From Pigmentiphaga kullae (lineage in GTDB: Bacteria > Pseudomonadota > Gammaproteobacteria > Burkholderiales > Burkholderiaceae_B), in NCBI RefSeq assembly GCF_004216695.1, contig NZ_SGXC01000002.1, positions 248,001-312,000 of the forward strand: a stretch of 64,000 bases of DNA, in the 5' to 3' direction. A program made the translations under genes and the position numbers. Positions 1 to 64,000 of the stretch are shown one piece after another (position 1 is the first letter of the stretch; every line of letters starts with the position of its first letter). The notes beneath the pieces are model-generated. The model saw only the letters and a program-made list of their open reading frames with translations, was not told the origin of the DNA and did not search any database.

Positions 1-888
1 GCTGTGCTTGTCCCAGAAGTCGTCGGGCAGTTGCTGCACGCCGGTATAGAGCAGGTCGGAGTCTTCCAGGACCTGGTCATTGAAGTAGTCCTCGGCCGGC
101 AGCCCCAGGGCGCGGGCCTTGACGCGCATGTTGATGTCCTTGGACACCAGCGCGACCTCGCGGTCGGGGAAGCGCTCCTGCAGGGCGCGCACCACGCCCA
201 GGATCTGGTTGTCGGCCTTGCCGGCGGGCAGGCCAGACGGCAGCGAGGCCGACAGCAGGGTCGTCTGCAGGTACAGCCGGCCCATCGCGTCGCGGTTGCC
301 GAGCTTGTCGAGCGGAATGCCGGCCTCCATGTCGCCGATGTCGCTGACCAGTTCGTCCAGCGAGCGGCTGACCTGGCGGGCGTTGCGCGCCACTTCGGAC
401 ATGCCTTTCTTGTGGTTGTCCAGCTCTTCCAGCGTGATCATCGGCAGGAAGATGTCGTGTTCCTCGAAGCGGAACAGCGAGCTCGGGTCGTGCATGAGCA
501 CGTTGGTGTCGAGCACGAACAGCTTGGCGGCTTCCGGCCCGGCAGATTTCGCCTTGCGCCTGGGCGCGGGCTTGGCCACGGCCTTGCCGGTGGCGGCGGG
601 GACCGGGGCGGGCGCGGGCTGCGGCGCGCGCGCGACGATGGGCGCCTCTGCCTGGGGCGCGGGCGTCAGCAGAGTGCCTGCCTTGGATTTGGCGCTCGTC
701 TTGCGGGCCGTCCTGGCGGGGGCGGCCTGGATGCCTTCCAACTGGGGCTGGACGTCGGGGAGGTCGGGGGAGGAGGGCGGTCGGGGTTCGGCTTCGGTAC
801 GTTTGCCGCGGGCTGCGGGGCGCGCTGGTTCACCCGAGGGGAAGGACAGGATTGCTGCGGGCCGGGTGGGCATCTTGGGAAGCGGCAT
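1..888 (-). CDS. PhoH-family ATPase, N-terminal part (cut by window edge)
   Basis: This minus-strand frame is open from an ATG at 888 to the window edge, giving the first 296 residues. Residues from about 115 form a PIN domain: LDTNVLMHD, LEELDNHK, NRDAMG and KDIN carry the acidic metal-binding residues expected of PIN nucleases. The PhoH-like P-loop ATPase half must lie beyond the edge, as in the YlaK type of PhoH protein with PIN plus PhoH domains. The first 110 or so residues are a Pro/Ala/Lys-rich, probably disordered extension, longer than in most relatives. It follows bcp on the same strand and may be cotranscribed. Its role in RNA metabolism is known only from the family. Confidence 0.85.
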   Translation of the reverse strand, partial: MPLPKMPTRPAAILSFPSGEPARPAARGKRTEAEPRPPSSPDLPDVQPQLEGIQAAPARTARKTSAKSKAGTLLTPAPQAEAPIVARAPQPAPAPVPAATGKAVAKPAPRRKAKSAGPEAAKLFVLDTNVLMHDPSSLFRFEEHDIFLPMITLEELDNHKKGMSEVARNARQVSRSLDELVSDIGDMEAGIPLDKLGNRDAMGRLYLQTTLLSASLPSGLPAGKADNQILGVVRALQERFPDREVALVSKDINMRVKARALGLPAEDYFNDQVLEDSDLLYTGVQQLPDDFWDKHS

Positions 889-946
889 GAGCGCGGATCT
901 CCTCAGTAGGGAAGCTCAACGATACTGCATCCTCCATTGCATATAT

Positions 947-966
947 CGTACGCCTGCCGGCGTACG
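947..966. repeat. 8-bp inverted repeat between bcp and phoH
   Basis: CGTACGCC and GGCGTACG are separated by TGCC, forming a perfect 8-bp stem with a 4-nt loop in the 108-bp gap between bcp and phoH. No T-run follows on the minus strand, so it is not a standard terminator. It may be a weak attenuator or an operator. Confidence 0.4.
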
Positions 967-996
967 ACACATGCGCAGGAAGAAAGACGAACTCAT

Positions 997-1461
997 TCAG
1001 GCCAGCCCGCGCACGGCGTCGAGCACGGCGTCGACGTGGCCGGGGACTGTCACGCCGCGCCACTCCTGGCGCAGCTTGCCCTGCGCGTCGATCAGGAACG
1101 TGCTGCGCTCGATGCCGCGCACCTGCTTGCCATACATGTTCTTCATTTTCATGACGCCGTACAGCTCGCACAGCGTTTCGTCCGGGTCGGCCACCAGCGG
1201 GAACGGAAAGCCCTGCTTTTCCTTGAACTTCTGGTGCGAGGCCAGCGTGTCGCGCGAGACGCCCAGGATCTCGGCGCCGGCGGCCTGGAACTCGGCATAG
1301 CGGTCGCGGAAGTTCTGGCCTTCGGTCGTGCAGCCGGGCGTGTTGTCGCGCGGGTAGAAATACATGACGACGATGCGGCCCTTCAGGTCTTTCAGCGACA
1401 GGTCGCCGTCGGTGCTGGGAGCGGTGAAGGCGGGGGCGGCCCGCCCGATGGCAGTGCTCAT
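997..1461 (-). CDS. bcp: Thioredoxin-dependent peroxiredoxin (BCP/PrxQ)
   Basis: The 154-residue protein is full length for the PrxQ/BCP class of thiol peroxidases, which reduce hydroperoxides in the cytoplasm using thioredoxin. The motif YPRDNTPGCTTEG holds the peroxidatic Cys44. The residue five positions further on, where E. coli Bcp has its resolving Cys, is not Cys. The only other Cys is in LCELYG, so resolution may use that Cys or an external thiol. The gene lies between the Mth938-domain gene and phoH on the same strand. Confidence 0.93.
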   Translation of the reverse strand: MSTAIGRAAPAFTAPSTDGDLSLKDLKGRIVVMYFYPRDNTPGCTTEGQNFRDRYAEFQAAGAEILGVSRDTLASHQKFKEKQGFPFPLVADPDETLCELYGVMKMKNMYGKQVRGIERSTFLIDAQGKLRQEWRGVTVPGHVDAVLDAVRGLA

Positions 1462-1511
1462 GCGTGGGACTCCGGGAATGGGTGGGGAAGGCGGGAAGGG
1501 CGGCGCATCAT

Positions 1512-1895
1512 TCAGGCCGGGATCAGCGCGGCCACGACGCGGCGCCCCTCGGCCATCAGGATGTTGTAGGTTCGCGCGGCCGCCTGGGTGTCCATCATCT
1601 CGACGCCCACGCCGGCCTTCAGCAACGGGCGCAGCAGCGAAGGGGGCAGGAAGCGCTGGCGGGCGCCGGTGCCGATCAGGACGACCTCGGGCTGCGGGGC
1701 CGCGCCCGGCCGCGCCACGTGTTCCATGGCGGCGGCATCGACGTCTTCGAAAGAGGAAACGGGCCAGGCGGCGACATCGCCCTCGGGGCCGAACACGACG
1801 GCGTGTTCGAAACGGACGCGGTTGACTTCGACGTATCCGTCACCGTAGGCGGTCACGGTATTCAGCGCCGAGGCAGGATCGGAATGCAACTTCAA
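1512..1895 (-). CDS. Mth938-domain (DUF498/Xcc1710-like) protein
   Basis: The C-terminal part VVLIGTGARQRF through LLKAGVGVEMMDTQAAARTYNIL is typical of small Mth938-like (DUF498) proteins, whose molecular function is not established. I chose a TTG start at 1895 (product begins MKLHSDPAS, 127 residues) because the family is about 125 residues long. The open frame continues upstream into hom promoter DNA with no family similarity. It precedes bcp by 50 bp on the same strand and is probably the first gene of the minus-strand operon. Confidence 0.75.
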   Translation of the reverse strand: MKLHSDPASALNTVTAYGDGYVEVNRVRFEHAVVFGPEGDVAAWPVSSFEDVDAAAMEHVARPGAAPQPEVVLIGTGARQRFLPPSLLRPLLKAGVGVEMMDTQAAARTYNILMAEGRRVVAALIPA

Positions 1896-2217
1896 ATGGT
1901 CGGCTCCGGAACGGCGGGAGGATAGGCAGACTATACGCTTGCCGGCGGCCGGGGCGGATGCGCGAACGCCACAATTTCCTCCCGGCTGTGGTCCGTCCAT
2001 TATAAATGTCCTTACTCCCACGGGTTTTCCCTCCCGCCCCCCAGAGTCCGTTACACTGGAGGATTGCCAGCCCCAGCCGTGGCCGGCGATTCCCGCCCCC
2101 CTGCGCAGCACACTGCCGCATCCCGCCTCCTTCCGGCGGCGCCGACGCGGCGGGCCGGAGCGCGCCAAAGCCGGGGCGGGGAAGTTTTCGAAGAACCCTG
2201 TATTGCCCGGAAACACA
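1896..2217. promoter_or_regulatory. Divergent promoter region between Mth938 gene and hom
   Basis: This 322-bp stretch has no gene. On the minus strand a perfect TATAAT lies at 2004-1999, a likely -10 for the leftward operon, though no good -35 is visible. On the plus strand TTACACT near 2051 could serve as a -10 for hom. I see no riboswitch or attenuator peptide. Confidence 0.35.
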
Positions 2218-3525
2218 ATGGAACCCATCCGAGTAGGCCTCCTGGGCCTGGGCGTCGTAGGCGGCGGCACTTTCAAGGTCCTCGCCCGCAACGCCGAAGA
2301 AATCGCCCGCCGCGCCGGCCGCCACATCGTCGCGACCAAGGTCTCGGCCCGCGATGTCGCCAAGGCCAAGTCCCGCGTCGGCGAAGCCGCCGAAGTCGTC
2401 GCCGACCCGTTCCAGATCGTCCGCGATCCCGAGATCGACATCGTGGTCGAACTGATAGGCGGCGACACCCTGGCCCGCGAACTCGTCCTGGAAGCCATTG
2501 CCCACGGCAAGCACGTCGTCACCGCCAACAAGGCGCTGCTGGCCAAGCACGGCAACGAGATCTTCGCCCGCGCCAGTGAACAGGGCGTCATGGTCGCCTT
2601 CGAAGCGGCCGTGGCCGGCGGCATTCCCATCATCAAGGCCATCCGCGAAGGTCTGTCGGCCAATCAGATCGAATGGGTGGCCGGCATCATCAACGGCACC
2701 ACCAACTTCATCCTGACCGAGATGCGGGCCCGCGGCCTGCCGTTTTCGGAGGTGCTGGCCGAGGCGCAGCGTCTGGGCTATGCCGAGGCCGACCCGACCT
2801 TCGACATCGAAGGCGTGGATGCCGCGCACAAACTCACGCTGCTGTCGTCCATCGCGTTCGGCGTGCCCATCCGCTTCGACAAGGCCCACATCGAAGGCAT
2901 TTCCCAACTGGCGCAGGAAGACATCCGCTATGCCGAGGAACTCGGCTACCGCATCAAGCTGCTGGGCATCACCAAGGCGCGTCCCGAGGGCATCGAGCTG
3001 CGCGTGCACCCGACCCTGATCGCCGCCCAGCGCGTGATGGCCAACGTGGAAGGGGCGATGAACGCGGTCATGGTCAAGGGCGACGCCGTGGGCGCGACCC
3101 TGTACTACGGCCAGGGCGCGGGCGAGGAGCCCACAGCCTCGGCGGTGGTCGCCGACCTGGTGGACGTGACGCGCCTGCACACGGCCGATCCCGAGCACCG
3201 TGTGCCGCACCTGGCCTTCCAGCCGGATGCCATCACCGACCGCCCCATGCTGTCGATCGAGGACATCACCACGTCGTACTACCTGCGGCTGGCGGCGACC
3301 GACCAGCCGGGCGTGCTGGCCGACATCACGCGCATCCTGGCCGACGCCTCGATCTCCATCGTGTCCATGATCCAGAAGCCGCGCGAGGACGCCACCCAGG
3401 CGGACATCATCTTCCTGACCCACGAGGCGCTGGAGCGCAACGTCAACGCCGCCATCGCCCGCATCGAGGCGCTGCCCACCGTGGTGTCGACGGTCACGCG
3501 CCTGCGCATCGAGAACCTGGCCTAG
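2218..3525 (+). CDS. hom: Homoserine dehydrogenase
   Basis: The 435-residue enzyme reduces aspartate semialdehyde to homoserine for threonine and methionine synthesis. The N-terminal Rossmann motif GLGVVGGG binds NAD(P)H. The signature AGIINGTTNF lies near residue 154. A C-terminal ACT domain (from about residue 355, ATDQPGVLADITRIL) indicates allosteric feedback, probably by threonine. It is monofunctional, without an aspartokinase domain. The ATG at 2218 was chosen because the Rossmann fold begins immediately after it. thrC follows after 8 bp. Confidence 0.97.
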   Translation: MEPIRVGLLGLGVVGGGTFKVLARNAEEIARRAGRHIVATKVSARDVAKAKSRVGEAAEVVADPFQIVRDPEIDIVVELIGGDTLARELVLEAIAHGKHVVTANKALLAKHGNEIFARASEQGVMVAFEAAVAGGIPIIKAIREGLSANQIEWVAGIINGTTNFILTEMRARGLPFSEVLAEAQRLGYAEADPTFDIEGVDAAHKLTLLSSIAFGVPIRFDKAHIEGISQLAQEDIRYAEELGYRIKLLGITKARPEGIELRVHPTLIAAQRVMANVEGAMNAVMVKGDAVGATLYYGQGAGEEPTASAVVADLVDVTRLHTADPEHRVPHLAFQPDAITDRPMLSIEDITTSYYLRLAATDQPGVLADITRILADASISIVSMIQKPREDATQADIIFLTHEALERNVNAAIARIEALPTVVSTVTRLRIENLA

Positions 3526-3533
3526 GACGTAGC

Positions 3534-4946
3534 ATGAAATACCTTTCGACCCGCGGCGGCATGGCCCCGCAACCGTTCACCGACGTCCTGCTGGAAGGGC
3601 TGGCGCCCGACGGCGGCCTGGCGGTGCCGGAGTCCATTCCGCAGGTCACGCCCGAGCAGCTCCAGGCGTGGCGCGCGCTGTCGTATGCCGACCTGGCCTA
3701 CGAAGTGCTCAAGCTGTTCATCACCGACATTCCCGAGCAGGACCTGCGCGAACTGACGCGCAAGACCTACCGTCCCGAGGTGTTCGGCGGCGAGGTCATC
3801 GTGCCGCTCAAGCCGCTCAAGCAGGGCGTCGCGCTGCTGGGCCTGTCAGAAGGGCCGACCCTGGCCTTCAAGGACATGGCCATGCAGTTCCTGGGCAACC
3901 TGTTCGAGTACGTGCTGGCGCGCCGCGGCACCACGCTGAACATCCTGGGCGCCACCTCGGGCGACACGGGGTCGGCCGCCGAATACGCGATGCGTGGCAA
4001 GAAGGGCGTGGCGGTGTTCATGCTGTCGCCCGCCGGCCGCATGAGCGCCTTCCAGCGCGCGCAGATGTATTCGCTGCAGGATGCCAACATCCACAACCTG
4101 GCCGTGCACGGCGTGTTCGACGACTGCCAGGACATCGTCAAGGCGGTCAGCGGCGACCTGGCGTTCAAGACCAGGCATCGCATCGGCGCGGTCAACTCCA
4201 TCAACTGGGCGCGCATCGCCGCCCAGGTGGTGTACTACTTCCATGGCTGGCGGCTGGCTACCGAAGGCGCGGCCGATCCCATGGCCCAGGTGTCGTTCGC
4301 GGTGCCCTCGGGCAACTTCGGCAACATCCTGGCCGGCCACGTCGCCCGCAGCATGGGCCTGCCCATCCGCCGCCTGGTACTGGCCACCAACGAGAACAAC
4401 GTGCTCGAGGAATTCTTCCGCACCGGCATCTACCGCCCGCGCGCCTCGAGCGAAACCTACGAGACCTCCAGTCCCTCCATGGACATCTCGAAGGCGTCGA
4501 ACTTCGAGCGTTTCGTGTACGACCTGCTGGGCCGCGACCCCGCGCGCCTGAAGGCGCTGTGGGACGAGCTGGCGGCGCAGGGCTCGTTCGACCTGTCGGC
4601 CTACAAGCCGCAGTTCGCACAGTACGGTTTCGTCTCGGGCACCAGCAGCCATGCCGACCGGCTGGCCACGATCCGCCAGGTCCATGCCGAGACCGGCGTA
4701 GTCATCGATCCGCATACCGCCGACGGCGTCAAGGTGGCGCTGCCTTTCGTCGAGCCGGGCGTGCCCATGCTGGTGCTGGAGACCGCGCTGCCGGTGAAGT
4801 TCTCGGCCACCATCGAGGAAGCCCTGGGGCAGCCGGCGCCGCGTCCGGCGGGATTCGAGAACATCGAGCAACTGCCGCAGCGCGTGCAGACCGTGAGCGG
4901 CGACGTGCAGGCCATCAAGGACCTGATTGCCGCCCAGGCCGTCTGA
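3534..4946 (+). CDS. thrC: Threonine synthase
   Basis: The 470-residue PLP enzyme converts O-phosphohomoserine to threonine. It starts MKYLSTRGG, as in proteobacterial ThrC. Lys113 in LAFKDMAMQF is the expected PLP Schiff-base lysine, and the phosphate-binding stretch ATSGDTGSAA follows. It begins 8 bp after hom, so the two are a translationally close pair completing threonine synthesis. Confidence 0.97.
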   Translation: MKYLSTRGGMAPQPFTDVLLEGLAPDGGLAVPESIPQVTPEQLQAWRALSYADLAYEVLKLFITDIPEQDLRELTRKTYRPEVFGGEVIVPLKPLKQGVALLGLSEGPTLAFKDMAMQFLGNLFEYVLARRGTTLNILGATSGDTGSAAEYAMRGKKGVAVFMLSPAGRMSAFQRAQMYSLQDANIHNLAVHGVFDDCQDIVKAVSGDLAFKTRHRIGAVNSINWARIAAQVVYYFHGWRLATEGAADPMAQVSFAVPSGNFGNILAGHVARSMGLPIRRLVLATNENNVLEEFFRTGIYRPRASSETYETSSPSMDISKASNFERFVYDLLGRDPARLKALWDELAAQGSFDLSAYKPQFAQYGFVSGTSSHADRLATIRQVHAETGVVIDPHTADGVKVALPFVEPGVPMLVLETALPVKFSATIEEALGQPAPRPAGFENIEQLPQRVQTVSGDVQAIKDLIAAQAV

Positions 4947-5001
4947 CGGCGGTGTCGAGTATGTGCGGCGCGCCGCGGGGCGGGCCGCGAAGGAGTCGAA
5001 T

Positions 5002-6228
5002 GTGAAGCCCGGTTCGAACTTGCTTTCCCTGGACGAGGCCCTGGAGATTCTGCTGGCGGTCGCGCCGCTGGGCCGGCCCGCCGAACAGGTCGAGTTGGCG
5101 CGGGCCGCGGGCCGTATCCTGGCCGCGGACGTGACTGCATCGATCAACGTGCCGGCCGCCGATAATTCGGCGATGGACGGCTATGCGGTGCGCACGGCCG
5201 ATGCCGCGCTGTTCGGCGCCGGCATGCCCGTGTCGCAGCGCATTCCGGCGGGATCCGTGCCGCAGCCGCTGGCCGCCGGCACCGCCGCGCGCATCTTCAC
5301 CGGCGCGGAAATCCCCGAAGGCGCCGATGCCGTCGTGATGCAGGAAGAGGCCGAGGTCCGGGACGACCGCGTGGCGTTCGCCAAGCCGGTCGAAGCGGGC
5401 GCCTGGGTGCGCGCCAAGGGCTGCGACATCAAGGCCGGCAGCCGCATCCTGCGGGCCGGGACGCGCCTGCGGGCGCAGGACGTGGGCCTGGCCGCCTCGG
5501 TGGGCGTGCCGCGCCTGCCGGTGCAGCCCCGGTTGCGCGTGGCCACGCTGTCCACGGGCGACGAACTGGTCGCGCCGGGCGAACCGCTGCCTGCCGGCAA
5601 GATCTACAACTCCAATCGCTACCTGCTGCAAGGCATGCTGGCGGCGCTGCCGGTCGAGCATGCCGATCTGGGCGCGGTGCAGGACAGTTTCGAGGCGACG
5701 CGCGAGGCCTTGCGCAACGCGGCTCGCGACAACGATCTGATCATCACCACCGGCGGGGTGTCGGTGGGCGAGGAAGACCACGTCAAGCCGGCGGTCGAGT
5801 CGCTGGGGCGGCTGGACATGTGGAGCCTTTCCATCAAGCCCGGCAAGCCGCTGGCCTTCGGCCGCCTGCGCCGCGACGATGGCACCGAGGCGGTCTTCAT
5901 CGGGCTGCCCGGCAACCCCGTGTCGAGCTTCCTGACCTTCGGCCTGCTGGTCAAGCCGCTGCTGCTCAAGCTGGCCGGCGCGCACGCCGCGGTGCCCTTG
6001 CGGACCGCCATGCGCGCCGATTTCGACTGGCCCAAGGCGGACCGCCGGCGCGAGTTCCTGCGGGTGCGACGCAACGCGCAGGGCGGGCTCGATCTGTTTC
6101 CCAATCAGTTGTCGGCGGTGTTGACCTCGACGGTCTGGGGCGACGGCGTGATCGACAATCCGGGTGGACAGACGATCCGGAAAGGCGATACGGTATCTTT
6201 CATCAGCTACGCCGAATTGCTGGGCTGA
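5002..6228 (+). CDS. moeA: Molybdopterin molybdenumtransferase MoeA
   Basis: The protein inserts molybdate into adenylylated molybdopterin to make molybdenum cofactor. PADNSAMDGYA, FTGAEIPEGAD, STGDEL and GLPGNPVS are the family's conserved motifs, in order. The start is a GTG at 5002, preceded by AAGGAG at 4990-4995, giving 408 residues, the usual length. Upstream in-frame codons lie inside the thrC end and give no conserved sequence. moaD and moaE follow directly. Confidence 0.95.
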   Translation: MKPGSNLLSLDEALEILLAVAPLGRPAEQVELARAAGRILAADVTASINVPAADNSAMDGYAVRTADAALFGAGMPVSQRIPAGSVPQPLAAGTAARIFTGAEIPEGADAVVMQEEAEVRDDRVAFAKPVEAGAWVRAKGCDIKAGSRILRAGTRLRAQDVGLAASVGVPRLPVQPRLRVATLSTGDELVAPGEPLPAGKIYNSNRYLLQGMLAALPVEHADLGAVQDSFEATREALRNAARDNDLIITTGGVSVGEEDHVKPAVESLGRLDMWSLSIKPGKPLAFGRLRRDDGTEAVFIGLPGNPVSSFLTFGLLVKPLLLKLAGAHAAVPLRTAMRADFDWPKADRRREFLRVRRNAQGGLDLFPNQLSAVLTSTVWGDGVIDNPGGQTIRKGDTVSFISYAELLG

Positions 6229-6231
6229 GCC

Positions 6232-6489
6232 ATGAACGTCGACATCCTGTATTTCGCATCGCTGCGCGAAGCGCTGGGCCGGGAAAAGGAAGCGGCCGAA
6301 CTGCCCGAGACGGTGCGCACCGTGGGCGAGTTGCGGCTGTGGCTGGCCGGGCGCGGCGGCGCCTGGGCCGCGGCGCTGGCGCCCGAGCGCGCCGTGCGCG
6401 CCGCGCGCAACCACACCATGGTGCAGCCCGCCGAGCCCTTGCAGGCCGGCGACGAGGTCGCTTTTTTCCCTCCTGTCACCGGTGGTTGA
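6232..6489 (+). CDS. moaD: Molybdopterin synthase sulfur carrier subunit
   Basis: This is an 85-residue ubiquitin-like protein that ends in the Gly-Gly pair needed for adenylation and thiocarboxylation. It donates sulfur to precursor Z together with MoaE. It begins 3 bp after the moeA stop and ends one base before the moaE start, so translation is likely coupled. Confidence 0.95.
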   Translation: MNVDILYFASLREALGREKEAAELPETVRTVGELRLWLAGRGGAWAAALAPERAVRAARNHTMVQPAEPLQAGDEVAFFPPVTGG

Positions 6490-6490
6490 A

Positions 6491-6949
6491 ATGTCCATCA
6501 GCGTCCAGACTTCCGATTTCGACGCCGGCGCGGAAATCGCCGCGCTGCGGGCCGATCCCTCGGTGGGCGCCGTGGTCAGCTTCGTCGGCACCGTGCGCGA
6601 CATCAACGAAGGCGACAGCGTTTCGACGCTCACGCTCGAGCACTATCCCGGCATGACCGAGAAAGCGCTGGCCGACATCGTCCGGCAGGCGCGGGAACGC
6701 TGGACGCTGCACGCGGTACGGGTCATCCATCGCGTCGGCACGCTGCGCGCGCTGGACCAGATCGTTTTCGTGGGCGTGGCGGGCCGGCATCGGGGCACGT
6801 GCTTCGCGGCCTGCGAGTTCATCATGGACTATCTGAAGACGCAGGCGCCGTTCTGGAAGAAGGAAGCCACCGGTCAGGGCGACCGCTGGGTCGAGGCCCG
6901 CGACTCCGACGACGAGGCGGCCAGGCGCTGGGAAGCCGGCCAGGACTGA
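6491..6949 (+). CDS. moaE: Molybdopterin synthase catalytic subunit
   Basis: The 152-residue protein carries the MoaE motifs VVSFVGTVRD, LEHYPGM, HRVGTL and FWKKE. The last contains the active-site lysines. It forms the synthase heterotetramer with MoaD, encoded immediately upstream. The ATG at 6491 is preferred over an earlier in-frame codon that lies inside moaD. It converges with hpnE, leaving only 13 bp between the stop codons. Confidence 0.95.
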   Translation: MSISVQTSDFDAGAEIAALRADPSVGAVVSFVGTVRDINEGDSVSTLTLEHYPGMTEKALADIVRQARERWTLHAVRVIHRVGTLRALDQIVFVGVAGRHRGTCFAACEFIMDYLKTQAPFWKKEATGQGDRWVEARDSDDEAARRWEAGQD

Positions 6950-6962
6950 GCCGTTTCGCGGT

Positions 6963-8351
6963 TCAGCGTATGCCCTGCGTGTCGGCCAGCAGGCGCCCGG
7001 CGTGCAGACCGCTGCGGACGGCGCCTTCCAGCGTGCCTGGGTAGCCCGTATCCGTCCAGTCCCCGCACAGCGCCAGCCTCGGCCAGACCGTGGCATTGCC
7101 CGGCCGCGCCAGGTCAGGTTCGGCGGCAAAGGTCGCGCGCTTGTCGATCAGCAATTCCCAGTGCTCCACCTGCGGCAGGCCGCTTGCGCCCGTGCCCGAC
7201 AACTGTTCCCGCAACTGGTCGAGCAGGCCCGCCGCGCAGGCGGCACGGTCCCGGCCCTCGAAGGCCGACGCCGCGCTGACCACCACCGCGAGCTCTCCGT
7301 GGGCAGTATCGTGGCCGAGCAGGGCTCTTCGATCGAACACCCACTGGCCCAGGTGGCCGCGCGCGGGGTCCTCGGTCAGCATCAGCATCGGAAAGGCAAG
7401 CCGGAAGGGCGCCGCGAGCCGTACGGTCAGCGTGGCGATGGGCAGGTGGCGAAAGGCGCGCAGCGCCCGCTGGACCGCGGTCATCTCCGGGTGCGGCGGC
7501 AGCAGGCGCGCCGCGATGCCGGGGGGAACGGCCAGCACGGCCGCCGCGTAGGGTTCGCCGTCGACGCGGACCTGCTCGTCCTCCACGGCCACTTCCCGGA
7601 CCGCATGGCCGGGCCGCAGATCGTGCCGGGCCGCGGCCGCGCGAGGCCACAGGCTGGACAGGTCGCATCGCGGCAGCAGCAGGTCGCTGTGGCTGCGCGG
7701 CGCGTCCAGGCTGTCGCGCAGCACGGCGGCGAACAGGCGGGCGCAGGCCTGTTCCGGAGGGGTGTTGAGCGCGGCCAGGCACAACGGGCGCCATAGCCGG
7801 ATGATGATTTCTTCCGGCTGGTTCCAGACGGCAAGCAGGTGCGCGACCGTGGGCGAGCCGCCTGCCTGAGCGAACGTTTCGCCCTGGCCGGCCGCCAGCC
7901 ACTTTTGCCTGCGCAGCCCCAGCACGAAGCGCAGCGCCGCCCAGCGCGCGCCGGCGCTCAGGCCGCGTACGCCCAGCAGCGCGGCCGCGCCGTGCAGCGG
8001 CGAGGGCAGGCGCGGGGCGCGCAGCGCGAAGCGCCCGTCGGCCGAGGCCAGCCGCAGCGGGGCGCGCAGCAGCAGGGTGTCGGGATCCTGGCCGAGTTCG
8101 CGCATCAATGCAAGGGTATCGGTGTAGGCGCCCAGCAGCAGGTGCTGGCCATTGTCCAGCGGCGCGGCGAACGCGTTATCGCCAGCGCGGGAGGCGACGG
8201 TGCGCGCGCGGCCGCCCACCTCGCGGGCCGCCTCGTACACGGTGACCGCATAGCCGCGGCTGGCCAGCGCGTGAGCGGCAGCCAGGCCCGCCCACCCTGC
8301 GCCGACCACCGCCGCGCGCGGCGCGCCGTTCAGCCCCCGATCTGGCGCCAC
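6963..8351 (-). CDS. hpnE: Hydroxysqualene dehydroxylase HpnE
   Basis: This is a FAD-dependent amine-oxidase-fold protein. The dinucleotide motif VVGAGWAGLAAAHAL and the downstream VGGRAR are at the N-terminus, and LCGDWTDTGYPGTLEGAV, the FAD-binding end, is at the C-terminus. HpnE reduces hydroxysqualene to squalene, the last step of the HpnCDE route to hopanoids. No ATG is near the start. I use the GTG at 8351, giving 462 residues and a 22-bp overlap with hpnD. A CTG closer to the fold is the alternative. Confidence 0.9.
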   Translation of the reverse strand: MAPDRGLNGAPRAAVVGAGWAGLAAAHALASRGYAVTVYEAAREVGGRARTVASRAGDNAFAAPLDNGQHLLLGAYTDTLALMRELGQDPDTLLLRAPLRLASADGRFALRAPRLPSPLHGAAALLGVRGLSAGARWAALRFVLGLRRQKWLAAGQGETFAQAGGSPTVAHLLAVWNQPEEIIIRLWRPLCLAALNTPPEQACARLFAAVLRDSLDAPRSHSDLLLPRCDLSSLWPRAAAARHDLRPGHAVREVAVEDEQVRVDGEPYAAAVLAVPPGIAARLLPPHPEMTAVQRALRAFRHLPIATLTVRLAAPFRLAFPMLMLTEDPARGHLGQWVFDRRALLGHDTAHGELAVVVSAASAFEGRDRAACAAGLLDQLREQLSGTGASGLPQVEHWELLIDKRATFAAEPDLARPGNATVWPRLALCGDWTDTGYPGTLEGAVRSGLHAGRLLADTQGIR

Positions 8352-9193
8352 AGGGTCCGGCCGCCGGTCACGTAGGTCTTCCATGCCAGCCAGAGCTTGC
8401 GCAGCGGCGTCAGGGAAATGCGCTGGTGCAGCACCTGATAGTCCGAGCGTTCGATCTCTTCCAGCAGCGCATGGTAGATGGCGGCCATCATCAGGCCCGG
8501 GCGCTGGGGCCGCCGGTCCTCGGCCGGCAGCAGCGCCAAGGCCTCGCGGTAGGCGCGCCGCGCCCGCTCGCACTGGAAGCGCATCAGGGCCGAGAAATTG
8601 TCGGAATAGCGGCCGTTCAGGATGTCGGCCGCCTTGACGTCGAACTGCTGCAGTTCGTTGACCGGCAGGTAGATGCGGCCCTTGCGGGCGTCGTCGCCGA
8701 CGTCGCGGATGATGTTGGTGAGCTGGAACGCCAGGCCCAGGCGGTCGGCGTAGGCCAGCGTCCGCGCGTCGGCGTAGCCGAAGATGCTCGCCGACAGTTC
8801 GCCCACGACGCCGGCCGCCCGGCGGCAGTAACGCTGCAGCGCGGGATAGTCCAGGTAGCGCGTCTGGTCCAGGTCCATCTCCATGCCGTCCACGATCTCC
8901 AGCAGGCGGTCCCGGGTGATGCCGCAGGCGGTCAAATGGGGGGCGAGGGCCTGGGTGACGGGATGCTCGGGCCTGCCGTCGAACAGGCGCTCGATCTCGG
9001 TCCGCCACCACGCCAGCTTCAGGCGCGCGACCGAGGAGTCGCTGGCTTCGTCCACCGTGTCGTCCAGCTGGCGGCACAGCGCGTACAGCGCGGTGATGGC
9101 GCGCCGGCGCTCGGGCGGCAGGAACAGGAAGCTGTAGTAAAAACTGGAGCCGCTCTGCGCGGCCTTCTCCTGGCAGTACTGGTCAGGCGTCAT
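8330..9193 (-). CDS. hpnD: Presqualene diphosphate synthase HpnD
   Basis: The 287-residue squalene/phytoene synthase family member condenses two farnesyl diphosphates to presqualene diphosphate. The two Asp-rich metal-binding motifs are LDDTVDE near residue 45 and NIIRDVGDDARKG near residue 160. It starts MTPDQYCQ at 9193, overlapping the end of hpnC by 11 bp, and its own end overlaps hpnE. Confidence 0.94.
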   Translation of the reverse strand: MTPDQYCQEKAAQSGSSFYYSFLFLPPERRRAITALYALCRQLDDTVDEASDSSVARLKLAWWRTEIERLFDGRPEHPVTQALAPHLTACGITRDRLLEIVDGMEMDLDQTRYLDYPALQRYCRRAAGVVGELSASIFGYADARTLAYADRLGLAFQLTNIIRDVGDDARKGRIYLPVNELQQFDVKAADILNGRYSDNFSALMRFQCERARRAYREALALLPAEDRRPQRPGLMMAAIYHALLEEIERSDYQVLHQRISLTPLRKLWLAWKTYVTGGRTLWRQIGG

Positions 9194-10055
9194 GATGGGG
9201 TGGGGATGGGGGCCTGGCCTGCGGCATGCGCAGCGCGCGCCAGGCAAGCTTCAGCCACTCGGTTTTCTTCAGGACCGGGCGGGCCCGGAAGACGTCGTAC
9301 CCGCCGGTTTCGATGCGTTCCAGGATGCGCAGTCCACCCTGGACGACCAGGCGCAGTTCCCAGCCGATGCGGCCCGGCAGGGCCCGCGCCAGCGGTGCCC
9401 CGGAGTGTAGCAGCGCCCGGGCCCGCGCGACCTCGAAGGCCATCAGCGCGCGCCATGCAGGCGAGCAGTTGCCCGCCGCGATGTCGGCCTCGGTCACGCC
9501 ATGGCGCGCGAGGTCCTCCTGAGGAATATAGACCCGGAGCTTGTCCCGGTCCACGGCTACGTCCTGCCAGAAGTTGGTCAGTTGCAGCCCGGTGCAGATC
9601 GCGTCCGACCAGGCCAGGTTGCGCGGCGTGGCGGCTTCGTACAGGTGCAGCATCAGTTCGCCCACGGGATCGGCCGAGCGGTGGCAGTAGTCCCGCAGGG
9701 CCGAAAAGTCCGCGTAGCGCTTGACGGCCACATCCTGGGCGAAGGCCGACAGCAGGCGCCGGAAGGGGGCGAGCGGCAGGCGGTGCCGGGCGACGGTGGC
9801 CGCCAGCGGGACGAAGATGTCGGCCAGTTCGTCCGGCGGGGCCGGTTGCGCGTGGGCGCCTTTCTCGATCCAGTCCAGCCCTGCGCCGAAGCGCGCCAGA
9901 GCGGCCAGGCGTTCCTGGTCGGACGCGTCCCCCTCGTCCGCGATGTCGTCGGCGGCGCGCGCGTAGCGGTAGATGTCCAGCACCGCCGTCCGCAGGCGTG
10001 GGGGCAGCAGCAGCGAAGCGACGGGGAAGTTTTCGTAGTGACCGGCGGCGGACAT
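9183..10055 (-). CDS. hpnC: Hydroxysqualene synthase HpnC
   Basis: The 290-residue squalene/phytoene synthase family member converts presqualene diphosphate to hydroxysqualene. ADDIADEGD and NFWQDVAVDRDK are its two Asp-rich motifs. It is first in the hpnCDE operon. The ATG at 10055 lies only 4 bp from the end of the inverted-repeat element at 10060-10327, and no Shine-Dalgarno sequence is visible in the intervening bases. The element therefore forms the gene's 5' leader or promoter. Confidence 0.94.
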   Translation of the reverse strand: MSAAGHYENFPVASLLLPPRLRTAVLDIYRYARAADDIADEGDASDQERLAALARFGAGLDWIEKGAHAQPAPPDELADIFVPLAATVARHRLPLAPFRRLLSAFAQDVAVKRYADFSALRDYCHRSADPVGELMLHLYEAATPRNLAWSDAICTGLQLTNFWQDVAVDRDKLRVYIPQEDLARHGVTEADIAAGNCSPAWRALMAFEVARARALLHSGAPLARALPGRIGWELRLVVQGGLRILERIETGGYDVFRARPVLKKTEWLKLAWRALRMPQARPPSPPHHDA

Positions 10056-10059
10056 GGCT

Positions 10060-10090
10060 AGGGTCTGTTCACACTAAAAGGAGGCTCGCA
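10060..10090 (+). repeat. Left terminal inverted repeat (31 bp)
   Basis: This is the exact reverse complement of 10297-10327. It ends 4 bp before the hpnC start codon. Confidence 0.95.
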
Positions 10091-10189
10091 CAGGCCGGGA
10101 ATGGGCCGGCAGGCTAGGCGCAAGCGCCGCGGCGTGGTTGATCCACGCAAGGTGCTTGCAACAACGCCTGCCGGCCCATTCCCGGCCTG
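10091..10189. repeat. Internal 24-bp perfect inverted repeat pair
   Basis: Arms at 10091-10114 and 10166-10189 are perfect reverse complements (arm begins CAGGCCGGGAATGGG), separated by 51 bp. The left arm abuts the terminal repeat directly, so the element can fold into a compound cruciform. Confidence 0.92.
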
Positions 10190-10296
10190 CCCGTAGGGTG
10201 CCCACCCAAAGGCACCCCTGACTGCGTTGCGAATGCTCGTCGTGGTCCCGCCACGACTGCGCTTCGCGCCTTGCCAGGCGCGCCTCTGGGTGGGCA

Positions 10297-10327
10297 TGCG
10301 AGCCTCCTTTTAGTGTGAACAGACCCT
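10297..10327 (-). repeat. Right terminal inverted repeat (31 bp)
   Basis: This is the exact reverse complement of 10060-10090. The flanking bases on the two sides do not form an obvious direct duplication. Confidence 0.95.
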
Positions 10328-10465
10328 GGACCTCGGAATTCCGGCGCCGATGATACCGGTTCGCCGCGACGGCGGCGTGGACAGGGATGTCCTGCGCGTC
10401 TCGCGCTCAAGGGCTACACTTTCTCTTTGCCATCCCGGCGCGCCACGCCGGTCCTCTTCCGCGCC

Positions 10466-11569
10466 ATGCCCCGTCCCATCTTCGCCCGCATTTCACGCCA
10501 CGCGCTTTCCCACAACCTGGATGCCGTCCGCCGCCGGCTCGATGCCGCGCGCGGCCAGGGCGGCACGGCCAGGATCTGGGCCGTCATCAAGGCCAACGCC
10601 TACGGCCATGGCATCGAACGCGCCGTGGCCGGATTCGCGCGGGCCGACGGCCTGGCCATGCTGGACCTTGCCGAGGCCGTACGCTGCCGCGAAGCTGGGT
10701 GGACCGGGCCCATCCTGCTCCTGGAAGGCATTTTCGAGGCGGCCGACCTGGACGCGGTCGGCCGGTACGGCCTGACCACGGCCGTGCATCATCCGGACCA
10801 GCTGGCGCTGCTGCGCCAGTCCCGGATGCCGCGCCCCGTGGACGTCTTCCTCAAGCTCAACAGCGGCATGAACCGCCTGGGCTTTGCCCCGGACGCCTAT
10901 GCCGGCGCGCATGCTGAACTGGCGGCCCTGCAGGCGGCCGGCAGGCTGGGCCAGGTCGGCCACATGACCCATTTCTCCACGGCCGATACGGCAGAGGGAA
11001 TCTCCGCCCAGCTGGAGGTGTTCCGCCGCGCCACGGCCGGCCTGCCCGGGCCGGTCAGCCTGTGCAACTCGGCGGCCAGCCTGCGCTACCCGGAAGTGGC
11101 GGGGGACTGGGCGCGGCCCGGCATCGCGCTCTATGGCGCCACCCCCTTCGCCGACGAAAGCGCGGCCTCGCTGGGGCTCTTGCCGGCCATGGCGCTGAAA
11201 TCGCGCATCATCGGCACCCAGGCGCTGCGCGCCGGCGATGCCGTCGGCTATGGCGGCATGTACCGGGCCGAGGGCCCGATGCGCGTAGGCGTGGTCGCGT
11301 GCGGCTATGCCGACGGCTATCCGCGCCATGCCCCCACCGGCACGCCGGTGGTCGTGGCCGGCGTGCGCACCCGGCTGCTGGGGCGCGTCTCCATGGACAT
11401 GCTGGCGGTCGACCTGCAGCCCGTGCCGCAGGCGCAGGCCGGCGCGCCGGTCACGTTGTGGGGCGACGAGGGATTGTCGGTGGACGACGTGGCCACGGCC
11501 GCCGGCACCATCGGCTACGAGCTGCTGTGCGCGGTCGCCCCGCGCGTGCCCATGCATTTCGAGGAGTGA
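10466..11569 (+). CDS. alr: Alanine racemase
   Basis: The 367-residue PLP enzyme interconverts L- and D-alanine for peptidoglycan. Lys42 in AVIKANAYGHG is the PLP lysine. The second catalytic residue is the Tyr in the VGYGGMYRA stretch. SMDMLAVDL and ELLCAVAPRVP are further family motifs. The ATG at 10466 gives the standard N-terminus; an earlier ATG would add 13 unconserved residues. radA starts 2 bp after the stop. Confidence 0.96.
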   Translation: MPRPIFARISRHALSHNLDAVRRRLDAARGQGGTARIWAVIKANAYGHGIERAVAGFARADGLAMLDLAEAVRCREAGWTGPILLLEGIFEAADLDAVGRYGLTTAVHHPDQLALLRQSRMPRPVDVFLKLNSGMNRLGFAPDAYAGAHAELAALQAAGRLGQVGHMTHFSTADTAEGISAQLEVFRRATAGLPGPVSLCNSAASLRYPEVAGDWARPGIALYGATPFADESAASLGLLPAMALKSRIIGTQALRAGDAVGYGGMYRAEGPMRVGVVACGYADGYPRHAPTGTPVVVAGVRTRLLGRVSMDMLAVDLQPVPQAQAGAPVTLWGDEGLSVDDVATAAGTIGYELLCAVAPRVPMHFEE

Positions 11570-11571
11570 CC

Positions 11572-12939
11572 ATGGCCAAGGCCAAGACCGTCTACGTCTG
11601 CGCCGAGTGCGGCGGCACCGCGCCCAAGTGGCAGGGCAAGTGCCCCCATTGCGGCGGCTGGAACACGCTGGAGGAAACTGTGGCGGCGGCCAGCACCGGC
11701 GCCGCGGCCGGGCACCGCTACGCGCCGCTGGCGGGCAGTACGCCGGTGCGCAAGCTGGCCGAGATCGAGGCGCGCGAGATGCCGCGCTTTCCCACCGGCA
11801 TCGACGAATTCGACCGCGTGCTGGGCGGCGGCATGGTGGCCGGCGCGGTGGTGCTGATCGGCGGCGACCCGGGCATAGGCAAGTCGACGCTGCTATTGCA
11901 GGCGCTGGCCTCGCTGTCGGCCAGCCGCCGGGTCCTGTACGTGACGGGCGAGGAGTCCGGCGACCAGGTGGCGCTGCGGGCGCGCCGGCTGGGGCTGGAT
12001 ACCGGCAACGTCGACCTGCTGGCCGAGATCCGCCTGGAAGCCATCCAGGCGGCGCTGGCGGAAAACACGCCCGAAGTGGCCGTGATCGACTCCATCCAGA
12101 CGCTGTATTCCGAGCAGCTCAACTCGGCGCCCGGCTCGGTGGCCCAGGTGCGCGAGTGCGCGGCCCAGCTCACGCGCACGGCCAAGCAGACCGGTGTGAC
12201 CATCGTCATGATCGGCCACGTCACTAAGGAAGGGGCGTTGGCCGGGCCCCGCGTGCTCGAGCACATCGTCGACACCGTGCTGTACTTCGAAGGCGACACC
12301 CACTCGTCCTTCCGGCTGGTGCGCGCCTTCAAGAACCGTTTCGGCGCGGTCAACGAACTGGGCGTCTTCGCGATGACCGATCGCGGCCTGAAAGGGGTCG
12401 CCAATCCGTCCGCGCTGTTCCTGTCCCAGCATCAGCAGCAGGTGTCCGGCTCGTGCGTCATGGTCACGCAGGAAGGCACCCGTCCGCTGCTGGTCGAGAT
12501 CCAGGCCCTGGTGGACTCGGCCAACGCGCCCAATCCGCGCCGCCTGTCGGTGGGGCTGGAGGGCAACCGGCTGGCCATGCTGCTGGCGGTGCTGCACCGG
12601 CACGCAGGCACCGCGGCCTTCGACCAGGACGTCTTCGTCAATGCCGTGGGCGGTGTCCGTATCACCGAGCCCGCGGCCGACCTGCCGGTGCTGCTGGCCA
12701 TCGTGTCCTCCATGCGCAACCGGCCCCTGCCGCGCGGCCTGGTGGCCTTCGGGGAAGTGGGCCTGGCCGGGGAAATCCGCCCGGCGCCGCGCGGCCAGGA
12801 GCGCCTGCGCGAAGCGGCCAAGCTGGGCTTCAGCGTGGCGCTGATTCCCAAGGCCAACGCCCCGCGCCAGCCCATCGAGGGCATGGAAGTCTGGGCCGTG
12901 GACCGGCTGGACGAAGCGCTGGACCGGCTGCGAGGCTAG
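11572..12939 (+). CDS. radA: DNA repair protein RadA (Sms)
   Basis: The 455-residue protein helps process recombination intermediates as a DnaB-like branch-migration ATPase. An N-terminal zinc finger (CAECGG and CPHCGG) is followed by Walker A GGDPGIGKST near residue 99, the RadA motif KNRFGAVNE near residue 253, and a C-terminal Lon-protease-like domain without proteolytic activity. It follows alr with a 2-bp gap, so the two are likely cotranscribed. Confidence 0.96.
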   Translation: MAKAKTVYVCAECGGTAPKWQGKCPHCGGWNTLEETVAAASTGAAAGHRYAPLAGSTPVRKLAEIEAREMPRFPTGIDEFDRVLGGGMVAGAVVLIGGDPGIGKSTLLLQALASLSASRRVLYVTGEESGDQVALRARRLGLDTGNVDLLAEIRLEAIQAALAENTPEVAVIDSIQTLYSEQLNSAPGSVAQVRECAAQLTRTAKQTGVTIVMIGHVTKEGALAGPRVLEHIVDTVLYFEGDTHSSFRLVRAFKNRFGAVNELGVFAMTDRGLKGVANPSALFLSQHQQQVSGSCVMVTQEGTRPLLVEIQALVDSANAPNPRRLSVGLEGNRLAMLLAVLHRHAGTAAFDQDVFVNAVGGVRITEPAADLPVLLAIVSSMRNRPLPRGLVAFGEVGLAGEIRPAPRGQERLREAAKLGFSVALIPKANAPRQPIEGMEVWAVDRLDEALDRLRG

Positions 12940-12984
12940 CCGCCGGGTGGTATAACCTTCTATCCCCCTGCGCAATGTAGGGGG

Positions 12985-13012
12985 ATTGAAACCGTTCGAA
13001 TCGACCTCACAT
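12985..13012 (+). promoter_or_regulatory. Possible sigma-32 promoter of clpB
   Basis: ATTGAAA (12985-12991) resembles the sigma-32 -35 element (CTTGAAA). A 13-bp spacer leads to CCTCACAT (13005-13012), a fair match to the -10 CCCCATNT. The location, 47 bp before the clpB start, suits a heat-shock gene. A small hairpin (TCCCCCT 12963-12969 with AGGGGGA 12979-12985) abuts it. Confidence 0.4.
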
Positions 13013-13058
13013 CCAAGGTATCCGGGCCCGGCGCCCCCACTCATTGGCGTGAAAAACA

Positions 13059-15650
<2,592 letters not shown>

Positions 15651-15664
15651 TCGCTCGACCCTCG

Positions 15665-15696
15665 AGCGCCGCGCCGGTTCGCCGGTGCGGCGCTTT
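15665..15696 (+). terminator. Rho-independent terminator of clpB
   Basis: A 13-bp GC-rich stem (15665-15677 with 15682-15694, one G-T pair) is closed by a TTCG tetraloop and followed by a short TTT. Confidence 0.8.
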
Positions 15697-15713
15697 GCTG
15701 GGCGGGCGTCGAT

Positions 15714-15743
15714 TTGACATGTAAGTTTTTTATTTGCTATAGT
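15714..15743 (+). promoter_or_regulatory. Sigma-70 promoter of tRNA-Gly
   Basis: A perfect TTGACA (15714-15719) and TATAGT (15738-15743) are spaced 18 bp apart, about 50 bp upstream of the tRNA gene. The stretch between the clpB terminator and the tRNA is AT-rich. Confidence 0.8.
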
Positions 15744-15745
15744 TC

Positions 15746-15776
15746 TTTTCTCGCGGCAAAAAACGCAGCGAGAAAA
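15746..15776 (+). repeat. Inverted repeat in tRNA-Gly leader
   Basis: TTTTCTCGC (15746-15754) and GCGAGAAAA (15768-15776) form a 9-bp hairpin in the 5' leader of the pre-tRNA, between promoter and mature tRNA. Confidence 0.6.
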
Positions 15777-15793
15777 AGAAAAGCAGTAAAAAC

Positions 15794-15869
15794 GCGGGAA
15801 TAGCTCAGTTGGTAGAGCGCAACCTTGCCAAGGTTGAGGTCGCGAGTTCGAGACTCGTTTCCCGCTCCA
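15794..15869 (+). tRNA. glyT: tRNA-Gly (GCC anticodon)
   Basis: A 76-nt cloverleaf with acceptor stem GCGGGAA/TTCCCGC, D-arm AGCTCAGTTGGTAGAGC, anticodon loop CTTGCCA (anticodon GCC), T-arm GAGTTCGAGACTC and encoded CCA. Its 3' end is the integration target of the adjacent ICE, and the tRNA stays intact because the element restores the 3' end. Confidence 0.97.
15852..15869 (+). other. attL core of the ICE (3' end of tRNA-Gly)
   Basis: The clc/PAGI-2 family of ICEs recombines within the last 18 bp of tRNA-Gly, which here reads GACTCGTTTCCCGCTCCA. The integrase gene lies about 230 bp inside, as usual. The matching attR copy must be beyond the window. Confidence 0.75.
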
Positions 15870-15916
15870 AGTTTTGATCTACAGACTTCCACTGACGTCT
15901 GTAAGTCATTGAAATT

Positions 15917-15937
15917 AGGGGCTTCGGCCCCTTTTTT
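15917..15937 (+). terminator. Rho-independent terminator downstream of tRNA-Gly
   Basis: AGGGGC, TTCG loop and GCCCCT are followed by six T. It lies inside the ICE end. A further inverted repeat, ACAGAC (15881-15886) with GTCTGT (15897-15902), sits between it and attL and could be an integrase or accessory-factor arm site. Confidence 0.8.
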
Positions 15938-16068
15938 CATTCCAGCCAAAGCCACGGAAATCCACCGACAGCCAGCGTTTTTGAGGCCAAAATTGAGGCC
16001 AGAGAATGCGGGTGGTGCCGGTTCCGGGTTGTTGCTGGGGTTGGATCGGGATGACCAGCAGCATTGAG

Positions 16069-16088
16069 CCTAAGTCTCACGACTTAGG
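16069..16088 (+). promoter_or_regulatory. Hairpin covering the integrase ribosome binding site
   Basis: CCTAAGTC (16069-16076), TCAC loop and GACTTAGG (16081-16088) form a perfect 8-bp stem. The Shine-Dalgarno TAGGAG (16085-16090) overlaps its 3' arm. Folding would hide the ribosome binding site. As DNA, the same palindrome could be an operator. Confidence 0.55.
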
Positions 16089-16097
16089 AGTTTGATG

Positions 16098-18029
16098 ATG
16101 GCACTCTCTGATCTGACCGTGCGGCAAGCCAAGGCCGCCAAGAAAACCTACAGCATCCCCGATACCGATGGCCTCGGCCTGGTGGTCGCCCCCACCGGCG
16201 GCAAATCGTGGCACCTGCGCTACTACTGGCTCGGCAAGCAAAAACGCATATCCCTGGGCAACTATCCCGAGATCGGCCTGCGCGAAGCCCGCACCTTGCG
16301 CGACGAAGCCAGGGCGCTCCTGGCCCAAGGCATCAACCCCCACACCGACCGCAAGCAGAAACGGCATGCGGTCAAGCTGGCCTCGGACTACACATTCAAG
16401 GCAGTCTTCGATGCTTGGGTCGAGCACCGCGCCAAGGAACTCAAGGAAGGCCGGAACAGCACACTGTCGCAGATCAAGCGGATCTTCGAGAAAGACGTGC
16501 TGCCCAGCCTCAAGCAGATGTCGATCTATGACATTCGCAGGCCGCAACTCCTGGGCGTCCTGGCGCGGATCGAGAAGCGCGAGGCCTTCACCACTGCCGA
16601 AAAGGTCCGGACCTGGCTGGGGCAGCTATTCCGCTATGCGCTCGTCATCGTCGAGGGCATGGAGGCCAATCCGGCCACGGACCTGGACGTAGTGGCCGAG
16701 CCCAAGCCCGCGGTGACCCATAACCCCTACCTGCACCTGCCCGAGCTTCCCGAGTTCCTCCAGAAGCTCAGGCTCTACAACCCGCGCGGCTGGCAAACCC
16801 AGCTCGGTATCCGCCTGCTGTTCTTGACCGGCGTGCGCACCGGCGAACTGCGGCTGGCGACCCCGGATCAGTTCGACCTCGACCGTGGGCTTTGGATCAT
16901 CCCCCCGCAGATCGTCAAGCAGCTTCAGGACGAGATGCGCAAAGCGGGGAAGCGGCCGCAGGACGTACCGCCCTACATCGTGCCGCTGTCCCTTCAGGCC
17001 ATCGAGATCGTGCGCTACCTCCTGGGGGTGATGCGGCCCGCCCAGCGCCACCTGCTGACGCACCGCAGCGAACTCAAGAAGCGCATCAGCGAGAACACGC
17101 TCAACGCCGCCTTGAAGCGGATGGGCTACGAGGACAAACTGACCGGCCACGGTATTCGTGGAACCATCTCGACGGCACTCAACGAGATCGGCTATCCCAA
17201 GATTTGGGTGGACGCGCAGCTTTCGCATTCCGACCCAAACAAGGTGAGTTCGGCCTACAACCACGCCAAGTACGTGGAACCGCGCCGCCGGATGATGCAG
17301 GACTGGGCCGACCGCCTCGACTTGCTCGAACAGGGCCAAGTCGAAGCGGCCAGCGCGCACCTCACTATCCACATCGAGGGCGTACCGGCCATGGCGGAGG
17401 AGGACAAGCCCGACGCCATCGTTGCAGCTTCCTCTGCGCCTCCCGTTCCGCCGGTGGTGGCCACCCCCATCGTCGTGACGCCGAACGAAGGGGGCATCAC
17501 CTTCCAACGGTTGTCGCAGGTGCCGCCATCCCCGACTCATGCGCCAGAACCCGAGGTGTCGGCCATCCAGCGCGAGCGCGAGGAAATGCTGGCCATCTAC
17601 GAATCGCCGAGCAGTCTGCCGGTGCCCCTGTTCGGCAAGTTGGCTGGAAAGTCCAAGGACCAGATCAACCGCGAGTTGAAGGCGGGCAAGCTGCTCTCCA
17701 TCAGCCTGGGCAACCGGGGGCAGCGAGTTCCCGATTGGCAACTGGTGCCGCTCAAACACAAGCTGGCCCAGGTGCTCATGCGCCAGTACCCCCAGGCGGA
17801 TTCATGGGAGCTTTACCGCATGCTGACCCAGCCACATCCCGACCTGGGTGACCGCGCGGCCATCGACATCGTGACGCCAAGCAATCTGGGCATGGTGGTA
17901 CAGATCATCGCAGGCAGCGAGCCACATGCGAATGCTCCCGAGGTCGTACCGCCGCGGCCTATCTCCGAAGAGGTGCGCCAGAGTGTTCGCCGGCTGATGG
18001 AGAGCGCTGTCGCCTTGGACGGCGCATAG
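16098..18029 (+). CDS. int: Tyrosine integrase of clc/PAGI-2-type ICE, with C-terminal ParS-like domain
   Basis: The 643-residue integrase excises and inserts the ICE at tRNA-Gly. An N-terminal DUF4102/P4-integrase arm-binding domain is followed by a core-binding domain and a catalytic domain with Arg246 (GVRTGELRL), the HGIRGT box near 350, the second His in QLSHSDP near 375 and the Tyr nucleophile near 387 (SSAYNH). Like IntB13 it is about 220 residues longer than P4 integrases. The extra part has a Pro-rich linker and then, at about 507-605, a domain homologous to the antitoxin at 54276. The ATG at 16098 is 7 bp after TAGGAG; 16095 is an alternative. Confidence 0.95.
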   Translation: MALSDLTVRQAKAAKKTYSIPDTDGLGLVVAPTGGKSWHLRYYWLGKQKRISLGNYPEIGLREARTLRDEARALLAQGINPHTDRKQKRHAVKLASDYTFKAVFDAWVEHRAKELKEGRNSTLSQIKRIFEKDVLPSLKQMSIYDIRRPQLLGVLARIEKREAFTTAEKVRTWLGQLFRYALVIVEGMEANPATDLDVVAEPKPAVTHNPYLHLPELPEFLQKLRLYNPRGWQTQLGIRLLFLTGVRTGELRLATPDQFDLDRGLWIIPPQIVKQLQDEMRKAGKRPQDVPPYIVPLSLQAIEIVRYLLGVMRPAQRHLLTHRSELKKRISENTLNAALKRMGYEDKLTGHGIRGTISTALNEIGYPKIWVDAQLSHSDPNKVSSAYNHAKYVEPRRRMMQDWADRLDLLEQGQVEAASAHLTIHIEGVPAMAEEDKPDAIVAASSAPPVPPVVATPIVVTPNEGGITFQRLSQVPPSPTHAPEPEVSAIQREREEMLAIYESPSSLPVPLFGKLAGKSKDQINRELKAGKLLSISLGNRGQRVPDWQLVPLKHKLAQVLMRQYPQADSWELYRMLTQPHPDLGDRAAIDIVTPSNLGMVVQIIAGSEPHANAPEVVPPRPISEEVRQSVRRLMESAVALDGA

Positions 18030-18041
18030 GGTTACAGCCCT

Positions 18042-18065
18042 CGCGGGGGCCTTACGGCCCCCGCG
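18042..18065 (+). terminator. Terminator-like hairpin after integrase
   Basis: A perfect 10-bp stem (CGCGGGGGCC/GGCCCCCGCG) with TTAC loop lies 13 bp after the integrase stop. There is no T-run. Confidence 0.55.
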
Positions 18066-18228
18066 CTACATCTGCACCGCCTGCATGAGTTCGCTCAGCA
18101 CGCTGTGCGGGAGCGAAGGACACGGCGCCGGTATGCGCCGTCGAGAAATCGAGCAGACGATCATGCATGTCCAGCAGATCGCCGGACGCCTGGCGTCTGC
18201 ACATCAGGGAACGCTCAGCGCGGGCGCG

Positions 18229-18885
18229 CTATCGGGTATTCGATTGGACTGCACTATCCTTGGCTACCTGCATCGCTCTGCGCTCGAACCGCTCAGAAAC
18301 CGCGTTAGTTCGTCCTTTGAGGCGCTGCAGATGAGTCACGACCTCGTAGGGCCCCTCGGCCAGCGGCCGGGCGGTGATCCCCCATGCATCAGCGCGCTCG
18401 ATGCGCGATTGCGCGGTGATCCCGACACCATAGCCAGCGCCGACCCATAGCGCCAACATGTCGAACGAGGTCACATGCTGGACGCTCTGCCGGCTTAAAG
18501 ACGGGAGGGATGACAGCCGCTGATCCAGTAGTGAGCAGCTTTCTGCCGGCCAGCGAAACACGGGGTAGTCCAAAAGTTCGGCGATCGTAAGCTTTGTCTG
18601 GGCGAGCAAGGGGGACCACAATGGCATGGCAACAGCGATGTTCTCGATCCACAAGGGTTGGCTTTTCAGAGACGGAGCGCTTACGGCCCGAAGCGACATT
18701 CCTGCGTCGTAACGACCTTCATCAATGCCCGTCACCAGGTCGTCACTTGATGTCTCAAAGAACGCGATAGTGATTTCCGGCTCTTCCGCGCGTTGCAGGG
18801 CGAGAAGCGAGGAGAAGCATGAGGATGGCACCCCAGGTGCTATCGCAAGCCTGAGATGGGGAAACTGGCTGGTGGCATCATGCAT
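18229..18885 (-). CDS. Truncated LysR-type protein: effector-binding domain only
   Basis: The product aligns by eye with the C-terminal two thirds of the LysR at 19320 (RAEEPEI, LLAQTKLTIAEL, SFDMLALWVGAGYGVGI, then a Lys/Arg-rich end). It has no winged helix-turn-helix. The in-frame region upstream of the ATG at 18885 shows no LysR similarity and runs into the XRE gene on the other strand. It is probably a decayed regulator, although a free effector-binding domain is possible. Similar LysR/XRE pairs occur next to ICE integrases. Confidence 0.6.
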   Translation of the reverse strand: MHDATSQFPHLRLAIAPGVPSSCFSSLLALQRAEEPEITIAFFETSSDDLVTGIDEGRYDAGMSLRAVSAPSLKSQPLWIENIAVAMPLWSPLLAQTKLTIAELLDYPVFRWPAESCSLLDQRLSSLPSLSRQSVQHVTSFDMLALWVGAGYGVGITAQSRIERADAWGITARPLAEGPYEVVTHLQRLKGRTNAVSERFERRAMQVAKDSAVQSNTR

Positions 18886-18946
18886 GCGAGCCCCCAAAAA
18901 GTGTTCTGGCCGAGTAGGTGAACTTGCATCGTGGTCAAGAGTGAAG

Positions 18947-18975
18947 TTTAACGCCGTTATCTTTAACGTGGTTAA
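18947..18975 (+). promoter_or_regulatory. Two palindromic operator candidates upstream of XRE gene
   Basis: TAACGCCGTTA (18949-18959) and TTAACGTGGTTAA (18963-18975) are two related palindromes with centres 15 bp apart, ending 29 bp before the XRE start codon. Dual palindromes so placed are typical of autorepressor operators. Confidence 0.55.
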
Positions 18976-19004
18976 TTTTGGCAGATTGTTTGACGCTTCT
19001 GCTA

Positions 19005-19298
19005 ATGCAGAAATCAACCATTCAGCCAGGCCGTCCTTCTGGCACAACAACGTATGAATCCGCAGCGGCGACAGCTTTCGGACAGGCCGTGCGCGCTGCG
19101 CGCGTCGCACAAGGAGTCGCGCAAGACGAGTTCGCATCTCGGGCAGGCATTTCGCGCTCGCACATGGGCAAGATCGAGCGTGGAGAGCACGTGCCCACGC
19201 TGCCCCTCATACTGAAAATTTCAGTAGCACTTGGGATAAGCGCGGCTGAATTGATGGCGGCCACCGAGCGCAATCTTCGTGCCGAAACCGATCTTTGA
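19005..19298 (+). CDS. XRE-family helix-turn-helix regulator
   Basis: A 97-residue protein made almost entirely of one HTH_3 domain: FGQAVRAARVAQGVAQDEFA, SRAGISRSHMGKIERGEHVP and LKISVALGISAAELM. The ATG at 19005 is preferred to one at 18978, which lies next to the operator-like palindromes. It probably represses its own promoter and perhaps integrase-proximal ICE functions. It converges with the lysR gene at 19320. Confidence 0.85.
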   Translation: MQKSTIQPGRPSGTTTYESAAATAFGQAVRAARVAQGVAQDEFASRAGISRSHMGKIERGEHVPTLPLILKISVALGISAAELMAATERNLRAETDL

Positions 19299-19319
19299 GG
19301 GTGTCTGCCAGCGGGGCCT

Positions 19320-20210
19320 TCAGCCGCTCGCAGAGTCACGTAGGCGAACGATGAACCGCTCCAGCGAAGCCGACAAATCACTGCTGTCGGCCCGCAGCAA
19401 GTAAGTCGTGATGACGGCTGAATCGATGGCCAGGGGACGGATCACCACGTCCGGGCGTTGGCAAACCGGAATCTTGCTCGCCGCGAGAAAGCCGATACCG
19501 TAACCAGCACCGACCAAGGTGAGCATCATGTCCAGCGAGGACACCTCCTCGACGACGTTCAACTTGTGCTCAAGCACCTGCAGCAGTCGTGTCAGTTCCC
19601 GGCAGTAGCCCTCGCACGCATGGGGATCGCACAAGACCAGTGGATGGATCCCGACTTCTTGGAGCGGGACCTTTTTGTGGGCGAGCAGTGCGTGCCGTGC
19701 CGGCACGGCAATGACCAATGGATCTCGCCAGATGGGCTCAGCCCGTATGTCGTCGCCGACGTCGGCCGTATGCGCGAATCCGATCATGAAATCCCCGGAC
19801 CGCAGGCCGCGCAACTGCTCGGCCAGCGGAACCTCGGACAGCCGTATCTCGATCTCCGGCTCCTCCGCGCGGCACCGGGCCAGAAATGCCGACAGGCGAG
19901 CATCGATTGCCCCGTCGGAAATCGCGATGCGCAGACTGCCTCGCAAACCTGCTGCCACGGCCTGGGCGTTTTCGCGTGCCTGTTCGAGCACGGTGAACAA
20001 TCTGCGGATATCTTGAAGAAAGACAACACCCGCCGACGTCAGCACGGTTCCACGGCGGTTCCGGTCGAACAGCACGACCCCTAGCTCGTCCTCCAGTTCT
20101 TTGATGGCACGGGACAAGGGGGGCTGTTCGATGTGCAGGCGCTCGGCGGCGCGCGTGAAATGCAACTCTTCAGCCAGGGCCATGAAATAGCGCAGATGTC
20201 GTAATTCCAT
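19320..20210 (-). CDS. LysR-family transcriptional regulator
   Basis: A complete 296-residue LysR protein. The winged HTH begins MELRHLRYFMALAEELHFTRAAERLHI and the substrate-binding domain starts near residue 90 (LRGSLRIAISDG). It is the last gene of the minus-strand run starting at dsbD, 37 bp after dsrE. The co-inducer is unknown; the neighbours suggest a sulfur compound. Confidence 0.92.
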   Translation of the reverse strand: MELRHLRYFMALAEELHFTRAAERLHIEQPPLSRAIKELEDELGVVLFDRNRRGTVLTSAGVVFLQDIRRLFTVLEQARENAQAVAAGLRGSLRIAISDGAIDARLSAFLARCRAEEPEIEIRLSEVPLAEQLRGLRSGDFMIGFAHTADVGDDIRAEPIWRDPLVIAVPARHALLAHKKVPLQEVGIHPLVLCDPHACEGYCRELTRLLQVLEHKLNVVEEVSSLDMMLTLVGAGYGIGFLAASKIPVCQRPDVVIRPLAIDSAVITTYLLRADSSDLSASLERFIVRLRDSASG

Positions 20211-20247
20211 GGTCTCAGCCCCCCCATGCCGAACCGGCAGTCGCGTG

Positions 20248-20571
20248 CTACGCCCGTATGTAGATCCATCCCGCTTGCTGCATGCGCGCCATCTCGATAA
20301 CAGCAGGCCCGTCCAGTACTTCGAGCGGCTCTCTGTTGTCCCTGCCGATCCGCGAAAGTGTGTTCGGGCATACCCAGGTGAGCGCGTCGAGGTCGGAAGG
20401 TGCCGTGTCCAGGGCGGCGGCGACGGCTTGCGCGTTCGCAACGATGCGCACATCGGCATCGGGCGCCGCGCGCTTGAGATTGGTTGCATTGCTTCGCGCA
20501 CGCTCAAAGGCTTCTGCCGTCGGTGCGTGGAGGATCACTTTCAATGTGGGGCGCTGGGTGTCTTGGGTCAT
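20248..20571 (-). CDS. DsrE-family sulfur-relay-like protein
   Basis: A 107-residue protein with the DsrE/F-like fold pattern: LKVILHAPT at the start, ADVRIVANAQAVAAAL in the middle and WVCPNTLSR with a single conserved-position Cys. DsrE-like proteins carry or bind persulfide sulfur. It is encoded between the flavoprotein and the LysR regulator. A second DsrE-like gene lies at 49388. Confidence 0.75.
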   Translation of the reverse strand: MTQDTQRPTLKVILHAPTAEAFERARSNATNLKRAAPDADVRIVANAQAVAAALDTAPSDLDALTWVCPNTLSRIGRDNREPLEVLDGPAVIEMARMQQAGWIYIRA

Positions 20572-20602
20572 GGTCGGTCGGTGGTGCAGTCAGAAGGGTT
20601 GT

Positions 20603-21979
20603 TCACGGGCGCATCTGCTGGGATGCGGATTTCAAGGCGCTTTGCAGCATCTCCTCGATGGAGGGGTGGTAGTACGGCATGGCCAGCAGATCGTTGACGG
20701 TCTGCTTCGCCTGGATCGCCCAAGCGATCAGGTGCGCCAGGTGCTCGCCTTGCGTCAGGAGCATGCTGGCACCGAGCAAGGCGCCTGAGCCGGGGTCGGC
20801 ATAGATGTGCAGCAGGTTTTCCGGAGCACCAAGAATCTTGGAGCGCCCGTTGCCGCTGCCTTCCGCGGTGCCGACGACCGCGCCTTCCTGCACCGCCGCC
20901 TCGTAGGTCATGCCGACTGCGCACGCATCCGGGTCGGTGAACAGGATCGTGATCGGCACGCGCCGGGATGCGCCCGGCCAACTTTCGCCGCGCAAGCTCG
21001 CCAGTGCGGCTTGCGCTGCCATCTGACCCTCGTCCGCGGCCTCGTGCATCAGAGGGCGATCCGGCTGCACATCGCCTGCGAAGAAAATCGGCACCTGGGA
21101 CGGCCCGCAGGCCTGCATGGTCGCGGGGTCGATGCTCGGTCGGCCAGCCTGATCCAAGGAGATGCCGGCCGCGGCGAGATCGAGCGCCTCGGTATTGGGT
21201 TGTCGTCCCGTCACGACGAGAAGCCGATCCACGAGCGCGTCGCGCTCGCCGGCGCGCATGCGCACCTGGTCGCCTTCAAGGCTGACTTCGACGGCGGCGC
21301 CCAACCACATCGGCAACTCGGTCTCGAACCTGGCGATCGCCCGCTCCAGGACATCGGGGTCCTGGATGCCGCCGATGGCGTCTTTCTGGTCTGCCGCGAC
21401 CACCTGCACATCCAAGCGAGACAGGGCCAGGCCGAGTTCCAGCCCGATGGCGCCCAGTCCCAGGATTCCCATCCGTGCGGGCAGGACGCCCAGGTCGAAC
21501 AGGGTATCGGTGGTCAGGATGCGGGAGGCAACGCCGTCGAGCGCTTTGGGGACCACCGGGCGAGAGCCCGTCGCCACGATGAAGGCGCTGGCCTCGATCC
21601 GTTGTTCACCTGCCTGCAAGATGCCCGGCGCGACGAAGCGCGCTTCGGCCATGATCAGGCTCTCGCCAGCCGCCTTGCGCGTGCGCTCCGCGGCGGCGCC
21701 GGCCAGCGCATCCCTGGTCTGGCGGGCGTGGGACCATAAGGCCTGCGGCCCTTGGGTCGATGGCGTGGCGCTCGCTGCCAGTGCCTTGGCGACCTTCCAG
21801 TGCATGCCGGCATGCAGGGCCGCCTTCGAGGGCATGCATCCGACGCGCGCGCAGGTCGTCCCCAATGGCCCCCGATCGATCAGAACCACCTGTTTGCCTG
21901 TCGCTTTCAGCGCATGGAATGCGGTGCTGCCAGCGGTTCCCGCGCCAATGATGGCGACATCTACTTTCCTTGTCTGCAT
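20603..21979 (-). CDS. Dihydrolipoamide dehydrogenase-like flavoprotein disulfide reductase
   Basis: The 458-residue protein is full length for the class I pyridine nucleotide-disulfide oxidoreductases. It has an FAD motif (AIIGAGTAGS), a redox pair Cys43-x4-Cys48 (CARVGCMPSK), an NAD-binding motif (ILGLGAIGLELG) and the C-terminal dimer interface with YYHPSIEE, whose His-Pro acts as base. The redox motif CARVGC differs from Lpd (CLNVGC) and MerA (CVNVGC). The partner is unknown; the operon suggests reduction of a sulfur carrier or disulfide. Confidence 0.85.
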   Translation of the reverse strand: MQTRKVDVAIIGAGTAGSTAFHALKATGKQVVLIDRGPLGTTCARVGCMPSKAALHAGMHWKVAKALAASATPSTQGPQALWSHARQTRDALAGAAAERTRKAAGESLIMAEARFVAPGILQAGEQRIEASAFIVATGSRPVVPKALDGVASRILTTDTLFDLGVLPARMGILGLGAIGLELGLALSRLDVQVVAADQKDAIGGIQDPDVLERAIARFETELPMWLGAAVEVSLEGDQVRMRAGERDALVDRLLVVTGRQPNTEALDLAAAGISLDQAGRPSIDPATMQACGPSQVPIFFAGDVQPDRPLMHEAADEGQMAAQAALASLRGESWPGASRRVPITILFTDPDACAVGMTYEAAVQEGAVVGTAEGSGNGRSKILGAPENLLHIYADPGSGALLGASMLLTQGEHLAHLIAWAIQAKQTVNDLLAMPYYHPSIEEMLQSALKSASQQMRP

Positions 21980-22021
21980 TGAATTTTCCCGTCCACAATC
22001 AATTAATCGAACATCGGACCT

Positions 22022-22828
22022 CTAGCCAACATTGCGCATGAGCATGAGGGCCGCCACGGCCACGCAGGTGATCGAAAACACCCGCTGGAGCATCTTTGAG
22101 GGAATCCTGCGTGCCAGAACACGGCCGAGCGACATGCCCACGAGCGCCGTGAGAACGAATGTCCAGGCGGGCGCGGTGAGCGTCATGCCATGACTCCACG
22201 CGATGAACACGGTTACAGCGGACAGCAGCGCGATCACCATGAGCGAGGTCGCGACGATGCTGTGCATGCGCAGCTCGCTGAAATGCGCCAGAGCCGGGAC
22301 GATGATGAATCCGCCGCCCACCCCCAACATGCCCGTGGCCAAACCGGAGACGATGCCGATGCTCCCCAGCGTGGTCGCTGTTCGCACGTTCCAGACGAAG
22401 CGGCCGGTGTCCTTGGAGATCTTGCAGACCCGGGCTGGCTCGTCAGCCAGATCGTCCTGCGTCTGGCTGCCGCGAGATGACATGAACATCCGGTAGGCCA
22501 CCACGAGCATGATGGCGACGAAGATCAGGTTCAGCCATCGAGGCGAAAGCCAGTGGGCAAACTGCACGCCCAGCGGAGCCGTCACGGCGCCGGCAGCCGC
22601 CAACATCATCGCTGCCTTGTACCGAACTACCCCCTGGCGCAAGCCCTGCAAAGCGCCCAGGGTCGCCGCTGCTCCCACGGCGAGCAGCGCCACGGGCGCG
22701 GCCTGACGGATGTCCATGCCCAGGCCGAACACCAGCGCCGGCACCGCGAAGATGCCGCCGCCGGCGCCAGTCAATCCCAGCACGGCTCCGATGATGAGGC
22801 CCAGCACTCCACCCGTCAGCGAGAGCAT
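22022..22828 (-). CDS. TauE/SafE-family sulfite/organosulfonate exporter
   Basis: A 268-residue integral membrane protein with about eight hydrophobic segments. It shows the two-repeat TauE/SafE signature: GAVLGLTGAGGGIFAVPAL near the start and GLATGMLGVGGGFIIVPAL in the second half. Members export sulfite, sulfoacetate or thiosulfate-like anions, which fits the surrounding sulfur genes. I use the ATG at 22828; a TTG at 22849 is possible. Confidence 0.88.
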   Translation of the reverse strand: MLSLTGGVLGLIIGAVLGLTGAGGGIFAVPALVFGLGMDIRQAAPVALLAVGAAATLGALQGLRQGVVRYKAAMMLAAAGAVTAPLGVQFAHWLSPRWLNLIFVAIMLVVAYRMFMSSRGSQTQDDLADEPARVCKISKDTGRFVWNVRTATTLGSIGIVSGLATGMLGVGGGFIIVPALAHFSELRMHSIVATSLMVIALLSAVTVFIAWSHGMTLTAPAWTFVLTALVGMSLGRVLARRIPSKMLQRVFSITCVAVAALMLMRNVG

Positions 22829-22918
22829 AGTGAATGATCCTTTGTGCAATTTCCGTTGAGCAGCCTGAGATGCGGGCTGAGAGAAGCGGCCATCAGGTTC
22901 GGCGCCTGGGCGGCTGGT

Positions 22919-23692
22919 TCAGCGCGGCCCCAGCACTTCACCCAATTGCGCCCCTCGCGGCATGCCGTTGTACTTCTTGAGGATCCCATTGGGGCCGCGT
23001 ACAACGATGCCGGGCGTCCCCCGGAAGCCGGTGCTCGCCATGAGTGCCAGGTTGTCATCGAGGATCTTGCGCACATCGGCAGGCACGCTCTTGGCTGGCG
23101 TAATCCCGCCCTGGCCAAACTGCCGCTCGTTCGTCAACAACGCCGCACTCCGGTCAGGCGCGCCAAGAATGGCCGCGGCTTTGGCCGGGCTGTCATCCTT
23201 GATGATGCCTACCAGAATGTGCCGCAACTGGACCTTGCCGGAATCCACCCAGGGGCGTGCAGCTTCCCAGAAGGCGTTGCAATAGGGGCAGTTGGCATCG
23301 CTGAAGGTGTAGATGACGCGCGGCGCATCTGCCTTGCCGTCCAGCACCCAGGTGGACGACTGCAGCTGCGACCATTCCTTGTCGCTGACCGGCTTGGCGG
23401 CCAGCTTTTCCAGGTCCGCTTCGTCCATTGGCTCGCCCTTGGCGTTCAGGCGAGTTCCCACGATGGCATTGCCATCGCTCGTGATGTACACGGCAATGGG
23501 CCGGTCACCCGCGACGGCAGCGAAGGCGCGCAGACCGCCGCCGACCTTGAATTCCTGCGTGACGGTCAGGCCCTGACCTTCCAGCGCCTTGAGGACGGCC
23601 GGCTTGTCAGCCGTCTCTGCCTTGCTGCAGCCGGTGACCACCATGAAGCTGGCGGCCAGCAGGAACGAAATGTGCGAGCGTTGTGCAAACAT
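22919..23692 (-). CDS. dsbG: DsbG/DsbC-like thiol:disulfide interchange lipoprotein
   Basis: The 257-residue periplasmic protein has a hydrophobic signal ending in VVTGC, a lipobox with Cys22 as probable lipidation site. An N-terminal dimerisation-like region precedes a thioredoxin fold with active site Cys135-Pro-Tyr-Cys138 and cis-Pro loop GFRGTPG. DsbG and DsbC reduce or isomerise periplasmic cysteines and receive electrons from DsbD, encoded two genes upstream. A lipoprotein form is unusual for DsbG. Confidence 0.85.
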   Translation of the reverse strand: MFAQRSHISFLLAASFMVVTGCSKAETADKPAVLKALEGQGLTVTQEFKVGGGLRAFAAVAGDRPIAVYITSDGNAIVGTRLNAKGEPMDEADLEKLAAKPVSDKEWSQLQSSTWVLDGKADAPRVIYTFSDANCPYCNAFWEAARPWVDSGKVQLRHILVGIIKDDSPAKAAAILGAPDRSAALLTNERQFGQGGITPAKSVPADVRKILDDNLALMASTGFRGTPGIVVRGPNGILKKYNGMPRGAQLGEVLGPR

Positions 23693-23694
23693 GG

Positions 23695-24531
23695 TTACTC
23701 CTTGTCTGTCTTGATCTGTTGGGCTGGCGCGAATCGGCGCGACACCGTGTGTTTGAGGCTGGCCATCGTGAGTTCGCCCAGATGGGTATCCACCAGGCGT
23801 CCTTGCTCATCGAAGAACAAGGTGGTGGGCAGGCCTCGCGATGCGACGGCCTGCATGGTCTGGGAAGCGGGGTCGAGCAGCACATCCTTGAGATGCAGGC
23901 GTTCGCTCTCAAGAAAGGCGCGGGCTTGCTGGGCGCTCTCTCCCTGGTTGACCATGACAAAAGCGATATCGGGATACTGCGCTTGTGCCTGCTCGAACAC
24001 CGGCATCTCGCGACGGCATGGTGGACACCACGACGCCCAGAGGTTGAGCACGACGGGCCGCCCAGCATAGGAATTCAGGACGACTGGCTGTTCATCGAGC
24101 GTTGCGAGCGTCAACGCTGGCAACGGCGGTGCCGAGCGCTGCAGCAGAGCCAGTACGCCCCCGGTAGCAAACCAGGCTGCGAGTCCGACCGCAACTCCCG
24201 CCAATACAGGCCGGCGCAATGCCCGAACCGCACGGGTGCGCCACCAGATGAGCGCCAGCGCTGCCAGGACACCGACCCACCACGAAAAGCCTTGGTCGCC
24301 AATGGAAATCATGGACATCGGCGACTGCGCGTACTCTTCCCACCATTGCGCGATGTAGCCGAGGCGAGCCGCCACAAACCCCACAAAAGCGGCGTCCAGC
24401 AACATTCCGCCGGCCGCCTTGTACGGAGAGTCGGGCAACCGCTTGGCAACCATGCGCGCCACCGCCCAGGCCAGCAGGACGGCCAGGAAGACGGCAACGA
24501 CTTGGACGGAGAACGGACCTACGCTGATCAT
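23695..24531 (-). CDS. Membrane protein with Lgt-like N-terminus fused to TlpA-like thioredoxin
   Basis: The first 130 or so residues contain four hydrophobic segments. The pattern (VGFVAARLGYIAQWWEEY, then GFSWW) resembles the start of prolipoprotein diacylglyceryl transferase, but the region is too short to hold the complete Lgt active site. From about residue 140 a TlpA/ResA-type thioredoxin domain follows with WASWCPPC and a cis-Pro segment (SRGLPTTLFF). Its start overlaps the dsbD stop (ATGA) and it ends 2 bp before dsbG. It probably passes reductant from DsbD to cytochrome or sulfur-enzyme thiols. Confidence 0.8.
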   Translation of the reverse strand: MISVGPFSVQVVAVFLAVLLAWAVARMVAKRLPDSPYKAAGGMLLDAAFVGFVAARLGYIAQWWEEYAQSPMSMISIGDQGFSWWVGVLAALALIWWRTRAVRALRRPVLAGVAVGLAAWFATGGVLALLQRSAPPLPALTLATLDEQPVVLNSYAGRPVVLNLWASWCPPCRREMPVFEQAQAQYPDIAFVMVNQGESAQQARAFLESERLHLKDVLLDPASQTMQAVASRGLPTTLFFDEQGRLVDTHLGELTMASLKHTVSRRFAPAQQIKTDKE

Positions 24532-26369
24532 CAGGAACCTGCCTTGTCCAAGCGCACCAGGAAGGCGCGGGCATCGATCTCACCGACGACGCGCAGGTCC
24601 CGGCGTTCCGTACCGTCCGGGCCAACCAGAATGAGCGTGGGCGGCCCCATGACACCCCAATGCTTGAGCAAGGCCTGATCGGTCGCATCATTGCGCGTCA
24701 CATCTGGTCGCACGACCTGCATCCGGGCCAGGCGGGACGCGACGGCGGGGTCGCCGAATACGTTGCGTTCGATCACATGGCAACTGACGCACCAGTCGGC
24801 GTAGAAGTCGATCAGGGTCCATTGGCCGCGCGAAGCGGCCTGTGCCAAATGCGCATCCACGTCCTCGACCGATTTCGCCTGCAGGTAAGCGACGCCGCCC
24901 GCCGCCGGTGCTGGCGAAGTCGAACCACCGCGCAGGTGGGCCAGCGGCTGCAATGCCGATTCGCCGCCAGAGGCCGCGCCGACCAGCATCAGGATGGACC
25001 ACAAGCCGGCGAAGACGGCGCCGGACCGCAGCGACCATGCCAGCCGATGCTTCGCTGCCACGGCCTGGCCCCACGCGATCAGGCCAATCGCCACCGACAA
25101 GACCCATGCGCCCCACAGAACCAGGCTGACCGTGCCGGGCAGGAAGCGCGTCAGCATCATCACGGCCATGCCCACCATGACGTAGCCGAATGCCACGCGC
25201 ACGCGGTCCATCCACGCGCCAGGCCGTGGCAGGACCCGGGCACCGAACACGGCGATGGCCAGCAGGGGCAGTCCCATGCCCAAACCCAGCGCGAACAAGG
25301 CCATGCCACCGTAGACCGCGCTGCCGGTCTGCCCGATGTACAGCAATGCGCCTGCCAATGGAGCGGTCATGCAAGGCCCGACCAGAAGCGCCGAGAGGAA
25401 GCCCAGCGCCGCCGCGCCGGAGATGCTCCCGCCCGAGCGATCTCTACCGGCGGATTCGACCCGATTGATCAGCGCCGAGGGCATCTGCAGCTCGAACAGG
25501 CCGAACAGTGAACTCGCCAGGACCAGGAACAAGGCTGCAAACGCTCCGAGCAGCCAAGGCGATTGCAGTGTGGCTTGCAGGTTGGCCCCGGCCAAGCCAG
25601 CGGCCACGCCCACCGCGGCGTAGGTGCCCGCCATCGCCAGGACATAGGACAGAGAGAGGAAGAAAGCCCGCCGCGGCTTGGCCTGGCTGCCGACGACCAT
25701 GGTGGAGACGATGGGGATCATCGGGAGCGAGCATGGTGTGAAAGCGAGCAGCAAGCCGAAGCCAAAAAACAGCAGTGTTCCCCACACGGGGCCCAATGCT
25801 GCTAGGCGCTGCGCTGCCGCTTGATCCTCTGCCACCTCGGTAGCTCCGCCCAAGCTGACTGTGTTGGTGGAGGTCAAAGCCGAACTCCGCTGTACGGAGT
25901 CATTGCCGGTCGGGGATGTGCCGGCCACCACTGCCGGCAATGCCACATTCATGGTCTGCGGCGGATAGCAGATACCTGCCTCCGCGCACCCTTGCCAATG
26001 CAGTGTCAGCGGGCCGGGGGCGGTGGCGGGAAAGCGCAGATTGAGGGCATCGCCCGTATAGATTTCCGTATCGCCAAAGAATTCGTCGTGTTTGGCTGTT
26101 CCTGCCGGAAGCGTCAGGCTGACTTCATGGCCCTGCGCATCGACCAACTTGATGGCATGGCGATAAACGTAGTAGCCATCGGCAACGTGTCCAGCGGCCG
26201 AGAACGAATCGCCCTGCTGCTGCACAGCGTCCAGCTTGAGAACTTCGGCAACGTCCAGAAATTGCCGCTCGCTGCGGCCCCAGGAGGGAAAAAGGCCGTC
26301 CGCCCACGCACTGCCGACCGCACAACCACACAGGAGAAAGATCGCTACGATGCGCCGATAAAAAGCCAA
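24531..26369 (-). CDS. dsbD: Thiol:disulfide interchange protein DsbD
   Basis: DsbD carries electrons from cytoplasmic thioredoxin across the inner membrane. After a signal peptide (IVAIFLLCGCAVGSAWA) comes the periplasmic alpha domain with the Cys pair in GCAEAGICYPP. An eight-helix CcdA-like core holds FTPCSLPMIP and VGPCMTAP, and a C-terminal thioredoxin gamma domain has DWCVSC. I choose TTG 26369 (612 residues), preceded by GGAGGA at a normal spacing; a TTG 15 bp upstream is the alternative. It is the first gene of the operon under the box at 26415. Confidence 0.94.
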   Translation of the reverse strand: MAFYRRIVAIFLLCGCAVGSAWADGLFPSWGRSERQFLDVAEVLKLDAVQQQGDSFSAAGHVADGYYVYRHAIKLVDAQGHEVSLTLPAGTAKHDEFFGDTEIYTGDALNLRFPATAPGPLTLHWQGCAEAGICYPPQTMNVALPAVVAGTSPTGNDSVQRSSALTSTNTVSLGGATEVAEDQAAAQRLAALGPVWGTLLFFGFGLLLAFTPCSLPMIPIVSTMVVGSQAKPRRAFFLSLSYVLAMAGTYAAVGVAAGLAGANLQATLQSPWLLGAFAALFLVLASSLFGLFELQMPSALINRVESAGRDRSGGSISGAAALGFLSALLVGPCMTAPLAGALLYIGQTGSAVYGGMALFALGLGMGLPLLAIAVFGARVLPRPGAWMDRVRVAFGYVMVGMAVMMLTRFLPGTVSLVLWGAWVLSVAIGLIAWGQAVAAKHRLAWSLRSGAVFAGLWSILMLVGAASGGESALQPLAHLRGGSTSPAPAAGGVAYLQAKSVEDVDAHLAQAASRGQWTLIDFYADWCVSCHVIERNVFGDPAVASRLARMQVVRPDVTRNDATDQALLKHWGVMGPPTLILVGPDGTERRDLRVVGEIDARAFLVRLDKAGS

Positions 26370-26398
26370 ATCCGAGTCCTCCAAGCAAAGCTGCCTGG

Positions 26399-26431
26399 AT
26401 CATGCGATGACCCGATTAAGCGAAACTAAAG
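26399..26431 (-). promoter_or_regulatory. PmrA/QseB-like box and -10 of the dsbD operon
   Basis: On the minus strand CTTTAG-TTTCG-CTTAAT (26431-26415) is an 11-bp-period direct repeat like the PmrA box. After 10 bp comes CATGAT (26404-26399) as -10. The dsbD start is 30 bp further on. The same layout precedes ccmA, ccoN and blh. Confidence 0.7.
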
Positions 26432-26456
26432 GTCCCCCCAATGGCCCGTGGGGGAC
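26432..26456 (-). terminator. Hairpin at the end of the ccm operon
   Basis: GTCCCCC (26432-26438) pairs with GGGGGAC (26450-26456) just past the ccmI stop and directly before the dsbD box. On the minus strand CCTTT follows. It probably separates the ccm and dsbD units. Confidence 0.5.
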
Positions 26457-26466
26457 GGGGATGCCA

Positions 26467-27348
26467 TCAAGGCTTTGCGCTTGGCTCTGGTGATCGACCA
26501 TGGGCGAGTTCCGCCTGCTCCGTCCGGGCCCGTTCAATCCCGGCCGCGACGACTTTCGCCGCCTCGGAATCGGGGGGCATCATCCCGAGCAGCTTCTCCC
26601 AGTGCGCGATGGCCGTTTGATAGTCCCGGCGCTGCACCGCAGCAGCGCCGGCCAGAGTCAGAGGCAGGGCTGCATTGGGATCGAGCGACAAGGCGCGCTC
26701 AAGCAGACGAGTGGGCTCTCCCTCAAAACCGGAGCCACGGATTCTGGACAGCGACTCCGCGTACTCCGCCAACGCCTGTGGATCGTTCTGGACCAGCTCA
26801 TTGGCGTGGGTGAAGGCATTGACGGCTTGCTCATGATCGCCGAAGTAACGGTAGGAACGCGCCAGCATGAGCCAGCCTCCAGGATCATCGGGGTGCTGGG
26901 CCAGCCGTGCCTGAAGAGAGGCCACCATTGCTTGCACATCGGTTTGCGTCGTCATGCTCGCGCTGCGAACCTGTGACGGGTCCGTGGCGGCCGGATTTCC
27001 CAGGTACGAATAGGTGAGCGCTGTCGCGATCGGCAGCAGAATGGCGACAGTGATCGCTGCCCGCTTGCTTCCAGCAGGCGGCCCCAATTTCAACGGAGGA
27101 GCAGCAGTTTCATTCAGCGCTCGCCGCTGAAGATCAGATCTTGCATCGGCCAATTCATTGGCCGACAACGTGCCATTGATGTGGTCTCTCTCCAACTCCG
27201 CCCATTGATCGCGCAGTACCGCGACGTTCACGCTTTCAGGGGCAACTTGGTCGCTCGCACCATGTCCCCCTCGCCAGAGAACGAAAGAAAGCCATATCGA
27301 GACGCCTCCCACGAGCACCGACGCCAGAGTCAGGAAAACGATGCTCAT
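26467..27348 (-). CDS. ccmI: Cytochrome c maturation protein CcmI (CycH)
   Basis: The 293-residue protein has two N-terminal membrane segments (about 1-25 and 95-115) and a periplasmic TPR region (DDPGGWLMLARSY, NDPQALAEYAESL, LDPNAALPLTLAG). CcmI chaperones apocytochrome c to the CcmF/H heme ligation complex. It is the last gene of a complete ccm operon and overlaps ccmH by 4 bp. Confidence 0.93.
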   Translation of the reverse strand: MSIVFLTLASVLVGGVSIWLSFVLWRGGHGASDQVAPESVNVAVLRDQWAELERDHINGTLSANELADARSDLQRRALNETAAPPLKLGPPAGSKRAAITVAILLPIATALTYSYLGNPAATDPSQVRSASMTTQTDVQAMVASLQARLAQHPDDPGGWLMLARSYRYFGDHEQAVNAFTHANELVQNDPQALAEYAESLSRIRGSGFEGEPTRLLERALSLDPNAALPLTLAGAAAVQRRDYQTAIAHWEKLLGMMPPDSEAAKVVAAGIERARTEQAELAHGRSPEPSAKP

Positions 27349-27800
27349 GTTTCGTCCAGTACATTGTGTGGCGGAGCCAGCAGCGCGTCCGCGTGTCTGC
27401 GCTCCTCTTCATTGAGTGCAGCATGCTTCGGCTTGCGGTTTCGGCTGCGCAGATTCATGACCAAGACCACAATGCCCAAGGCAAGCACCACGAACGGGCC
27501 AAACCAAAGCAACATCGTTGTCGGCTTCAAGGGCGGGCGATAGAGCACGAAATCGCCGTATCGCTCGACCATATAAGTCCGGATGTCGTCATCGCTCTTG
27601 CCGGCACGGATCTGCTCGCGGATCTGTTGGCGCAAGTCAGCGGCAAGATCGGCCTGCGAAGCTGCAATCGATTCATTCTGGCAAACCAGGCAACGTAACT
27701 CGGATGCAATGCCCAGCATTCGGTCCTCGGCCGCTTGGTCGCTGGCCCAGACCGGAGCCGTGAACAGAAAGAAAAACAATGCCACCCGCCAGAGAATCAT
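27345..27800 (-). CDS. ccmH: Cytochrome c maturation protein CcmH (CycL)
   Basis: The 151-residue protein has a signal peptide, the invariant motif LRCLVCQNESIA with the redox Cys pair, and one membrane anchor (LLWFGPFVVLALGIVVLV) near residue 105. It reduces the apocytochrome CXXCH disulfide before heme attachment. Its start overlaps the ccmG stop. Confidence 0.95.
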   Translation of the reverse strand: MILWRVALFFFLFTAPVWASDQAAEDRMLGIASELRCLVCQNESIAASQADLAADLRQQIREQIRAGKSDDDIRTYMVERYGDFVLYRPPLKPTTMLLWFGPFVVLALGIVVLVMNLRSRNRKPKHAALNEEERRHADALLAPPHNVLDET

Positions 27801-28321
27801 TTCTCAAGCTCCCGCACCAGCGGCAGCAGCTCGCCGCGCATTTCCCCCGCGTCAATCGCCCCGGTGTGCTTGTAGCGAATGATGCCTGCCTTATCGATCA
27901 CATAGGTTTCCGGCACGCCGTACACCCCGAAGTCGATGCCGACCGCCCCATGCGCATCGGAGACCGTCGTTTCAAAGGCATTGCCATTGCGCCGTAGCCA
28001 GGCGATGGCGTTCTGGGGCGTGTCCTTGTAGTTCATGCCGACCACCGAAACAGCATGCCTGCTGGCCAATTCGGTGATGACAGGATGCTCCTCAAGACAG
28101 GGCGCGCACCAGGAAGCCCACACGTTCAGTACCCAAACTTTCCCGATCATGCTCTCGGATGAGAAGGTCAGGTCCGGAGCTTGCAGTTGCGGAAGGCTGA
28201 AGCGCGGCGCGGGCTTGTTGATCAAGGGCGATGGCACCTCGCTGGGCTTGAGCGTCAGGCCCACTGCGAGGAACGACACCAAGACAAGGAATCCGAGCAG
28301 CGGCCATAGGAAACGGTTCAT
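27797..28321 (-). CDS. ccmG: Thiol:disulfide interchange protein CcmG (DsbE)
   Basis: A 174-residue, N-terminally anchored periplasmic thioredoxin with WASWCAPC, the CcmG-specific acidic stretch after it, and the cis-Pro segment VYGVPETYVID. It keeps CcmH and apocytochrome thiols reduced, with electrons from a DsbD-type protein such as the one encoded at 24531. Confidence 0.95.
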   Translation of the reverse strand: MNRFLWPLLGFLVLVSFLAVGLTLKPSEVPSPLINKPAPRFSLPQLQAPDLTFSSESMIGKVWVLNVWASWCAPCLEEHPVITELASRHAVSVVGMNYKDTPQNAIAWLRRNGNAFETTVSDAHGAVGIDFGVYGVPETYVIDKAGIIRYKHTGAIDAGEMRGELLPLVRELEK

Positions 28322-30279
28322 GATGCGGCCTCGGGCAATGGCGGAGCGACGTGTTGACGGCGAGGCTTCAGACGGTATCGACGATCGCTGATGGCCAAGC
28401 CACCGCCAAGCGCCATCAGGATGCAGCCGATCCAGATCCAGTCAACGAATGGCTTGTGGTAGACACGAACGCTCCAAACACCGTCGCCGAGCGGTTCGCC
28501 GAGCGCCGCGTAGACGTGGCGCAGTCCGTTTGCATCGATCGCCACCTCGGTCATCGGCATCTGCGAGGCCGGGTAATTGCGCTTTTCCGGATGCAGCCGA
28601 CGCAAGACCTTGCCGTCGCGCGACAGTTCGATATCGCCTATCTGCGCCACGTAGTTGGGCCCCCGCGTGCTTCTGACGCCGATCAAAGTGAGGTCGTAGC
28701 CGCCGATGCTGACGGACTCGCCCTGGGCCAATCGAACGTCTCGCTCGGTCTCATACCCACTGACGATGGTCACGCCAGTCACGAATACCGCGATGCCCAG
28801 ATGCGCCATATGCATCCCAAGCCAACTGCGTGGCTGGGCACGCAACCCGCCGCGGGTGGCGCGCATTCGGCCGAAGATGCCCGTCACCACCGACACCGCA
28901 ATCCACGTGGCGAGCATCAAGCCCAACGCCGCAGAAGCTGACCAGTGCCCCAGCACGAACGGGGCGGTCAGGCCCACCAGGGGTGCAGCAATCATCGGCA
29001 CGCGCAACTGCCTGAAGATGGCACCGAACTGGGCGGCCTTCCAATTGGCGGCGGGTCCTACCGCAATCAGAAGCAACGCGGGGATCATCAATGGCACGAA
29101 CACCGCATTGAAGTATGGCGGCCCCACGGAGAGCTTGCCCAGGCCCAGCGCATCGACGAGCAGTGGGTACAGCGTACCGAGCGCGACAGCGCCGGCAGTG
29201 ACGACCAACAGCACATTGTTGACCAGCAGCAAGGACTCCCTGGAGACCATGTCGAACCGTCCTCCCATGCCGACCTTAGGGGCTCGCCATGCGAACAAAG
29301 CGAGCGACGTGCCCACAATGACCGTCAGCAGAATCAGAATGAATAACCCGCGTCGCGGATCGGTGGCAAATGCATGCACAGAAGTCAGTACGCCCGAGCG
29401 CACCAGAAAGGCACCCAAAAGCGAGCAAGAAAATGCGCCGATCGAGAGCAGCACCGTCCAGTTCTTGAAACTGGCCCGCTTTTCCGTCACCGCCAAAGAG
29501 TGGATCAAGGCGGTGCCCACCAGCCAGGGGATGAACGACGAGTTCTCGACCGGGTCCCAAAACCACCAGCCCCCCCAGCCCAACTCGTAGTAGGCCCACC
29601 AACTCCCCAAGGCGATTCCGACCGTCAGATTTGCCCAGGCTGCGGTGGCCCAGGGACGAGACCAGCGTGCCCACGTCGAGTCCAGTTGTCCGGCAAGCAA
29701 TGCAGCAATCGCGAATGCGAAGGCCACCGAAAATCCGACGTACCCCATGTAAAGCAGCGGTGGATGAAAGATCAAGCCGATATCCTGCAGGAGCGGATTC
29801 AGATCCCATCCATCTTGCGGTACCGGGAAAAGTCGCTCGAAGGGATTGGAGGTCAACAGGACGAACAGCAGGAAGCCGGCCGTCACCAGGCCGAGCACGC
29901 CCAGAACGCGCGCCACCATGGCATCCGGAAGCTGTTTCGACAACCGGCTGACCGCATAGGCCCAGCCGGTCTGCATCAGCAGCCAGAGCAGGAGCGAACC
30001 CTCATGTCCGCCCCAGACCGCGGCCATTCTGTAGCCCAGCGGGAGCTGAGAATTGGAGTTTTGAGCGACGTAGGCGACCGAGTAGTCCTTCGCGACAAAG
30101 GCCCAGGTGAGCGCGGCAAAACCGACCATCACCAACAGGAATTGAGCGCGTGCAGCGGGGCGGGCGAACGCGATCCAGGTGAGGTTGGCTCGCGCCGCGC
30201 CGGCCAGGGCAAGAACACCTTGAGCGAGTGCCACGAACAAGGCAGCGATGAGGGCGAGGTGGCCGATTTCTGGAATCAT
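28318..30279 (-). CDS. ccmF: Heme lyase subunit CcmF
   Basis: The 653-residue polytopic protein has the tryptophan-rich heme-handling motif GWGGWWFWDPVEN, conserved periplasmic His residues (VWGGHEGS, IFHPPLLYMGY) and the C-terminal periplasmic domain. With CcmH it ligates heme to apocytochrome c. It overlaps ccmG by 4 bp. Confidence 0.97.
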   Translation of the reverse strand: MIPEIGHLALIAALFVALAQGVLALAGAARANLTWIAFARPAARAQFLLVMVGFAALTWAFVAKDYSVAYVAQNSNSQLPLGYRMAAVWGGHEGSLLLWLLMQTGWAYAVSRLSKQLPDAMVARVLGVLGLVTAGFLLFVLLTSNPFERLFPVPQDGWDLNPLLQDIGLIFHPPLLYMGYVGFSVAFAFAIAALLAGQLDSTWARWSRPWATAAWANLTVGIALGSWWAYYELGWGGWWFWDPVENSSFIPWLVGTALIHSLAVTEKRASFKNWTVLLSIGAFSCSLLGAFLVRSGVLTSVHAFATDPRRGLFILILLTVIVGTSLALFAWRAPKVGMGGRFDMVSRESLLLVNNVLLVVTAGAVALGTLYPLLVDALGLGKLSVGPPYFNAVFVPLMIPALLLIAVGPAANWKAAQFGAIFRQLRVPMIAAPLVGLTAPFVLGHWSASAALGLMLATWIAVSVVTGIFGRMRATRGGLRAQPRSWLGMHMAHLGIAVFVTGVTIVSGYETERDVRLAQGESVSIGGYDLTLIGVRSTRGPNYVAQIGDIELSRDGKVLRRLHPEKRNYPASQMPMTEVAIDANGLRHVYAALGEPLGDGVWSVRVYHKPFVDWIWIGCILMALGGGLAISDRRYRLKPRRQHVAPPLPEAAS

Positions 30280-30282
30280 GGG

Positions 30283-30729
30283 TCAAGGCTTCCTTGAAGC
30301 CGGCTTCTTCTGGACTTCGTCCAGCGCATGCTGGGCCTCGGGCGGCATGTAGTTCTCGTCGTGCTTGGCCAGCACCTCCTCGGCGCGAAAGAGGCCGGCA
30401 CTGTCCAGCCGTCCTTGAACAACCACCCCTTTTCCTTCACTGAACAGGTCAGGCAAGATGCCCGAATACGTGACCGGGATTGCTTTGACCGTATCGGTGA
30501 TGACGAACTGCACGGCAAGCTCACCACGCTGGCGCTTCAGACTACCTCGTTCCACCATGCCGCCGACTCGAAAGGTGCGCTCCAGTGGTGCCTCCCCGGC
30601 ACTGACCTGCGAGGGCGTGAAGAAGAACACAAGGTTGCTCTGAAAGGCATTGAGCACCAGCGCGGTGGCGATGCCGAGGGCGGATAGCCCGGCGACGATG
30701 AGTGCGATGCGTCTATTTCGTGGCTTCAC
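30283..30729 (-). CDS. ccmE: Periplasmic heme chaperone CcmE
   Basis: The 148-residue protein has an N-terminal anchor, an OB-fold (FRVGGMVERGSL, VTYSGILPDLF) and the signature LAKHDENYMPPE. The His there binds heme covalently and the Tyr coordinates iron. It receives heme from CcmABCD and gives it to CcmF. Confidence 0.97.
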   Translation of the reverse strand: MKPRNRRIALIVAGLSALGIATALVLNAFQSNLVFFFTPSQVSAGEAPLERTFRVGGMVERGSLKRQRGELAVQFVITDTVKAIPVTYSGILPDLFSEGKGVVVQGRLDSAGLFRAEEVLAKHDENYMPPEAQHALDEVQKKPASRKP

Positions 30730-30904
30730 GCCGCGCCTCCTTGCCCAGCAATTCCGACTGGATGCGCCATAGCGCTGCTCGGCGCCGGCGCCGGAGCATT
30801 CGGCATTCAGTCCAGAGCAACACCACCGTCGTCAGGACGGATCCCCAAACGTACACGCCATATCCGCCCATCGCCAGGAACTCACCCACACTGGCCCAGT
30901 TCAT
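30713..30904 (-). CDS. ccmD: Heme exporter small subunit CcmD
   Basis: The 63-residue protein has one transmembrane helix (about 14-33) followed by an Arg-rich cytoplasmic end (RMLRRRRRAALW), as in CcmD. The ATG at 30904 has GAGGAGGTGA upstream and overlaps the ccmC stop (ATGA). Its end overlaps ccmE by 17 bp. CcmD is needed to release holo-CcmE from CcmC. Confidence 0.88.
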   Translation of the reverse strand: MNWASVGEFLAMGGYGVYVWGSVLTTVVLLWTECRMLRRRRRAALWRIQSELLGKEARREATK

Positions 30905-31638
30905 CGCTTCACCTCCTCGATGTCCTGCAGCCAGCCGGCGTGATGTTCGCGTTCCAGGATGATGCAGCGCACACGCGCCAGCGCCGCCGCAGCCGTGTAA
31001 GCCCAGGCCGCAAGAACCATGATCAGCATGCCCAACAACATGACCGTCGCCATGGAGGGCGAACGAGTCAGCGATACCGAGGCGCCCTGGTGCAAGGTGT
31101 TCCACCACTGCACGGAGAAATAGATCACAGGGATGTTCACCACGCCGACCAGTGCCAGCACGGCGCCTGCCCGGTCGGCACGGCGACGATCTTCGATCGC
31201 CGACTGGAGTGCGATGAAACCGATGTACAGAAACAGCAGGACTAGTTCAGAGGTCAGCCGCGCATCCCAGACCCACCAGGTTCCCCACATCGGCTTTCCC
31301 CACAAGGCGCCGGTCCACAGAGAAAGGAAGGTGAACAGTGCACCCGTGGGGGCCAGCGCCGAGGCCATCATTGCCGACAGGCGGCTGTTGAACACCAGGC
31401 CAATGCCGGCCCAGAACGCCATCGCCAGATAGATGACCATGGACATCCATGAAACCGGCACGTGCAGGAAGATGATGCGATACCCCTCTCCCTGCTGGGC
31501 GTCGGTGGGTGCCAAGAAGAACCCCACATAGACGCCCGCGAGCGACAGCGCCGCGGCGGTCACGCCGAGCCAAGGGACGAGCTTCCCCGCGAGTGGGTAG
31601 AACGCCTTGGGAGATGAAAACTTGAACCAGTTGACCAT
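30901..31638 (-). CDS. ccmC: Heme handling protein CcmC
   Basis: The 245-residue protein has six membrane segments and the WWD motif MWGTWWVWDARLTSELVL, flanked by the conserved His residues in FLHVPVSW and TLHQGAS. It loads heme on CcmE. Confidence 0.96.
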   Translation of the reverse strand: MVNWFKFSSPKAFYPLAGKLVPWLGVTAAALSLAGVYVGFFLAPTDAQQGEGYRIIFLHVPVSWMSMVIYLAMAFWAGIGLVFNSRLSAMMASALAPTGALFTFLSLWTGALWGKPMWGTWWVWDARLTSELVLLFLYIGFIALQSAIEDRRRADRAGAVLALVGVVNIPVIYFSVQWWNTLHQGASVSLTRSPSMATVMLLGMLIMVLAAWAYTAAAALARVRCIILEREHHAGWLQDIEEVKR

Positions 31639-31650
31639 ACGCTTCGCTCC

Positions 31651-32337
31651 TCAGTACTCCAGTGCGATGCGCAGCGATGCACTCGCTGCGAATGGCGTGA
31701 AGAACGCCGCCAAGACGAACACGGCGGCGAGCAAAGAGAGGTTGGCCGACGCTCCCTGACCGATGATCGACGCATCGACCGCGCCGGCACCGAAGATCAG
31801 CACCGGGATGTAGAGCGGCAGCACCAGCACAGCAACGAGGACACCCCCTGCGCGTACGCCCAGCGTCAGCCCCGCGCCGACGGCGCCGATGAGGCTGAGC
31901 ACCGGCGTACCGATAACGAGCGATGCGGTCAAAATCCAGAGGGACAAGGCAGGCAGGTCGAACTGCAATGCCAGCGCGGGCGCAAGCAAGGCCAAGGGCA
32001 AACCGGACAACAGCCAATGCGCCGCGATCTTGCCGACGACCAACATGGCCAACGGCGCTGGCGACAGCATCATCTGCTCCAGCGTGCCATCGGCGTGATC
32101 CTGCTCGAACAGGCGATTGAGCGAAAGCATGCTGGCCAGCAACGCCGATACCCACAGGACGCCCGGAGCGATCCGTCGGAGCATTTCGCGCTCGGGGCCG
32201 ATACCCAATGGAAACAGACTGACGACCACGACAAAGAAGCAAAGAGGTATCAGCGCGTCTGACCTTCGGAGCAAGGCGAGCTTCAAGTCCCGGCGCATCA
32301 CGACAAATACCGGATTGGCAACGAGGGGCCGGCTCAT
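31651..32337 (-). CDS. ccmB: Heme exporter membrane subunit CcmB
   Basis: A 228-residue protein with six hydrophobic segments and the CcmB stretch LFEQDHADGTLEQMMLSP. It pairs with CcmA as the ABC unit that drives CcmE release. It overlaps ccmA by 4 bp. Confidence 0.95.
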   Translation of the reverse strand: MSRPLVANPVFVVMRRDLKLALLRRSDALIPLCFFVVVVSLFPLGIGPEREMLRRIAPGVLWVSALLASMLSLNRLFEQDHADGTLEQMMLSPAPLAMLVVGKIAAHWLLSGLPLALLAPALALQFDLPALSLWILTASLVIGTPVLSLIGAVGAGLTLGVRAGGVLVAVLVLPLYIPVLIFGAGAVDASIIGQGASANLSLLAAVFVLAAFFTPFAASASLRIALEY

Positions 32338-32957
32338 GCCCCCATCCGGACGGTCTGAGAAGTTTTCAAGGCCAGCTCCTGGTGACTCGTCAGAACGACC
32401 ATGCCGCCGCGTGACTGGTGCCGATGGATCAGTTCACCAAGCCATCGCGCACCGAATTGGTCCAGCGCTGTGGAGGGCTCATCGAGAATCCACAACTTCC
32501 TCCTGTAGAGGAGCAATCGAGCCAGGCTTGCACGACGCTTTTGGCCTTGTGACAACATCCGGAACGGCAAGTGCCTGTGCTCGGCCAAGCCAACTTCGTC
32601 CAACGCTGATTCCACGCATTCCGTGGTGACCGGCTCACCAGCGATGGCGGCCGCGGCAAGCAGGTTGTCCAAGGCATTCAGGTCTTCTTTGAGTCCAATG
32701 CCATGGCCGTTGTAAACCAGTTCGCGTTGGTATTCACTCCACTGGTTGCGCAGCGGCTTTCCTTTCCACAAGACTCTGCCAGCAGCAGGCGTAGCGAACC
32801 CTGCAAGCGTTCGCAATAGCGTGGTCTTCCCGCTGCCGTTCTCGCCGTGCACCGACAGGCACTCGCCCGGCACGATCCGGAAAGTCAAATGGTCAAACAG
32901 GCGGCGCTCCCCGCGAACGCCCGCGAGATCGAGAGCTTCAAGCATGGGCCGGGTCAT
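32334..32957 (-). CDS. ccmA: Heme exporter ATPase CcmA
   Basis: The 207-residue ABC ATPase has Walker A GENGSGKTT, signature LSQGQKRRASLARL, Walker B LWILDEPST and the H-loop SH in LTSHQE. It is the first gene of ccmABCDEFGHI. The start may be ATG 32957 or 32945. Its promoter region is shared with the divergent response-regulator gene. Confidence 0.96.
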   Translation of the reverse strand: MTRPMLEALDLAGVRGERRLFDHLTFRIVPGECLSVHGENGSGKTTLLRTLAGFATPAAGRVLWKGKPLRNQWSEYQRELVYNGHGIGLKEDLNALDNLLAAAAIAGEPVTTECVESALDEVGLAEHRHLPFRMLSQGQKRRASLARLLLYRRKLWILDEPSTALDQFGARWLGELIHRHQSRGGMVVLTSHQELALKTSQTVRMGA

Positions 32958-33012
32958 AGTTCATGCACATGGGCATCCCTGGAAGGTGCGCCCTCAAGGG
33001 GCAATCTTCAAA

Positions 33013-33045
33013 ATCATGTCTTCTCCCGATTAACTGAGAATTAGC
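33013..33045 (-). promoter_or_regulatory. PmrA/QseB-like box and -10 of the ccm operon
   Basis: On the minus strand GCTAAT-TCTCA-GTTAAT (33045-33029) is followed after 10 bp by CATGAT (33018-33013). The bases after the box (CGGG) match the dsbD site. The ccmA ATG is about 56 bp further. The site lies 81 bp from the divergent regulator start and could also autoregulate it. Confidence 0.68.
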
Positions 33046-33125
33046 GGGAACTTGCGTCCTACCTTGCTGTCATTTCTGGCCTAACATGAGCGTGTCAAAC
33101 AAGCAAATTCAGGTTGGTAGGCGCC

Positions 33126-33794
33126 ATGCGAATACTGTTGGTGGAAGACGACAAACTGATCGGACGGGGGATCGTGGCCGGTCTGCACAAGCACGGCATC
33201 GCGGTGCATCACGTCGGCACCGCAGAAGAAGCCGAAGCCACGCATGCGGAAGACACCTTCCATGCCCTGGTGCTCGATCTCGGGCTGCCTGACCGGGACG
33301 GCATGGAGTTGCTGGCCAGCATGCGGGCCGTCGAACCTCAATTGCCCGTCCTGATCCTCACGGCGCGGGACGCCATCGAACACAGGCTCAAAGGGCTGCA
33401 TGAAGGTGCCGACGACTACATGATCAAACCGTTCGACCTGCGTGAACTCGCAGCCCGGTTGCATGCGCTGGTCAGACGCACGCAAGGCCGTGCGGCCCAG
33501 GTCATCTCGGCCGGTCCCCTGCGGCTGGAGCCGGAGAGCGGGCTGGCCTGGTTCCAGGGCGAGCCCGTCTCCTTGTCGCGCCGCGAGGTCGATCTGCTGG
33601 CCCATCTCGCCAACGCCGATGGCCGGTGGGTCCCGCCCGACATGCTCAACGAGCGCTTGTACGGCCTCGGGGAAGAGATCGGCAGCAACGCGCTGAATGT
33701 GCATATCCACAACATCCGCCGCAAGCTCGGCGCCGAAGCCATCGAGACGGTCCGTGGGCTCGGCTATCGGCTGGGCTGGAGGCTTGCATCATGA
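33126..33794 (+). CDS. OmpR-family response regulator, QseB/PmrA type
   Basis: A 222-residue protein. Its receiver domain has phosphoacceptor Asp51 (VLDLGLPDRDG) and the conserved Lys of DDYMIKPFD. The winged-helix output domain ends SNALNVHIHNIRRKLG and TVRGLGYRLGW, the QseB/PmrA/TctD subtype. Regulators of this subtype bind TTAA-type direct repeats with 11-bp period, just what precedes four cargo operons here. The ATG at 33126 is the start; an earlier in-frame GTG-like codon is unlikely. Confidence 0.93.
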   Translation: MRILLVEDDKLIGRGIVAGLHKHGIAVHHVGTAEEAEATHAEDTFHALVLDLGLPDRDGMELLASMRAVEPQLPVLILTARDAIEHRLKGLHEGADDYMIKPFDLRELAARLHALVRRTQGRAAQVISAGPLRLEPESGLAWFQGEPVSLSRREVDLLAHLANADGRWVPPDMLNERLYGLGEEIGSNALNVHIHNIRRKLGAEAIETVRGLGYRLGWRLAS

Positions 33795-35176
33795 GCCTGC
33801 GGCTGCGCGCCGTTCTGATCGCCGGCATTTCGCTGTTGGTTCTGTGGGGCGCTGCCGCCGGCTGGATGATGCGCGGCGTTCATTCCAATCTCGACCGGAC
33901 CCTCGACGGTCGTCTTGCCATGTCGGCACGCATGGTGTCGGGGCTTCTTGAACGCGCCGCGCTGGCTCCGAATGCAGCGTCCAACGACTTCACCGAGGCG
34001 GTGCGCGTCAGCGGCAAGGAGGGCATCGCATGCGAAATCCGGTCTTTGCAGGGAGAGATCCTGGCACGAACGACCACCGGACCTCACTCGGAGTTCGAGT
34101 CACTGCCGGCCGGCTTCAGCACGCGGGACGTTTTGGGACATCAGTGGAGGGTCTACGTTCTTCGTGCCAATGGCTACCAGATCACGACGGCGGATCGCGT
34201 GGATCAGCGGGATATGCTGATCAACGAATTGCTAAGCGTGGCTGGCGTGCCCTTCTTGATTGCCTTCCTGGGCGGCCTGGCTGCCCTTTGGATCGGCATC
34301 GGACGGGGGCTCGCCCCCCTGGAGGCTCTGTCGCAGCAATTGCGCGACAAACACGCGGACGACACGTCCCCGATCGCCGTCAACCATTCACCCTCGGAAC
34401 TGCGCCCGGTTCTGGACGCAATGAATGGGCTTCTCAAGCGCCTGGCACGGACACTCGCCAGCCAACGGGCATTCACCGACGCCGCGGCGCACGAGCTGCG
34501 CACGCCGTTGACCGTGATCGATACGCACCTGCAGGTGGCCCGGATCAGTGAAGGCGACGAGGTGGCGTCCTCTCTTTCCAGTGCAGAGGAAGGCGTGAAG
34601 CGGCTGAGGCGCACCTTGGACCAGATGATGATACTGGCCCGCGCCGAGACGTCTGCCGACAAGGCGGATGGTTGCACTTCGGTGGTCGCTTCCGTCGGCG
34701 GCGTGCTGGAACAGTGGAAGGCCGCAGAAAAAGAGCGCTTGTCGTTGAACGTCAGCGGCGAGGACATCGGAACCCCGGTGCCCAAGTCGATGCTGGAAAC
34801 GGCGGTTCGCAATCTGGTTGACAACGCGATGCGCTATTCGCCGCGAGATACGGCCATCGAGGTGGGCGTGTTCCTGGATCCGAATGCACAGCAGTGTGTG
34901 ATTAGCGTGTCGGACCGTGGCCCCGGGCTGACTGCCGAGCAGGCATGCCAAATTGGCCAACGTTTCTGGCGCGGTGATCAGGGCCGAAAGAGCAAGGACG
35001 GGGCGGGCCTGGGCATTTCGATCGTTCGGGCCATTGCAGAGAGATTTGGTGGGGCCCTGAATCTCGAACCCCGGGAAGGCGGAGGCCTGGTTGCGAAATT
35101 TCTCGTGCCCACCGACCCCGCACCCAAAAAAGGTCAAGCTAGGCCTGCAGGGCGTGGCTTGGATTCAAAACCGTAG
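33791..35176 (+). CDS. Sensor histidine kinase, QseC/PmrB type
   Basis: The 461-residue kinase has membrane segments at about 7-26 and 150-170, enclosing a periplasmic sensor region of about 120 residues. His234 in AAAHELRTPLTV is the phosphorylation site. Later come the N-box RNLVDNAMRYSP, DRGPGL and GAGLGISIV of the ATPase domain. Its start overlaps the regulator's stop (ATGA). The periplasmic location of the sensor suits detection of a sulfur, metal or redox signal, which cannot be named from sequence. Confidence 0.92.
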   Translation: MSLRLRAVLIAGISLLVLWGAAAGWMMRGVHSNLDRTLDGRLAMSARMVSGLLERAALAPNAASNDFTEAVRVSGKEGIACEIRSLQGEILARTTTGPHSEFESLPAGFSTRDVLGHQWRVYVLRANGYQITTADRVDQRDMLINELLSVAGVPFLIAFLGGLAALWIGIGRGLAPLEALSQQLRDKHADDTSPIAVNHSPSELRPVLDAMNGLLKRLARTLASQRAFTDAAAHELRTPLTVIDTHLQVARISEGDEVASSLSSAEEGVKRLRRTLDQMMILARAETSADKADGCTSVVASVGGVLEQWKAAEKERLSLNVSGEDIGTPVPKSMLETAVRNLVDNAMRYSPRDTAIEVGVFLDPNAQQCVISVSDRGPGLTAEQACQIGQRFWRGDQGRKSKDGAGLGISIVRAIAERFGGALNLEPREGGGLVAKFLVPTDPAPKKGQARPAGRGLDSKP

Positions 35177-35329
35177 GTTCGGACCCTGCCAGGGATAGCG
35201 CGGTCACAGCCAATGGACGCAGGCGTGCTGATGTGGTTCGCCTTCGTTCGATCCAGCGCCTGACTTCGGAGTAGGCATCCGCCAGGGATCAGGCGCATGG
35301 CGGTGCTCGTGCGGCTGCCGCTCTTGCGA

Positions 35330-36928
35330 CTACCGTGGGGTCGGGCGCCGTACGAGAGCAGCCAATACTATCCCTACCAGCAACAGGACCGGCTGGTCGC
35401 CATAGCGAACATACGGCGTCAGGCCGCTCATGCCTTGTACGGTCGCGGACAACACGCCCGGCCGATGTGGCGGCAGAGCGGCAACGACCCGTCCTTTCGG
35501 ATCGATCGAGGCCGTGATGCCTGTATTCGTGGAGGTCACCATAGGCCGAGCGGTCTCGATGCTGCGCAACCGCCCGATCTGCAGATGCTGGCGAAGCGCC
35601 CAGGTCTGGCCGAACCAAGCGAGGTTGCTCAAGTTCACGAGCACGCTCGCGCCGGGTCCTGCGCCTGGGGTCGGCAGGAGCGACGGGAGCAGCTCGGAAC
35701 CGAAAACATCCTCGTAGCAAATGTTGAACGCCAAATGCTGATCATTCACCGAGAATGGTCTCTGGACCGGGGCTCCACGATCGAAGTCACCCAGCGGCAT
35801 TTTCAGCATCCGCGTGAACCACTCGAACCCAGCCGGTACATATTCGCCCCAGGGCACGAGGTGGTGCTTGTCGTAGCGTAGCGGCACGGAGGCGTCGACA
35901 AGCTGCTGCAACGGCGTGCCGGAGTCGAAGCCGATGGCGCTGTTGGTGTAGCGCGAACTGCCGTCGGCCGCCATGCTGTGCAAAGGGACGCCCATCGCGA
36001 TCGTGCTGCGCTGGTTCGCCGCTACGTCGAGCCAGGTTTTCCAAATCATCGGGTCGAGCTGGTCTTGGAATACGGGCACGACGGTCTCTGGCAAGACGAT
36101 CAGGTCCGGATGCGGCTCTCCGGGGCCCGGTGGCTGTGCGGCCAGCCGCAAGTGACTGGCGATGCCGTCTTCAAGCAGGGTCGGGTCGAACTTCTGCGAT
36201 TGATCGATGTTTCCCTGCACTAGCCTCAGATGCAGCGGCTCGCCTTCGGCCGTCGACCAATCGAGGCGAGTAAGTGTCCATCCCGTGGCGATCAGGATCA
36301 GCACCGTCGCCAGCAAAGACACGTTCGAGCGCATGGAAGCCGCGGCCGGACGCGACAGGAACGCCACGGTCCCCGAGGCGCACGCCGCGAGCAGCGCGAC
36401 GCCATGCACGCCCAGCAACGGCGCCCAGCCGACCAAGGGGCTGTCCACATGGGCGTAGCCAATGTTCAGCCACGGAAAGCCCGAGAACAGCACGCCGCGC
36501 AGCCATTCCGAGGCGGCCCAGACAGCTGACCAGACCAGCACTTGTGACAGCGCTGCTCCCCGCCGAGTGCGAGACTGCAGCCACTTGCTGATCGCGCAGG
36601 CAAGAGCGGGAAACAGCGCGAGAAAGGCAGACAGCGCCACGACGCTCGCACCGGCCAGTGGCGCGGACAAACCACCGTAGTCATGGATGCTGATGAACAG
36701 CCAGTACAAGCCGACCGCAAAATTGACGAAGCCGAACGCCCATCCGCGAAGGAATGCCTGCCGGCCGCGCTCGGCGGCAAAGCTGGCGCGTGCCAGCACC
36801 GCCAGCGCGAGGATTTGAACGATGGGCAGCGACCACTGGGGCAACGGATCCGGGGCGAACGTCAACGCATGTGCGCTACCGGCAAACGCCAAGGTCGCGG
36901 CATTTCGCCACCGCGCAAGCCTGCTCAC
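35330..36928 (-). CDS. lnt: Apolipoprotein N-acyltransferase Lnt (ICE-borne copy)
   Basis: The 532-residue protein has six to seven N-terminal membrane helices and a periplasmic nitrilase domain. All three catalytic residues are visible: Glu in LPETVVPVF, Lys in [14 protein letters not shown] and Cys in [10 protein letters not shown]. The start is a GTG at 36928. It is the last gene of the ccoN operon. A second lnt on mobile DNA presumably supports lipoproteins of the module, such as the lipobox-bearing DsbG. Confidence 0.94.
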
Positions 36929-36952
36929 AGCCTGAGCATTCCAGTGCTCCTT

Positions 36953-39211
36953 TCAGGACGCAGCCGGCTTGGCCTGCATCGACTTGTCACAGACGACGCG
37001 GCCCTGCAGCAGCCTGCAGGTGTTCAGGAGCACCGACGCGCTGCTGGCCAGCATGGCGAGCGCGGCGGCAAAGGGCGTCACGCCTGCTTCGAACAGCACG
37101 ACAATCACGGCGAGGTTGTACACGACGGAAAATGCGAGATTCTGCCGGACGATGCGATCAAACTTGCGAGCCAACTCACGGGTCTCGACGACAGCGCCCA
37201 CGCTGCCGTGCGCGATCACCACCCCGGCTGCGGAAACAGCCACGGAACTCGATCCTGGGATGGCGATTCCGCAGGCTGCCTGGGCCAGGACCAGGCCATC
37301 GTTGGCGCCGTCGCCCACGAATGCGACAGGCGCTGGGCTCTTTGCCACGATGTCGGCTTTTTCTTCCGGAGAGCAATCGGCCTCGACCCGGTCGAAGTCT
37401 ATGCCCAGGTCAGCCGTCAGGCGTTCGGACGCTGCGCTGGAATCCCCGGTCAGCAACCAGAGTTTCAATCCCTGCGCACGTAACCGCTGCAGTGACGAAC
37501 GGGCGTCGTCGCGAGGGGCATCCTGCAGACGCAAGGAGCCGAGCCAATCCCGGCCATTGGCTACGTGTACCAGCCCTGGCAGGCCATCTTCCGGCGGCAT
37601 GCCCTCGACTCCCGCGGCGAGCAGCCAATGCCTTTCACCCACCCACACGGTCTCGCCGCCGGGGACATGCATCGTCACGCCTTTCGCGCACGCCGTCACC
37701 TGGCATCCGTCGGGCTCGCACGCGCTGCTCATTCCAGACTGCCGGGCCGCGAGGACCACCGCGTGTGCAATGGGGTGCGCGACGCCGGCCTCGGCCCTTG
37801 CCGCAAGGTCGATGAGGTCCTGTTCGGCCCCCCCGTGCCGCGTCTGGATGCTGACGATACGCATCTGACCGCACGTCAATGTGCCGGTCTTGTCGAACGC
37901 CATGATCCTTGCCCTGGCGAGCGCTTCGACGCTCGCGGAGTCTCTCAGGAGGACGCCGCGCCGCGCGGCCTCGCGGCAGGTAAAGGCGTAGGCCAGCGGC
38001 ATCGCCAGACCGACCGCGCAAGGGCAGGCTGCGACCAGAAGGCTCAGCGCACCGAGCAACGCCTGGTCTGCGCTTGAGCCGTTCCACAGGTAATGGACGA
38101 AGGCGAGCAGAGATGCCGTCACCACGACCGGGAGCAGTATCCGGACGAAGCGCTCGGCCGTCTCGGACAACGACGAACGAGCGCCAAACAGCTCAAGCAT
38201 GCGCAGGCCGAGCACGTCCAATCGTCGGTCCCCCGCACCGGCGGTCACGTGGACCGTCAGAGGTCCGCGCAGGTTCACGGACCCGGCGAAGACCCGTTCG
38301 CCAGGCTGAACGCTGCGAGGCGCGGACTCGCCTTGCAGCAGCGAGAGATCGACGGCCGACTGTCCCGCTACGACGATGCCATCGACCGCGATGCGCTCGT
38401 TGGCGCGTATCAAAACGGTATCACCGGGCGCGAGCTCTGCCAGCAGGACGGTGCTCTCGGCCTTTTCGCCGCCGGCAGAAGTCAGCTTCGTCGCGGTTTC
38501 CGGCGCAAGGCTGCGCAATGCTTGTACGGCAAGTCCGCTCTCCTGCCGGGCATGGATTTCGATCAATCTTCCGATCAGCAGAAAAGTGATCAACATGGTG
38601 GCGGCGTCGGTGTAAATCGCCACGGACCCCATGGCCAGGGACCCGACCGACACAAAGAGGGAGCCAAGGACAGCAACAGAGGCAAAGACGTCCATCCCTG
38701 CGATCCCGGCGCGCAGCGAACGGGCGGCGGCGCGGTAGAAATCCCACGCCGAATATCCGACGACGGGAAGGCTTGCTACGACGCTGGCCCAGGCGATGAC
38801 GAGCGCCGCCGCCTCGTCGGCGTTCAGGTAAAGCACCCATGAGCCCAGCATGCTCCACATCCCGAAGACGACCGCGACGGTCAACTGCAAGCGGATCTTC
38901 CTGGCCTGCCGCTGCAGGGCCGCTTCCAGCTCGTCGCTGCCTTTCAACGGGGACAGTGCGTAGCCCAGACCCTCGGCCTTTCGCAGCAGCAAGGGGAAGT
39001 CGATCGACTCCGGGACCCAGGTCACCAGCGCCGAACCGGAGGTGAAATTCACCGTCGCCGAGACCACGCCGGGCACACGCTGCAGGACGCGCTGCAAGGC
39101 CATCGCACAGCTCACGCACCAAAGCCCGTCTACGAAAAACACCATCCGGCCCGCCACACGGGCCTGCTCATAGTCGAAATCCCCACCGGAACTACGGTCC
39201 GCTCTTGGCAT
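36953..39211 (-). CDS. ccoI: CcoI/FixI-type copper P1B-ATPase
   Basis: The 752-residue P-type ATPase has an N-terminal HMA-like domain with WCVSCAMAL, the membrane CPC motif (AACPCAVGLAMP), phosphorylation motif DKTGTLTCG, a nucleotide-domain HP pair (VAHPIAHA) and GDGANDG. The actuator loop reads QGES rather than the usual TGES. Proteins of the CcoI/CtpA branch supply copper for cbb3 oxidase assembly, consistent with ccoN and ccoO upstream. The ATG at 39211 overlaps the tsdA stop by 20 bp. Confidence 0.9.
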   Translation of the reverse strand: MPRADRSSGGDFDYEQARVAGRMVFFVDGLWCVSCAMALQRVLQRVPGVVSATVNFTSGSALVTWVPESIDFPLLLRKAEGLGYALSPLKGSDELEAALQRQARKIRLQLTVAVVFGMWSMLGSWVLYLNADEAAALVIAWASVVASLPVVGYSAWDFYRAAARSLRAGIAGMDVFASVAVLGSLFVSVGSLAMGSVAIYTDAATMLITFLLIGRLIEIHARQESGLAVQALRSLAPETATKLTSAGGEKAESTVLLAELAPGDTVLIRANERIAVDGIVVAGQSAVDLSLLQGESAPRSVQPGERVFAGSVNLRGPLTVHVTAGAGDRRLDVLGLRMLELFGARSSLSETAERFVRILLPVVVTASLLAFVHYLWNGSSADQALLGALSLLVAACPCAVGLAMPLAYAFTCREAARRGVLLRDSASVEALARARIMAFDKTGTLTCGQMRIVSIQTRHGGAEQDLIDLAARAEAGVAHPIAHAVVLAARQSGMSSACEPDGCQVTACAKGVTMHVPGGETVWVGERHWLLAAGVEGMPPEDGLPGLVHVANGRDWLGSLRLQDAPRDDARSSLQRLRAQGLKLWLLTGDSSAASERLTADLGIDFDRVEADCSPEEKADIVAKSPAPVAFVGDGANDGLVLAQAACGIAIPGSSSVAVSAAGVVIAHGSVGAVVETRELARKFDRIVRQNLAFSVVYNLAVIVVLFEAGVTPFAAALAMLASSASVLLNTCRLLQGRVVCDKSMQAKPAAS

Positions 39212-40289
39212 CCGTTCCAACCCCAAGCAGTTTTCCGCCCACGACCTTCCCGTAGTAGCTTTGCTCACCTTCGTGGTATTTCTCCAGCGCCTCAGCCACG
39301 GTTCCGGTCTGGCGTGTGTCCTTGGGGCGTTCGTGGCTGTTGATGAATGCCGCCACGTCCCAGGCCTCCTGTTCTGTCAGACTGTATGGCTTTCCAAGCG
39401 GCATGTTCGCCCAGATAAAGCCCGCTGCAGTATCGATGCGGGCCATGCCGGCGCCCCAGTTGTACGACTCGGGTCCCCAAAGCGGGGGAAATCTCATCTT
39501 GCCGTTTTCCTCCCGCGTGCCCTGTCCATCAGGACCATGGCACAGTGCGCAATTTTGTTGATAGACCGCCAGACCTCGGCCCACGTCGTAGTCGTCCTTT
39601 GGTTTCGGCACCTTGGGATAGAGCGCTCCGCGCGGCTTGTTGCCGGCGGGCAGCCCATCGGCCATCCAGGCCATATAGGTCATGAGATCGCGGTACACAT
39701 CGCTGCCAGCGGGCGGCGGTTTCCCGGAGGACGACGCCTGGGCGTTCATCGAATAGGTGAAACAGCCCATGATCCGGTCTTCGAGCGTGCTGATGGTCCC
39801 GGTCTTGCTGCGAAAAGCGGGGTAGGACGCATAGGCCGCCCACATCGGTGCGGCATTCTCTCGCCGTCCCGAGTCGAGGTGGCAGTTCGCGCAGGCCAGC
39901 GAATTGCCCACGTGGTCTTTGACCATGGCGCCAGTGTCGGTGAAGATTTTCATTCCTCGCCGGATGGCATCGCCATAGGGTCCTTTCGGAATGTCATCCT
40001 CCGCAGGCGGGAGGTAGTAGCCGTCCGCACCGACGGGCATACCGGGCGGAGACGCCTTGGCGTCTTTTGCGTAGGCCTTGCGAGCAGCTTCCATATCTGC
40101 TCTCGAATAGGGCGCGGCCGAAGGAATCGTGACCGTTTTGCCGCTGATCGCGCTGTACAGATACCCCATCACGCCGCTCTCGTAGACGCCGTAACCTGCC
40201 GAAAACAGCAGGAGACCCAGCGCCGCAGCATAACCGGCACGCCGGAGTGTCCCCGTGTGCGCAGAGCGGCGATCACCGTTGTTCGTCAT
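39192..40289 (-). CDS. tsdA: TsdA-like diheme thiosulfate dehydrogenase, membrane-anchored
   Basis: The 365-residue protein has an N-terminal hydrophobic anchor (about 19-35) and two heme c sites, Cys133-ANCH and Cys247-ALCH. Cys176 in TLEDRIMGCF lies 39 residues after the first heme site, where TsdA enzymes place the unusual axial Cys ligand. NMPLGKPYSL supplies a likely Met ligand (Met296) for heme 2. TsdA couples two thiosulfates to tetrathionate and passes electrons to cytochromes. It overlaps the upstream cytochrome gene by 17 bp. Confidence 0.82.
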   Translation of the reverse strand: MTNNGDRRSAHTGTLRRAGYAAALGLLLFSAGYGVYESGVMGYLYSAISGKTVTIPSAAPYSRADMEAARKAYAKDAKASPPGMPVGADGYYLPPAEDDIPKGPYGDAIRRGMKIFTDTGAMVKDHVGNSLACANCHLDSGRRENAAPMWAAYASYPAFRSKTGTISTLEDRIMGCFTYSMNAQASSSGKPPPAGSDVYRDLMTYMAWMADGLPAGNKPRGALYPKVPKPKDDYDVGRGLAVYQQNCALCHGPDGQGTREENGKMRFPPLWGPESYNWGAGMARIDTAAGFIWANMPLGKPYSLTEQEAWDVAAFINSHERPKDTRQTGTVAEALEKYHEGEQSYYGKVVGGKLLGVGTDAKSGP

Positions 40290-41079
40290 GATTGCCTCCT
40301 TTGCTGCCCGGACGCAAAGATCCGAAATACTGAGCCACATCGCGCATGTCTTGGTCCGACATGCGCGACGCGATGTCATCCATCAAGGATTGCGGCGAAT
40401 TGTGGCGATGGCCGCCTTTCCATGAGACCAACTGGTGGAAGATGTACTCGGGCTGCTGACCCGCCAGCGCAGGGAAATGGCCGCCGACACCCTCACCCTG
40501 CTGGCCATGACAGGTCACGCACGCCGGGATATCCTTTTTCCAGTCGCCCGTTCGGCTCAGTGCCTCTCCACGCGCCGCGTCTCCGCCCAGATCGACGGGC
40601 GGCCCGGCAACGTGCGGCAGCGCAGCGTAATAGGCCGAGACTTGCCCGATCTCCTCGGCGCTCATTGCACTGGCCACGTACCGCATGGACTCGTTGGGGC
40701 GGCTTCCGGTAGCGAAGTCGTGGAGTTGCTTCGCGATGTAGGCTTCGGACAGGCCGGCCAGCGCGGGCGTCAGCCCCGCGCCAGCACCGTGGTCGCCGTG
40801 ACATGACGCGCAGGCCCAGACGATGTCGTTGCCCTGAAAGACGAGCACCGGCGCGTCATCGGGAACTGCGGGCGCCTGCTGCTTCGGCGCAACGGTCCCG
40901 CCAATCGCCGCCCCGCGATTCGGCGCCAGGTCGGCGATGTAGCTCAAAGCGCCCCAGATCGCCAGCGCCAGGAAGATGGCCAGCACAAACAAGGGAATGG
41001 GACGCGATTGCTCCCAGGGGTCGAATGTCGGGTCTACGTCTTGAACACGACGCCCCTTGCCGCTCAGCTCGGATTTCAT
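40273..41079 (-). CDS. Membrane-anchored diheme cytochrome c (CcoP- or TsdB-like)
   Basis: The 268-residue protein has one N-terminal helix (about 30-47) and two class I cytochrome c domains with CASCH and CVTCH. Size, topology and position after ccoO suit the CcoP role. The heme domains resemble cytochrome c4 and TsdB, the electron acceptor of TsdA. It may link thiosulfate oxidation to the oxidase. An alternative ATG at 41091 overlaps the ccoO stop. Confidence 0.82.
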   Translation of the reverse strand: MKSELSGKGRRVQDVDPTFDPWEQSRPIPLFVLAIFLALAIWGALSYIADLAPNRGAAIGGTVAPKQQAPAVPDDAPVLVFQGNDIVWACASCHGDHGAGAGLTPALAGLSEAYIAKQLHDFATGSRPNESMRYVASAMSAEEIGQVSAYYAALPHVAGPPVDLGGDAARGEALSRTGDWKKDIPACVTCHGQQGEGVGGHFPALAGQQPEYIFHQLVSWKGGHRHNSPQSLMDDIASRMSDQDMRDVAQYFGSLRPGSKGGNHDEQR

Positions 41080-41087
41080 CTCGCCCC

Positions 41088-41729
41088 TCATTGACGCGGG
41101 CCCTTCTGAGTTTTCGGATCGTAGCCACGATCACGCAATGTCGCCTCTTTGGCGCTGACGGGGTAGGAACGGTCCAGGCTCAACAGGTACGCGACCAGGT
41201 CGAGCGCCTCCTGTCGGGCCACCACCACTTTCCCGTCCGCGGGACGGTACTCCTGCGGCAACTTGACCACGACCTCGCCGGGCGCGGCCTTCTCCTTGAC
41301 CTCGAAGAGGAAGGGGTACGAAGGCATGATGCTCCAGTCGAAGATGGCCCTGGGCTGGTACAGGTGGGTCAATTGCCAGTCCCGGCTCGGCAGGCGCACC
41401 CCGACATTCAGCAAATCGGGGCCGGTGCGCATCGTCCCGAGCAGTTGGGGAGCGTCGTAGGCGTAGTCGCCCGGCGTGGACGGCCTTCCCCAGCCCCGGG
41501 CCTGATCCGCCAGCGTCTGGCCACTCGAACGAGGCTGCTGGCTGTGACAGTAGACACAGCCATTGGCCACGTACTGCGCACGGCCTCTTAGCTGTTCGAT
41601 CGTGTAGTTCTGCAACTGCGCAGGTGCCTGGACCGTACGGACCTGCAGGCCGGGGAGCACCACGAGCATGACGGTCGCGAACACCAAGATTCCGACAGCG
41701 CCGACGAACAATGGAATCAGCCGGTTCAT
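41088..41729 (-). CDS. ccoO: cbb3-type oxidase monoheme subunit CcoO
   Basis: A 213-residue protein with an N-terminal membrane helix and the CcoO heme site GCVYCHSQQPRS. MPSYPFLFE is further along. It feeds electrons to CcoN. It overlaps ccoN by 4 bp. Confidence 0.93.
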   Translation of the reverse strand: MNRLIPLFVGAVGILVFATVMLVVLPGLQVRTVQAPAQLQNYTIEQLRGRAQYVANGCVYCHSQQPRSSGQTLADQARGWGRPSTPGDYAYDAPQLLGTMRTGPDLLNVGVRLPSRDWQLTHLYQPRAIFDWSIMPSYPFLFEVKEKAAPGEVVVKLPQEYRPADGKVVVARQEALDLVAYLLSLDRSYPVSAKEATLRDRGYDPKTQKGPRQ

Positions 41730-43282
41730 GCGTCACCTCGCCGTTTCGACCAGAGTAGGGCCATCGCATGGAAGGCAAAGACGAAGTGTCCCAGCGTCAT
41801 CATGCCGCCGCCCACCGATCGACCTTCGAGATACGGCACGATGTTGCGGGTGATGTCAGCGAAACTGGTCTGTGGATCGAGCAGCGACATGCCTTGCAGG
41901 AAACCGCCGATGGTCAATGACAGGAAATAGATCAGAAAACCCAGGACCGTCAGCCAATAGTGGATGGCGATGAGTCGCGGACAGGGCCAGTTCTTGCCCG
42001 TCAGGTAGGGCAAGAGATAGTAGAAGGCGCCGAACAGCACGATGGAGACGAATGCGTAAGCTCCCAGGTGCGCATGCCCCACCGTGTAGTGCGTGAAGTG
42101 GGTGATCGAGTTGATGGCCCGTACAGCCTCCAGCGATCCCTGGAAGGATGCGGCCGTGTACATCAATGCGCCCGTGGACACGAAGCGCAGCGCCATGGAC
42201 TCCTTGAACGCCCAGAAATTCTGCGCGACCGTCACGTGCTGATTGATCGCCACCGCGATGACAGGAATGAACATCATGACGCTGTGCACGATCGACAGCG
42301 TGACCACCCACGTCGGCACGGGCCCACCGATCAGGTGATGAATACCCACCTGGCTGTAGAACAAGGCAAGGCCCCAGAAGCCCAGCAGCGAAACGCTATA
42401 CGAATAGATCGGCTTGCCGATGATCTTGGGAATCAGGTAATAGGCAGCACCCAGCCCCAGCGGTGTCAGCCAGAGGCCAAGCACGTTATGCGCGAACCAC
42501 CAGTTGGTGGTGGCTTGCTGCACGCCTGAATGCAGGCCCGGGATATTCGCGATGAAGAACAGAATGGGGAACCATGCCAGTCCCGCGAGGTAGTACCAGC
42601 CGCTGACGTAGATGTGGTGAACGTTGCGTTTTCGGGTCGTCGCGATGGCGGACCATGCGATGAAGAAGCCGCCGAGGGCCAGGACGATGTCGATCTGCCA
42701 TGGGATTTCGAGCCACTCCAGGCCGTCGCTCCATCCATTGGCAATGGCAATGGCACCGGCCGCCACGCCGAGGGCCCACAGCACCGCGCCCACCATCGCC
42801 ATTGCGGGCCTTCGCAGGGGCGTATGAAACATGCGAGGGATGATCCAGAGCGCGACCGCTATGCCCCCTGTGGACAGCCAGCCGTACGCGACCAGATTCA
42901 GATGGACGGTGCGCGCGCGCCCGAAGGTGGTGAACGCCTGACTCGCCAGCCAGTCGGGCCAGTGCAACTTCAGCGAGGCGATCATCCCGAACAGCGAGCC
43001 AACGATCAGGAACAGGAAGGAAGCGATGGACAGGACCAGTACGACGTTCCGACCCGGGGCGTCGACGCCGGCACGCAAGGCGTCGAATCGATGCTCGGCC
43101 GCCCCTTCATCGAATGAAGATGGATCATCCGGGGAGCCGGCCTCGCCCTCCAGAAATATGGTCGAAGCCTCCTTCTTTCCCGCATGGATCTGGCGCGTCA
43201 CGATGGACCAGATCAACGCGCCCAGAGCCGCCAGCGAGACGATAAAGCTCAGAGCAAGGAGAAACCCTAGGCTTTCATTCAT
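41726..43282 (-). CDS. ccoN: cbb3-type oxidase catalytic subunit CcoN with CcoS-like N-terminus
   Basis: The 518-residue heme-copper oxidase subunit has about 12 helices. His ligands are visible in RTVHLNLVAYGW, WWFAHNVLG, GIHHLIGGP, INQHVTV and HYTVGHAHLG. It is some 40 residues longer than most CcoN. The first 60 residues (LSFIVSLAALGALIWSIVTRQ followed by an acidic tail) resemble the small assembly protein CcoS/FixS, suggesting a CcoS-CcoN fusion. No separate ccoQ, ccoG, ccoH or ccoS gene is nearby. ATG 43282 follows GGAGC. Confidence 0.92.
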   Translation of the reverse strand: MNESLGFLLALSFIVSLAALGALIWSIVTRQIHAGKKEASTIFLEGEAGSPDDPSSFDEGAAEHRFDALRAGVDAPGRNVVLVLSIASFLFLIVGSLFGMIASLKLHWPDWLASQAFTTFGRARTVHLNLVAYGWLSTGGIAVALWIIPRMFHTPLRRPAMAMVGAVLWALGVAAGAIAIANGWSDGLEWLEIPWQIDIVLALGGFFIAWSAIATTRKRNVHHIYVSGWYYLAGLAWFPILFFIANIPGLHSGVQQATTNWWFAHNVLGLWLTPLGLGAAYYLIPKIIGKPIYSYSVSLLGFWGLALFYSQVGIHHLIGGPVPTWVVTLSIVHSVMMFIPVIAVAINQHVTVAQNFWAFKESMALRFVSTGALMYTAASFQGSLEAVRAINSITHFTHYTVGHAHLGAYAFVSIVLFGAFYYLLPYLTGKNWPCPRLIAIHYWLTVLGFLIYFLSLTIGGFLQGMSLLDPQTSFADITRNIVPYLEGRSVGGGMMTLGHFVFAFHAMALLWSKRRGDA

Positions 43283-43800
43283 GGGCGCTCCAGAAATGGC
43301 GCGCAACCATCCGAATTGGTTCCGATGCCAACCACTGGTGTTGGCGATAGTGTTCCATCAGGGCTTGCCTCAGCATTGTTTTTATGAATGTCGCATGTGA
43401 ATCACGGGAATGATGGTCAGCCTCGATTAAGCGAAAGTTAAGAGTGTTTTTCGAGGTGCCCCGCGCTCTTTGACCGTGGACTGTCTGGATGGCGAGATCC
43501 AAATACAGTCGGCCCGGATATTCGAATCGTCGTGACGCGAAGGTCTCGGCCGCCTCGCGGCAGACACCGGCGCTGCGCCTGGGGTCAGCATCGGCAGGGG
43601 GCGGGACGATCGCTTGTTCGCCTAGTGCCAGGAAATCACAGTGGACGCACGTATCCGTTATAACCACCCGCATCCCGAAGGACAGTCTCCCCTGGCAGGG
43701 ATAGCCGCTGTTGAGGCTCGGAGGGCCGAATGCCGCTCCTCCTTTCGCCCGCACTATGAGCGTCGGTTTCCCATGTCCCGGCGATGACGCATGCGGCGGC
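43283..43800. other. 518-bp leader and intergenic region upstream of ccoN
   Basis: The stretch between the sqr stop and the ccoN start holds the ccoN box and -10 (43410-43442) and about 120 bp of 5' leader. The rest, 43443-43800, has an open minus-strand frame with CVHCDF and a few Cys, but no recognisable family and no good start. It may be a gene remnant. Confidence 0.5.
43410..43442 (-). promoter_or_regulatory. PmrA/QseB-like box and -10 of the ccoN operon
   Basis: On the minus strand CTTAAC-TTTCG-CTTAAT (43442-43426) is the best box of the set and shares its spacer TTTCG with the dsbD site. CATCAT (43415-43410) follows after 10 bp. The ccoN start is about 128 bp downstream. Confidence 0.72.
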
Positions 43801-45471
43801 TCACCCGTCCGAGAGGACAGGATGCGCGAGCCATTCGCGGCCCTTGAGCATGCCGTCCCAATAGACCGGCGGCAGGATGCGTTCCTTCAGCAGCCACGCC
43901 AGCGATGACGGCCGCTTGCCGTCGATGAACCATTTCGGAAACGAAGGCGCCAGCTTGCCGCCGTAGGCAAATTCCGCCAGCACGATCTTGCCGCGCTCGA
44001 CAGTGAGCGGGCAGGAGCCATAGCCGTCATAGCTGGCCAGGCGCGTGGACCCGCTCCGGGCGGCGAGCAGGTTGTGCGCGACCACCGGCGCCTGCTTGCG
44101 TGCGGCCGCAGCAGTCTTGGCATTGGTGGTGTTGGTGCAGTCGCCGAGTGCGAAGACGTTGGCGTACTTCTTGTGGCGCAGGCTCGACGGGTCCACGTCC
44201 ACCCAGCCCGCAGCGTCCGCCAGCGGGCTCACTCGGATGAAGTCCGGCGCCTTCTGTGGCGGCACGGCGTGCAGCAGGTCAAATGGACGGGTGACGCGCT
44301 CCTTGGTGCCGTCGGCGTTCGTGCGGATGAAGGTGGCTTCATGCGCTGCGCCATCGACGGCCACGAGCTGGTTGCTGAATTGCAGATCGATGCCATAAGC
44401 CTTCACGTACTCCATGAGCGCGGGCACGTAGTCCGGCACGCCGAAGAGCACGCCTCCCGCGTTGCAGAACTCGATGTGGATGTTCTTGAGCACGCCCTGC
44501 CGCTTCCAGTGATCGGCCGAGAGGTACATCGCCTTCTGCGGCGCACCCGCGCATTTGATGGGCATGGGCGGCTGCGTGAACAGGGCCTGGCCGCTCTTGA
44601 GGTTCTGCACCAGTTCCCAGGTGTAGGGCGCGAGGTCGTAGCGGTAGTTGGAGGTGACGCCGTTGCGGCCCAGTGTTTCAGGTAGGCCCTCGATGCCGTT
44701 CCAGTCGAGTTTCAGGCCCGGGCAGACCACGAGCTGCTGGTACTTGACGACGCGGCAGCCATCGAGCACGAGGGCGTCGCGCTCGGGCTCGAACGCGGCG
44801 ACGGCCATCTTGATCCACTTGACGCCGCGCGGAAGCACGCTCGCCATCGTGCGCGCCGTGTGCGCAGGCGGAAAGATGCCCGCGCCCACCATCGTCCACC
44901 CCGGCTGGTAGTAGTGCACATCCGCCGGGTCGATGACGGCGATGTCCGCGTCCGGCTTGCGCGCGAGCAGGCTGGACGCCACCGCGATGCCCGCCGCGCC
45001 CGCGCCGACGATCACGATGTCATGCGTGGCGTCCACGACTTCGGTGGGTGTGCGCCCGCCGTTGGCGATGCGCCGGGCCACGCCGGACAGGTCGTAGCCG
45101 GCACCGCGCGCGGCTTCGAGGATGGAGGCCAACGGCTGACGCTGCGCCTGGCTCAGCGCCCACAGCGTGGCCGAGCGCGTGCCGGTGCGGCAGTAGGCGA
45201 ACACCGGGCCGGGCAGTTGCGTCATCAGCGTCCCGAAGGCCTGGGCCTGCTGGTCGGTCACTTTGCCGGACTCGACGGGCAGGTAGGTCGCCGCCATACC
45301 CAGTGACTGGGCGGCCTGCTCGATTTCGCTGAAGCCGGGCTGATCGCCCGCTTCTCCATCGGGCCGATTGCAGATCACCGAGCGGTAGCCAGCCTCGGCG
45401 ATGGCCTGCAGGTCGGTGGCAGCGATCTGGCCGCTGACGGCCAGTCCCTGGTCCAAGGCTTTGATGTCCAT
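43801..45471 (-). CDS. Fusion of DUF442 phosphatase-like domain and SQR-type FAD oxidoreductase
   Basis: Residues 1 to about 115 form a DUF442/TIGR01244 domain with a phosphatase-like P-loop, Cys94 in AYCRTGTRSA. From about 150 an FAD-binding fold begins (IVIVGAGAAGIAVAS), with VVCPGLKLDW, PIKCAGAPQKAMY and LGDCTNTTNAKTAAA typical of sulfide:quinone oxidoreductases. Cys residues in these segments are candidates for the sulfide-oxidising pair. The DUF442 domain occurs in Blh proteins; here it is attached to the SQR, and the dioxygenase is the next gene upstream. Confidence 0.9.
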   Translation of the reverse strand: MDIKALDQGLAVSGQIAATDLQAIAEAGYRSVICNRPDGEAGDQPGFSEIEQAAQSLGMAATYLPVESGKVTDQQAQAFGTLMTQLPGPVFAYCRTGTRSATLWALSQAQRQPLASILEAARGAGYDLSGVARRIANGGRTPTEVVDATHDIVIVGAGAAGIAVASSLLARKPDADIAVIDPADVHYYQPGWTMVGAGIFPPAHTARTMASVLPRGVKWIKMAVAAFEPERDALVLDGCRVVKYQQLVVCPGLKLDWNGIEGLPETLGRNGVTSNYRYDLAPYTWELVQNLKSGQALFTQPPMPIKCAGAPQKAMYLSADHWKRQGVLKNIHIEFCNAGGVLFGVPDYVPALMEYVKAYGIDLQFSNQLVAVDGAAHEATFIRTNADGTKERVTRPFDLLHAVPPQKAPDFIRVSPLADAAGWVDVDPSSLRHKKYANVFALGDCTNTTNAKTAAAARKQAPVVAHNLLAARSGSTRLASYDGYGSCPLTVERGKIVLAEFAYGGKLAPSFPKWFIDGKRPSSLAWLLKERILPPVYWDGMLKGREWLAHPVLSDG

Positions 45472-45519
45472 GAGGGTCTCCTGCCCGGAAATTGTCCTTT
45501 CAGCCGGTCGGTGCCGCTC

Positions 45520-46398
45520 TCAGAGGGCATCGATGGGAATCTTGAGGTAGTGGACGCCGTTGGATTCGGCAGGCGGCAACTCGCCGGCCCGCATGTTCAC
45601 CTGCACGGAGGGCAGCAGAAGCACGGGCATCGCCAGCGTGGCGTCGCGCTGCTCGCGCGTGGCCGCGAAGTCATCCTCGCTGATGCCGTCACGCACATGG
45701 ATGTTGTGCGCACGCTCCTCGGCCACGGTGGTCTTCCATTGAAGCTCGCGCCCCCCGGGGCGGTAGTCGTGGCACATGTAGAGCACGGTCTCCGGCGGCA
45801 GCGACAGCACGCGGCCGATCGAGCGGAACAGTGTGCGCGCGTCGCCACCCGGAAAGTCGCAACGCGCCGTGCCATAGTCGGGCATGAACAGCGTGTCGCC
45901 CACGAAGGCTGCGGCAGGCGCTTCAGGTGTGGCGTTGTCCTGGACCAGATAGGTCATGCAAGCGGGCGTATGGCCGGGGGTATGCATGGCCCGCACCTGC
46001 AGCGTGCCGAGCATGAAGGTCTCGCCGTCGTCGAACAGACGATCAAACTGCCGGCCGTCACGCGCGAAGGCCGGCTCGGCGTTGAAGAGCTGGCCGAACA
46101 CCTGCTGTACGGTACGGATGTTCGCCCCAATGCCGGTTCGGCCGCCCAGGCACGAATGGAGATACGGCGCGGCGCTCAGGTGATCTGCGTGCACATGCGT
46201 CTCCAGAATCCACTGGACGCTCGCCCCCAGTTCCCGCACGCGCTCGGCCATGCGGTCCGCGCCGGCGCGCGAGGTGCGGCCGGATTTAGGATCGTAGCCG
46301 AGCACGCTGTCGATGATGGCGCACTGACCGCTTTTCGTGTCCAGCACGATGTAGCTGAAGGTGCTGGTGTCCTCGTCAAAGAAGGGTTCGATCTTCAC
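45520..46398 (-). CDS. blh: Blh/ETHE1-like metallo-beta-lactamase-fold persulfide dioxygenase
   Basis: The 292-residue protein has the MBL metal motif ETHVHADHLSA, then MHTPGHTPACMTY and FVGDTLFMPDYGTARCDFPGG, the persulfide dioxygenase pattern. It would oxidise glutathione persulfide made by SQR to sulfite. I choose the GTG at 46398 (MKIEPFFDEDTSTF), which matches the family's N-terminus. An ATG at 46479 would start at about the predicted transcription start. It is followed by the DUF442-SQR gene 48 bp downstream. Confidence 0.9.
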   Translation of the reverse strand: MKIEPFFDEDTSTFSYIVLDTKSGQCAIIDSVLGYDPKSGRTSRAGADRMAERVRELGASVQWILETHVHADHLSAAPYLHSCLGGRTGIGANIRTVQQVFGQLFNAEPAFARDGRQFDRLFDDGETFMLGTLQVRAMHTPGHTPACMTYLVQDNATPEAPAAAFVGDTLFMPDYGTARCDFPGGDARTLFRSIGRVLSLPPETVLYMCHDYRPGGRELQWKTTVAEERAHNIHVRDGISEDDFAATREQRDATLAMPVLLLPSVQVNMRAGELPPAESNGVHYLKIPIDAL

Positions 46399-46486
46399 GG
46401 TGTCTTTGCCTCGCTGAATGTATGACCCGTCTGTTGTCGCCCAAGCTCCCTTGATCGGATGTTTGTGGGTCGTTCTCACATGCCAG

Positions 46487-46519
46487 ATGGTGTCCGGGTC
46501 GAATTAACTCAAAATTAAA
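46487..46519 (-). promoter_or_regulatory. PmrA/QseB-like box and -10 of the blh-sqr operon
   Basis: On the minus strand TTTAAT-TTTGA-GTTAAT (46519-46503) is followed after 10 bp by CACCAT (46492-46487). The spacing is identical to the other three sites. The blh GTG is about 89 bp downstream. Confidence 0.62.
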
Positions 46520-46585
46520 AACTTGCCGTCGCATGTTCTTGCCGACCGGCGGCCGAGTGAAGAAATCGCTTCCCCACCCGTAGAC

Positions 46586-47113
46586 TCAGCCGGCCAGCGC
46601 GCGGCGGTTCCAGGGCATGCGCATCAGCACGCGCGCGAGCCCACAGAACCCCGAGACACCGGCGAAGACCAGCCCCGCGCCCACGAAGCCCGAAAGCACA
46701 TGGAACCATGGCGAAATCGTGGCGCCCAGCACGGCACCCAGCACGATCAAGGACCCCGCAACAATCTGCACCTGCCGTTGCAGCTCCAGGGGTTGAGAGG
46801 CGTCCGCCACGACGGGCAGGCCGGCCTTCTTCCAGGCGTCCAGCCCGCCTTCAAGCACGTAGGCCTCGCAGGCCGTGCATGCCCCCAGCGTCGGGGCGTT
46901 CACCCGCGTCCGGTTGCCCGAGCGGCAGTGGAAGATGATTGCCGAAGCGCCGTCGAGCGGCAGGCCGCCGCTTCGCAAGCGGTCCATCGGCACATGGCGT
47001 GCCTGCGCGATGCGCTCACGGGCATGTTCGTCCGCCGCACGGATGTCCACCAGAACGGCACCCTGGTTCATGAGTTCGCTGGCAGCTTGGGGCGAGATGG
47101 ATTTCAGGGACAT
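46586..47113 (-). CDS. Rhodanese with C-terminal DUF2892 membrane domain
   Basis: A 175-residue protein. A rhodanese domain (1 to about 105) has the catalytic Cys in FHCRSGNRT. The rest has two hydrophobic segments of DUF2892 type. It would move sulfane sulfur between persulfide carriers at the membrane, beside SQR and Blh. It starts 22 bp after the arsR stop, so the two form an operon. Confidence 0.9.
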   Translation of the reverse strand: MSLKSISPQAASELMNQGAVLVDIRAADEHARERIAQARHVPMDRLRSGGLPLDGASAIIFHCRSGNRTRVNAPTLGACTACEAYVLEGGLDAWKKAGLPVVADASQPLELQRQVQIVAGSLIVLGAVLGATISPWFHVLSGFVGAGLVFAGVSGFCGLARVLMRMPWNRRALAG

Positions 47114-47135
47114 GGCAATGGCCTCCGAGGGTGGA

Positions 47136-47447
47136 TCAGGGACAGAAGATGGCCTTGAGCGTGGCGATGAGCTTGGCCACGTCGGGGTTGTCGATACGGT
47201 AGTGCAGGGTCTGCGACTCTCGCCGATAGGTCACCAGGCCTTCCTCGCGCATCTTGGCCAGGTGCTGGGACAAGGCGGACTGGCTCAGCGCCACGTTTTC
47301 GTGCAGGGCACCGACGGTCATCTCGCCATGCTCGATCAGCAGGCAGAGAACGAGCAGGCGATGCTCATTGCCGACCGTCCGCAGCATGGCCGCAGCCTTG
47401 GCCGCGCCGTCCTGTAGAAACGACTGGTCTTTCTTGTCAACCATCAT
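47136..47447 (-). CDS. ArsR-family regulator, BigR/SqrR persulfide-sensor type
   Basis: The 103-residue winged-helix repressor has recognition helix LSQSALSQHLAKMREEGLV. Its two Cys, Cys35 and Cys102, are 67 residues apart; SqrR and BigR sensors have a similarly spaced pair that forms a polysulfide bridge and releases DNA. It sits beside the rhodanese, blh and sqr genes, typical of the BigR regulon. A palindrome lies 29 bp upstream of its start. Confidence 0.9.
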   Translation of the reverse strand: MMVDKKDQSFLQDGAAKAAAMLRTVGNEHRLLVLCLLIEHGEMTVGALHENVALSQSALSQHLAKMREEGLVTYRRESQTLHYRIDNPDVAKLIATLKAIFCP

Positions 47448-47475
47448 GGCAGCTTGTATTTAACATGTATCTAAT

Positions 47476-47489
47476 TTAGCATAAGCTAA
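47476..47489. promoter_or_regulatory. Palindromic operator candidate for the ArsR-type regulator
   Basis: TTAGC-ATAA-GCTAA is a perfect 5-bp-arm palindrome in the short AT-rich divergent region between arsR and the MFS gene. It is the best candidate for autoregulation and could also control the transporter. Confidence 0.5.
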
Positions 47490-47596
47490 TAAAATATCAA
47501 GGCACTTCCTCGAAGGCAGGAAGTGCGGCAGGTCTTCCTGCCGGTGTTCTCATGCTGCGGCGTGGGTTCGCCTGACACCTCATTCCTGATTCGTTC

Positions 47597-48823
47597 ATGA
47601 CGCCACCTGCTTCGCTGCCACCGCCCGCTGCGACAGATGCCCGCCGCAATGTGGGCCTGCTGATGGCCGCCCAATCGCTGGGCGGCGCCGCGCCACCCAT
47701 CATCATTTCGCTGGGCGGCATCGTGGGTCAGATGCTGGCCAGCAACCCTTCGCTGGCCACACTGCCGGTCAGCCTCTACAACCTGGGGCTGGCGCTGTCG
47801 ACCATCCCTGCGGCCCTGCTGATGCGTCGTCTGGGCCGGCGCGCGGCCTATGCGTTGGGGGCGCTGCTGGGTTCGGTGTCCGGGCTCATCGCCGCATTGG
47901 GCGTCCTGTGGGGCAGTTTCGAGACCTTCTGCGTGGGCACGGCGATGGCTGGCTTCTACGGCGCGTGCGTGCAGAGCTACCGCTTCGCGGCCAGCGATGC
48001 GGTGCCGCCGCCGCAGCGCGCCACCGTCATCTCGCGCATCATGATCGGCGGCCTGATCGCCGCGGTCATCGGCCCGCAGGTCGTCATCTGGACGCGCGAC
48101 GCCTGGCCCATGGCGCCGTTCGCTGGCAGCTTCCTCGGGCAGGCGGGCCTGGCGCTGCTGGCCTTGCCGCTGCTGCTGATGCTGCGCATGCCGCCGCCCC
48201 AGGCGTCCGCCGTCGTGGGCGCGGCGCGCCCGCTGGCAGTGATCGCGCGCAGTCCAGGCTTCGTCGTGGCCGTCACGGCGGGCATCGTGTCCTACGGCCT
48301 GATGGCTTTCATCATGACGGCCGCGCCGATGGCCATGGTGGGTTGCGGCCACACCGTGGGCGAGGCGGCGCTGGGCATCCAGTGGCACGTGCTCGCCATG
48401 TTTGCGCCGAGCTTCTTCACCGGCCACCTGATCGCGCGTTTCGGCAAGACCGCCATCACGGCGTGCGGACTGGTGTTGATCGGCACCTCTGGCCTGCTGG
48501 CCCTGGCCGGCCTCGAACTTCTGCACTTCTGGGGCTCGCTGATCCTGCTGGGCGTGGGCTGGAATTTCGGCTTCATCGGCGCCACGGCGCTGGTGACCGA
48601 CTGCTACACCGCGCCCGAGCGCGCCAAGGTGCAGGCACTCAACGATTTCCTGGTGTTCGGCACCGTGGCCGTCGCCTCGTTCGGGTCGGGCCGGCTGCTG
48701 AACACCTCGGGCTGGGAAACCATCAACGGCCTGATGCTGCCCCTCATCGCGCTCGTGCTGGCCCTGCTGGGTTGGCTGGCTTGGCGCAACCGCCGGCAGT
48801 CGGCGGCGGCCGCTGCGCCATGA
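47597..48823 (+). CDS. MFS transporter
   Basis: A 408-residue protein with about 12 hydrophobic segments and the loop motif LLMRRLGRRAAYALG between helices 2 and 3. The substrate is not evident. It is divergent from the BigR-like regulator with the palindrome between them, so a role in exporting a sulfur compound or another anion is possible. Confidence 0.85.
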   Translation: MTPPASLPPPAATDARRNVGLLMAAQSLGGAAPPIIISLGGIVGQMLASNPSLATLPVSLYNLGLALSTIPAALLMRRLGRRAAYALGALLGSVSGLIAALGVLWGSFETFCVGTAMAGFYGACVQSYRFAASDAVPPPQRATVISRIMIGGLIAAVIGPQVVIWTRDAWPMAPFAGSFLGQAGLALLALPLLLMLRMPPPQASAVVGAARPLAVIARSPGFVVAVTAGIVSYGLMAFIMTAAPMAMVGCGHTVGEAALGIQWHVLAMFAPSFFTGHLIARFGKTAITACGLVLIGTSGLLALAGLELLHFWGSLILLGVGWNFGFIGATALVTDCYTAPERAKVQALNDFLVFGTVAVASFGSGRLLNTSGWETINGLMLPLIALVLALLGWLAWRNRRQSAAAAAP

Positions 48824-48899
48824 AGCCGTCTGGGTCCGGTCGAGCGTGCGGGTCAACCCGGTTTCATATTCGATGTTCCAAAACCATGAGGAGTTCGCG

Positions 48900-49277
48900 A
48901 TGACGACAAGTTACCGGCAACTGACGCAGGACGTGGTGGCTCACCTGGCGCCCCTGCACAAGGGAGTGCCGCAGGTCATGAAGAGTTTTGGTGAGATGGG
49001 CAAGGCAGCGATCGCCGACGGCGCACTCGACGCCAAGACGAAAGAGCTGATCGCGTTGGCGATCGGCGTGGCCGCGCGGTGCGATGGCTGCATCGGCTTT
49101 CATGCCAAGGCATTGGTCAAGCTCGGCGCGACGGCTGCGGAGGTCCATGAGGCCCTGGGCGTGGCCATCTATATGGGAGGGGGTCCGTCGGCGATGTACG
49201 CATCGAACGCGGTGGCCGCCTTCAACGAGTTCGCGGCGCTGTCCAGCATTCCGGGCGCGCCGGCCAGCGCCCCGTAG
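48900..49277 (+). CDS. AhpD-like carboxymuconolactone decarboxylase family protein
   Basis: A 125-residue protein with the AhpD redox motif Cys61-Asp-Gly-Cys64 and His68 (ARCDGCIGFH). Such proteins act as small thiol peroxidase or disulfide reductase partners. The ATG at 48900 has GAGGA upstream. It lies between the MFS and DsrE genes on the plus strand. Confidence 0.88.
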   Translation: MTTSYRQLTQDVVAHLAPLHKGVPQVMKSFGEMGKAAIADGALDAKTKELIALAIGVAARCDGCIGFHAKALVKLGATAAEVHEALGVAIYMGGGPSAMYASNAVAAFNEFAALSSIPGAPASAP

Positions 49278-49387
49278 CCTGGGCCCGGTCCGTCGTGCGG
49301 CGCCGCGGACCGCCTGCATCCGGTGCCAGAGCTTTGCACCCTCCAACTCGCATCCCCACAGTCGCTGTTTATCACAAGGACCTAGCC

Positions 49388-49759
49388 ATGCAGACCACCG
49401 ACTTCGTTGCGACCATTTTTGACGGAAGAAGCAATCCCAACAAGGTGACCGTGACCTTCATCATGGCGCTCAACGCGCTGCTCAAGGGACATACGGCGAC
49501 CATCATCCTGATGGTGGAAGCCGTGGAACTGGGACAACCCGGCGCGGCCGCTGGATTGGACATCGGCAAGCCTTTCGAACCCGTTGCCGATCTGCTGGAG
49601 AAATTCTTGGAAAAGGGAGGTCGCATTGCCATCTGCGGCTCGTGCATGATCCACAACGGTATGACCGCCGCGCAGATGGACCCGCGTTTTAGCGTCATCA
49701 ACGCACCCGATGTGGTGGAGTTGCTGATGGGCGCCAGGGGGTCCTTGCAAGTGACCTGA
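49388..49759 (+). CDS. DsrE-family protein
   Basis: A 123-residue DsrE/F-like protein. VTVTFIMALNALLKGH and a GGRIAICGSCMIHNGM segment with two Cys near the C-terminus match the DsrE/TusD-like peroxiredoxin-related fold, in which a Cys carries persulfide. The ATG at 49388 has AAGGAC upstream. It is the second DsrE-like gene of the island. Confidence 0.82.
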   Translation: MQTTDFVATIFDGRSNPNKVTVTFIMALNALLKGHTATIILMVEAVELGQPGAAAGLDIGKPFEPVADLLEKFLEKGGRIAICGSCMIHNGMTAAQMDPRFSVINAPDVVELLMGARGSLQVT

Positions 49760-49818
49760 GCCCAGCCATGACGCGGTCGCGCATCGCTGGCCGAGGCCGG
49801 TAGCGCGCGTCTTGAAGA

Positions 49819-50613
49819 TCAAGCATTCAGTTGGACCTTGTGCGCCTTCTTGTTCACGAAATCGCCCAGGCGCTCCTGCACATCGTCACCCTGCTGGATC
49901 ATGGCCATCACCAGCCCCTCGGTGAACAGCCCGTCCGTGGCCGACATGTCGGCGATGCGGCTGATGGCGCTGACGATGGCGTAGTTTGAAAGGGGCGCAT
50001 TGCCCGCGATCTTCTTTGCGAGGGTCAGGGCGAACTCGGGTGCGGGCGTGTCGCCTTTCGCGATGTCGCATACGTAGTGGGCCAAACCCAGTTCGCGGCC
50101 CTCCCGCGCATCGAGGACCCGTCCGGTGAGCATCATCTCCACCATGCGAGGGGCGGAGATGATCCGCGCAGTGCGCACCGTGGCGCCGCCGCCCGTGAAG
50201 ATGCCTCGGGTGCCCTCGGGCAGTGCGAAGAAGGTGCGGCTGTCGGCAACGCGCACGTGGGCTGCGCTGGCCAGTTCCAGCCCGCCGCCCACGACCGCTC
50301 CCTGCAGGCAGGCGACCACGGGAATGCCGCCATGCTGGATCTTGTCGAACGCGCGGTGCCAGCCCTGGCAGACGCGCATGAACTCGACGCCGCTGCGTGC
50401 CTTGTCGTGATGTTCCTTGAGGTCCAGGCCGGCACAGAAGTGATCGCCCTTGGCCGTCAGGAGGATGGCCCGGATGTGGCTGGGCACCGCTGAGAAATAG
50501 GCGTCGATGGCGGCGATCGCTTCCTCATTGAGCGCGTTGCGCTTGTGCGCCATGTTGAGCGTGACGATGCCGATGTTGTCTTGTTCGGAGGTCAGCAGAA
50601 TGGGCTCGGACAT
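49819..50613 (-). CDS. Enoyl-CoA hydratase/isomerase (crotonase) family protein
   Basis: A 264-residue crotonase-fold protein. The CoA-binding and oxyanion motifs CAGLDLKEH and QGAVVGGGLELA are intact, and FFALPEGTRG carries the second catalytic-position Glu. The substrate is unknown. ATG 50613 has AAGGAG upstream. It is divergent from the AraC regulator. A link to sulfur metabolism is not obvious. Confidence 0.9.
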   Translation of the reverse strand: MSEPILLTSEQDNIGIVTLNMAHKRNALNEEAIAAIDAYFSAVPSHIRAILLTAKGDHFCAGLDLKEHHDKARSGVEFMRVCQGWHRAFDKIQHGGIPVVACLQGAVVGGGLELASAAHVRVADSRTFFALPEGTRGIFTGGGATVRTARIISAPRMVEMMLTGRVLDAREGRELGLAHYVCDIAKGDTPAPEFALTLAKKIAGNAPLSNYAIVSAISRIADMSATDGLFTEGLVMAMIQQGDDVQERLGDFVNKKAHKVQLNA

Positions 50614-50877
50614 GAAGTTCTCCTTGCAGTGGGTCATGAACATGGTGGTCTGCGGCGGGCAGGTCGATATGCTCGGTCCGGCAGGCATCGGCCGCCTCGC
50701 CGCTGCGGTGACGGCATGGCCCGCACTGAAGCGGACCATCCGTTCAAGGCCGAGGATCTATGCCAATGTTGCCAATTCTTGCGCACTGAGCCTGGCCTGG
50801 GCGCGAAGTGCAGAGAGACCGCCGGAATCGCGGTCGAACCTCGCAGCCGATACTATTGAGGGGCCTTTACCTTTTCC

Positions 50878-52020
50878 ATGCCCGTAGATTACTTACCGGG
50901 GATGCTGGGCTCAATTGCCAATAGCGCCGTGAAATTTGCAAAAACTGACAATCTCGTCAGGCCGCCAAGAGGACTTCCTGCGAGCCCAAATGCCGTCGCG
51001 GCGGCCACGGTCTCATGCGATCTGGTGGAGGACCTGCTGCGCAGCCTGCGCTCGCTGTGCTCGGACCAGGCCCTGGATCGCTGCCTGCAGCAGGCCGGCA
51101 TCGTGAAGGCATTCATCAGCCACCCCGGCTCGCGTCTGACGCACGATCAACTGGTCGGGCTGTACCGACGAAGCGCCGCTGCCACCGGCGATGAAATGAT
51201 GGGACTGTGGAGCCGGCCCATACGGACCGGCGCTTTGAAGTACATCGTCCGAGCGGTCATGGACGCGCCAAGCATCGAGGTAGCGCTGTATCGCTTCACG
51301 CAGGTCTGGAACCTGCTGCTGGACGACTACAGGCTGAGTCTCACGAAGGCAGACGCCTCCTTGCGCTTGGAACTTGTCCCGCGGTCTTCCAAAGCGGGGG
51401 GGAACCGATTCGGGCACGCACTGATGCTGAAGCTGACGCACGGCATCGTGTCATGGCTCGCCGGCCGAGAGGTCCCGGTGCGCAGTGTGGCCTTCGCTTT
51501 TCCACGCCCATCATTTGCAGCCGACTATTCGATCCTGTTTCCGGCCCCGATCGATTTCTGCGGACCCCTCTCTCAGATCACCTTTCACGCCGAACTCGCA
51601 AAGGTCCGGCCGAAACGCAGCGCGTCCGACGCGCGCAGCTTCCTGGAGCGGGCGCCGCGCGACTGGATTTTCACCTCCTACCACCAGCACGCCCTCCGGC
51701 TGAAGGTGCGTGAGCTGCTGCATGTGGATCTCGGACGGACGCTGGACGATGTTTCCAGCCGGCTGCACATGTCCTCGCGGACATTGATGCGCAAGCTGCA
51801 GCAGGAAGGGCTGTCGTTCCAGGGCATCAAGGATGAGTTGCGCAGGGATCTGGCCATCCTCCACCTTGTGCGCAACGACAGCTCACTGGAGGAGATATCC
51901 GATGCTTTGGGCTTCAGTGCCCCTGCCGTCTTCCACCGCGCGTTCCGCCACTGGACGGGTATGACCCCCGGACGATACCGGGCGGCGCAGCAGGGCATTT
52001 CCCATGGGGTTACGCTCTGA
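50878..52020 (+). CDS. AraC-family regulator with arabinose-binding-like N-terminal domain
   Basis: A 380-residue protein. The N-terminal two thirds match the AraC-type arabinose-binding domain (PF12625-like) of OruR-type regulators. The C-terminal double HTH has TLDDVSSRLHMSSRTLMRKLQ and LEEISDALGFSAPAVFHRAFRHWTG. Divergent placement suggests control of the enoyl-CoA hydratase gene. It is the last cargo gene before the conjugation genes. Confidence 0.9.
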   Translation: MPVDYLPGMLGSIANSAVKFAKTDNLVRPPRGLPASPNAVAAATVSCDLVEDLLRSLRSLCSDQALDRCLQQAGIVKAFISHPGSRLTHDQLVGLYRRSAAATGDEMMGLWSRPIRTGALKYIVRAVMDAPSIEVALYRFTQVWNLLLDDYRLSLTKADASLRLELVPRSSKAGGNRFGHALMLKLTHGIVSWLAGREVPVRSVAFAFPRPSFAADYSILFPAPIDFCGPLSQITFHAELAKVRPKRSASDARSFLERAPRDWIFTSYHQHALRLKVRELLHVDLGRTLDDVSSRLHMSSRTLMRKLQQEGLSFQGIKDELRRDLAILHLVRNDSSLEEISDALGFSAPAVFHRAFRHWTGMTPGRYRAAQQGISHGVTL

Positions 52021-52067
52021 CCTGTGCACCGAAGAGCGGGCATCCGGACCGCGCCCACTGGATATCC

Positions 52068-53960
52068 TCATTTCGCAGCCAGCGAGACTTCACGCCCCGC
52101 CTCCTCGTTGAAGAGGCACAAGTAGGGGTTGTTGGGCGGCACTCGCTCGAACAACGCACCGGGCTGCGTCAACAGGTAGCCGTGCAACTGCCGCGATTTG
52201 CGCGGCCCTGAGACGTGACAAGTCCAGATGTTCAGGCCGCTGGCCTGCTTGCGGTGCGCGGCCAGCTTCTCGAAGCGCTTTTGTGCCCACTGCCACGGCT
52301 CCAGTTTTTCCTGGCGGGCAATGGCTGCCAACTGCGGATGCTCTTGAGCGTATCGCTGGAACACTCCTGGGCTGACCAAGTATGCGGTATCGCTGACGGT
52401 ATGCACGAGTGCCTTCGCGTCATTGATGATGAGCCGACGCGAGGCAATCCCCTGTTTCAGCCATGCCATGAAGTGCTCGCCAGATGGCTGCACCGTTGTC
52501 GCTGCTGGTGTGGCCGCGGGCGCCGGTGATGAGGGTGAAGATGCCACGATCGATGGTGGTGGTGCTTCAGGGCGTGTGGCAGAGAGTTCGGTGGGGATGG
52601 TTGACTCATCCTGCTGTGTGGCGGACGAATCGCCCATTCCTACCATCGTCAGCAGATCCTCCATGACGTCGGGCATGGCCTCAGCCAGGGGGGCGATAAT
52701 TGGGTCAGCAGCGCTGCCGCCTTCCCATGGCGGCGATTCCTGACCTCCTGGGGTCGGTTTCGCCGCGACCTCCGGCGACGATGCCGCAGCGGCGTGCTTC
52801 TCGACAGGTGACGTGTCGATCGCTACCGTCCCGGCGAACGGCGCCGGTCGCTCGCCAGCCTCCCAGATCAGCGCAGGTGCGAGGCGCAGCAGCGTGAATG
52901 AGTGGGTCCAGCCGGCGTTGCTGGTCACGGTCGCCCGCCAGACCGCCTTCCCGTCCAGTGTGGGCTGCAACATGCCGTGGTCCTGCAGCACGTTGAAGAC
53001 GGCGGTGTTGTTCGCAGGGATGCCATCGATGCCCTGCGATAACAGGTGCGCGCGCAGCTTGTCCGAGACCGTCTTGCTCACCAGCCACAAGGCATCCTCG
53101 GTGAGCCAGCCATCGGAGGCCTCGGGCTGATTCAACTTCAACTCTTCCTTGAGCAGGTAGCGCAACCCGTCAAGCAGCTTGCGTTGCAGCGCGTGCTTGG
53201 GCGCGGCCATGGCGCGCGCCGGATCGCCGCCCAGTTCCTGGGCCACGGAGGCGCGGTCGGCCTGCACCACGAGTTCGCCCAGCACACCGGCATGCTCGTA
53301 CTGGCCGGCCAGGACGTAGAGCAGCGGTCCCCACAGGTCGCGATAGTCACTGAGCCAGTCCAGGAGTTGGGTGTCCAGCAGTTGGCGGTAGAGCAAGCCC
53401 GTCGCCGCGCTGTGCAGGCGGTATTCGCGATCGTCGCGGTAGCGGAAGCGGTACGGCTGGTGCAGCGGACCGTACCACGGGTGCCACAGCGAGCCATCGG
53501 CCAGTTCGACGTGCAGATCGACGGCGATCTTGCCGATGTCGTGCAACAACGCGGCATAGGCGACCGCAGCAGTCCAGGCTTCAGCCTGCGCAGCTTGGTC
53601 CTCGGGGCTTGCGCCGATGGGAAGCAGATGGGACTGCCGCAGCTTGAGGGCATAGGCAACGATCTCCAGGCCATGGTCGAGCATCCCGCCCGGGTACGCA
53701 TGATGATGCGATTCGGAAGCCGGGAAGGCCTGAACCAGTTCGGCGTAGCGCTCCAGCGGCGCGCGGTACAGGACGGCGAACTGCTTGCGCGACAGAGACG
53801 TGCGCTGCCAGATGTGCTCCAGCAGCTTCTGCCGACGCGGGGTGGCCAGCAGCGATGCGGCCGACTCGGGCCGCATCAACCCTTTCGGGAGGTCGGATGC
53901 GGGTGGTGGCGTTGGAGCGGTAGCGACCGCGGGCCGTTTTCGCTGGAACAGGGAAAGCAT
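52068..53960 (-). CDS. traI: ICE relaxase TraI, MobH family (TraI_2 domain)
   Basis: The 630-residue relaxase would nick the ICE at oriT. The N-terminal TraI_2 domain has SHHHAYPGGMLDHGLEI and LLHDIGKIAVDLHVEL, an HD-type metal site typical of MobH relaxases, followed by WHPWYGP. A long Pro/Ala/Ser linker (about 395-510) precedes a C-terminal DUF1528-type winged domain (FMAWLKQGI, LVSPGVFQRY). I choose ATG 53960 (MLSLFQRKRP); the frame is open far upstream but without similarity. Confidence 0.92.
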   Translation of the reverse strand: MLSLFQRKRPAVATAPTPPPASDLPKGLMRPESAASLLATPRRQKLLEHIWQRTSLSRKQFAVLYRAPLERYAELVQAFPASESHHHAYPGGMLDHGLEIVAYALKLRQSHLLPIGASPEDQAAQAEAWTAAVAYAALLHDIGKIAVDLHVELADGSLWHPWYGPLHQPYRFRYRDDREYRLHSAATGLLYRQLLDTQLLDWLSDYRDLWGPLLYVLAGQYEHAGVLGELVVQADRASVAQELGGDPARAMAAPKHALQRKLLDGLRYLLKEELKLNQPEASDGWLTEDALWLVSKTVSDKLRAHLLSQGIDGIPANNTAVFNVLQDHGMLQPTLDGKAVWRATVTSNAGWTHSFTLLRLAPALIWEAGERPAPFAGTVAIDTSPVEKHAAAASSPEVAAKPTPGGQESPPWEGGSAADPIIAPLAEAMPDVMEDLLTMVGMGDSSATQQDESTIPTELSATRPEAPPPSIVASSPSSPAPAATPAATTVQPSGEHFMAWLKQGIASRRLIINDAKALVHTVSDTAYLVSPGVFQRYAQEHPQLAAIARQEKLEPWQWAQKRFEKLAAHRKQASGLNIWTCHVSGPRKSRQLHGYLLTQPGALFERVPPNNPYLCLFNEEAGREVSLAAK

Positions 53961-53990
53961 GTGGGTGTCCTGATGACGGGCCGATCGGGA

Positions 53991-54065
53991 GGCCTTTTGG
54001 CCTTTTCGAGGTAGGGCCTTTCCCCTTGCACCCCGTTCCCTTGCCATTTCGGCCCTCTGGCCTTT
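53991..54065. repeat. GGCCTTT repeats upstream of the relaxase gene
   Basis: Four copies of GGCCTTT occur at 53991, 53999, 54015 and 54059, the first two in tandem as GGCCTTTT units. They lie within the 315-bp gene-free stretch 53961-54275 between traI and the antitoxin gene. They could be part of oriT or a regulator binding array. Confidence 0.45.
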
Positions 54066-54204
54066 CACCGTTTCGGTATAGCGGGGCACGGGATGCGATT
54101 CCAGCGTCAATGGGGAACTCGGTGGAATGGATTGGACGGCGAGCCGGTGCTGGTCGCGCTCTATGCTGAGTGGACGCCGCTTCCGCCGGGCAGGTTCTCG
54201 AAAG

Positions 54205-54231
54205 GCGACAAAGTTGACAAAAGCGACAATA
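54205..54231 (+). repeat. Three 9-bp tandem repeats at the toxin-antitoxin promoter
   Basis: GCGACAAAG, TTGACAAAA and GCGACAATA follow each other without gaps (period 9 bp) and overlap the -35 element. They are candidate binding sites for the antitoxin. Confidence 0.65.
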
Positions 54232-54242
54232 GAGACTAGAGT
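54214..54242 (+). promoter_or_regulatory. Sigma-70 promoter of the RES/Xre operon
   Basis: TTGACA (54214-54219), 17-bp spacer and TAGAGT (54237-54242), ending 33 bp before the antitoxin ATG. The -35 lies in the middle 9-bp repeat. Confidence 0.65.
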
Positions 54243-54275
54243 GAATCCTGTCTCAAACCTGCCTGGGAGATCACC

Positions 54276-54902
54276 ATGCCCAATGCCATTGAATTCATTG
54301 CCGATCGCCTGCCGCGCGTCACGGTGGAGGATGTGCGCCGCTTCGCGGATACCGTCGAAATCCGGGATGCGCCGGCTTTCGCGGCCGAGTTGCAGGCTTT
54401 CATTCACGAGCGCGTGGAGGCGGTGAAGCTGCCCGCCAACTTGGACGGAGAGACGGTGGGGCAGGCCCTGGCACGCAAGGCGGCCGCGCTGCGCACCGAA
54501 ACGCGCTGGGCACCGACTGAAACCGACGTCCAGCGAGGCCGCGCCGTGTTGCTGGAAGCCTTCAACCAGCCGCATAACCTGCCGATCCCCGAGTACGCCA
54601 AGCTGGCGGACAAGTCGCGCCAGCAGATCTACAAGGACATCCTCGCCCGTCGGCTGTTGGCGCTGAACGTGGGGCCGCGCGGTCAGAAGCTGCCCGACTG
54701 GCAGCTCGACCCGGTAAAGCAGCAGTTGACCCAAACCGTGCTTCAGGAGGTCGAGGGCATCGACCCCTGGACGATCTACCGCGCGCTGTCCGAACCGCTC
54801 GAAGGCTTGGGCGGCCGCTCGCCGGTGGATGCGGTGACGCACAGCACGATCGATGACGTGGCCGATGCCGTGTTCAACGTACTGGGCGTTCAGGTGCATT
54901 GA
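54276..54902 (+). CDS. Xre/MbcA/ParS-type antitoxin
   Basis: A 208-residue protein encoded 12 bp before the RES toxin. Its middle part (about 105-150: PEYAKLADKSRQQIY, LLALNVGPRGQK, PDWQL) is the DNA-binding-like domain. The end (DPWTIYRALSEP, LGGRSPVDAVT) is the ParS/MbcA toxin-binding domain that caps the RES active site. About 88 residues here align without gaps to the integrase C-terminus. The N-terminal 90 residues are an extra helical region. Confidence 0.82.
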   Translation: MPNAIEFIADRLPRVTVEDVRRFADTVEIRDAPAFAAELQAFIHERVEAVKLPANLDGETVGQALARKAAALRTETRWAPTETDVQRGRAVLLEAFNQPHNLPIPEYAKLADKSRQQIYKDILARRLLALNVGPRGQKLPDWQLDPVKQQLTQTVLQEVEGIDPWTIYRALSEPLEGLGGRSPVDAVTHSTIDDVADAVFNVLGVQVH

Positions 54903-54914
54903 AGCGAGATCGCC

Positions 54915-55547
54915 ATGAGCCACGAGCTGCCTTCGTTCCTGATCGATGCCGGTGAACTGCTCCAGCATGTGAGCCGCGTCGTCTATCGGGGCAGCCCGCT
55001 GTACTATGGCCGCAGCAGCACCAATCGCTACGATGACCCGGCGCGGGCCTACGGCGTGCTCTACCTGGGGCGCGACCTGCCCACGGCGCTGATGGAGTCG
55101 GTGTTTCATAAGCACCAGTGGCTTGCGGACACGAAGCGCTCGATCGCGCTGAAAGAAGTCCAGGCCCGGATGGTGCGCGCAGTAGGCGTGATGGACGATG
55201 TGCTCTTGGCCGACCTCACGGCGCCGGGCGTCATGGCGGGCTACTTCGGCCTGAACCTGGAGCAGTTGGCCAGCCGCGACTACACGCACACGCAGCAAGT
55301 GTCCGCCCAGGTGCATGCAATTCTCGGAGACGACGGCCAAGCGCTGTTCGACGGGGTGCTCTATCCGTCGCGCAACAACTATCCCGCCAAGAGCATCGCC
55401 CTGTTCGAGCGTGCGGCAGCAAAGGTAGGCGTTGTCGATGACATCGACCTGGTGGACCATGTGGACTGGCCGCACTTCGTTGCCACGTATCGCGTCGACG
55501 TGGAGCCTGACCCCGGCCCGGTGGAACCGGATGACGAAGCGTCATGA
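54915..55547 (+). CDS. RES-domain toxin (NAD-targeting type)
   Basis: A 210-residue RES family protein. The conserved Arg lies in VVYRGSP, with the GRSSTNRYDDP segment after it. Glu61 is in TALMESVFH and the Ser in LYPSRNN. RES toxins (MbcT, ParT) degrade or transfer from NAD and are neutralised by Xre/ParS antitoxins. In an ICE this pair likely stabilises the element. It is cotranscribed with the antitoxin. Confidence 0.88.
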   Translation: MSHELPSFLIDAGELLQHVSRVVYRGSPLYYGRSSTNRYDDPARAYGVLYLGRDLPTALMESVFHKHQWLADTKRSIALKEVQARMVRAVGVMDDVLLADLTAPGVMAGYFGLNLEQLASRDYTHTQQVSAQVHAILGDDGQALFDGVLYPSRNNYPAKSIALFERAAAKVGVVDDIDLVDHVDWPHFVATYRVDVEPDPGPVEPDDEAS

Positions 55548-55620
55548 AGCACTTTGAAGCCCGCAGCAGAATGAAATGGACCAAATTGGAATAGGCATCC
55601 CTCAGTAGCAGGAGACGACC

Positions 55621-55980
55621 ATGAGCACCACGACCCGCATCAGCACTGCGGAACGCCTCGGCCGCGCCCTTGGCCGCGGGTGGCGCGCCTATGCGCGCAG
55701 CGAACGTCGGGCGTCGAACTGGTTGGTGTCCAAGGGTGTGCCGTTGGCTGCCGCCGCCGCGCTGCTGTGGGCCGGCAAACTGGCTGTCCTGGGGCTGCTG
55801 CTCTACGTTGCTTTCTGGCTGGCGTTGCTGCTGGTCGCGCTGGTGTTTGTGGCCCGGGGGCACGATACCGTCGAATGGGAGCCGCCCGAACCAGAGTGGC
55901 GGCACGGGCACGCCGGTTTTGGCCTCTATACCCACGATGAGTATCGGATAGATTCACATGATCCATCTGATGAGACCTAG
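55621..55980 (+). CDS. DUF3742-family ICE protein
   Basis: A 119-residue protein with a basic N-terminus (RLGRALGRGWRAYARSERR), a long hydrophobic stretch (about 43-78) and an acidic tail. It matches DUF3742, found next to traG and traI in ICEs of this family; its function is unknown. It converges with the TraG-N gene. Confidence 0.78.
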   Translation: MSTTTRISTAERLGRALGRGWRAYARSERRASNWLVSKGVPLAAAAALLWAGKLAVLGLLLYVAFWLALLLVALVFVARGHDTVEWEPPEPEWRHGHAGFGLYTHDEYRIDSHDPSDET

Positions 55981-55995
55981 CGAAGAAGCAAGGCA

Positions 55996-57543
55996 CTACT
56001 TCCTCTTGCTGGGTGTCGATGCCCACTTCATAGCGCCGCCAAAGGCCATGTCGGCGGCTTTGCCGCCGGCCGCTTTGGCGCCTGCCGTACCAGCAGCAAG
56101 CCCTTGCAACATGCCCCCCACGGCGTAGCCCGCCCATCCCAAGGCGGTTACCCAGAACAAGGGCAGCACGATGAACATCGTCGCCATGACGAAATTCAAC
56201 AGCATGTCTCCGAAGGCATTGTTGAGGCCCATGACCGGATCGAAATTCGTATGCGGCCGGTTCCATCCCCAGCCCCATCCGTAGAGCGCGTCCAGAATGG
56301 TGCTGTCGATCCAGCGCGCGAGTTGGAACCAGAAATCCACGAAGAACAGCGCAAACTGCACCACGCTGACCGTCACGAGTGTTTTCAGGTTGTAGGTGCT
56401 AACCATGAGCACCACCGGAATGCAGACAACCAGCGCCATCTTCAAGAGCGCCAGCACCATCGGAAGAGCCTGGCGCATTGCATCCATGGAGGGGAAGTAG
56501 CCCAGCGAGCCTACCGCCAGTCCTACGTCGGCCGCCGCCCGGGTGATGATGTTTGGGTCGGTCATTTCGATCTGGCCACCGTAGTCCGTATAGACGCTGC
56601 CTTGGTTCAGCTTCTGCTGTCGCGGTGACGCGATCGCGCGGATCACCGAATCGTCCACCTCGGCACGGCTCAGGAAGCCAGCCCAGCCCGCCAGGCGATT
56701 GAGCAGGCTCGGGTCCACCTGACCCAGCAAGCGTGCCCGCAGTCCATTGCTGCCATCGGCCCACCATTGCCTGCAGGTCGGATAGCCGCCGCCGCTGGCC
56801 ACCTGCGCAAGCCCTGCGTCGCGCGTGCTGTCATAGGGCCAGTCCTCGCGCGGGGTGCTGGAACGGTATGTGTCGTAGTAGCCGTTCGTGTCCGTGAAGA
56901 AGCGTGAGCCGATCCAGGTTACGTCGTGCAGCTGCTGCTCATCGAGTTGAGGCCGCTGCATGAACAATTTCGCCCGCGCAGCCCCATAGCAATCCCGCGA
57001 GAAATCCGCTACTTCCTGAGCCAACACTGGGTCGTCAATGCGAGTCGCGTCGATCTCCATGCGCATCTGCCGCAGGTCCGTGCCGCACGGGATCGCTGCC
57101 ACTGAAGCGCCCGTGACGGCGCGCGAGAGCGCGTGCATGAACGCCCACCACACCGGCACCTTCGCCGACTGGTTGTTGATGGTGCTGAAAGATTGCGACC
57201 AGCCGGTATTCGAGGGCTGCGGCACACTGACCTGGCATTGCGCCGAGCGCGAGCTGTCGTACTGGATGGTGTTGAGGTCCACGTCGATGAACGGGATGCC
57301 CGCGAACATCACCACCACGATGGCGACGAAGACCCGGTTCTCGATGCGGGCGGCGCTCAGCACGCCTTTATTGCCCTCGTCGGCGCCTTCTGCACGGGCC
57401 TTCAACCACTCCTGCACGATGATCGCCACGAAAGGCAGCGCGAAGACGCCGCTGGATACCAGCACGGCCCAGATGCCGTTGTTGACGATCCAGGACACCA
57501 GCGTAAGGTAATACTCCAGGTAGTCGGTCGTGAACAGAGTCAT
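55996..57543 (-). CDS. traG: TraG N-terminal-like conjugal transfer membrane protein
   Basis: A 515-residue inner-membrane protein with hydrophobic segments near the N-terminus (about 15-45), near 72-90 and a cluster at about 360-480, around a Cys-containing periplasmic region. It belongs to the TraG-N (PF07916-like) group used in mating-pair stabilisation by PFGI-1/clc-type ICEs. It follows the other transfer genes on the minus strand. Confidence 0.82.
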   Translation of the reverse strand: MTLFTTDYLEYYLTLVSWIVNNGIWAVLVSSGVFALPFVAIIVQEWLKARAEGADEGNKGVLSAARIENRVFVAIVVVMFAGIPFIDVDLNTIQYDSSRSAQCQVSVPQPSNTGWSQSFSTINNQSAKVPVWWAFMHALSRAVTGASVAAIPCGTDLRQMRMEIDATRIDDPVLAQEVADFSRDCYGAARAKLFMQRPQLDEQQLHDVTWIGSRFFTDTNGYYDTYRSSTPREDWPYDSTRDAGLAQVASGGGYPTCRQWWADGSNGLRARLLGQVDPSLLNRLAGWAGFLSRAEVDDSVIRAIASPRQQKLNQGSVYTDYGGQIEMTDPNIITRAAADVGLAVGSLGYFPSMDAMRQALPMVLALLKMALVVCIPVVLMVSTYNLKTLVTVSVVQFALFFVDFWFQLARWIDSTILDALYGWGWGWNRPHTNFDPVMGLNNAFGDMLLNFVMATMFIVLPLFWVTALGWAGYAVGGMLQGLAAGTAGAKAAGGKAADMAFGGAMKWASTPSKRK

Positions 57544-57558
57544 GGCCCGAATCTCCTC

Positions 57559-57915
57559 TCAGCCCTGCATCAACAGGCTGGCTTCCAGCGCCACGATGGC
57601 GACGACGCCTGCGATCTCGGTGCGCACCAGGCGGTGCCGCGCCTGGGCGTCGTCCTCACGTACCAGCAGCCGGCGGCGCATCCAGATCCACCCGTACACC
57701 GTCGCCCCGTATAGACACAGCCGCCACACGAATAAGTAACCCGCAGCGGCGGCGAGCCACCGCTCCCAGCCGGCAACGCTGCCGACCAGGTAGATGCCGG
57801 CGATGTTGGCCGCGACCGCGGCGGCAACGATCAGCACCGTCCACAGCAGCGCCTTCGCCGCGCGCCGGCTGAACAGCCAGCGCAAGGGGCGCCAAGTCAT
57901 GCGCGCCGCGCTCAT
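57559..57915 (-). CDS. Small ICE membrane protein of unknown function
   Basis: A 118-residue protein with three or four hydrophobic segments and Arg-rich loops (LRWLFSRRAAK, WMRRRLLVREDD). No family was recognised. It overlaps the upstream gene by 4 bp and precedes the TraG-N gene by 15 bp, so it is a cotranscribed transfer-region gene. Confidence 0.75.
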   Translation of the reverse strand: MSAARMTWRPLRWLFSRRAAKALLWTVLIVAAAVAANIAGIYLVGSVAGWERWLAAAAGYLFVWRLCLYGATVYGWIWMRRRLLVREDDAQARHRLVRTEIAGVVAIVALEASLLMQG

Positions 57916-59306
57916 GGCCTGGCTCCTGGATTGCCCTTCTGCAACTGGTCGAGGCGGTCGGGTACCGGATCACCCTCGTAGATGCCGCGCGAGCCTGCCG
58001 CGCGCGTACCGTGCCGCTGGATGATGGCCATCGGTGAGTTGTTTGCCAGCTCGCGCCGAAGCTCCAGCTCCGTCTTCAGGTTGCGGATCTCCCGGTCGAG
58101 CGTGTCGCTCTCGTGGTTCACGGCCTTGACCGCGAGTTCGTTGGCTGCGACGTTGGGCTCCTTCTTGCCCGTGAGCAGCGTGCGCTGGAGCAGCAGCGCT
58201 TTTTCCAGCACCGACGACAGCGCCACCTCCGACGCGAGGCGCCGCGCCAGAAGGTCCTGGTCCGGCTCGTCGCGCAGCGCCTCGATCACGCCACGCGTGA
58301 TTGGCAGCGACGTGCTGCCAGCCTCGCGCAGGTTCTCAAAGGTGGTAGTGCGCGTGCCGGAAACCAGCTCCTGAAGGACCTCCAGCTTCGCCTCGTACTC
58401 TTCCTGGATCAGCGGCGTCAGCCCGACGCCGGGCACCGTCTCGGTCTTGGTGCAGGAGTCGCAGGTGCGCTGCACCTGCTCTCCGAGGACCCGCGTGGCC
58501 CATTCGGTCGCCTGCTGCGGCGACGTCCAGGTCTGGCAGGACAGGCTCGCACAACTGGCGGACGCGATGGAGGATGTGTCCGTCACGCCACGACCGTTGA
58601 CCAGGTTGTAGCCCGCGCGGGTGACGTCGCCGACCACCCGGATGGCGGACTGGCCTGCGCCACCAGCATTGCTGCCACCCACCCAGGGCACGCCGTCGTT
58701 GCCGCGGCGCGTCTCGGCCTGCTCGACGGCCGACACGGCATCGTTGCTGCCAACCGCGTCACGCAAGGCCATGCCTTCGGCCATCTGGCTCCAGCCAAGC
58801 TGGCCACCCGCTGTCTCGGCCATCTTCTCCGCCATGGCGCGGCACGTCAGCTTGGAGCGGTCGAAGTCCAGCCGCGCCTGCAGCACGCCGTTGGTCAGCA
58901 GGTTGTACAGGCCCGGATCGGCGCGCTGAATGATCAGCGCCGGCAGGGACGCTACCGCGCTGGTGGCGCTCTGGATTACGTTGCTCATGATCTGCTGAAA
59001 GCCGTTCGTGATGCCGTTGAGCTGATTGCGCAGCGTGGTCTGGATGCTCATGTCGCCGCAGATCAGGTTGCTGTTCCACCCCACACCGACCCCGATGGAG
59101 CGCATGCCGGCCGCGCGGCCCATGGACACCGCGCTGCCGCCGCCGATCGAGTACATGACGTCATCGCCAATGACGGGGCCGCTGTTCTGGTATCCGACCT
59201 GTGCCCACGCCAGGCCGCAGACCAGGGCGAGCGTGCCGGCCAGTGCCGTCGGGCGCAGCAGGCGGCACGCCTTGGTGGACAGGTTCTTCGGTTCAGGACG
59301 CTTCAT
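57912..59306 (-). CDS. Integrating conjugative element protein, PFL_4711 family
   Basis: A 464-residue exported protein with a signal peptide cut after CGLAWA. SIGVGVGWNSNLICGDMS, a CASLSCQ/CDSCT Cys cluster and a C-terminal coiled region (LDREIRNLKTELELRREL) fit the PFL_4711 (TIGR03755) family, related to TraH-like mating-pair proteins. Confidence 0.88.
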   Translation of the reverse strand: MKRPEPKNLSTKACRLLRPTALAGTLALVCGLAWAQVGYQNSGPVIGDDVMYSIGGGSAVSMGRAAGMRSIGVGVGWNSNLICGDMSIQTTLRNQLNGITNGFQQIMSNVIQSATSAVASLPALIIQRADPGLYNLLTNGVLQARLDFDRSKLTCRAMAEKMAETAGGQLGWSQMAEGMALRDAVGSNDAVSAVEQAETRRGNDGVPWVGGSNAGGAGQSAIRVVGDVTRAGYNLVNGRGVTDTSSIASASCASLSCQTWTSPQQATEWATRVLGEQVQRTCDSCTKTETVPGVGLTPLIQEEYEAKLEVLQELVSGTRTTTFENLREAGSTSLPITRGVIEALRDEPDQDLLARRLASEVALSSVLEKALLLQRTLLTGKKEPNVAANELAVKAVNHESDTLDREIRNLKTELELRRELANNSPMAIIQRHGTRAAGSRGIYEGDPVPDRLDQLQKGNPGARP

Positions 59307-59315
59307 CGTGGCACC

Positions 59316-60266
59316 TCAGAGGAAATCGACGCTGCCGAGGAACACCTGGCCCCGGCGTTCGCAGCACGCATACGGACGCCACAGCGCCCACGCGTAGTCG
59401 CCTTGCTGGGCTTGGGTCAGCGTGCCGCTGTGGGGGAACACCACGCAGGTGTTCGACAGGCGCGGCGTCAGTTCCTGCCACTTGCCGGTCGAGGCATCAC
59501 CTTCCATCAGCGCGCCGGCCGGCCAGTAGCCATCACGCGCGTTGGCGAGCAGCGGCTGGTACACGTGCAACTGCCCGCGCCGCGTGACGACGTCACCGGC
59601 GCGCTGAGCCACGACCGCCCCGGATTTGTGGTCGTCGGTCTGGTGCAGGAAGCCGCCGCGCGGATAGACATTGCCCCAGAGGTTCATCGTGGTGCGCGCA
59701 CCGACCTCGCGCCGGCCCGGGATCAGCGCCTCCGGGTAGGCCATCTCGGGCACGTTGTAGCGCCAGGCCAGCGTGTCCAAGGTGCTGAGCAGATACGGCA
59801 TGAAGGCCGTTCCCGCGCCTTGGCAAAAATAGCCCGAGGACGAGGCGAACTGGTTGAACACCTCGCCGCCGGGATGGCCGATGACATCGGCGTTCTTGAA
59901 TTTGGCGAGGTTGTTTTCGTGGTCTTCGTTGGTGGTGCCGTCGCCGCCTGCCTGGGCCGAGGCGTTCGGCATGCTCATCGCTCGCACTTCGACCCAGGGG
60001 TTCTCTCCGGTGTTGCTGTAGCTGGAGACGACCGCATCGGGGACGTAGTGCCGGACCTTGGTGGACGTGCGCACCGAGCAGCCGCCATAGGTGCAATACA
60101 GCCAGTAGCAGATGCCCACCACCCGGTACTCCAGGCAGTCCGGCGACATGACGGAGGACACGATGGTGACGGTGTTCAGGGCGTAGCTGCCCGTGGCGCT
60201 GACCAGCAGCAGCGAGGCCACGGCGACGCGCAGGCGGCGCAGCAGGTCGAATGGGCGATAGGTCAC
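59316..60266 (-). CDS. Integrating conjugative element protein, PFL_4710 family (TraU-like)
   Basis: A 316-residue exported protein with signal peptide (SLLLVSATGSYA). DCLEYRVVGICYWLYCTYGGC carries several Cys, and the C-terminal RPYACCERRGQ is typical of the TraU-related PFL_4710 (TIGR03756) family needed for DNA transfer. It overlaps the PFL_4709 gene by 4 bp. Confidence 0.9.
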   Translation of the reverse strand: MTYRPFDLLRRLRVAVASLLLVSATGSYALNTVTIVSSVMSPDCLEYRVVGICYWLYCTYGGCSVRTSTKVRHYVPDAVVSSYSNTGENPWVEVRAMSMPNASAQAGGDGTTNEDHENNLAKFKNADVIGHPGGEVFNQFASSSGYFCQGAGTAFMPYLLSTLDTLAWRYNVPEMAYPEALIPGRREVGARTTMNLWGNVYPRGGFLHQTDDHKSGAVVAQRAGDVVTRRGQLHVYQPLLANARDGYWPAGALMEGDASTGKWQELTPRLSNTCVVFPHSGTLTQAQQGDYAWALWRPYACCERRGQVFLGSVDFL

Positions 60267-60718
60267 GGTTGCCTCCTCCGGTGCTGCTCGATGCAGGACA
60301 CGGCCCGGGCCACGTCAGGCTCGCCATAGACCACATAGCGTTGGTCCACCACGACGGCCGGGATGGTCGTGACACCCAAACTCCATGCGTCGGTGATGCC
60401 CTGGTAGGCGGTGCCAATGCGGCGCTGAAGGTCGGTGCCGCCTTGGTTCAGGCGTTGCCGGACGATGGCTGCTGCGCGCTCGGGGTCGGCTGGCAGATCT
60501 GCGGAAAGCTCTGCTTCGAGCCCGGATGCCCGGTCCAGCTCGATCAGCCGCTCGCCGCCCATGGTCTTGACCGGGTGGCGGCTGTCGGTGACGACCACCA
60601 CGTCGGCGGCGAACGCGGCCGGGCTGAATGCCGCGAACGACGCCGGCAGCACGATGGCCAGGCCAAGGGTTCGCCAGCCTGGTGCGAACCGGGTAAAAGC
60701 TCCTGGCATGTCTTGCAC
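60263..60718 (-). CDS. Integrating conjugative element protein, PFL_4709 family
   Basis: A 151-residue exported protein (signal peptide ending AAFA). The C-terminal segment GVTTIPAVVVDQRYVVYGEPDVARAV has the cis-Pro pattern of a thioredoxin-fold, TrbC/TraW-like protein and identifies the PFL_4709 (TIGR03757) family. Confidence 0.87.
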   Translation of the reverse strand: MQDMPGAFTRFAPGWRTLGLAIVLPASFAAFSPAAFAADVVVVTDSRHPVKTMGGERLIELDRASGLEAELSADLPADPERAAAIVRQRLNQGGTDLQRRIGTAYQGITDAWSLGVTTIPAVVVDQRYVVYGEPDVARAVSCIEQHRRRQP

Positions 60719-60821
60719 CCCGGAAGTTGATCAGGGCCATAGTCAAACGCCGAACCCCATGCGGCCCCAACAAACAATGCGCATCGCGGCCACCCCGCAT
60801 ACCTGCTTGTGTCGCCGCGCA

Positions 60822-60848
60822 GAAAAATGCGGAGGCCGAAGCCTCCGC
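60822..60848 (-). terminator. Rho-independent terminator of the radC-side operon
   Basis: On the minus strand GCGGAGGC-TTCG-GCCTCCGC is followed by ATTTTT. It lies 26 bp after the RadC-like gene and separates it from the PFL_4709 operon. Confidence 0.88.
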
Positions 60849-60873
60849 GCTGATCAACGAAGCAGTACAACCC

Positions 60874-61368
60874 TTACAGCAGGCCGGACTCCGCAAAGGA
60901 GAACGGGGCACCCTGGCCGACGATGATGTGGTCCAGTACCCGCACATCGATGAGCGCCAGCGCGGCCTGCAGTTGCTGGGTCAGCATGCGATCCGCGCTC
61001 GACGGCTCGGAAATGCCCGAGGGGTGCTGGTGCGCGAAGACCACCGCGGCCGCATTCAACTGCAGAACACGCTGCACAACGACACGCGGATAGACCGAAG
61101 TCGCGTTGATCGTGCCCCTGAACAGCGGCTCGTAGGCCAGTACCTGGTGCATGCTGTCCAGGAACACAGCGACGAATATTTCGTTGGGCTCGGCCACCAG
61201 CTTCACGCGCAGGTAGTCGCGCACGGCCGTGGGGTCGAGGAGTTTCGGACCCGCTTTGAAAACCCGCTTCTCCAGCAGCGCAATGGCTTGCTGGATGATC
61301 CAGTCCTCGTGCTGGGCAGCGATGGCGGAAAGCGACTCCAGGCAGGAGTCATTGACGACGAAAGACAT
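60874..61368 (-). CDS. RadC-like JAB-domain protein
   Basis: A 164-residue protein consisting of the RadC (DUF2466) JAMM domain. [16 protein letters not shown] has the metal-binding His-x-His, Ser and Asp. The N-terminal helix-hairpin-helix of chromosomal RadC is absent, as in the short versions common on mobile elements. ATG 61368 has TTGGAGG upstream. A strong terminator follows. Confidence 0.92.
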
Positions 61369-61543
61369 GGCGAACCTCCAAATGGTGAGATCGGAGGGCG
61401 CGCGCCCGGGGAGGGCAAGCCCTCCTGGGGAACGAACAAGGTGCATCCATCACCGCGGTGGCGGTGATCGTTCGCGGCCAGGATGCGAGGCGAACGGGTT
61501 GCGGTCAGCGCAGCGGACTGCGCCGTAGCCTTGAAGACCGGGG

Positions 61544-62308
61544 CTACCTGGGCATGTCGCCGACGACGTCGGCAGGCATTTCCGATGTGGGTATGGCGGC
61601 GGGATCGCCGGCCGCGAGCATGTCCATGGCCGACAGCAAGGCATCGCCCTCGATCGGGCCCTGCAGCAGGATCGCCTTGCCGGTTTCGCGATCGTGCAGC
61701 CGCAGCGATGGCGTGGCGATCACGCCGCTGTTCGTGGCTTCCGCCGTCTGGGCGCGGATCGGTGCATCGGGCCGCTCGCTCGCCAGACACTGCTCGATCG
61801 CTGGAGTGAGGTCGGGGTAGCGCAGCCCTTCAGGCAAGCCCTGGCCGTCGCTCCGCGTGTGGGCATAGACCCATTCGACGGCCTGCCAAAAGGCGGCATG
61901 GCTGCCGGCTTCGCCCGCGCATTCCGCCAGGCGCGCTTCGGCGGACGCGGCTGGCTCATGCGCGGCCAACGGCAGGTGGTGCCATTGCAAGGTCACGTCC
62001 GCATTGCCGGCCACCCAACGCTTGAGCACTGGAAAATAGGACCGGCAGAACGGGCATTCGAGGTCCGCGTAGAGCGTCAGCGTGAAACGCCCTTCCGGAT
62101 TGCCCATCTGCCACGGAGGCCGAGCCACCTGCGTGTCGCTGACTGGCGCCGAAGTCTGAGGTGTGGACCCGCCTGGCGAACGTGACACGAGCCAGATCAG
62201 CAGCAGCGCAACCAGCACCGCGGCCAATGCCCAGGGCCAGCGGAACTGCCAGCGCCGACGACGGAACGCCTGGACCTGCATCGGAATGGATGGGCGTTTC
62301 TGTTCCAT
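61544..62308 (-). CDS. DsbA/DsbC-like thioredoxin-fold protein of the transfer region
   Basis: A 254-residue protein with one N-terminal membrane anchor (about 24-42) and a DsbA-type thioredoxin domain with active site ECPFCRSYF near residue 85. SGVIATPSLRL is the cis-Pro loop. It probably oxidises or isomerises Cys-rich conjugation proteins such as the PFL_4710 and PFL_4711 products. Confidence 0.87.
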   Translation of the reverse strand: MEQKRPSIPMQVQAFRRRRWQFRWPWALAAVLVALLLIWLVSRSPGGSTPQTSAPVSDTQVARPPWQMGNPEGRFTLTLYADLECPFCRSYFPVLKRWVAGNADVTLQWHHLPLAAHEPAASAEARLAECAGEAGSHAAFWQAVEWVYAHTRSDGQGLPEGLRYPDLTPAIEQCLASERPDAPIRAQTAEATNSGVIATPSLRLHDRETGKAILLQGPIEGDALLSAMDMLAAGDPAAIPTSEMPADVVGDMPR

Positions 62309-62332
62309 GGCGTTCTCCGGTGTACGGCAGAT

Positions 62333-64000
62333 TCAGGGCAGGTCCAGGGCCGGCGACTCGATGCCGCGTGCCCGGTCGATCTTCTCGGCCACCTTGAAGG
62401 CGGCATCCAACTCGCTGACGCCGTGCTGCTGCATGAGCTGGTAGCGCTCGGCCTTCTCTTCGGGTTCGGTCTGCGCGAGCGCGAGATACAGGCTCGGCGG
62501 CACGGCGCGGAAGAGCACCTCCATGCTCTTGGAGAGGATGACGCCCTCGGTGAACTTGCCCGCTTCCTTGCGTGCCGAGAGCATCAGCGCTTTCTGCGCT
62601 TGGCTCAGTTCGCGGAACCGCGCGATCTTCTCCACTTCATCGGGGGGCATCGACAGGCAGATCCACCACTCGATCATGTTGAGCATCGGCTCCGCGGCGC
62701 GCGGTAGGTCGTCAATATTTTGTGTAGCTAGCCAGTACCAGGCCCCCAGCTTGCGCCACATTTTTGTAATTTTCACGGTATACGGCGCGAGCAGCGGGTT
62801 CTTGGTGATCACGTGGCCTTCGTCGGTCACGTTGATGATCGGGCGGCCGAGATACTGGTCACGCTCCGCGATGTTGTTCACCGTGCTGATGAGGCTGATG
62901 TACGCGATCGAGAGCTGCGCGTTGTAGCCCTCGCGGGCGTAGGTCGCCAGATCGACCAGCGTGATGTCGGCCTCGGGCCACGGCGTGCCGTCGCGGTCGA
63001 ACATCTCGCCGTCCGTGCCTTGGCAGAACATGTCCATCGCGTCCGCCATCTCCAGCAGCCGCACGCGCCGCATCTCGGGCAACGTCGGGTCCTGGCCGCG
63101 GGTGCGCAGCGCATTGCGCACATCGCGCGTGAGCACAGTGCGCTTCTCTGCCACGCAATGTTCGGCCGCGTCGAGGATGCACTGGCGGATCAGCGAGCGG
63201 TCGGCCCGCGTCATCCGCGCTTCTTCCTTGTCTTCGCCGCCCGTGATCATCAGCCGTGCCGTGATCTCCAGCTCGCCCAGCACGTCGCGCTGCTCGTCCG
63301 CCTCCATGGCCGAGGCATCCGGTGGCAGGTCTTCGTCCAGTGCATCGGCATCGAGCGTCTGCACGTCGCTGGGCGTTTCGATCAGCCGGCGTGCGTCGGC
63401 GAACGGCGCCAGGCTGATGCCCGAGCCGGGTGCCAGCTTGACCCGGTTCACGGTCAGCCCCAGGCGCCTGGCGAAGTCGCTGAACAAGCCGAAGCTGTTG
63501 CCGGCTTCCACGATGAAGAGGCGCGGCCGATAGATCGCGGTGACCTGGTTCAGCAGGTTGTTGAGCGTGGCGCTCTTGCCCGAGCCCGTGGGACCGAACA
63601 GGAACAGATGGGCATTCATCTGCCGATCCAACCTGTTCAAGGGGTCAAACGTAATCGGGCCGCCTCCGCGATTGAACATCGTGATGCCGGGGTGCCCCGT
63701 GCCCTGGGCGCGGCCCCACACCGGCGACAGGTTCGCCGCGTGCTGGGCGAACATCAGTTGCGTGTACCACCGGCGCCGGTCCTTGCCGGGGTTGTAGCAG
63801 CACGGCAGCCAGCGCAGGTAGCTGTTGAGCGGCGCCACCTCGTCGTCCTCGCGCACCGGCTGCAGGCCGGCGTTGAGCATCACGTTCGCGAGGTCCAGGC
63901 CGCGCCGATCCAGTTCCGCCTCGTCGCGCCCGCGTAGGTAGAACGCCAGAGTGCCCCGGTAGAGCTTGTGCGCGCTGCCGATCAGGGAGCGGGCTTCATG
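62333..64000 (-). CDS. Conjugative transfer ATPase, PFL_4706/VirB4-TraC family (cut by window edge)
   Basis: The frame is open from the stop at 62333 to the window edge, giving the C-terminal 555 residues. Walker A is FGPTGSGKSATLNN, and NVTDEGHVI with the neighbouring hydrophobic strand is the Walker B region. IEWWICLSMPPDEVEKI and AGKFTEGVILSK match the PFL_4706 (TIGR03744) T4SS ATPases that power assembly of the mating channel. A GTG at 63883 is in frame but codons upstream also look coding, so the gene starts beyond the window. Confidence 0.92.
   Translation of the reverse strand, partial: HEARSLIGSAHKLYRGTLAFYLRGRDEAELDRRGLDLANVMLNAGLQPVREDDEVAPLNSYLRWLPCCYNPGKDRRRWYTQLMFAQHAANLSPVWGRAQGTGHPGITMFNRGGGPITFDPLNRLDRQMNAHLFLFGPTGSGKSATLNNLLNQVTAIYRPRLFIVEAGNSFGLFSDFARRLGLTVNRVKLAPGSGISLAPFADARRLIETPSDVQTLDADALDEDLPPDASAMEADEQRDVLGELEITARLMITGGEDKEEARMTRADRSLIRQCILDAAEHCVAEKRTVLTRDVRNALRTRGQDPTLPEMRRVRLLEMADAMDMFCQGTDGEMFDRDGTPWPEADITLVDLATYAREGYNAQLSIAYISLISTVNNIAERDQYLGRPIINVTDEGHVITKNPLLAPYTVKITKMWRKLGAWYWLATQNIDDLPRAAEPMLNMIEWWICLSMPPDEVEKIARFRELSQAQKALMLSARKEAGKFTEGVILSKSMEVLFRAVPPSLYLALAQTEPEEKAERYQLMQQHGVSELDAAFKVAEKIDRARGIESPALDLP

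Follow-up and report, generated by a model that had tools for sequence, protein, structure and literature searches.

We found that four operons of an ICE are each preceded by a DsbR-type box, and that such boxes lie ahead of the ccm operon, a CcoNO-TsdBA-type oxidase operon and the PDO/Blh-SQR genes as well as ahead of dsbD, which is new. The window, as we call the whole stretch of 64,000 nucleotides analysed, also carries an integrase, TraI_2 and TraG_N (Table 1), in agreement with the preliminary description of the region as an ICE. Direct reading confirmed what was first claimed for the four boxes (sequence, strand, coordinates and target operons) and for the 10-bp gap between each box and its CAnnAT hexamer. 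Since the same box stands before four gene groups, these groups are probably switched on together, and it is likely that the four operons form one regulon which the DsbR of the ICE activates via the boxes. Sequence itself shows the boxes and how they are conserved, that they co-occur with a Cys-type DsbS kinase, and that their geometry is fixed in beta/gamma-type relatives; the shared box and the DsbRS-type pair support the earlier suggestion that this would be one regulon with an on-board sensor.

Table 1. Positions of the genes, boxes and putative promoter elements in the window
Feature	Position	Strand	Remark
Integrase	16092-18029		
TauE/SafE-family exporter	22022..22849	-	
dsbG	22919..23692	-	NF008657 above cut-off
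Redoxin/thioredoxin-family gene	23695..24531	-	LGT-like N terminus; dsbE position
dsbD	24531..26384	-	start probably in-frame TTG near 26369, opening a signal peptide
Putative -10, CATGAT	26399..26404	-	10 bp past box 1 (dsbD)
DsbR-type box 1, CTTTAG-N5-CTTAAT	26415..26431	-	dsbD promoter
ccm operon	26467..32957	-	ccmA, ccmB, ccmC, ccmE position (assigned by gene order alone), ccmF, ccmG, ccmH, ccmI
Putative -10, CATGAT	33013..33018	-	10 bp past box 2 (ccm)
DsbR-type box 2, GCTAAT-N5-GTTAAT	33029..33045	-	ccm promoter, between ccmA and divergent regulator gene
Response regulator, DsbR orthologue	33126..33794	+	PmrA/QseB subclass; PDB best match BasR/PmrA
Sensor kinase, DsbS orthologue	33791..35176	+	single Cys in N-terminal sensor part, residue 81 (GIAC81E)
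lnt, apolipoprotein N-acyltransferase	35330..36928	-	
Heavy-metal P-type ATPase	36953..39268	-	probably copper (CcoI/CopA-like)
TsdA-type thiosulfate dehydrogenase	39192..40379	-	5lo9 E 1.9e-84; 4wqc E 2.7e-54
Cytochrome c	40273..41091	-	two Cytochrom_C stretches; probably TsdB-like, from position ahead of tsdA
ccoO/FixO-like subunit II	41088..41729	-	
ccoN-like oxidase subunit I	41726..43306	-	range given from first start of frame; ATG near 43281 is the probable start
Putative -10, CATCAT	43410..43415	-	10 bp past box 3 (ccoN)
DsbR-type box 3, CTTAAC-N5-CTTAAT	43426..43442	-	promoter of ccoNO-tsdBA-ATPase-lnt row
Blh sulfurtransferase-SQR fusion	43801..45471	-	
PDO	45520..46479	-	MBL-fold dioxygenase part of Blh
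Putative -10, CACCAT	46487..46492	-	10 bp past box 4 (PDO)
DsbR-type box 4, TTTAAT-N5-GTTAAT	46503..46519	-	PDO-Blh-SQR promoter, within BigR-rhodanese gene row
Rhodanese	46586..47113	-	YgaP-like membrane segment
BigR-like ArsR repressor	47136..47447	-	possible second sulfur input
TraI_2	52068-55475		
TraG_N	55996-57543		

The four boxes are far beyond chance in the window. A search for TTAAYN5STTAATN10CANNAT that allowed as many as 3 mismatches gave 5 matches against 0.25 expected, and none of 100 shuffles reached 5. The fifth match (47443-47474) was not counted as a DsbR box: it overlaps the region where the BigR-like arsR gene starts and lies in AT-rich sequence resembling that repressor's own operator. 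A matrix scan had been proposed as a check. Within the window, a matrix built solely from dsbD/dsbR promoters of other loci, some of whose sites were first found via a window-derived score, ranked the four boxes 1-4 with box-only scores of 21.3-23.5, compared to 12.4 for the next site and 18.0 for the best of 100 dinucleotide shuffles. The loose pattern showed no excess in the whole 6.22-Mb genome (31 matches vs 38 for the reversed control), and the case thus does not rest on it. At higher stringency, the four boxes account for most of the genomic matches, namely 3 of 4 at ≤1 mismatch and 4 of 7 at ≤2. When 399 genomes of the order were scanned with ≤2 mismatches, matches occurred in 48 genomes and those of the reversed control in about 30, so that most are background; the three 0-mismatch matches, among the matches listed, are all the window's. 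In the genomes of seven relatives, 18 matches were found in five, compared to 1 match overall for the reversed control; 12 are boxes described below, the other 6 (five in G004, one in G002:C1) all have 3 mismatches, and the two genomes that have none are those holding loci L036 and L038.

The four promoters share a class-II-like geometry, as far as sequence can support one. The absence of a good -35, noted in the preliminary description, was borne out at 17 bp, where only 0-1 of 6 bases fit TTGACA in all four promoters; at 16 bp the ccm and PDO promoters match 4 and 3 of 6. The ccoN and PDO sites fit TTA-N8-TTAA, which we take to be the DsbR box at dsbD, exactly, and the dsbD and ccm sites have one mismatch each; against the strict box consensus, the four sites (in the order of Table 1) have 1, 3, 1 and 1 mismatches. 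Only 8-23 of 60 bases match between the upstream flanks, which indicates that the boxes did not arise through recent copying of a single promoter; descent of all four from one duplicated promoter is unsupported within the window. It is extremely unlikely that these are ordinary constitutive promoters with AT-rich upstream elements resembling a box: AT tracts would stand out at any promoter in a window of 65% G+C, but here two phased TTAA-like half-sites with an exact 11-bp period and a 10-bp gap recur at four unlike promoters, no -35 is present at 17 bp, and the boxes are associated with one kinase class.

The same spacing was found in other genomes. With a 10-bp gap the -10 score is positive for 17 of 19 promoters linked to a box, compared to at most 4 of 19 at any other spacing tried; the 19 include the four window sites, and many others were found by a score containing the -10. 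Among draws picked by the box alone (L188-L199), the score at this gap is positive in 13 of 15 rows. In beta/gamma-type relatives, dsbD again has the box-10 bp-CAnnnT arrangement, and in the Pseudomonas-like loci L192-L195 the site facing dsbD, GTTAATCATCGGTTAAT, fits TTA-N8-TTAA. Because box and spacing are already present at the Pseudomonas-like dsbD promoter, they look ancestral rather than an invention of the ICE. In L200-L209 the 10-bp rule does not hold (1 of 22 rows); most boxes there are perfect palindromes, of ambiguous orientation. These loci belong to the host's phylum and a different class, presumably Alphaproteobacteria.

Judged by sequence, the two-component system of the window is a DsbRS orthologue, consisting of an OmpR/PmrA-subclass regulator with a 2CSK_N-type kinase next in the row and linked to dsbD, the redoxin gene and dsbG (22919-26384), with ccm in between. 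Its earlier assignment to the PmrA/QseB subclass was right, but it is of the DsbRS type rather than an anonymous member. The regulator scores below the curated cut-offs for PmrA (NF007928, 221.5 of 330) and QseB (NF007663, 210.6 of 345). Its recognition helix (SNALNVHIHN) is similar to TNTLEVHIHN of PmrA and to SNALNVHIHH of the Pseudomonas-like DsbR. The pair was also said to be the only two-component system here, and, counting homologues of the regulator (E≤1e-20), 1 of the 18 in the genome is in the window. The periplasmic Cys of the kinase, presumably Cys82 in P. aeruginosa DsbS, is present in 13 of 13 DsbS-type kinases vs 0 of 10 other relatives, in 19 of 20 fresh kinase draws, and in 8 of the 11 plasmid loci that include a kinase; all of those 8 have boxes. 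In a study of DsbS, copper is reportedly sensed via the sensor Cys, with copper binding leading to a loss of phosphatase activity.

The boxes follow this kinase class. In the 350 bp that precede the regulator, a box with ≤1 mismatch is present in 24 of 39 Cys-type loci vs 2 of the other 72 (Fisher p 4e-12, which overstates independence since the loci are related by descent and two Paracoccus loci are near copies), with the Cys scored via a motif written after it was seen; the 15 Cys-type loci without such a box include L031 and L032. For perfect boxes the counts are 16/39 vs 0/72, and for boxes with ≤2 mismatches near the regulator 29/39 vs 16/72. Counted anywhere in the stretch of each locus, a perfect box occurs in 8 of 20 fresh DsbS-class loci, but in 5 of 66 control loci as well. 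Where DsbRS is near ccoN a box is present in 4/4 cases, compared to 0/4 cco operons without DsbRS nearby. In an alternative view, the boxes would be read by a host PmrA/QseB-type regulator, into whose circuit the ICE would plug its cargo. PmrA-class boxes are alike throughout the subclass, and a 44%-identical host regulator (C1:1802520) lies about 2 kb from a 3-mismatch match with 10-bp CACCAT spacing (C1:1800301); but the boxes track the DsbS-type kinase across species and replicons, cco operons that lack DsbRS also lack boxes, and the recognition helix of the host paralogue differs (SNAVEVYIHG), which makes this explanation unlikely, though cross-talk may occur.

Activation by the ICE's own DsbR also agrees with the comparison of upstream regions in related islands, where a loss of the boxes would have counted against it and where they were found to be conserved. 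Of the 8 close-relative loci, 7 have a clear box next to the regulator or next to dsbD, and L036 is the exception. Sites orthologous to box 1 are present in L031, L032, L033, L034, L035, L037, L038 and L138, and in L033, L034, L035, L037 and L038 the DsbRS pair is directly divergent from dsbD. The box 2 site is also found in L031, the box 3 site precedes lnt in L032, boxes stand at ccoN in L181, L182 and L237, and the box 4 site is also found in L032 and L140. Boxes in Pseudorhodoferax precede dsbD (two copies), lnt, PDO and a DsrE-MBL-DsbA operon, and L032 has a second dsbD-like promoter at 9902-9918. A functional box at dsbD only (ancestral dsbDEG control), with chance matches or promoter-like AT tracts at ccm, cco and PDO, would fit the dsbD-facing site being the most widely conserved, but is very unlikely, given that the other three recur in L031, L032 and L140 with partly different spacers, that plasmids of Paracoccus and Indioceanicola carry cco boxes as well, and that all four window boxes outscore 100 shuffles. 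These plasmids also have DsbRS-cco linkage, and Paracoccus versutus pBEN carries six boxes in 30 kb (five perfect, one with a single mismatch), which suggests that the circuit, being found on alphaproteobacterial plasmids, is wider than the window's ICE.

Published work describes DsbRS-dsbDEG of Pseudomonas (P. aeruginosa) as copper-responsive (PMC10141476, PMC11195947, PMC13101516) and gives PFLU4380-4384 as the P. fluorescens counterpart (PMC13101516). Like this system, the window has a regulator-kinase pair beside a dsbD-dsbE-dsbG set and the sensor Cys, and, as in DsbRS loci of Pseudomonas-like genomes, its box faces dsbD at 10 bp from CAnnnT. Unlike it, the window set is on an ICE, has ccm between dsbD and the pair, has boxes also at ccm, cco-tsd-lnt and PDO-Blh-SQR, and has no convincing box facing dsbR, where a search found only a weak match at 33058. 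The original description of DsbRS is said to be Yu et al. 2022, Sci Bull 67:198. The open-licence literature, among the matches listed, held no description of a DsbRS-, PDO/SQR- or TsdA-linked kinase regulon. The term undescribed ICE circuit is thus apt for the regulon in the literature examined, but the regulator is already known and the circuit extends beyond this ICE. PA2479 is, we assume, DsbR of P. aeruginosa. It is placed in stringent-response and persister pathways in PMC13086498, and this counts against the DsbRS-regulon reading, which leaves that role unexplained. The proposed regulon would connect sulfur respiration, along with the assembly of cytochromes and oxidase, with a kinase only recently described as responding to copper. 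It offers a concrete candidate binding site for DsbRS species, and is an example of an ICE bearing a regulator together with several pre-wired operons.

In the mechanism we propose, the kinase would read a thiol-reactive periplasmic signal through Cys81, which by analogy with Pseudomonas DsbS may be copper, or possibly reactive sulfur. DsbR~P would act as a class II activator, binding a box similar to CTTAA(T/G)-N5-CTTAA(T/G) that takes the place of the -35 element and is followed, after 10 bp, by a weak -10 (CAnnAT). The predicted outputs are periplasmic reductant supply via DsbD, the DsbE-like protein and DsbG; cytochrome c maturation via Ccm, which needs electrons from DsbD; a TsdBA-coupled cbb3-like oxidase with a metal pump and Lnt; and sulfide oxidation via PDO and Blh-SQR, also beside the BigR-like repressor. 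Combined, they would convert sulfide to thiosulfate and tetrathionate, pass electrons to oxygen and keep thiol/copper chemistry in check. More tentatively, DsbRS may at root be a periplasmic thiol/reactive-sulfur sensor, beyond copper, of a Proteobacteria-wide sulfide-to-tetrathionate respiratory regulon, its sensor Cys being modified by sulfane sulfur or copper, and mobile elements may spread the regulator with ready-wired operons. That reading covers the Dsb reductants, Ccm, the CcoNO-TsdBA oxidase, PDO and SQR. Sulfide-oxidation genes often adjoin DsbRS in our neighbourhood survey, and the neighbourhood statistics make the real DsbS signal a directly testable question.

The cargo also resembles other known systems. 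The PmrA box consensus is a TTAA direct repeat with an 11-bp period, and the window shares this repeat, the OmpR-family subclass and the recognition helix with PmrA/BasR and QseB, but its targets are unrelated to lipid A or flagella. The row of BigR-like ArsR, rhodanese, PDO and Blh-SQR is like BigR/SqrR-blh sulfide-responsive operons, to which the internal DsbR-type promoter would add a second, kinase-based input; the repressor scores 70.8 with the BigR model NF040642 (cut-off 155). The supposed ccoN operon differs from the usual cbb3 type, and that label was dropped for TsdBA-type oxidase operon. Besides subunits like CcoN and CcoO, its products are a cytochrome at the place of TsdB, a TsdA-type protein, a heavy-metal P-type ATPase and Lnt. 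As in TsdBA-linked thiosulfate oxidation, the TsdA-type cytochrome stands beside a second cytochrome and CcoNO, but here the ATPase and lnt join the row under a DsbR-type box. The CcoN-like protein is divergent (TIGR00780, 242.5, cut-off 583.15), and the ATPase exceeds the cut-off of TIGR01525 (417.4, cut-off 346.25) and is just below that of the copper model TIGR01511 (373.2, cut-off 397). The TsdA-type protein has haem motifs CANCH and CALCH, and the Cys in its GCFTYSMN aligns with that of TsdA DCFERSLN, presumably the haem-ligating Cys. An overlapping frame at 24092-24691 was at first taken for dsbE but is probably non-coding, and the redoxin gene fills its place.

Read on the minus strand, each of the four sites at the dsbD, ccm, ccoN and PDO promoters consists of two TTAA-like half-sites with an 11-bp period, followed after 10 bp by a putative -10 hexamer (CATGAT, CATGAT, CATCAT and CACCAT, respectively), exactly as listed in the preliminary description, and that observation is confirmed. 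A search with TTAAYN5STTAATN10CANNAT (up to 3 mismatches) gave 5 matches in the window compared to 0.25 expected. Across the 6.22-Mb host genome (five contigs, with the window at C2:248001-312000), this loose pattern showed no excess (31 matches vs 38 for the reversed control); at no more than 1 mismatch, 3 of the 4 whole-genome matches were window box sites. A matrix was built from 13 sites at dsbD or dsbR promoters elsewhere, excluding the window and its closest relatives; part of these 13 had originally been found by a window-derived score, so circularity is only lessened. With this matrix, the four sites ranked 1-4 in the window for the box alone (21.3-23.5; next 12.4; best of 100 dinucleotide shuffles 18.0) and for the box plus -10 (24.7-30.9; next 13.9; best shuffle 17.4). 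The claim that a good -35 is missing holds for 17-bp spacing in all four promoters, but the ccm promoter has a 4/6 match at 16 bp.

Among 19 boxes from the window and relatives, the -10-like score was positive at 10-bp spacing in 17, and in no more than 4 at any other spacing from 4 to 18 bp. When rows were selected by the box only (37 rows, up to 2 mismatches), 14 were positive at 10 bp: 13/15 in L188-L199, where the boxes face dsbD or dsbR, and 1/22 in L200-L209, where they are mostly perfect CTTAAG-N5-CTTAAG palindromes. The 10-bp spacing is therefore an old beta/gamma-type promoter feature and no general rule.

The window regulator belongs to the PmrA/QseB subclass, as proposed (best PDB match BasR/PmrA, E 2e-49), but it falls below the curated cut-offs for PmrA and QseB, and it is not an anonymous member. 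Of the 80 loci kept, the eight nearest to it (L031-L038; 94-66% identity), from Achromobacter, Pseudorhodoferax, Acidovorax, Zhongshania, Halomonas and Lysobacterales (including Luteimonas and Lysobacter), are accompanied by dsbD or other Dsb-type genes; in 5/8 the pair and dsbD are adjacent and divergent, the same layout as Pseudomonas dsbRS-dsbDEG. We take PA2479 to be the P. aeruginosa dsbR. In four loci that are Pseudomonas-like by gene order (L192-L195), the dsbD-facing box lies ~111-129 bases from the dsbR start. Excerpts of published work describe DsbS responding to copper and activating DsbR (PMC10141476, PMC11195947), list PA2479 under stringent response and persister pathways (PMC13086498), and give the P. 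fluorescens set as dsbS PFLU4380, dsbR PFLU4381 and dsbD-dsbG PFLU4382-4384 (PMC13101516). The excerpt of the last paper also reports an adaptive mutation between the genes, at 114 bases from dsbR and 49 from dsbD, inside a predicted DsbR site; if the spacing is equal to that in L192-L195, this mutation would hit the box. Binding of the boxes by DsbR, activation from them and the signal are all putative.

The only Cys in the N-terminal sensor part of the window kinase is residue 81 (GIAC81E); the original DsbRS paper reportedly gives sensor Cys82 and the consensus TTA-N8-TTAA. The aligned position was Cys in 13/13 DsbS-type kinases and 0/10 other relatives, and 11 of these 13 loci had a dsbD match (all except L036 and L145). 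A phylum-wide draw by sensor profile (398 genomes, 94 matching at E<=1e-20) yielded 23 top-ranking loci outside the window, with E values as weak as 1e-39; of these, 20 were taken with wide flanks. The Cys was present in 19/20, and the sole exception, L236, also lacked a box. Of 11 plasmid loci with a kinase, 8 had both Cys and boxes; two of the three Cys-less ones (L239, L243, L244) had no box at up to 1 mismatch in the stretch, and L244 had one, distant from the regulator. Of 115 loci tried, 111 could be scored for a box in the 350 bp upstream of the regulator; boxes were present there in 24/39 Cys-type loci vs 2/72 others at up to 1 mismatch, 16/39 vs 0/72 when perfect, and 29/39 vs 16/72 at up to 2 mismatches; the p value for this association is a guide only, since the loci are related by descent. 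Fifteen of the 39 had no box within 350 bp at up to 1 mismatch, and some of these carried one elsewhere (e.g. L231).

Boxes are conserved upstream in related islands. In Pseudorhodoferax soli (L032, L138), two copies of DsbRS-dsbDEG lie ~100 kb apart on a single contig, with a box at each dsbD and further boxes at lnt, PDO and a DsrE-MBL-DsbA operon. Achromobacter (L031) has boxes at dsbD, PDO and a remnant of its deleted ccm operon, of which the ccmI end and ccmA start are left. Paracoccus versutus pBEN and P. aminovorans, near copies of one another, carry DsbRS, dsbD, DsbA-like proteins and the window-type CcoN-CcoO-cytochrome-TsdA-ATPase row; each holds five perfect boxes in 30 kb, including one at dsbD and one at ccoN. 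On pBEN, boxes also adjoin LysR and YkuD (L,D-transpeptidase) genes, an unexpected possible target. In Indioceanicola, a box lies between the regulator and ccoN. Nine plasmid records held ccoN relatives; seven were compared together with the window, the other two being second strains of included species. Within 350 bp, a box (0-1 mismatch) was found at 4/4 ccoN loci near DsbRS and 0/4 without DsbRS (3 or more mismatches). The core of the preliminary interpretation is right; an anonymous regulator is wrong, and so is a circuit peculiar to the ICE, as boxes with DsbRS and cco also occur on the Paracoccus and Indioceanicola plasmids.

In 10-20 kb stretches, 20 DsbS-class loci compared to 66 other regulator relatives had PDO-like genes in 7 vs 0, SQR in 4 vs 0, YeeE/TauE in 5 vs 0, dsbD in 12 vs 1, and a perfect box anywhere in 8 vs 5. 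In addition, when the 20 draws were pooled with three plasmid loci, their 23 stretches contained 29 boxes at up to 1 mismatch vs 4 in one shuffle each. On this enrichment rests a bolder interpretation, in which reactive sulfur may be a DsbS signal.

Coordinates of features in the window, the host genome and related loci
Feature	Location	Position	Strand
Phage-type integrase	window	16092-18029	
Regulator (DsbR orthologue)	window	33126-33794	+
Kinase (DsbS orthologue)	window	33791-35176	+
TsdA-type thiosulfate dehydrogenase, cco operon	window	39192-40379	-
CcoN-like protein, start	window	43190-43281 and upstream	-
BigR-like (ArsR) gene	window	47136-47447	-
AT-rich stretch upstream of BigR-like gene	window	47440-47500	
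PmrA/QseB-like regulator	host (G000)	C1:1802520	
TTAA-type match, 10 bp, CACCAT	host (G000)	C1:1800301	
Kept ccm box and ccm remnant	Achromobacter island (L031)	9286-9832	
Boxes adjoining LysR and YkuD genes	Paracoccus pBEN (L181)	3485-5085, 21009-21710	

The integrase and the TraI_2/TraG genes at the right side of the window support its ICE nature, as had been stated. The host encodes a second DsbD and several more regulators of the PmrA/QseB class, the nearest 44% identical to the window regulator, which makes cross-talk possible. A TTAA-type match with CACCAT after 10 bp lies ~2 kb from this nearest regulator, again pointing to possible cross-talk.

The oxidase row encodes CcoN-like and CcoO-like proteins, a second cytochrome, a TsdA-type thiosulfate dehydrogenase, a heavy-metal P-ATPase (copper model score slightly below cut-off) and Lnt. 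The dehydrogenase, which is not a CcoP, keeps both CxxCH motifs as well as the Cys region of the active site and matches 5lo9, a TsdBA fusion (E 1.9e-84). With PDO, Blh-SQR, DsbD/DsbG and Ccm, the cargo reads as a route from sulfide via thiosulfate to tetrathionate, with electrons passed to oxygen, that brings the maturation machinery for its own cytochromes. The CcoN-like protein starts MNESLGFLLALSFIVSLAALGALIWSIV, giving the impression of a CcoS-type segment fused to CcoN; a Pfam scan of the whole protein found COX1 only, and a short frame (MEHYRQHQW...) terminates across the start of the gene. The AT-rich DNA preceding the BigR-like gene is perhaps its operator, which would give PDO-Blh-SQR two inputs.
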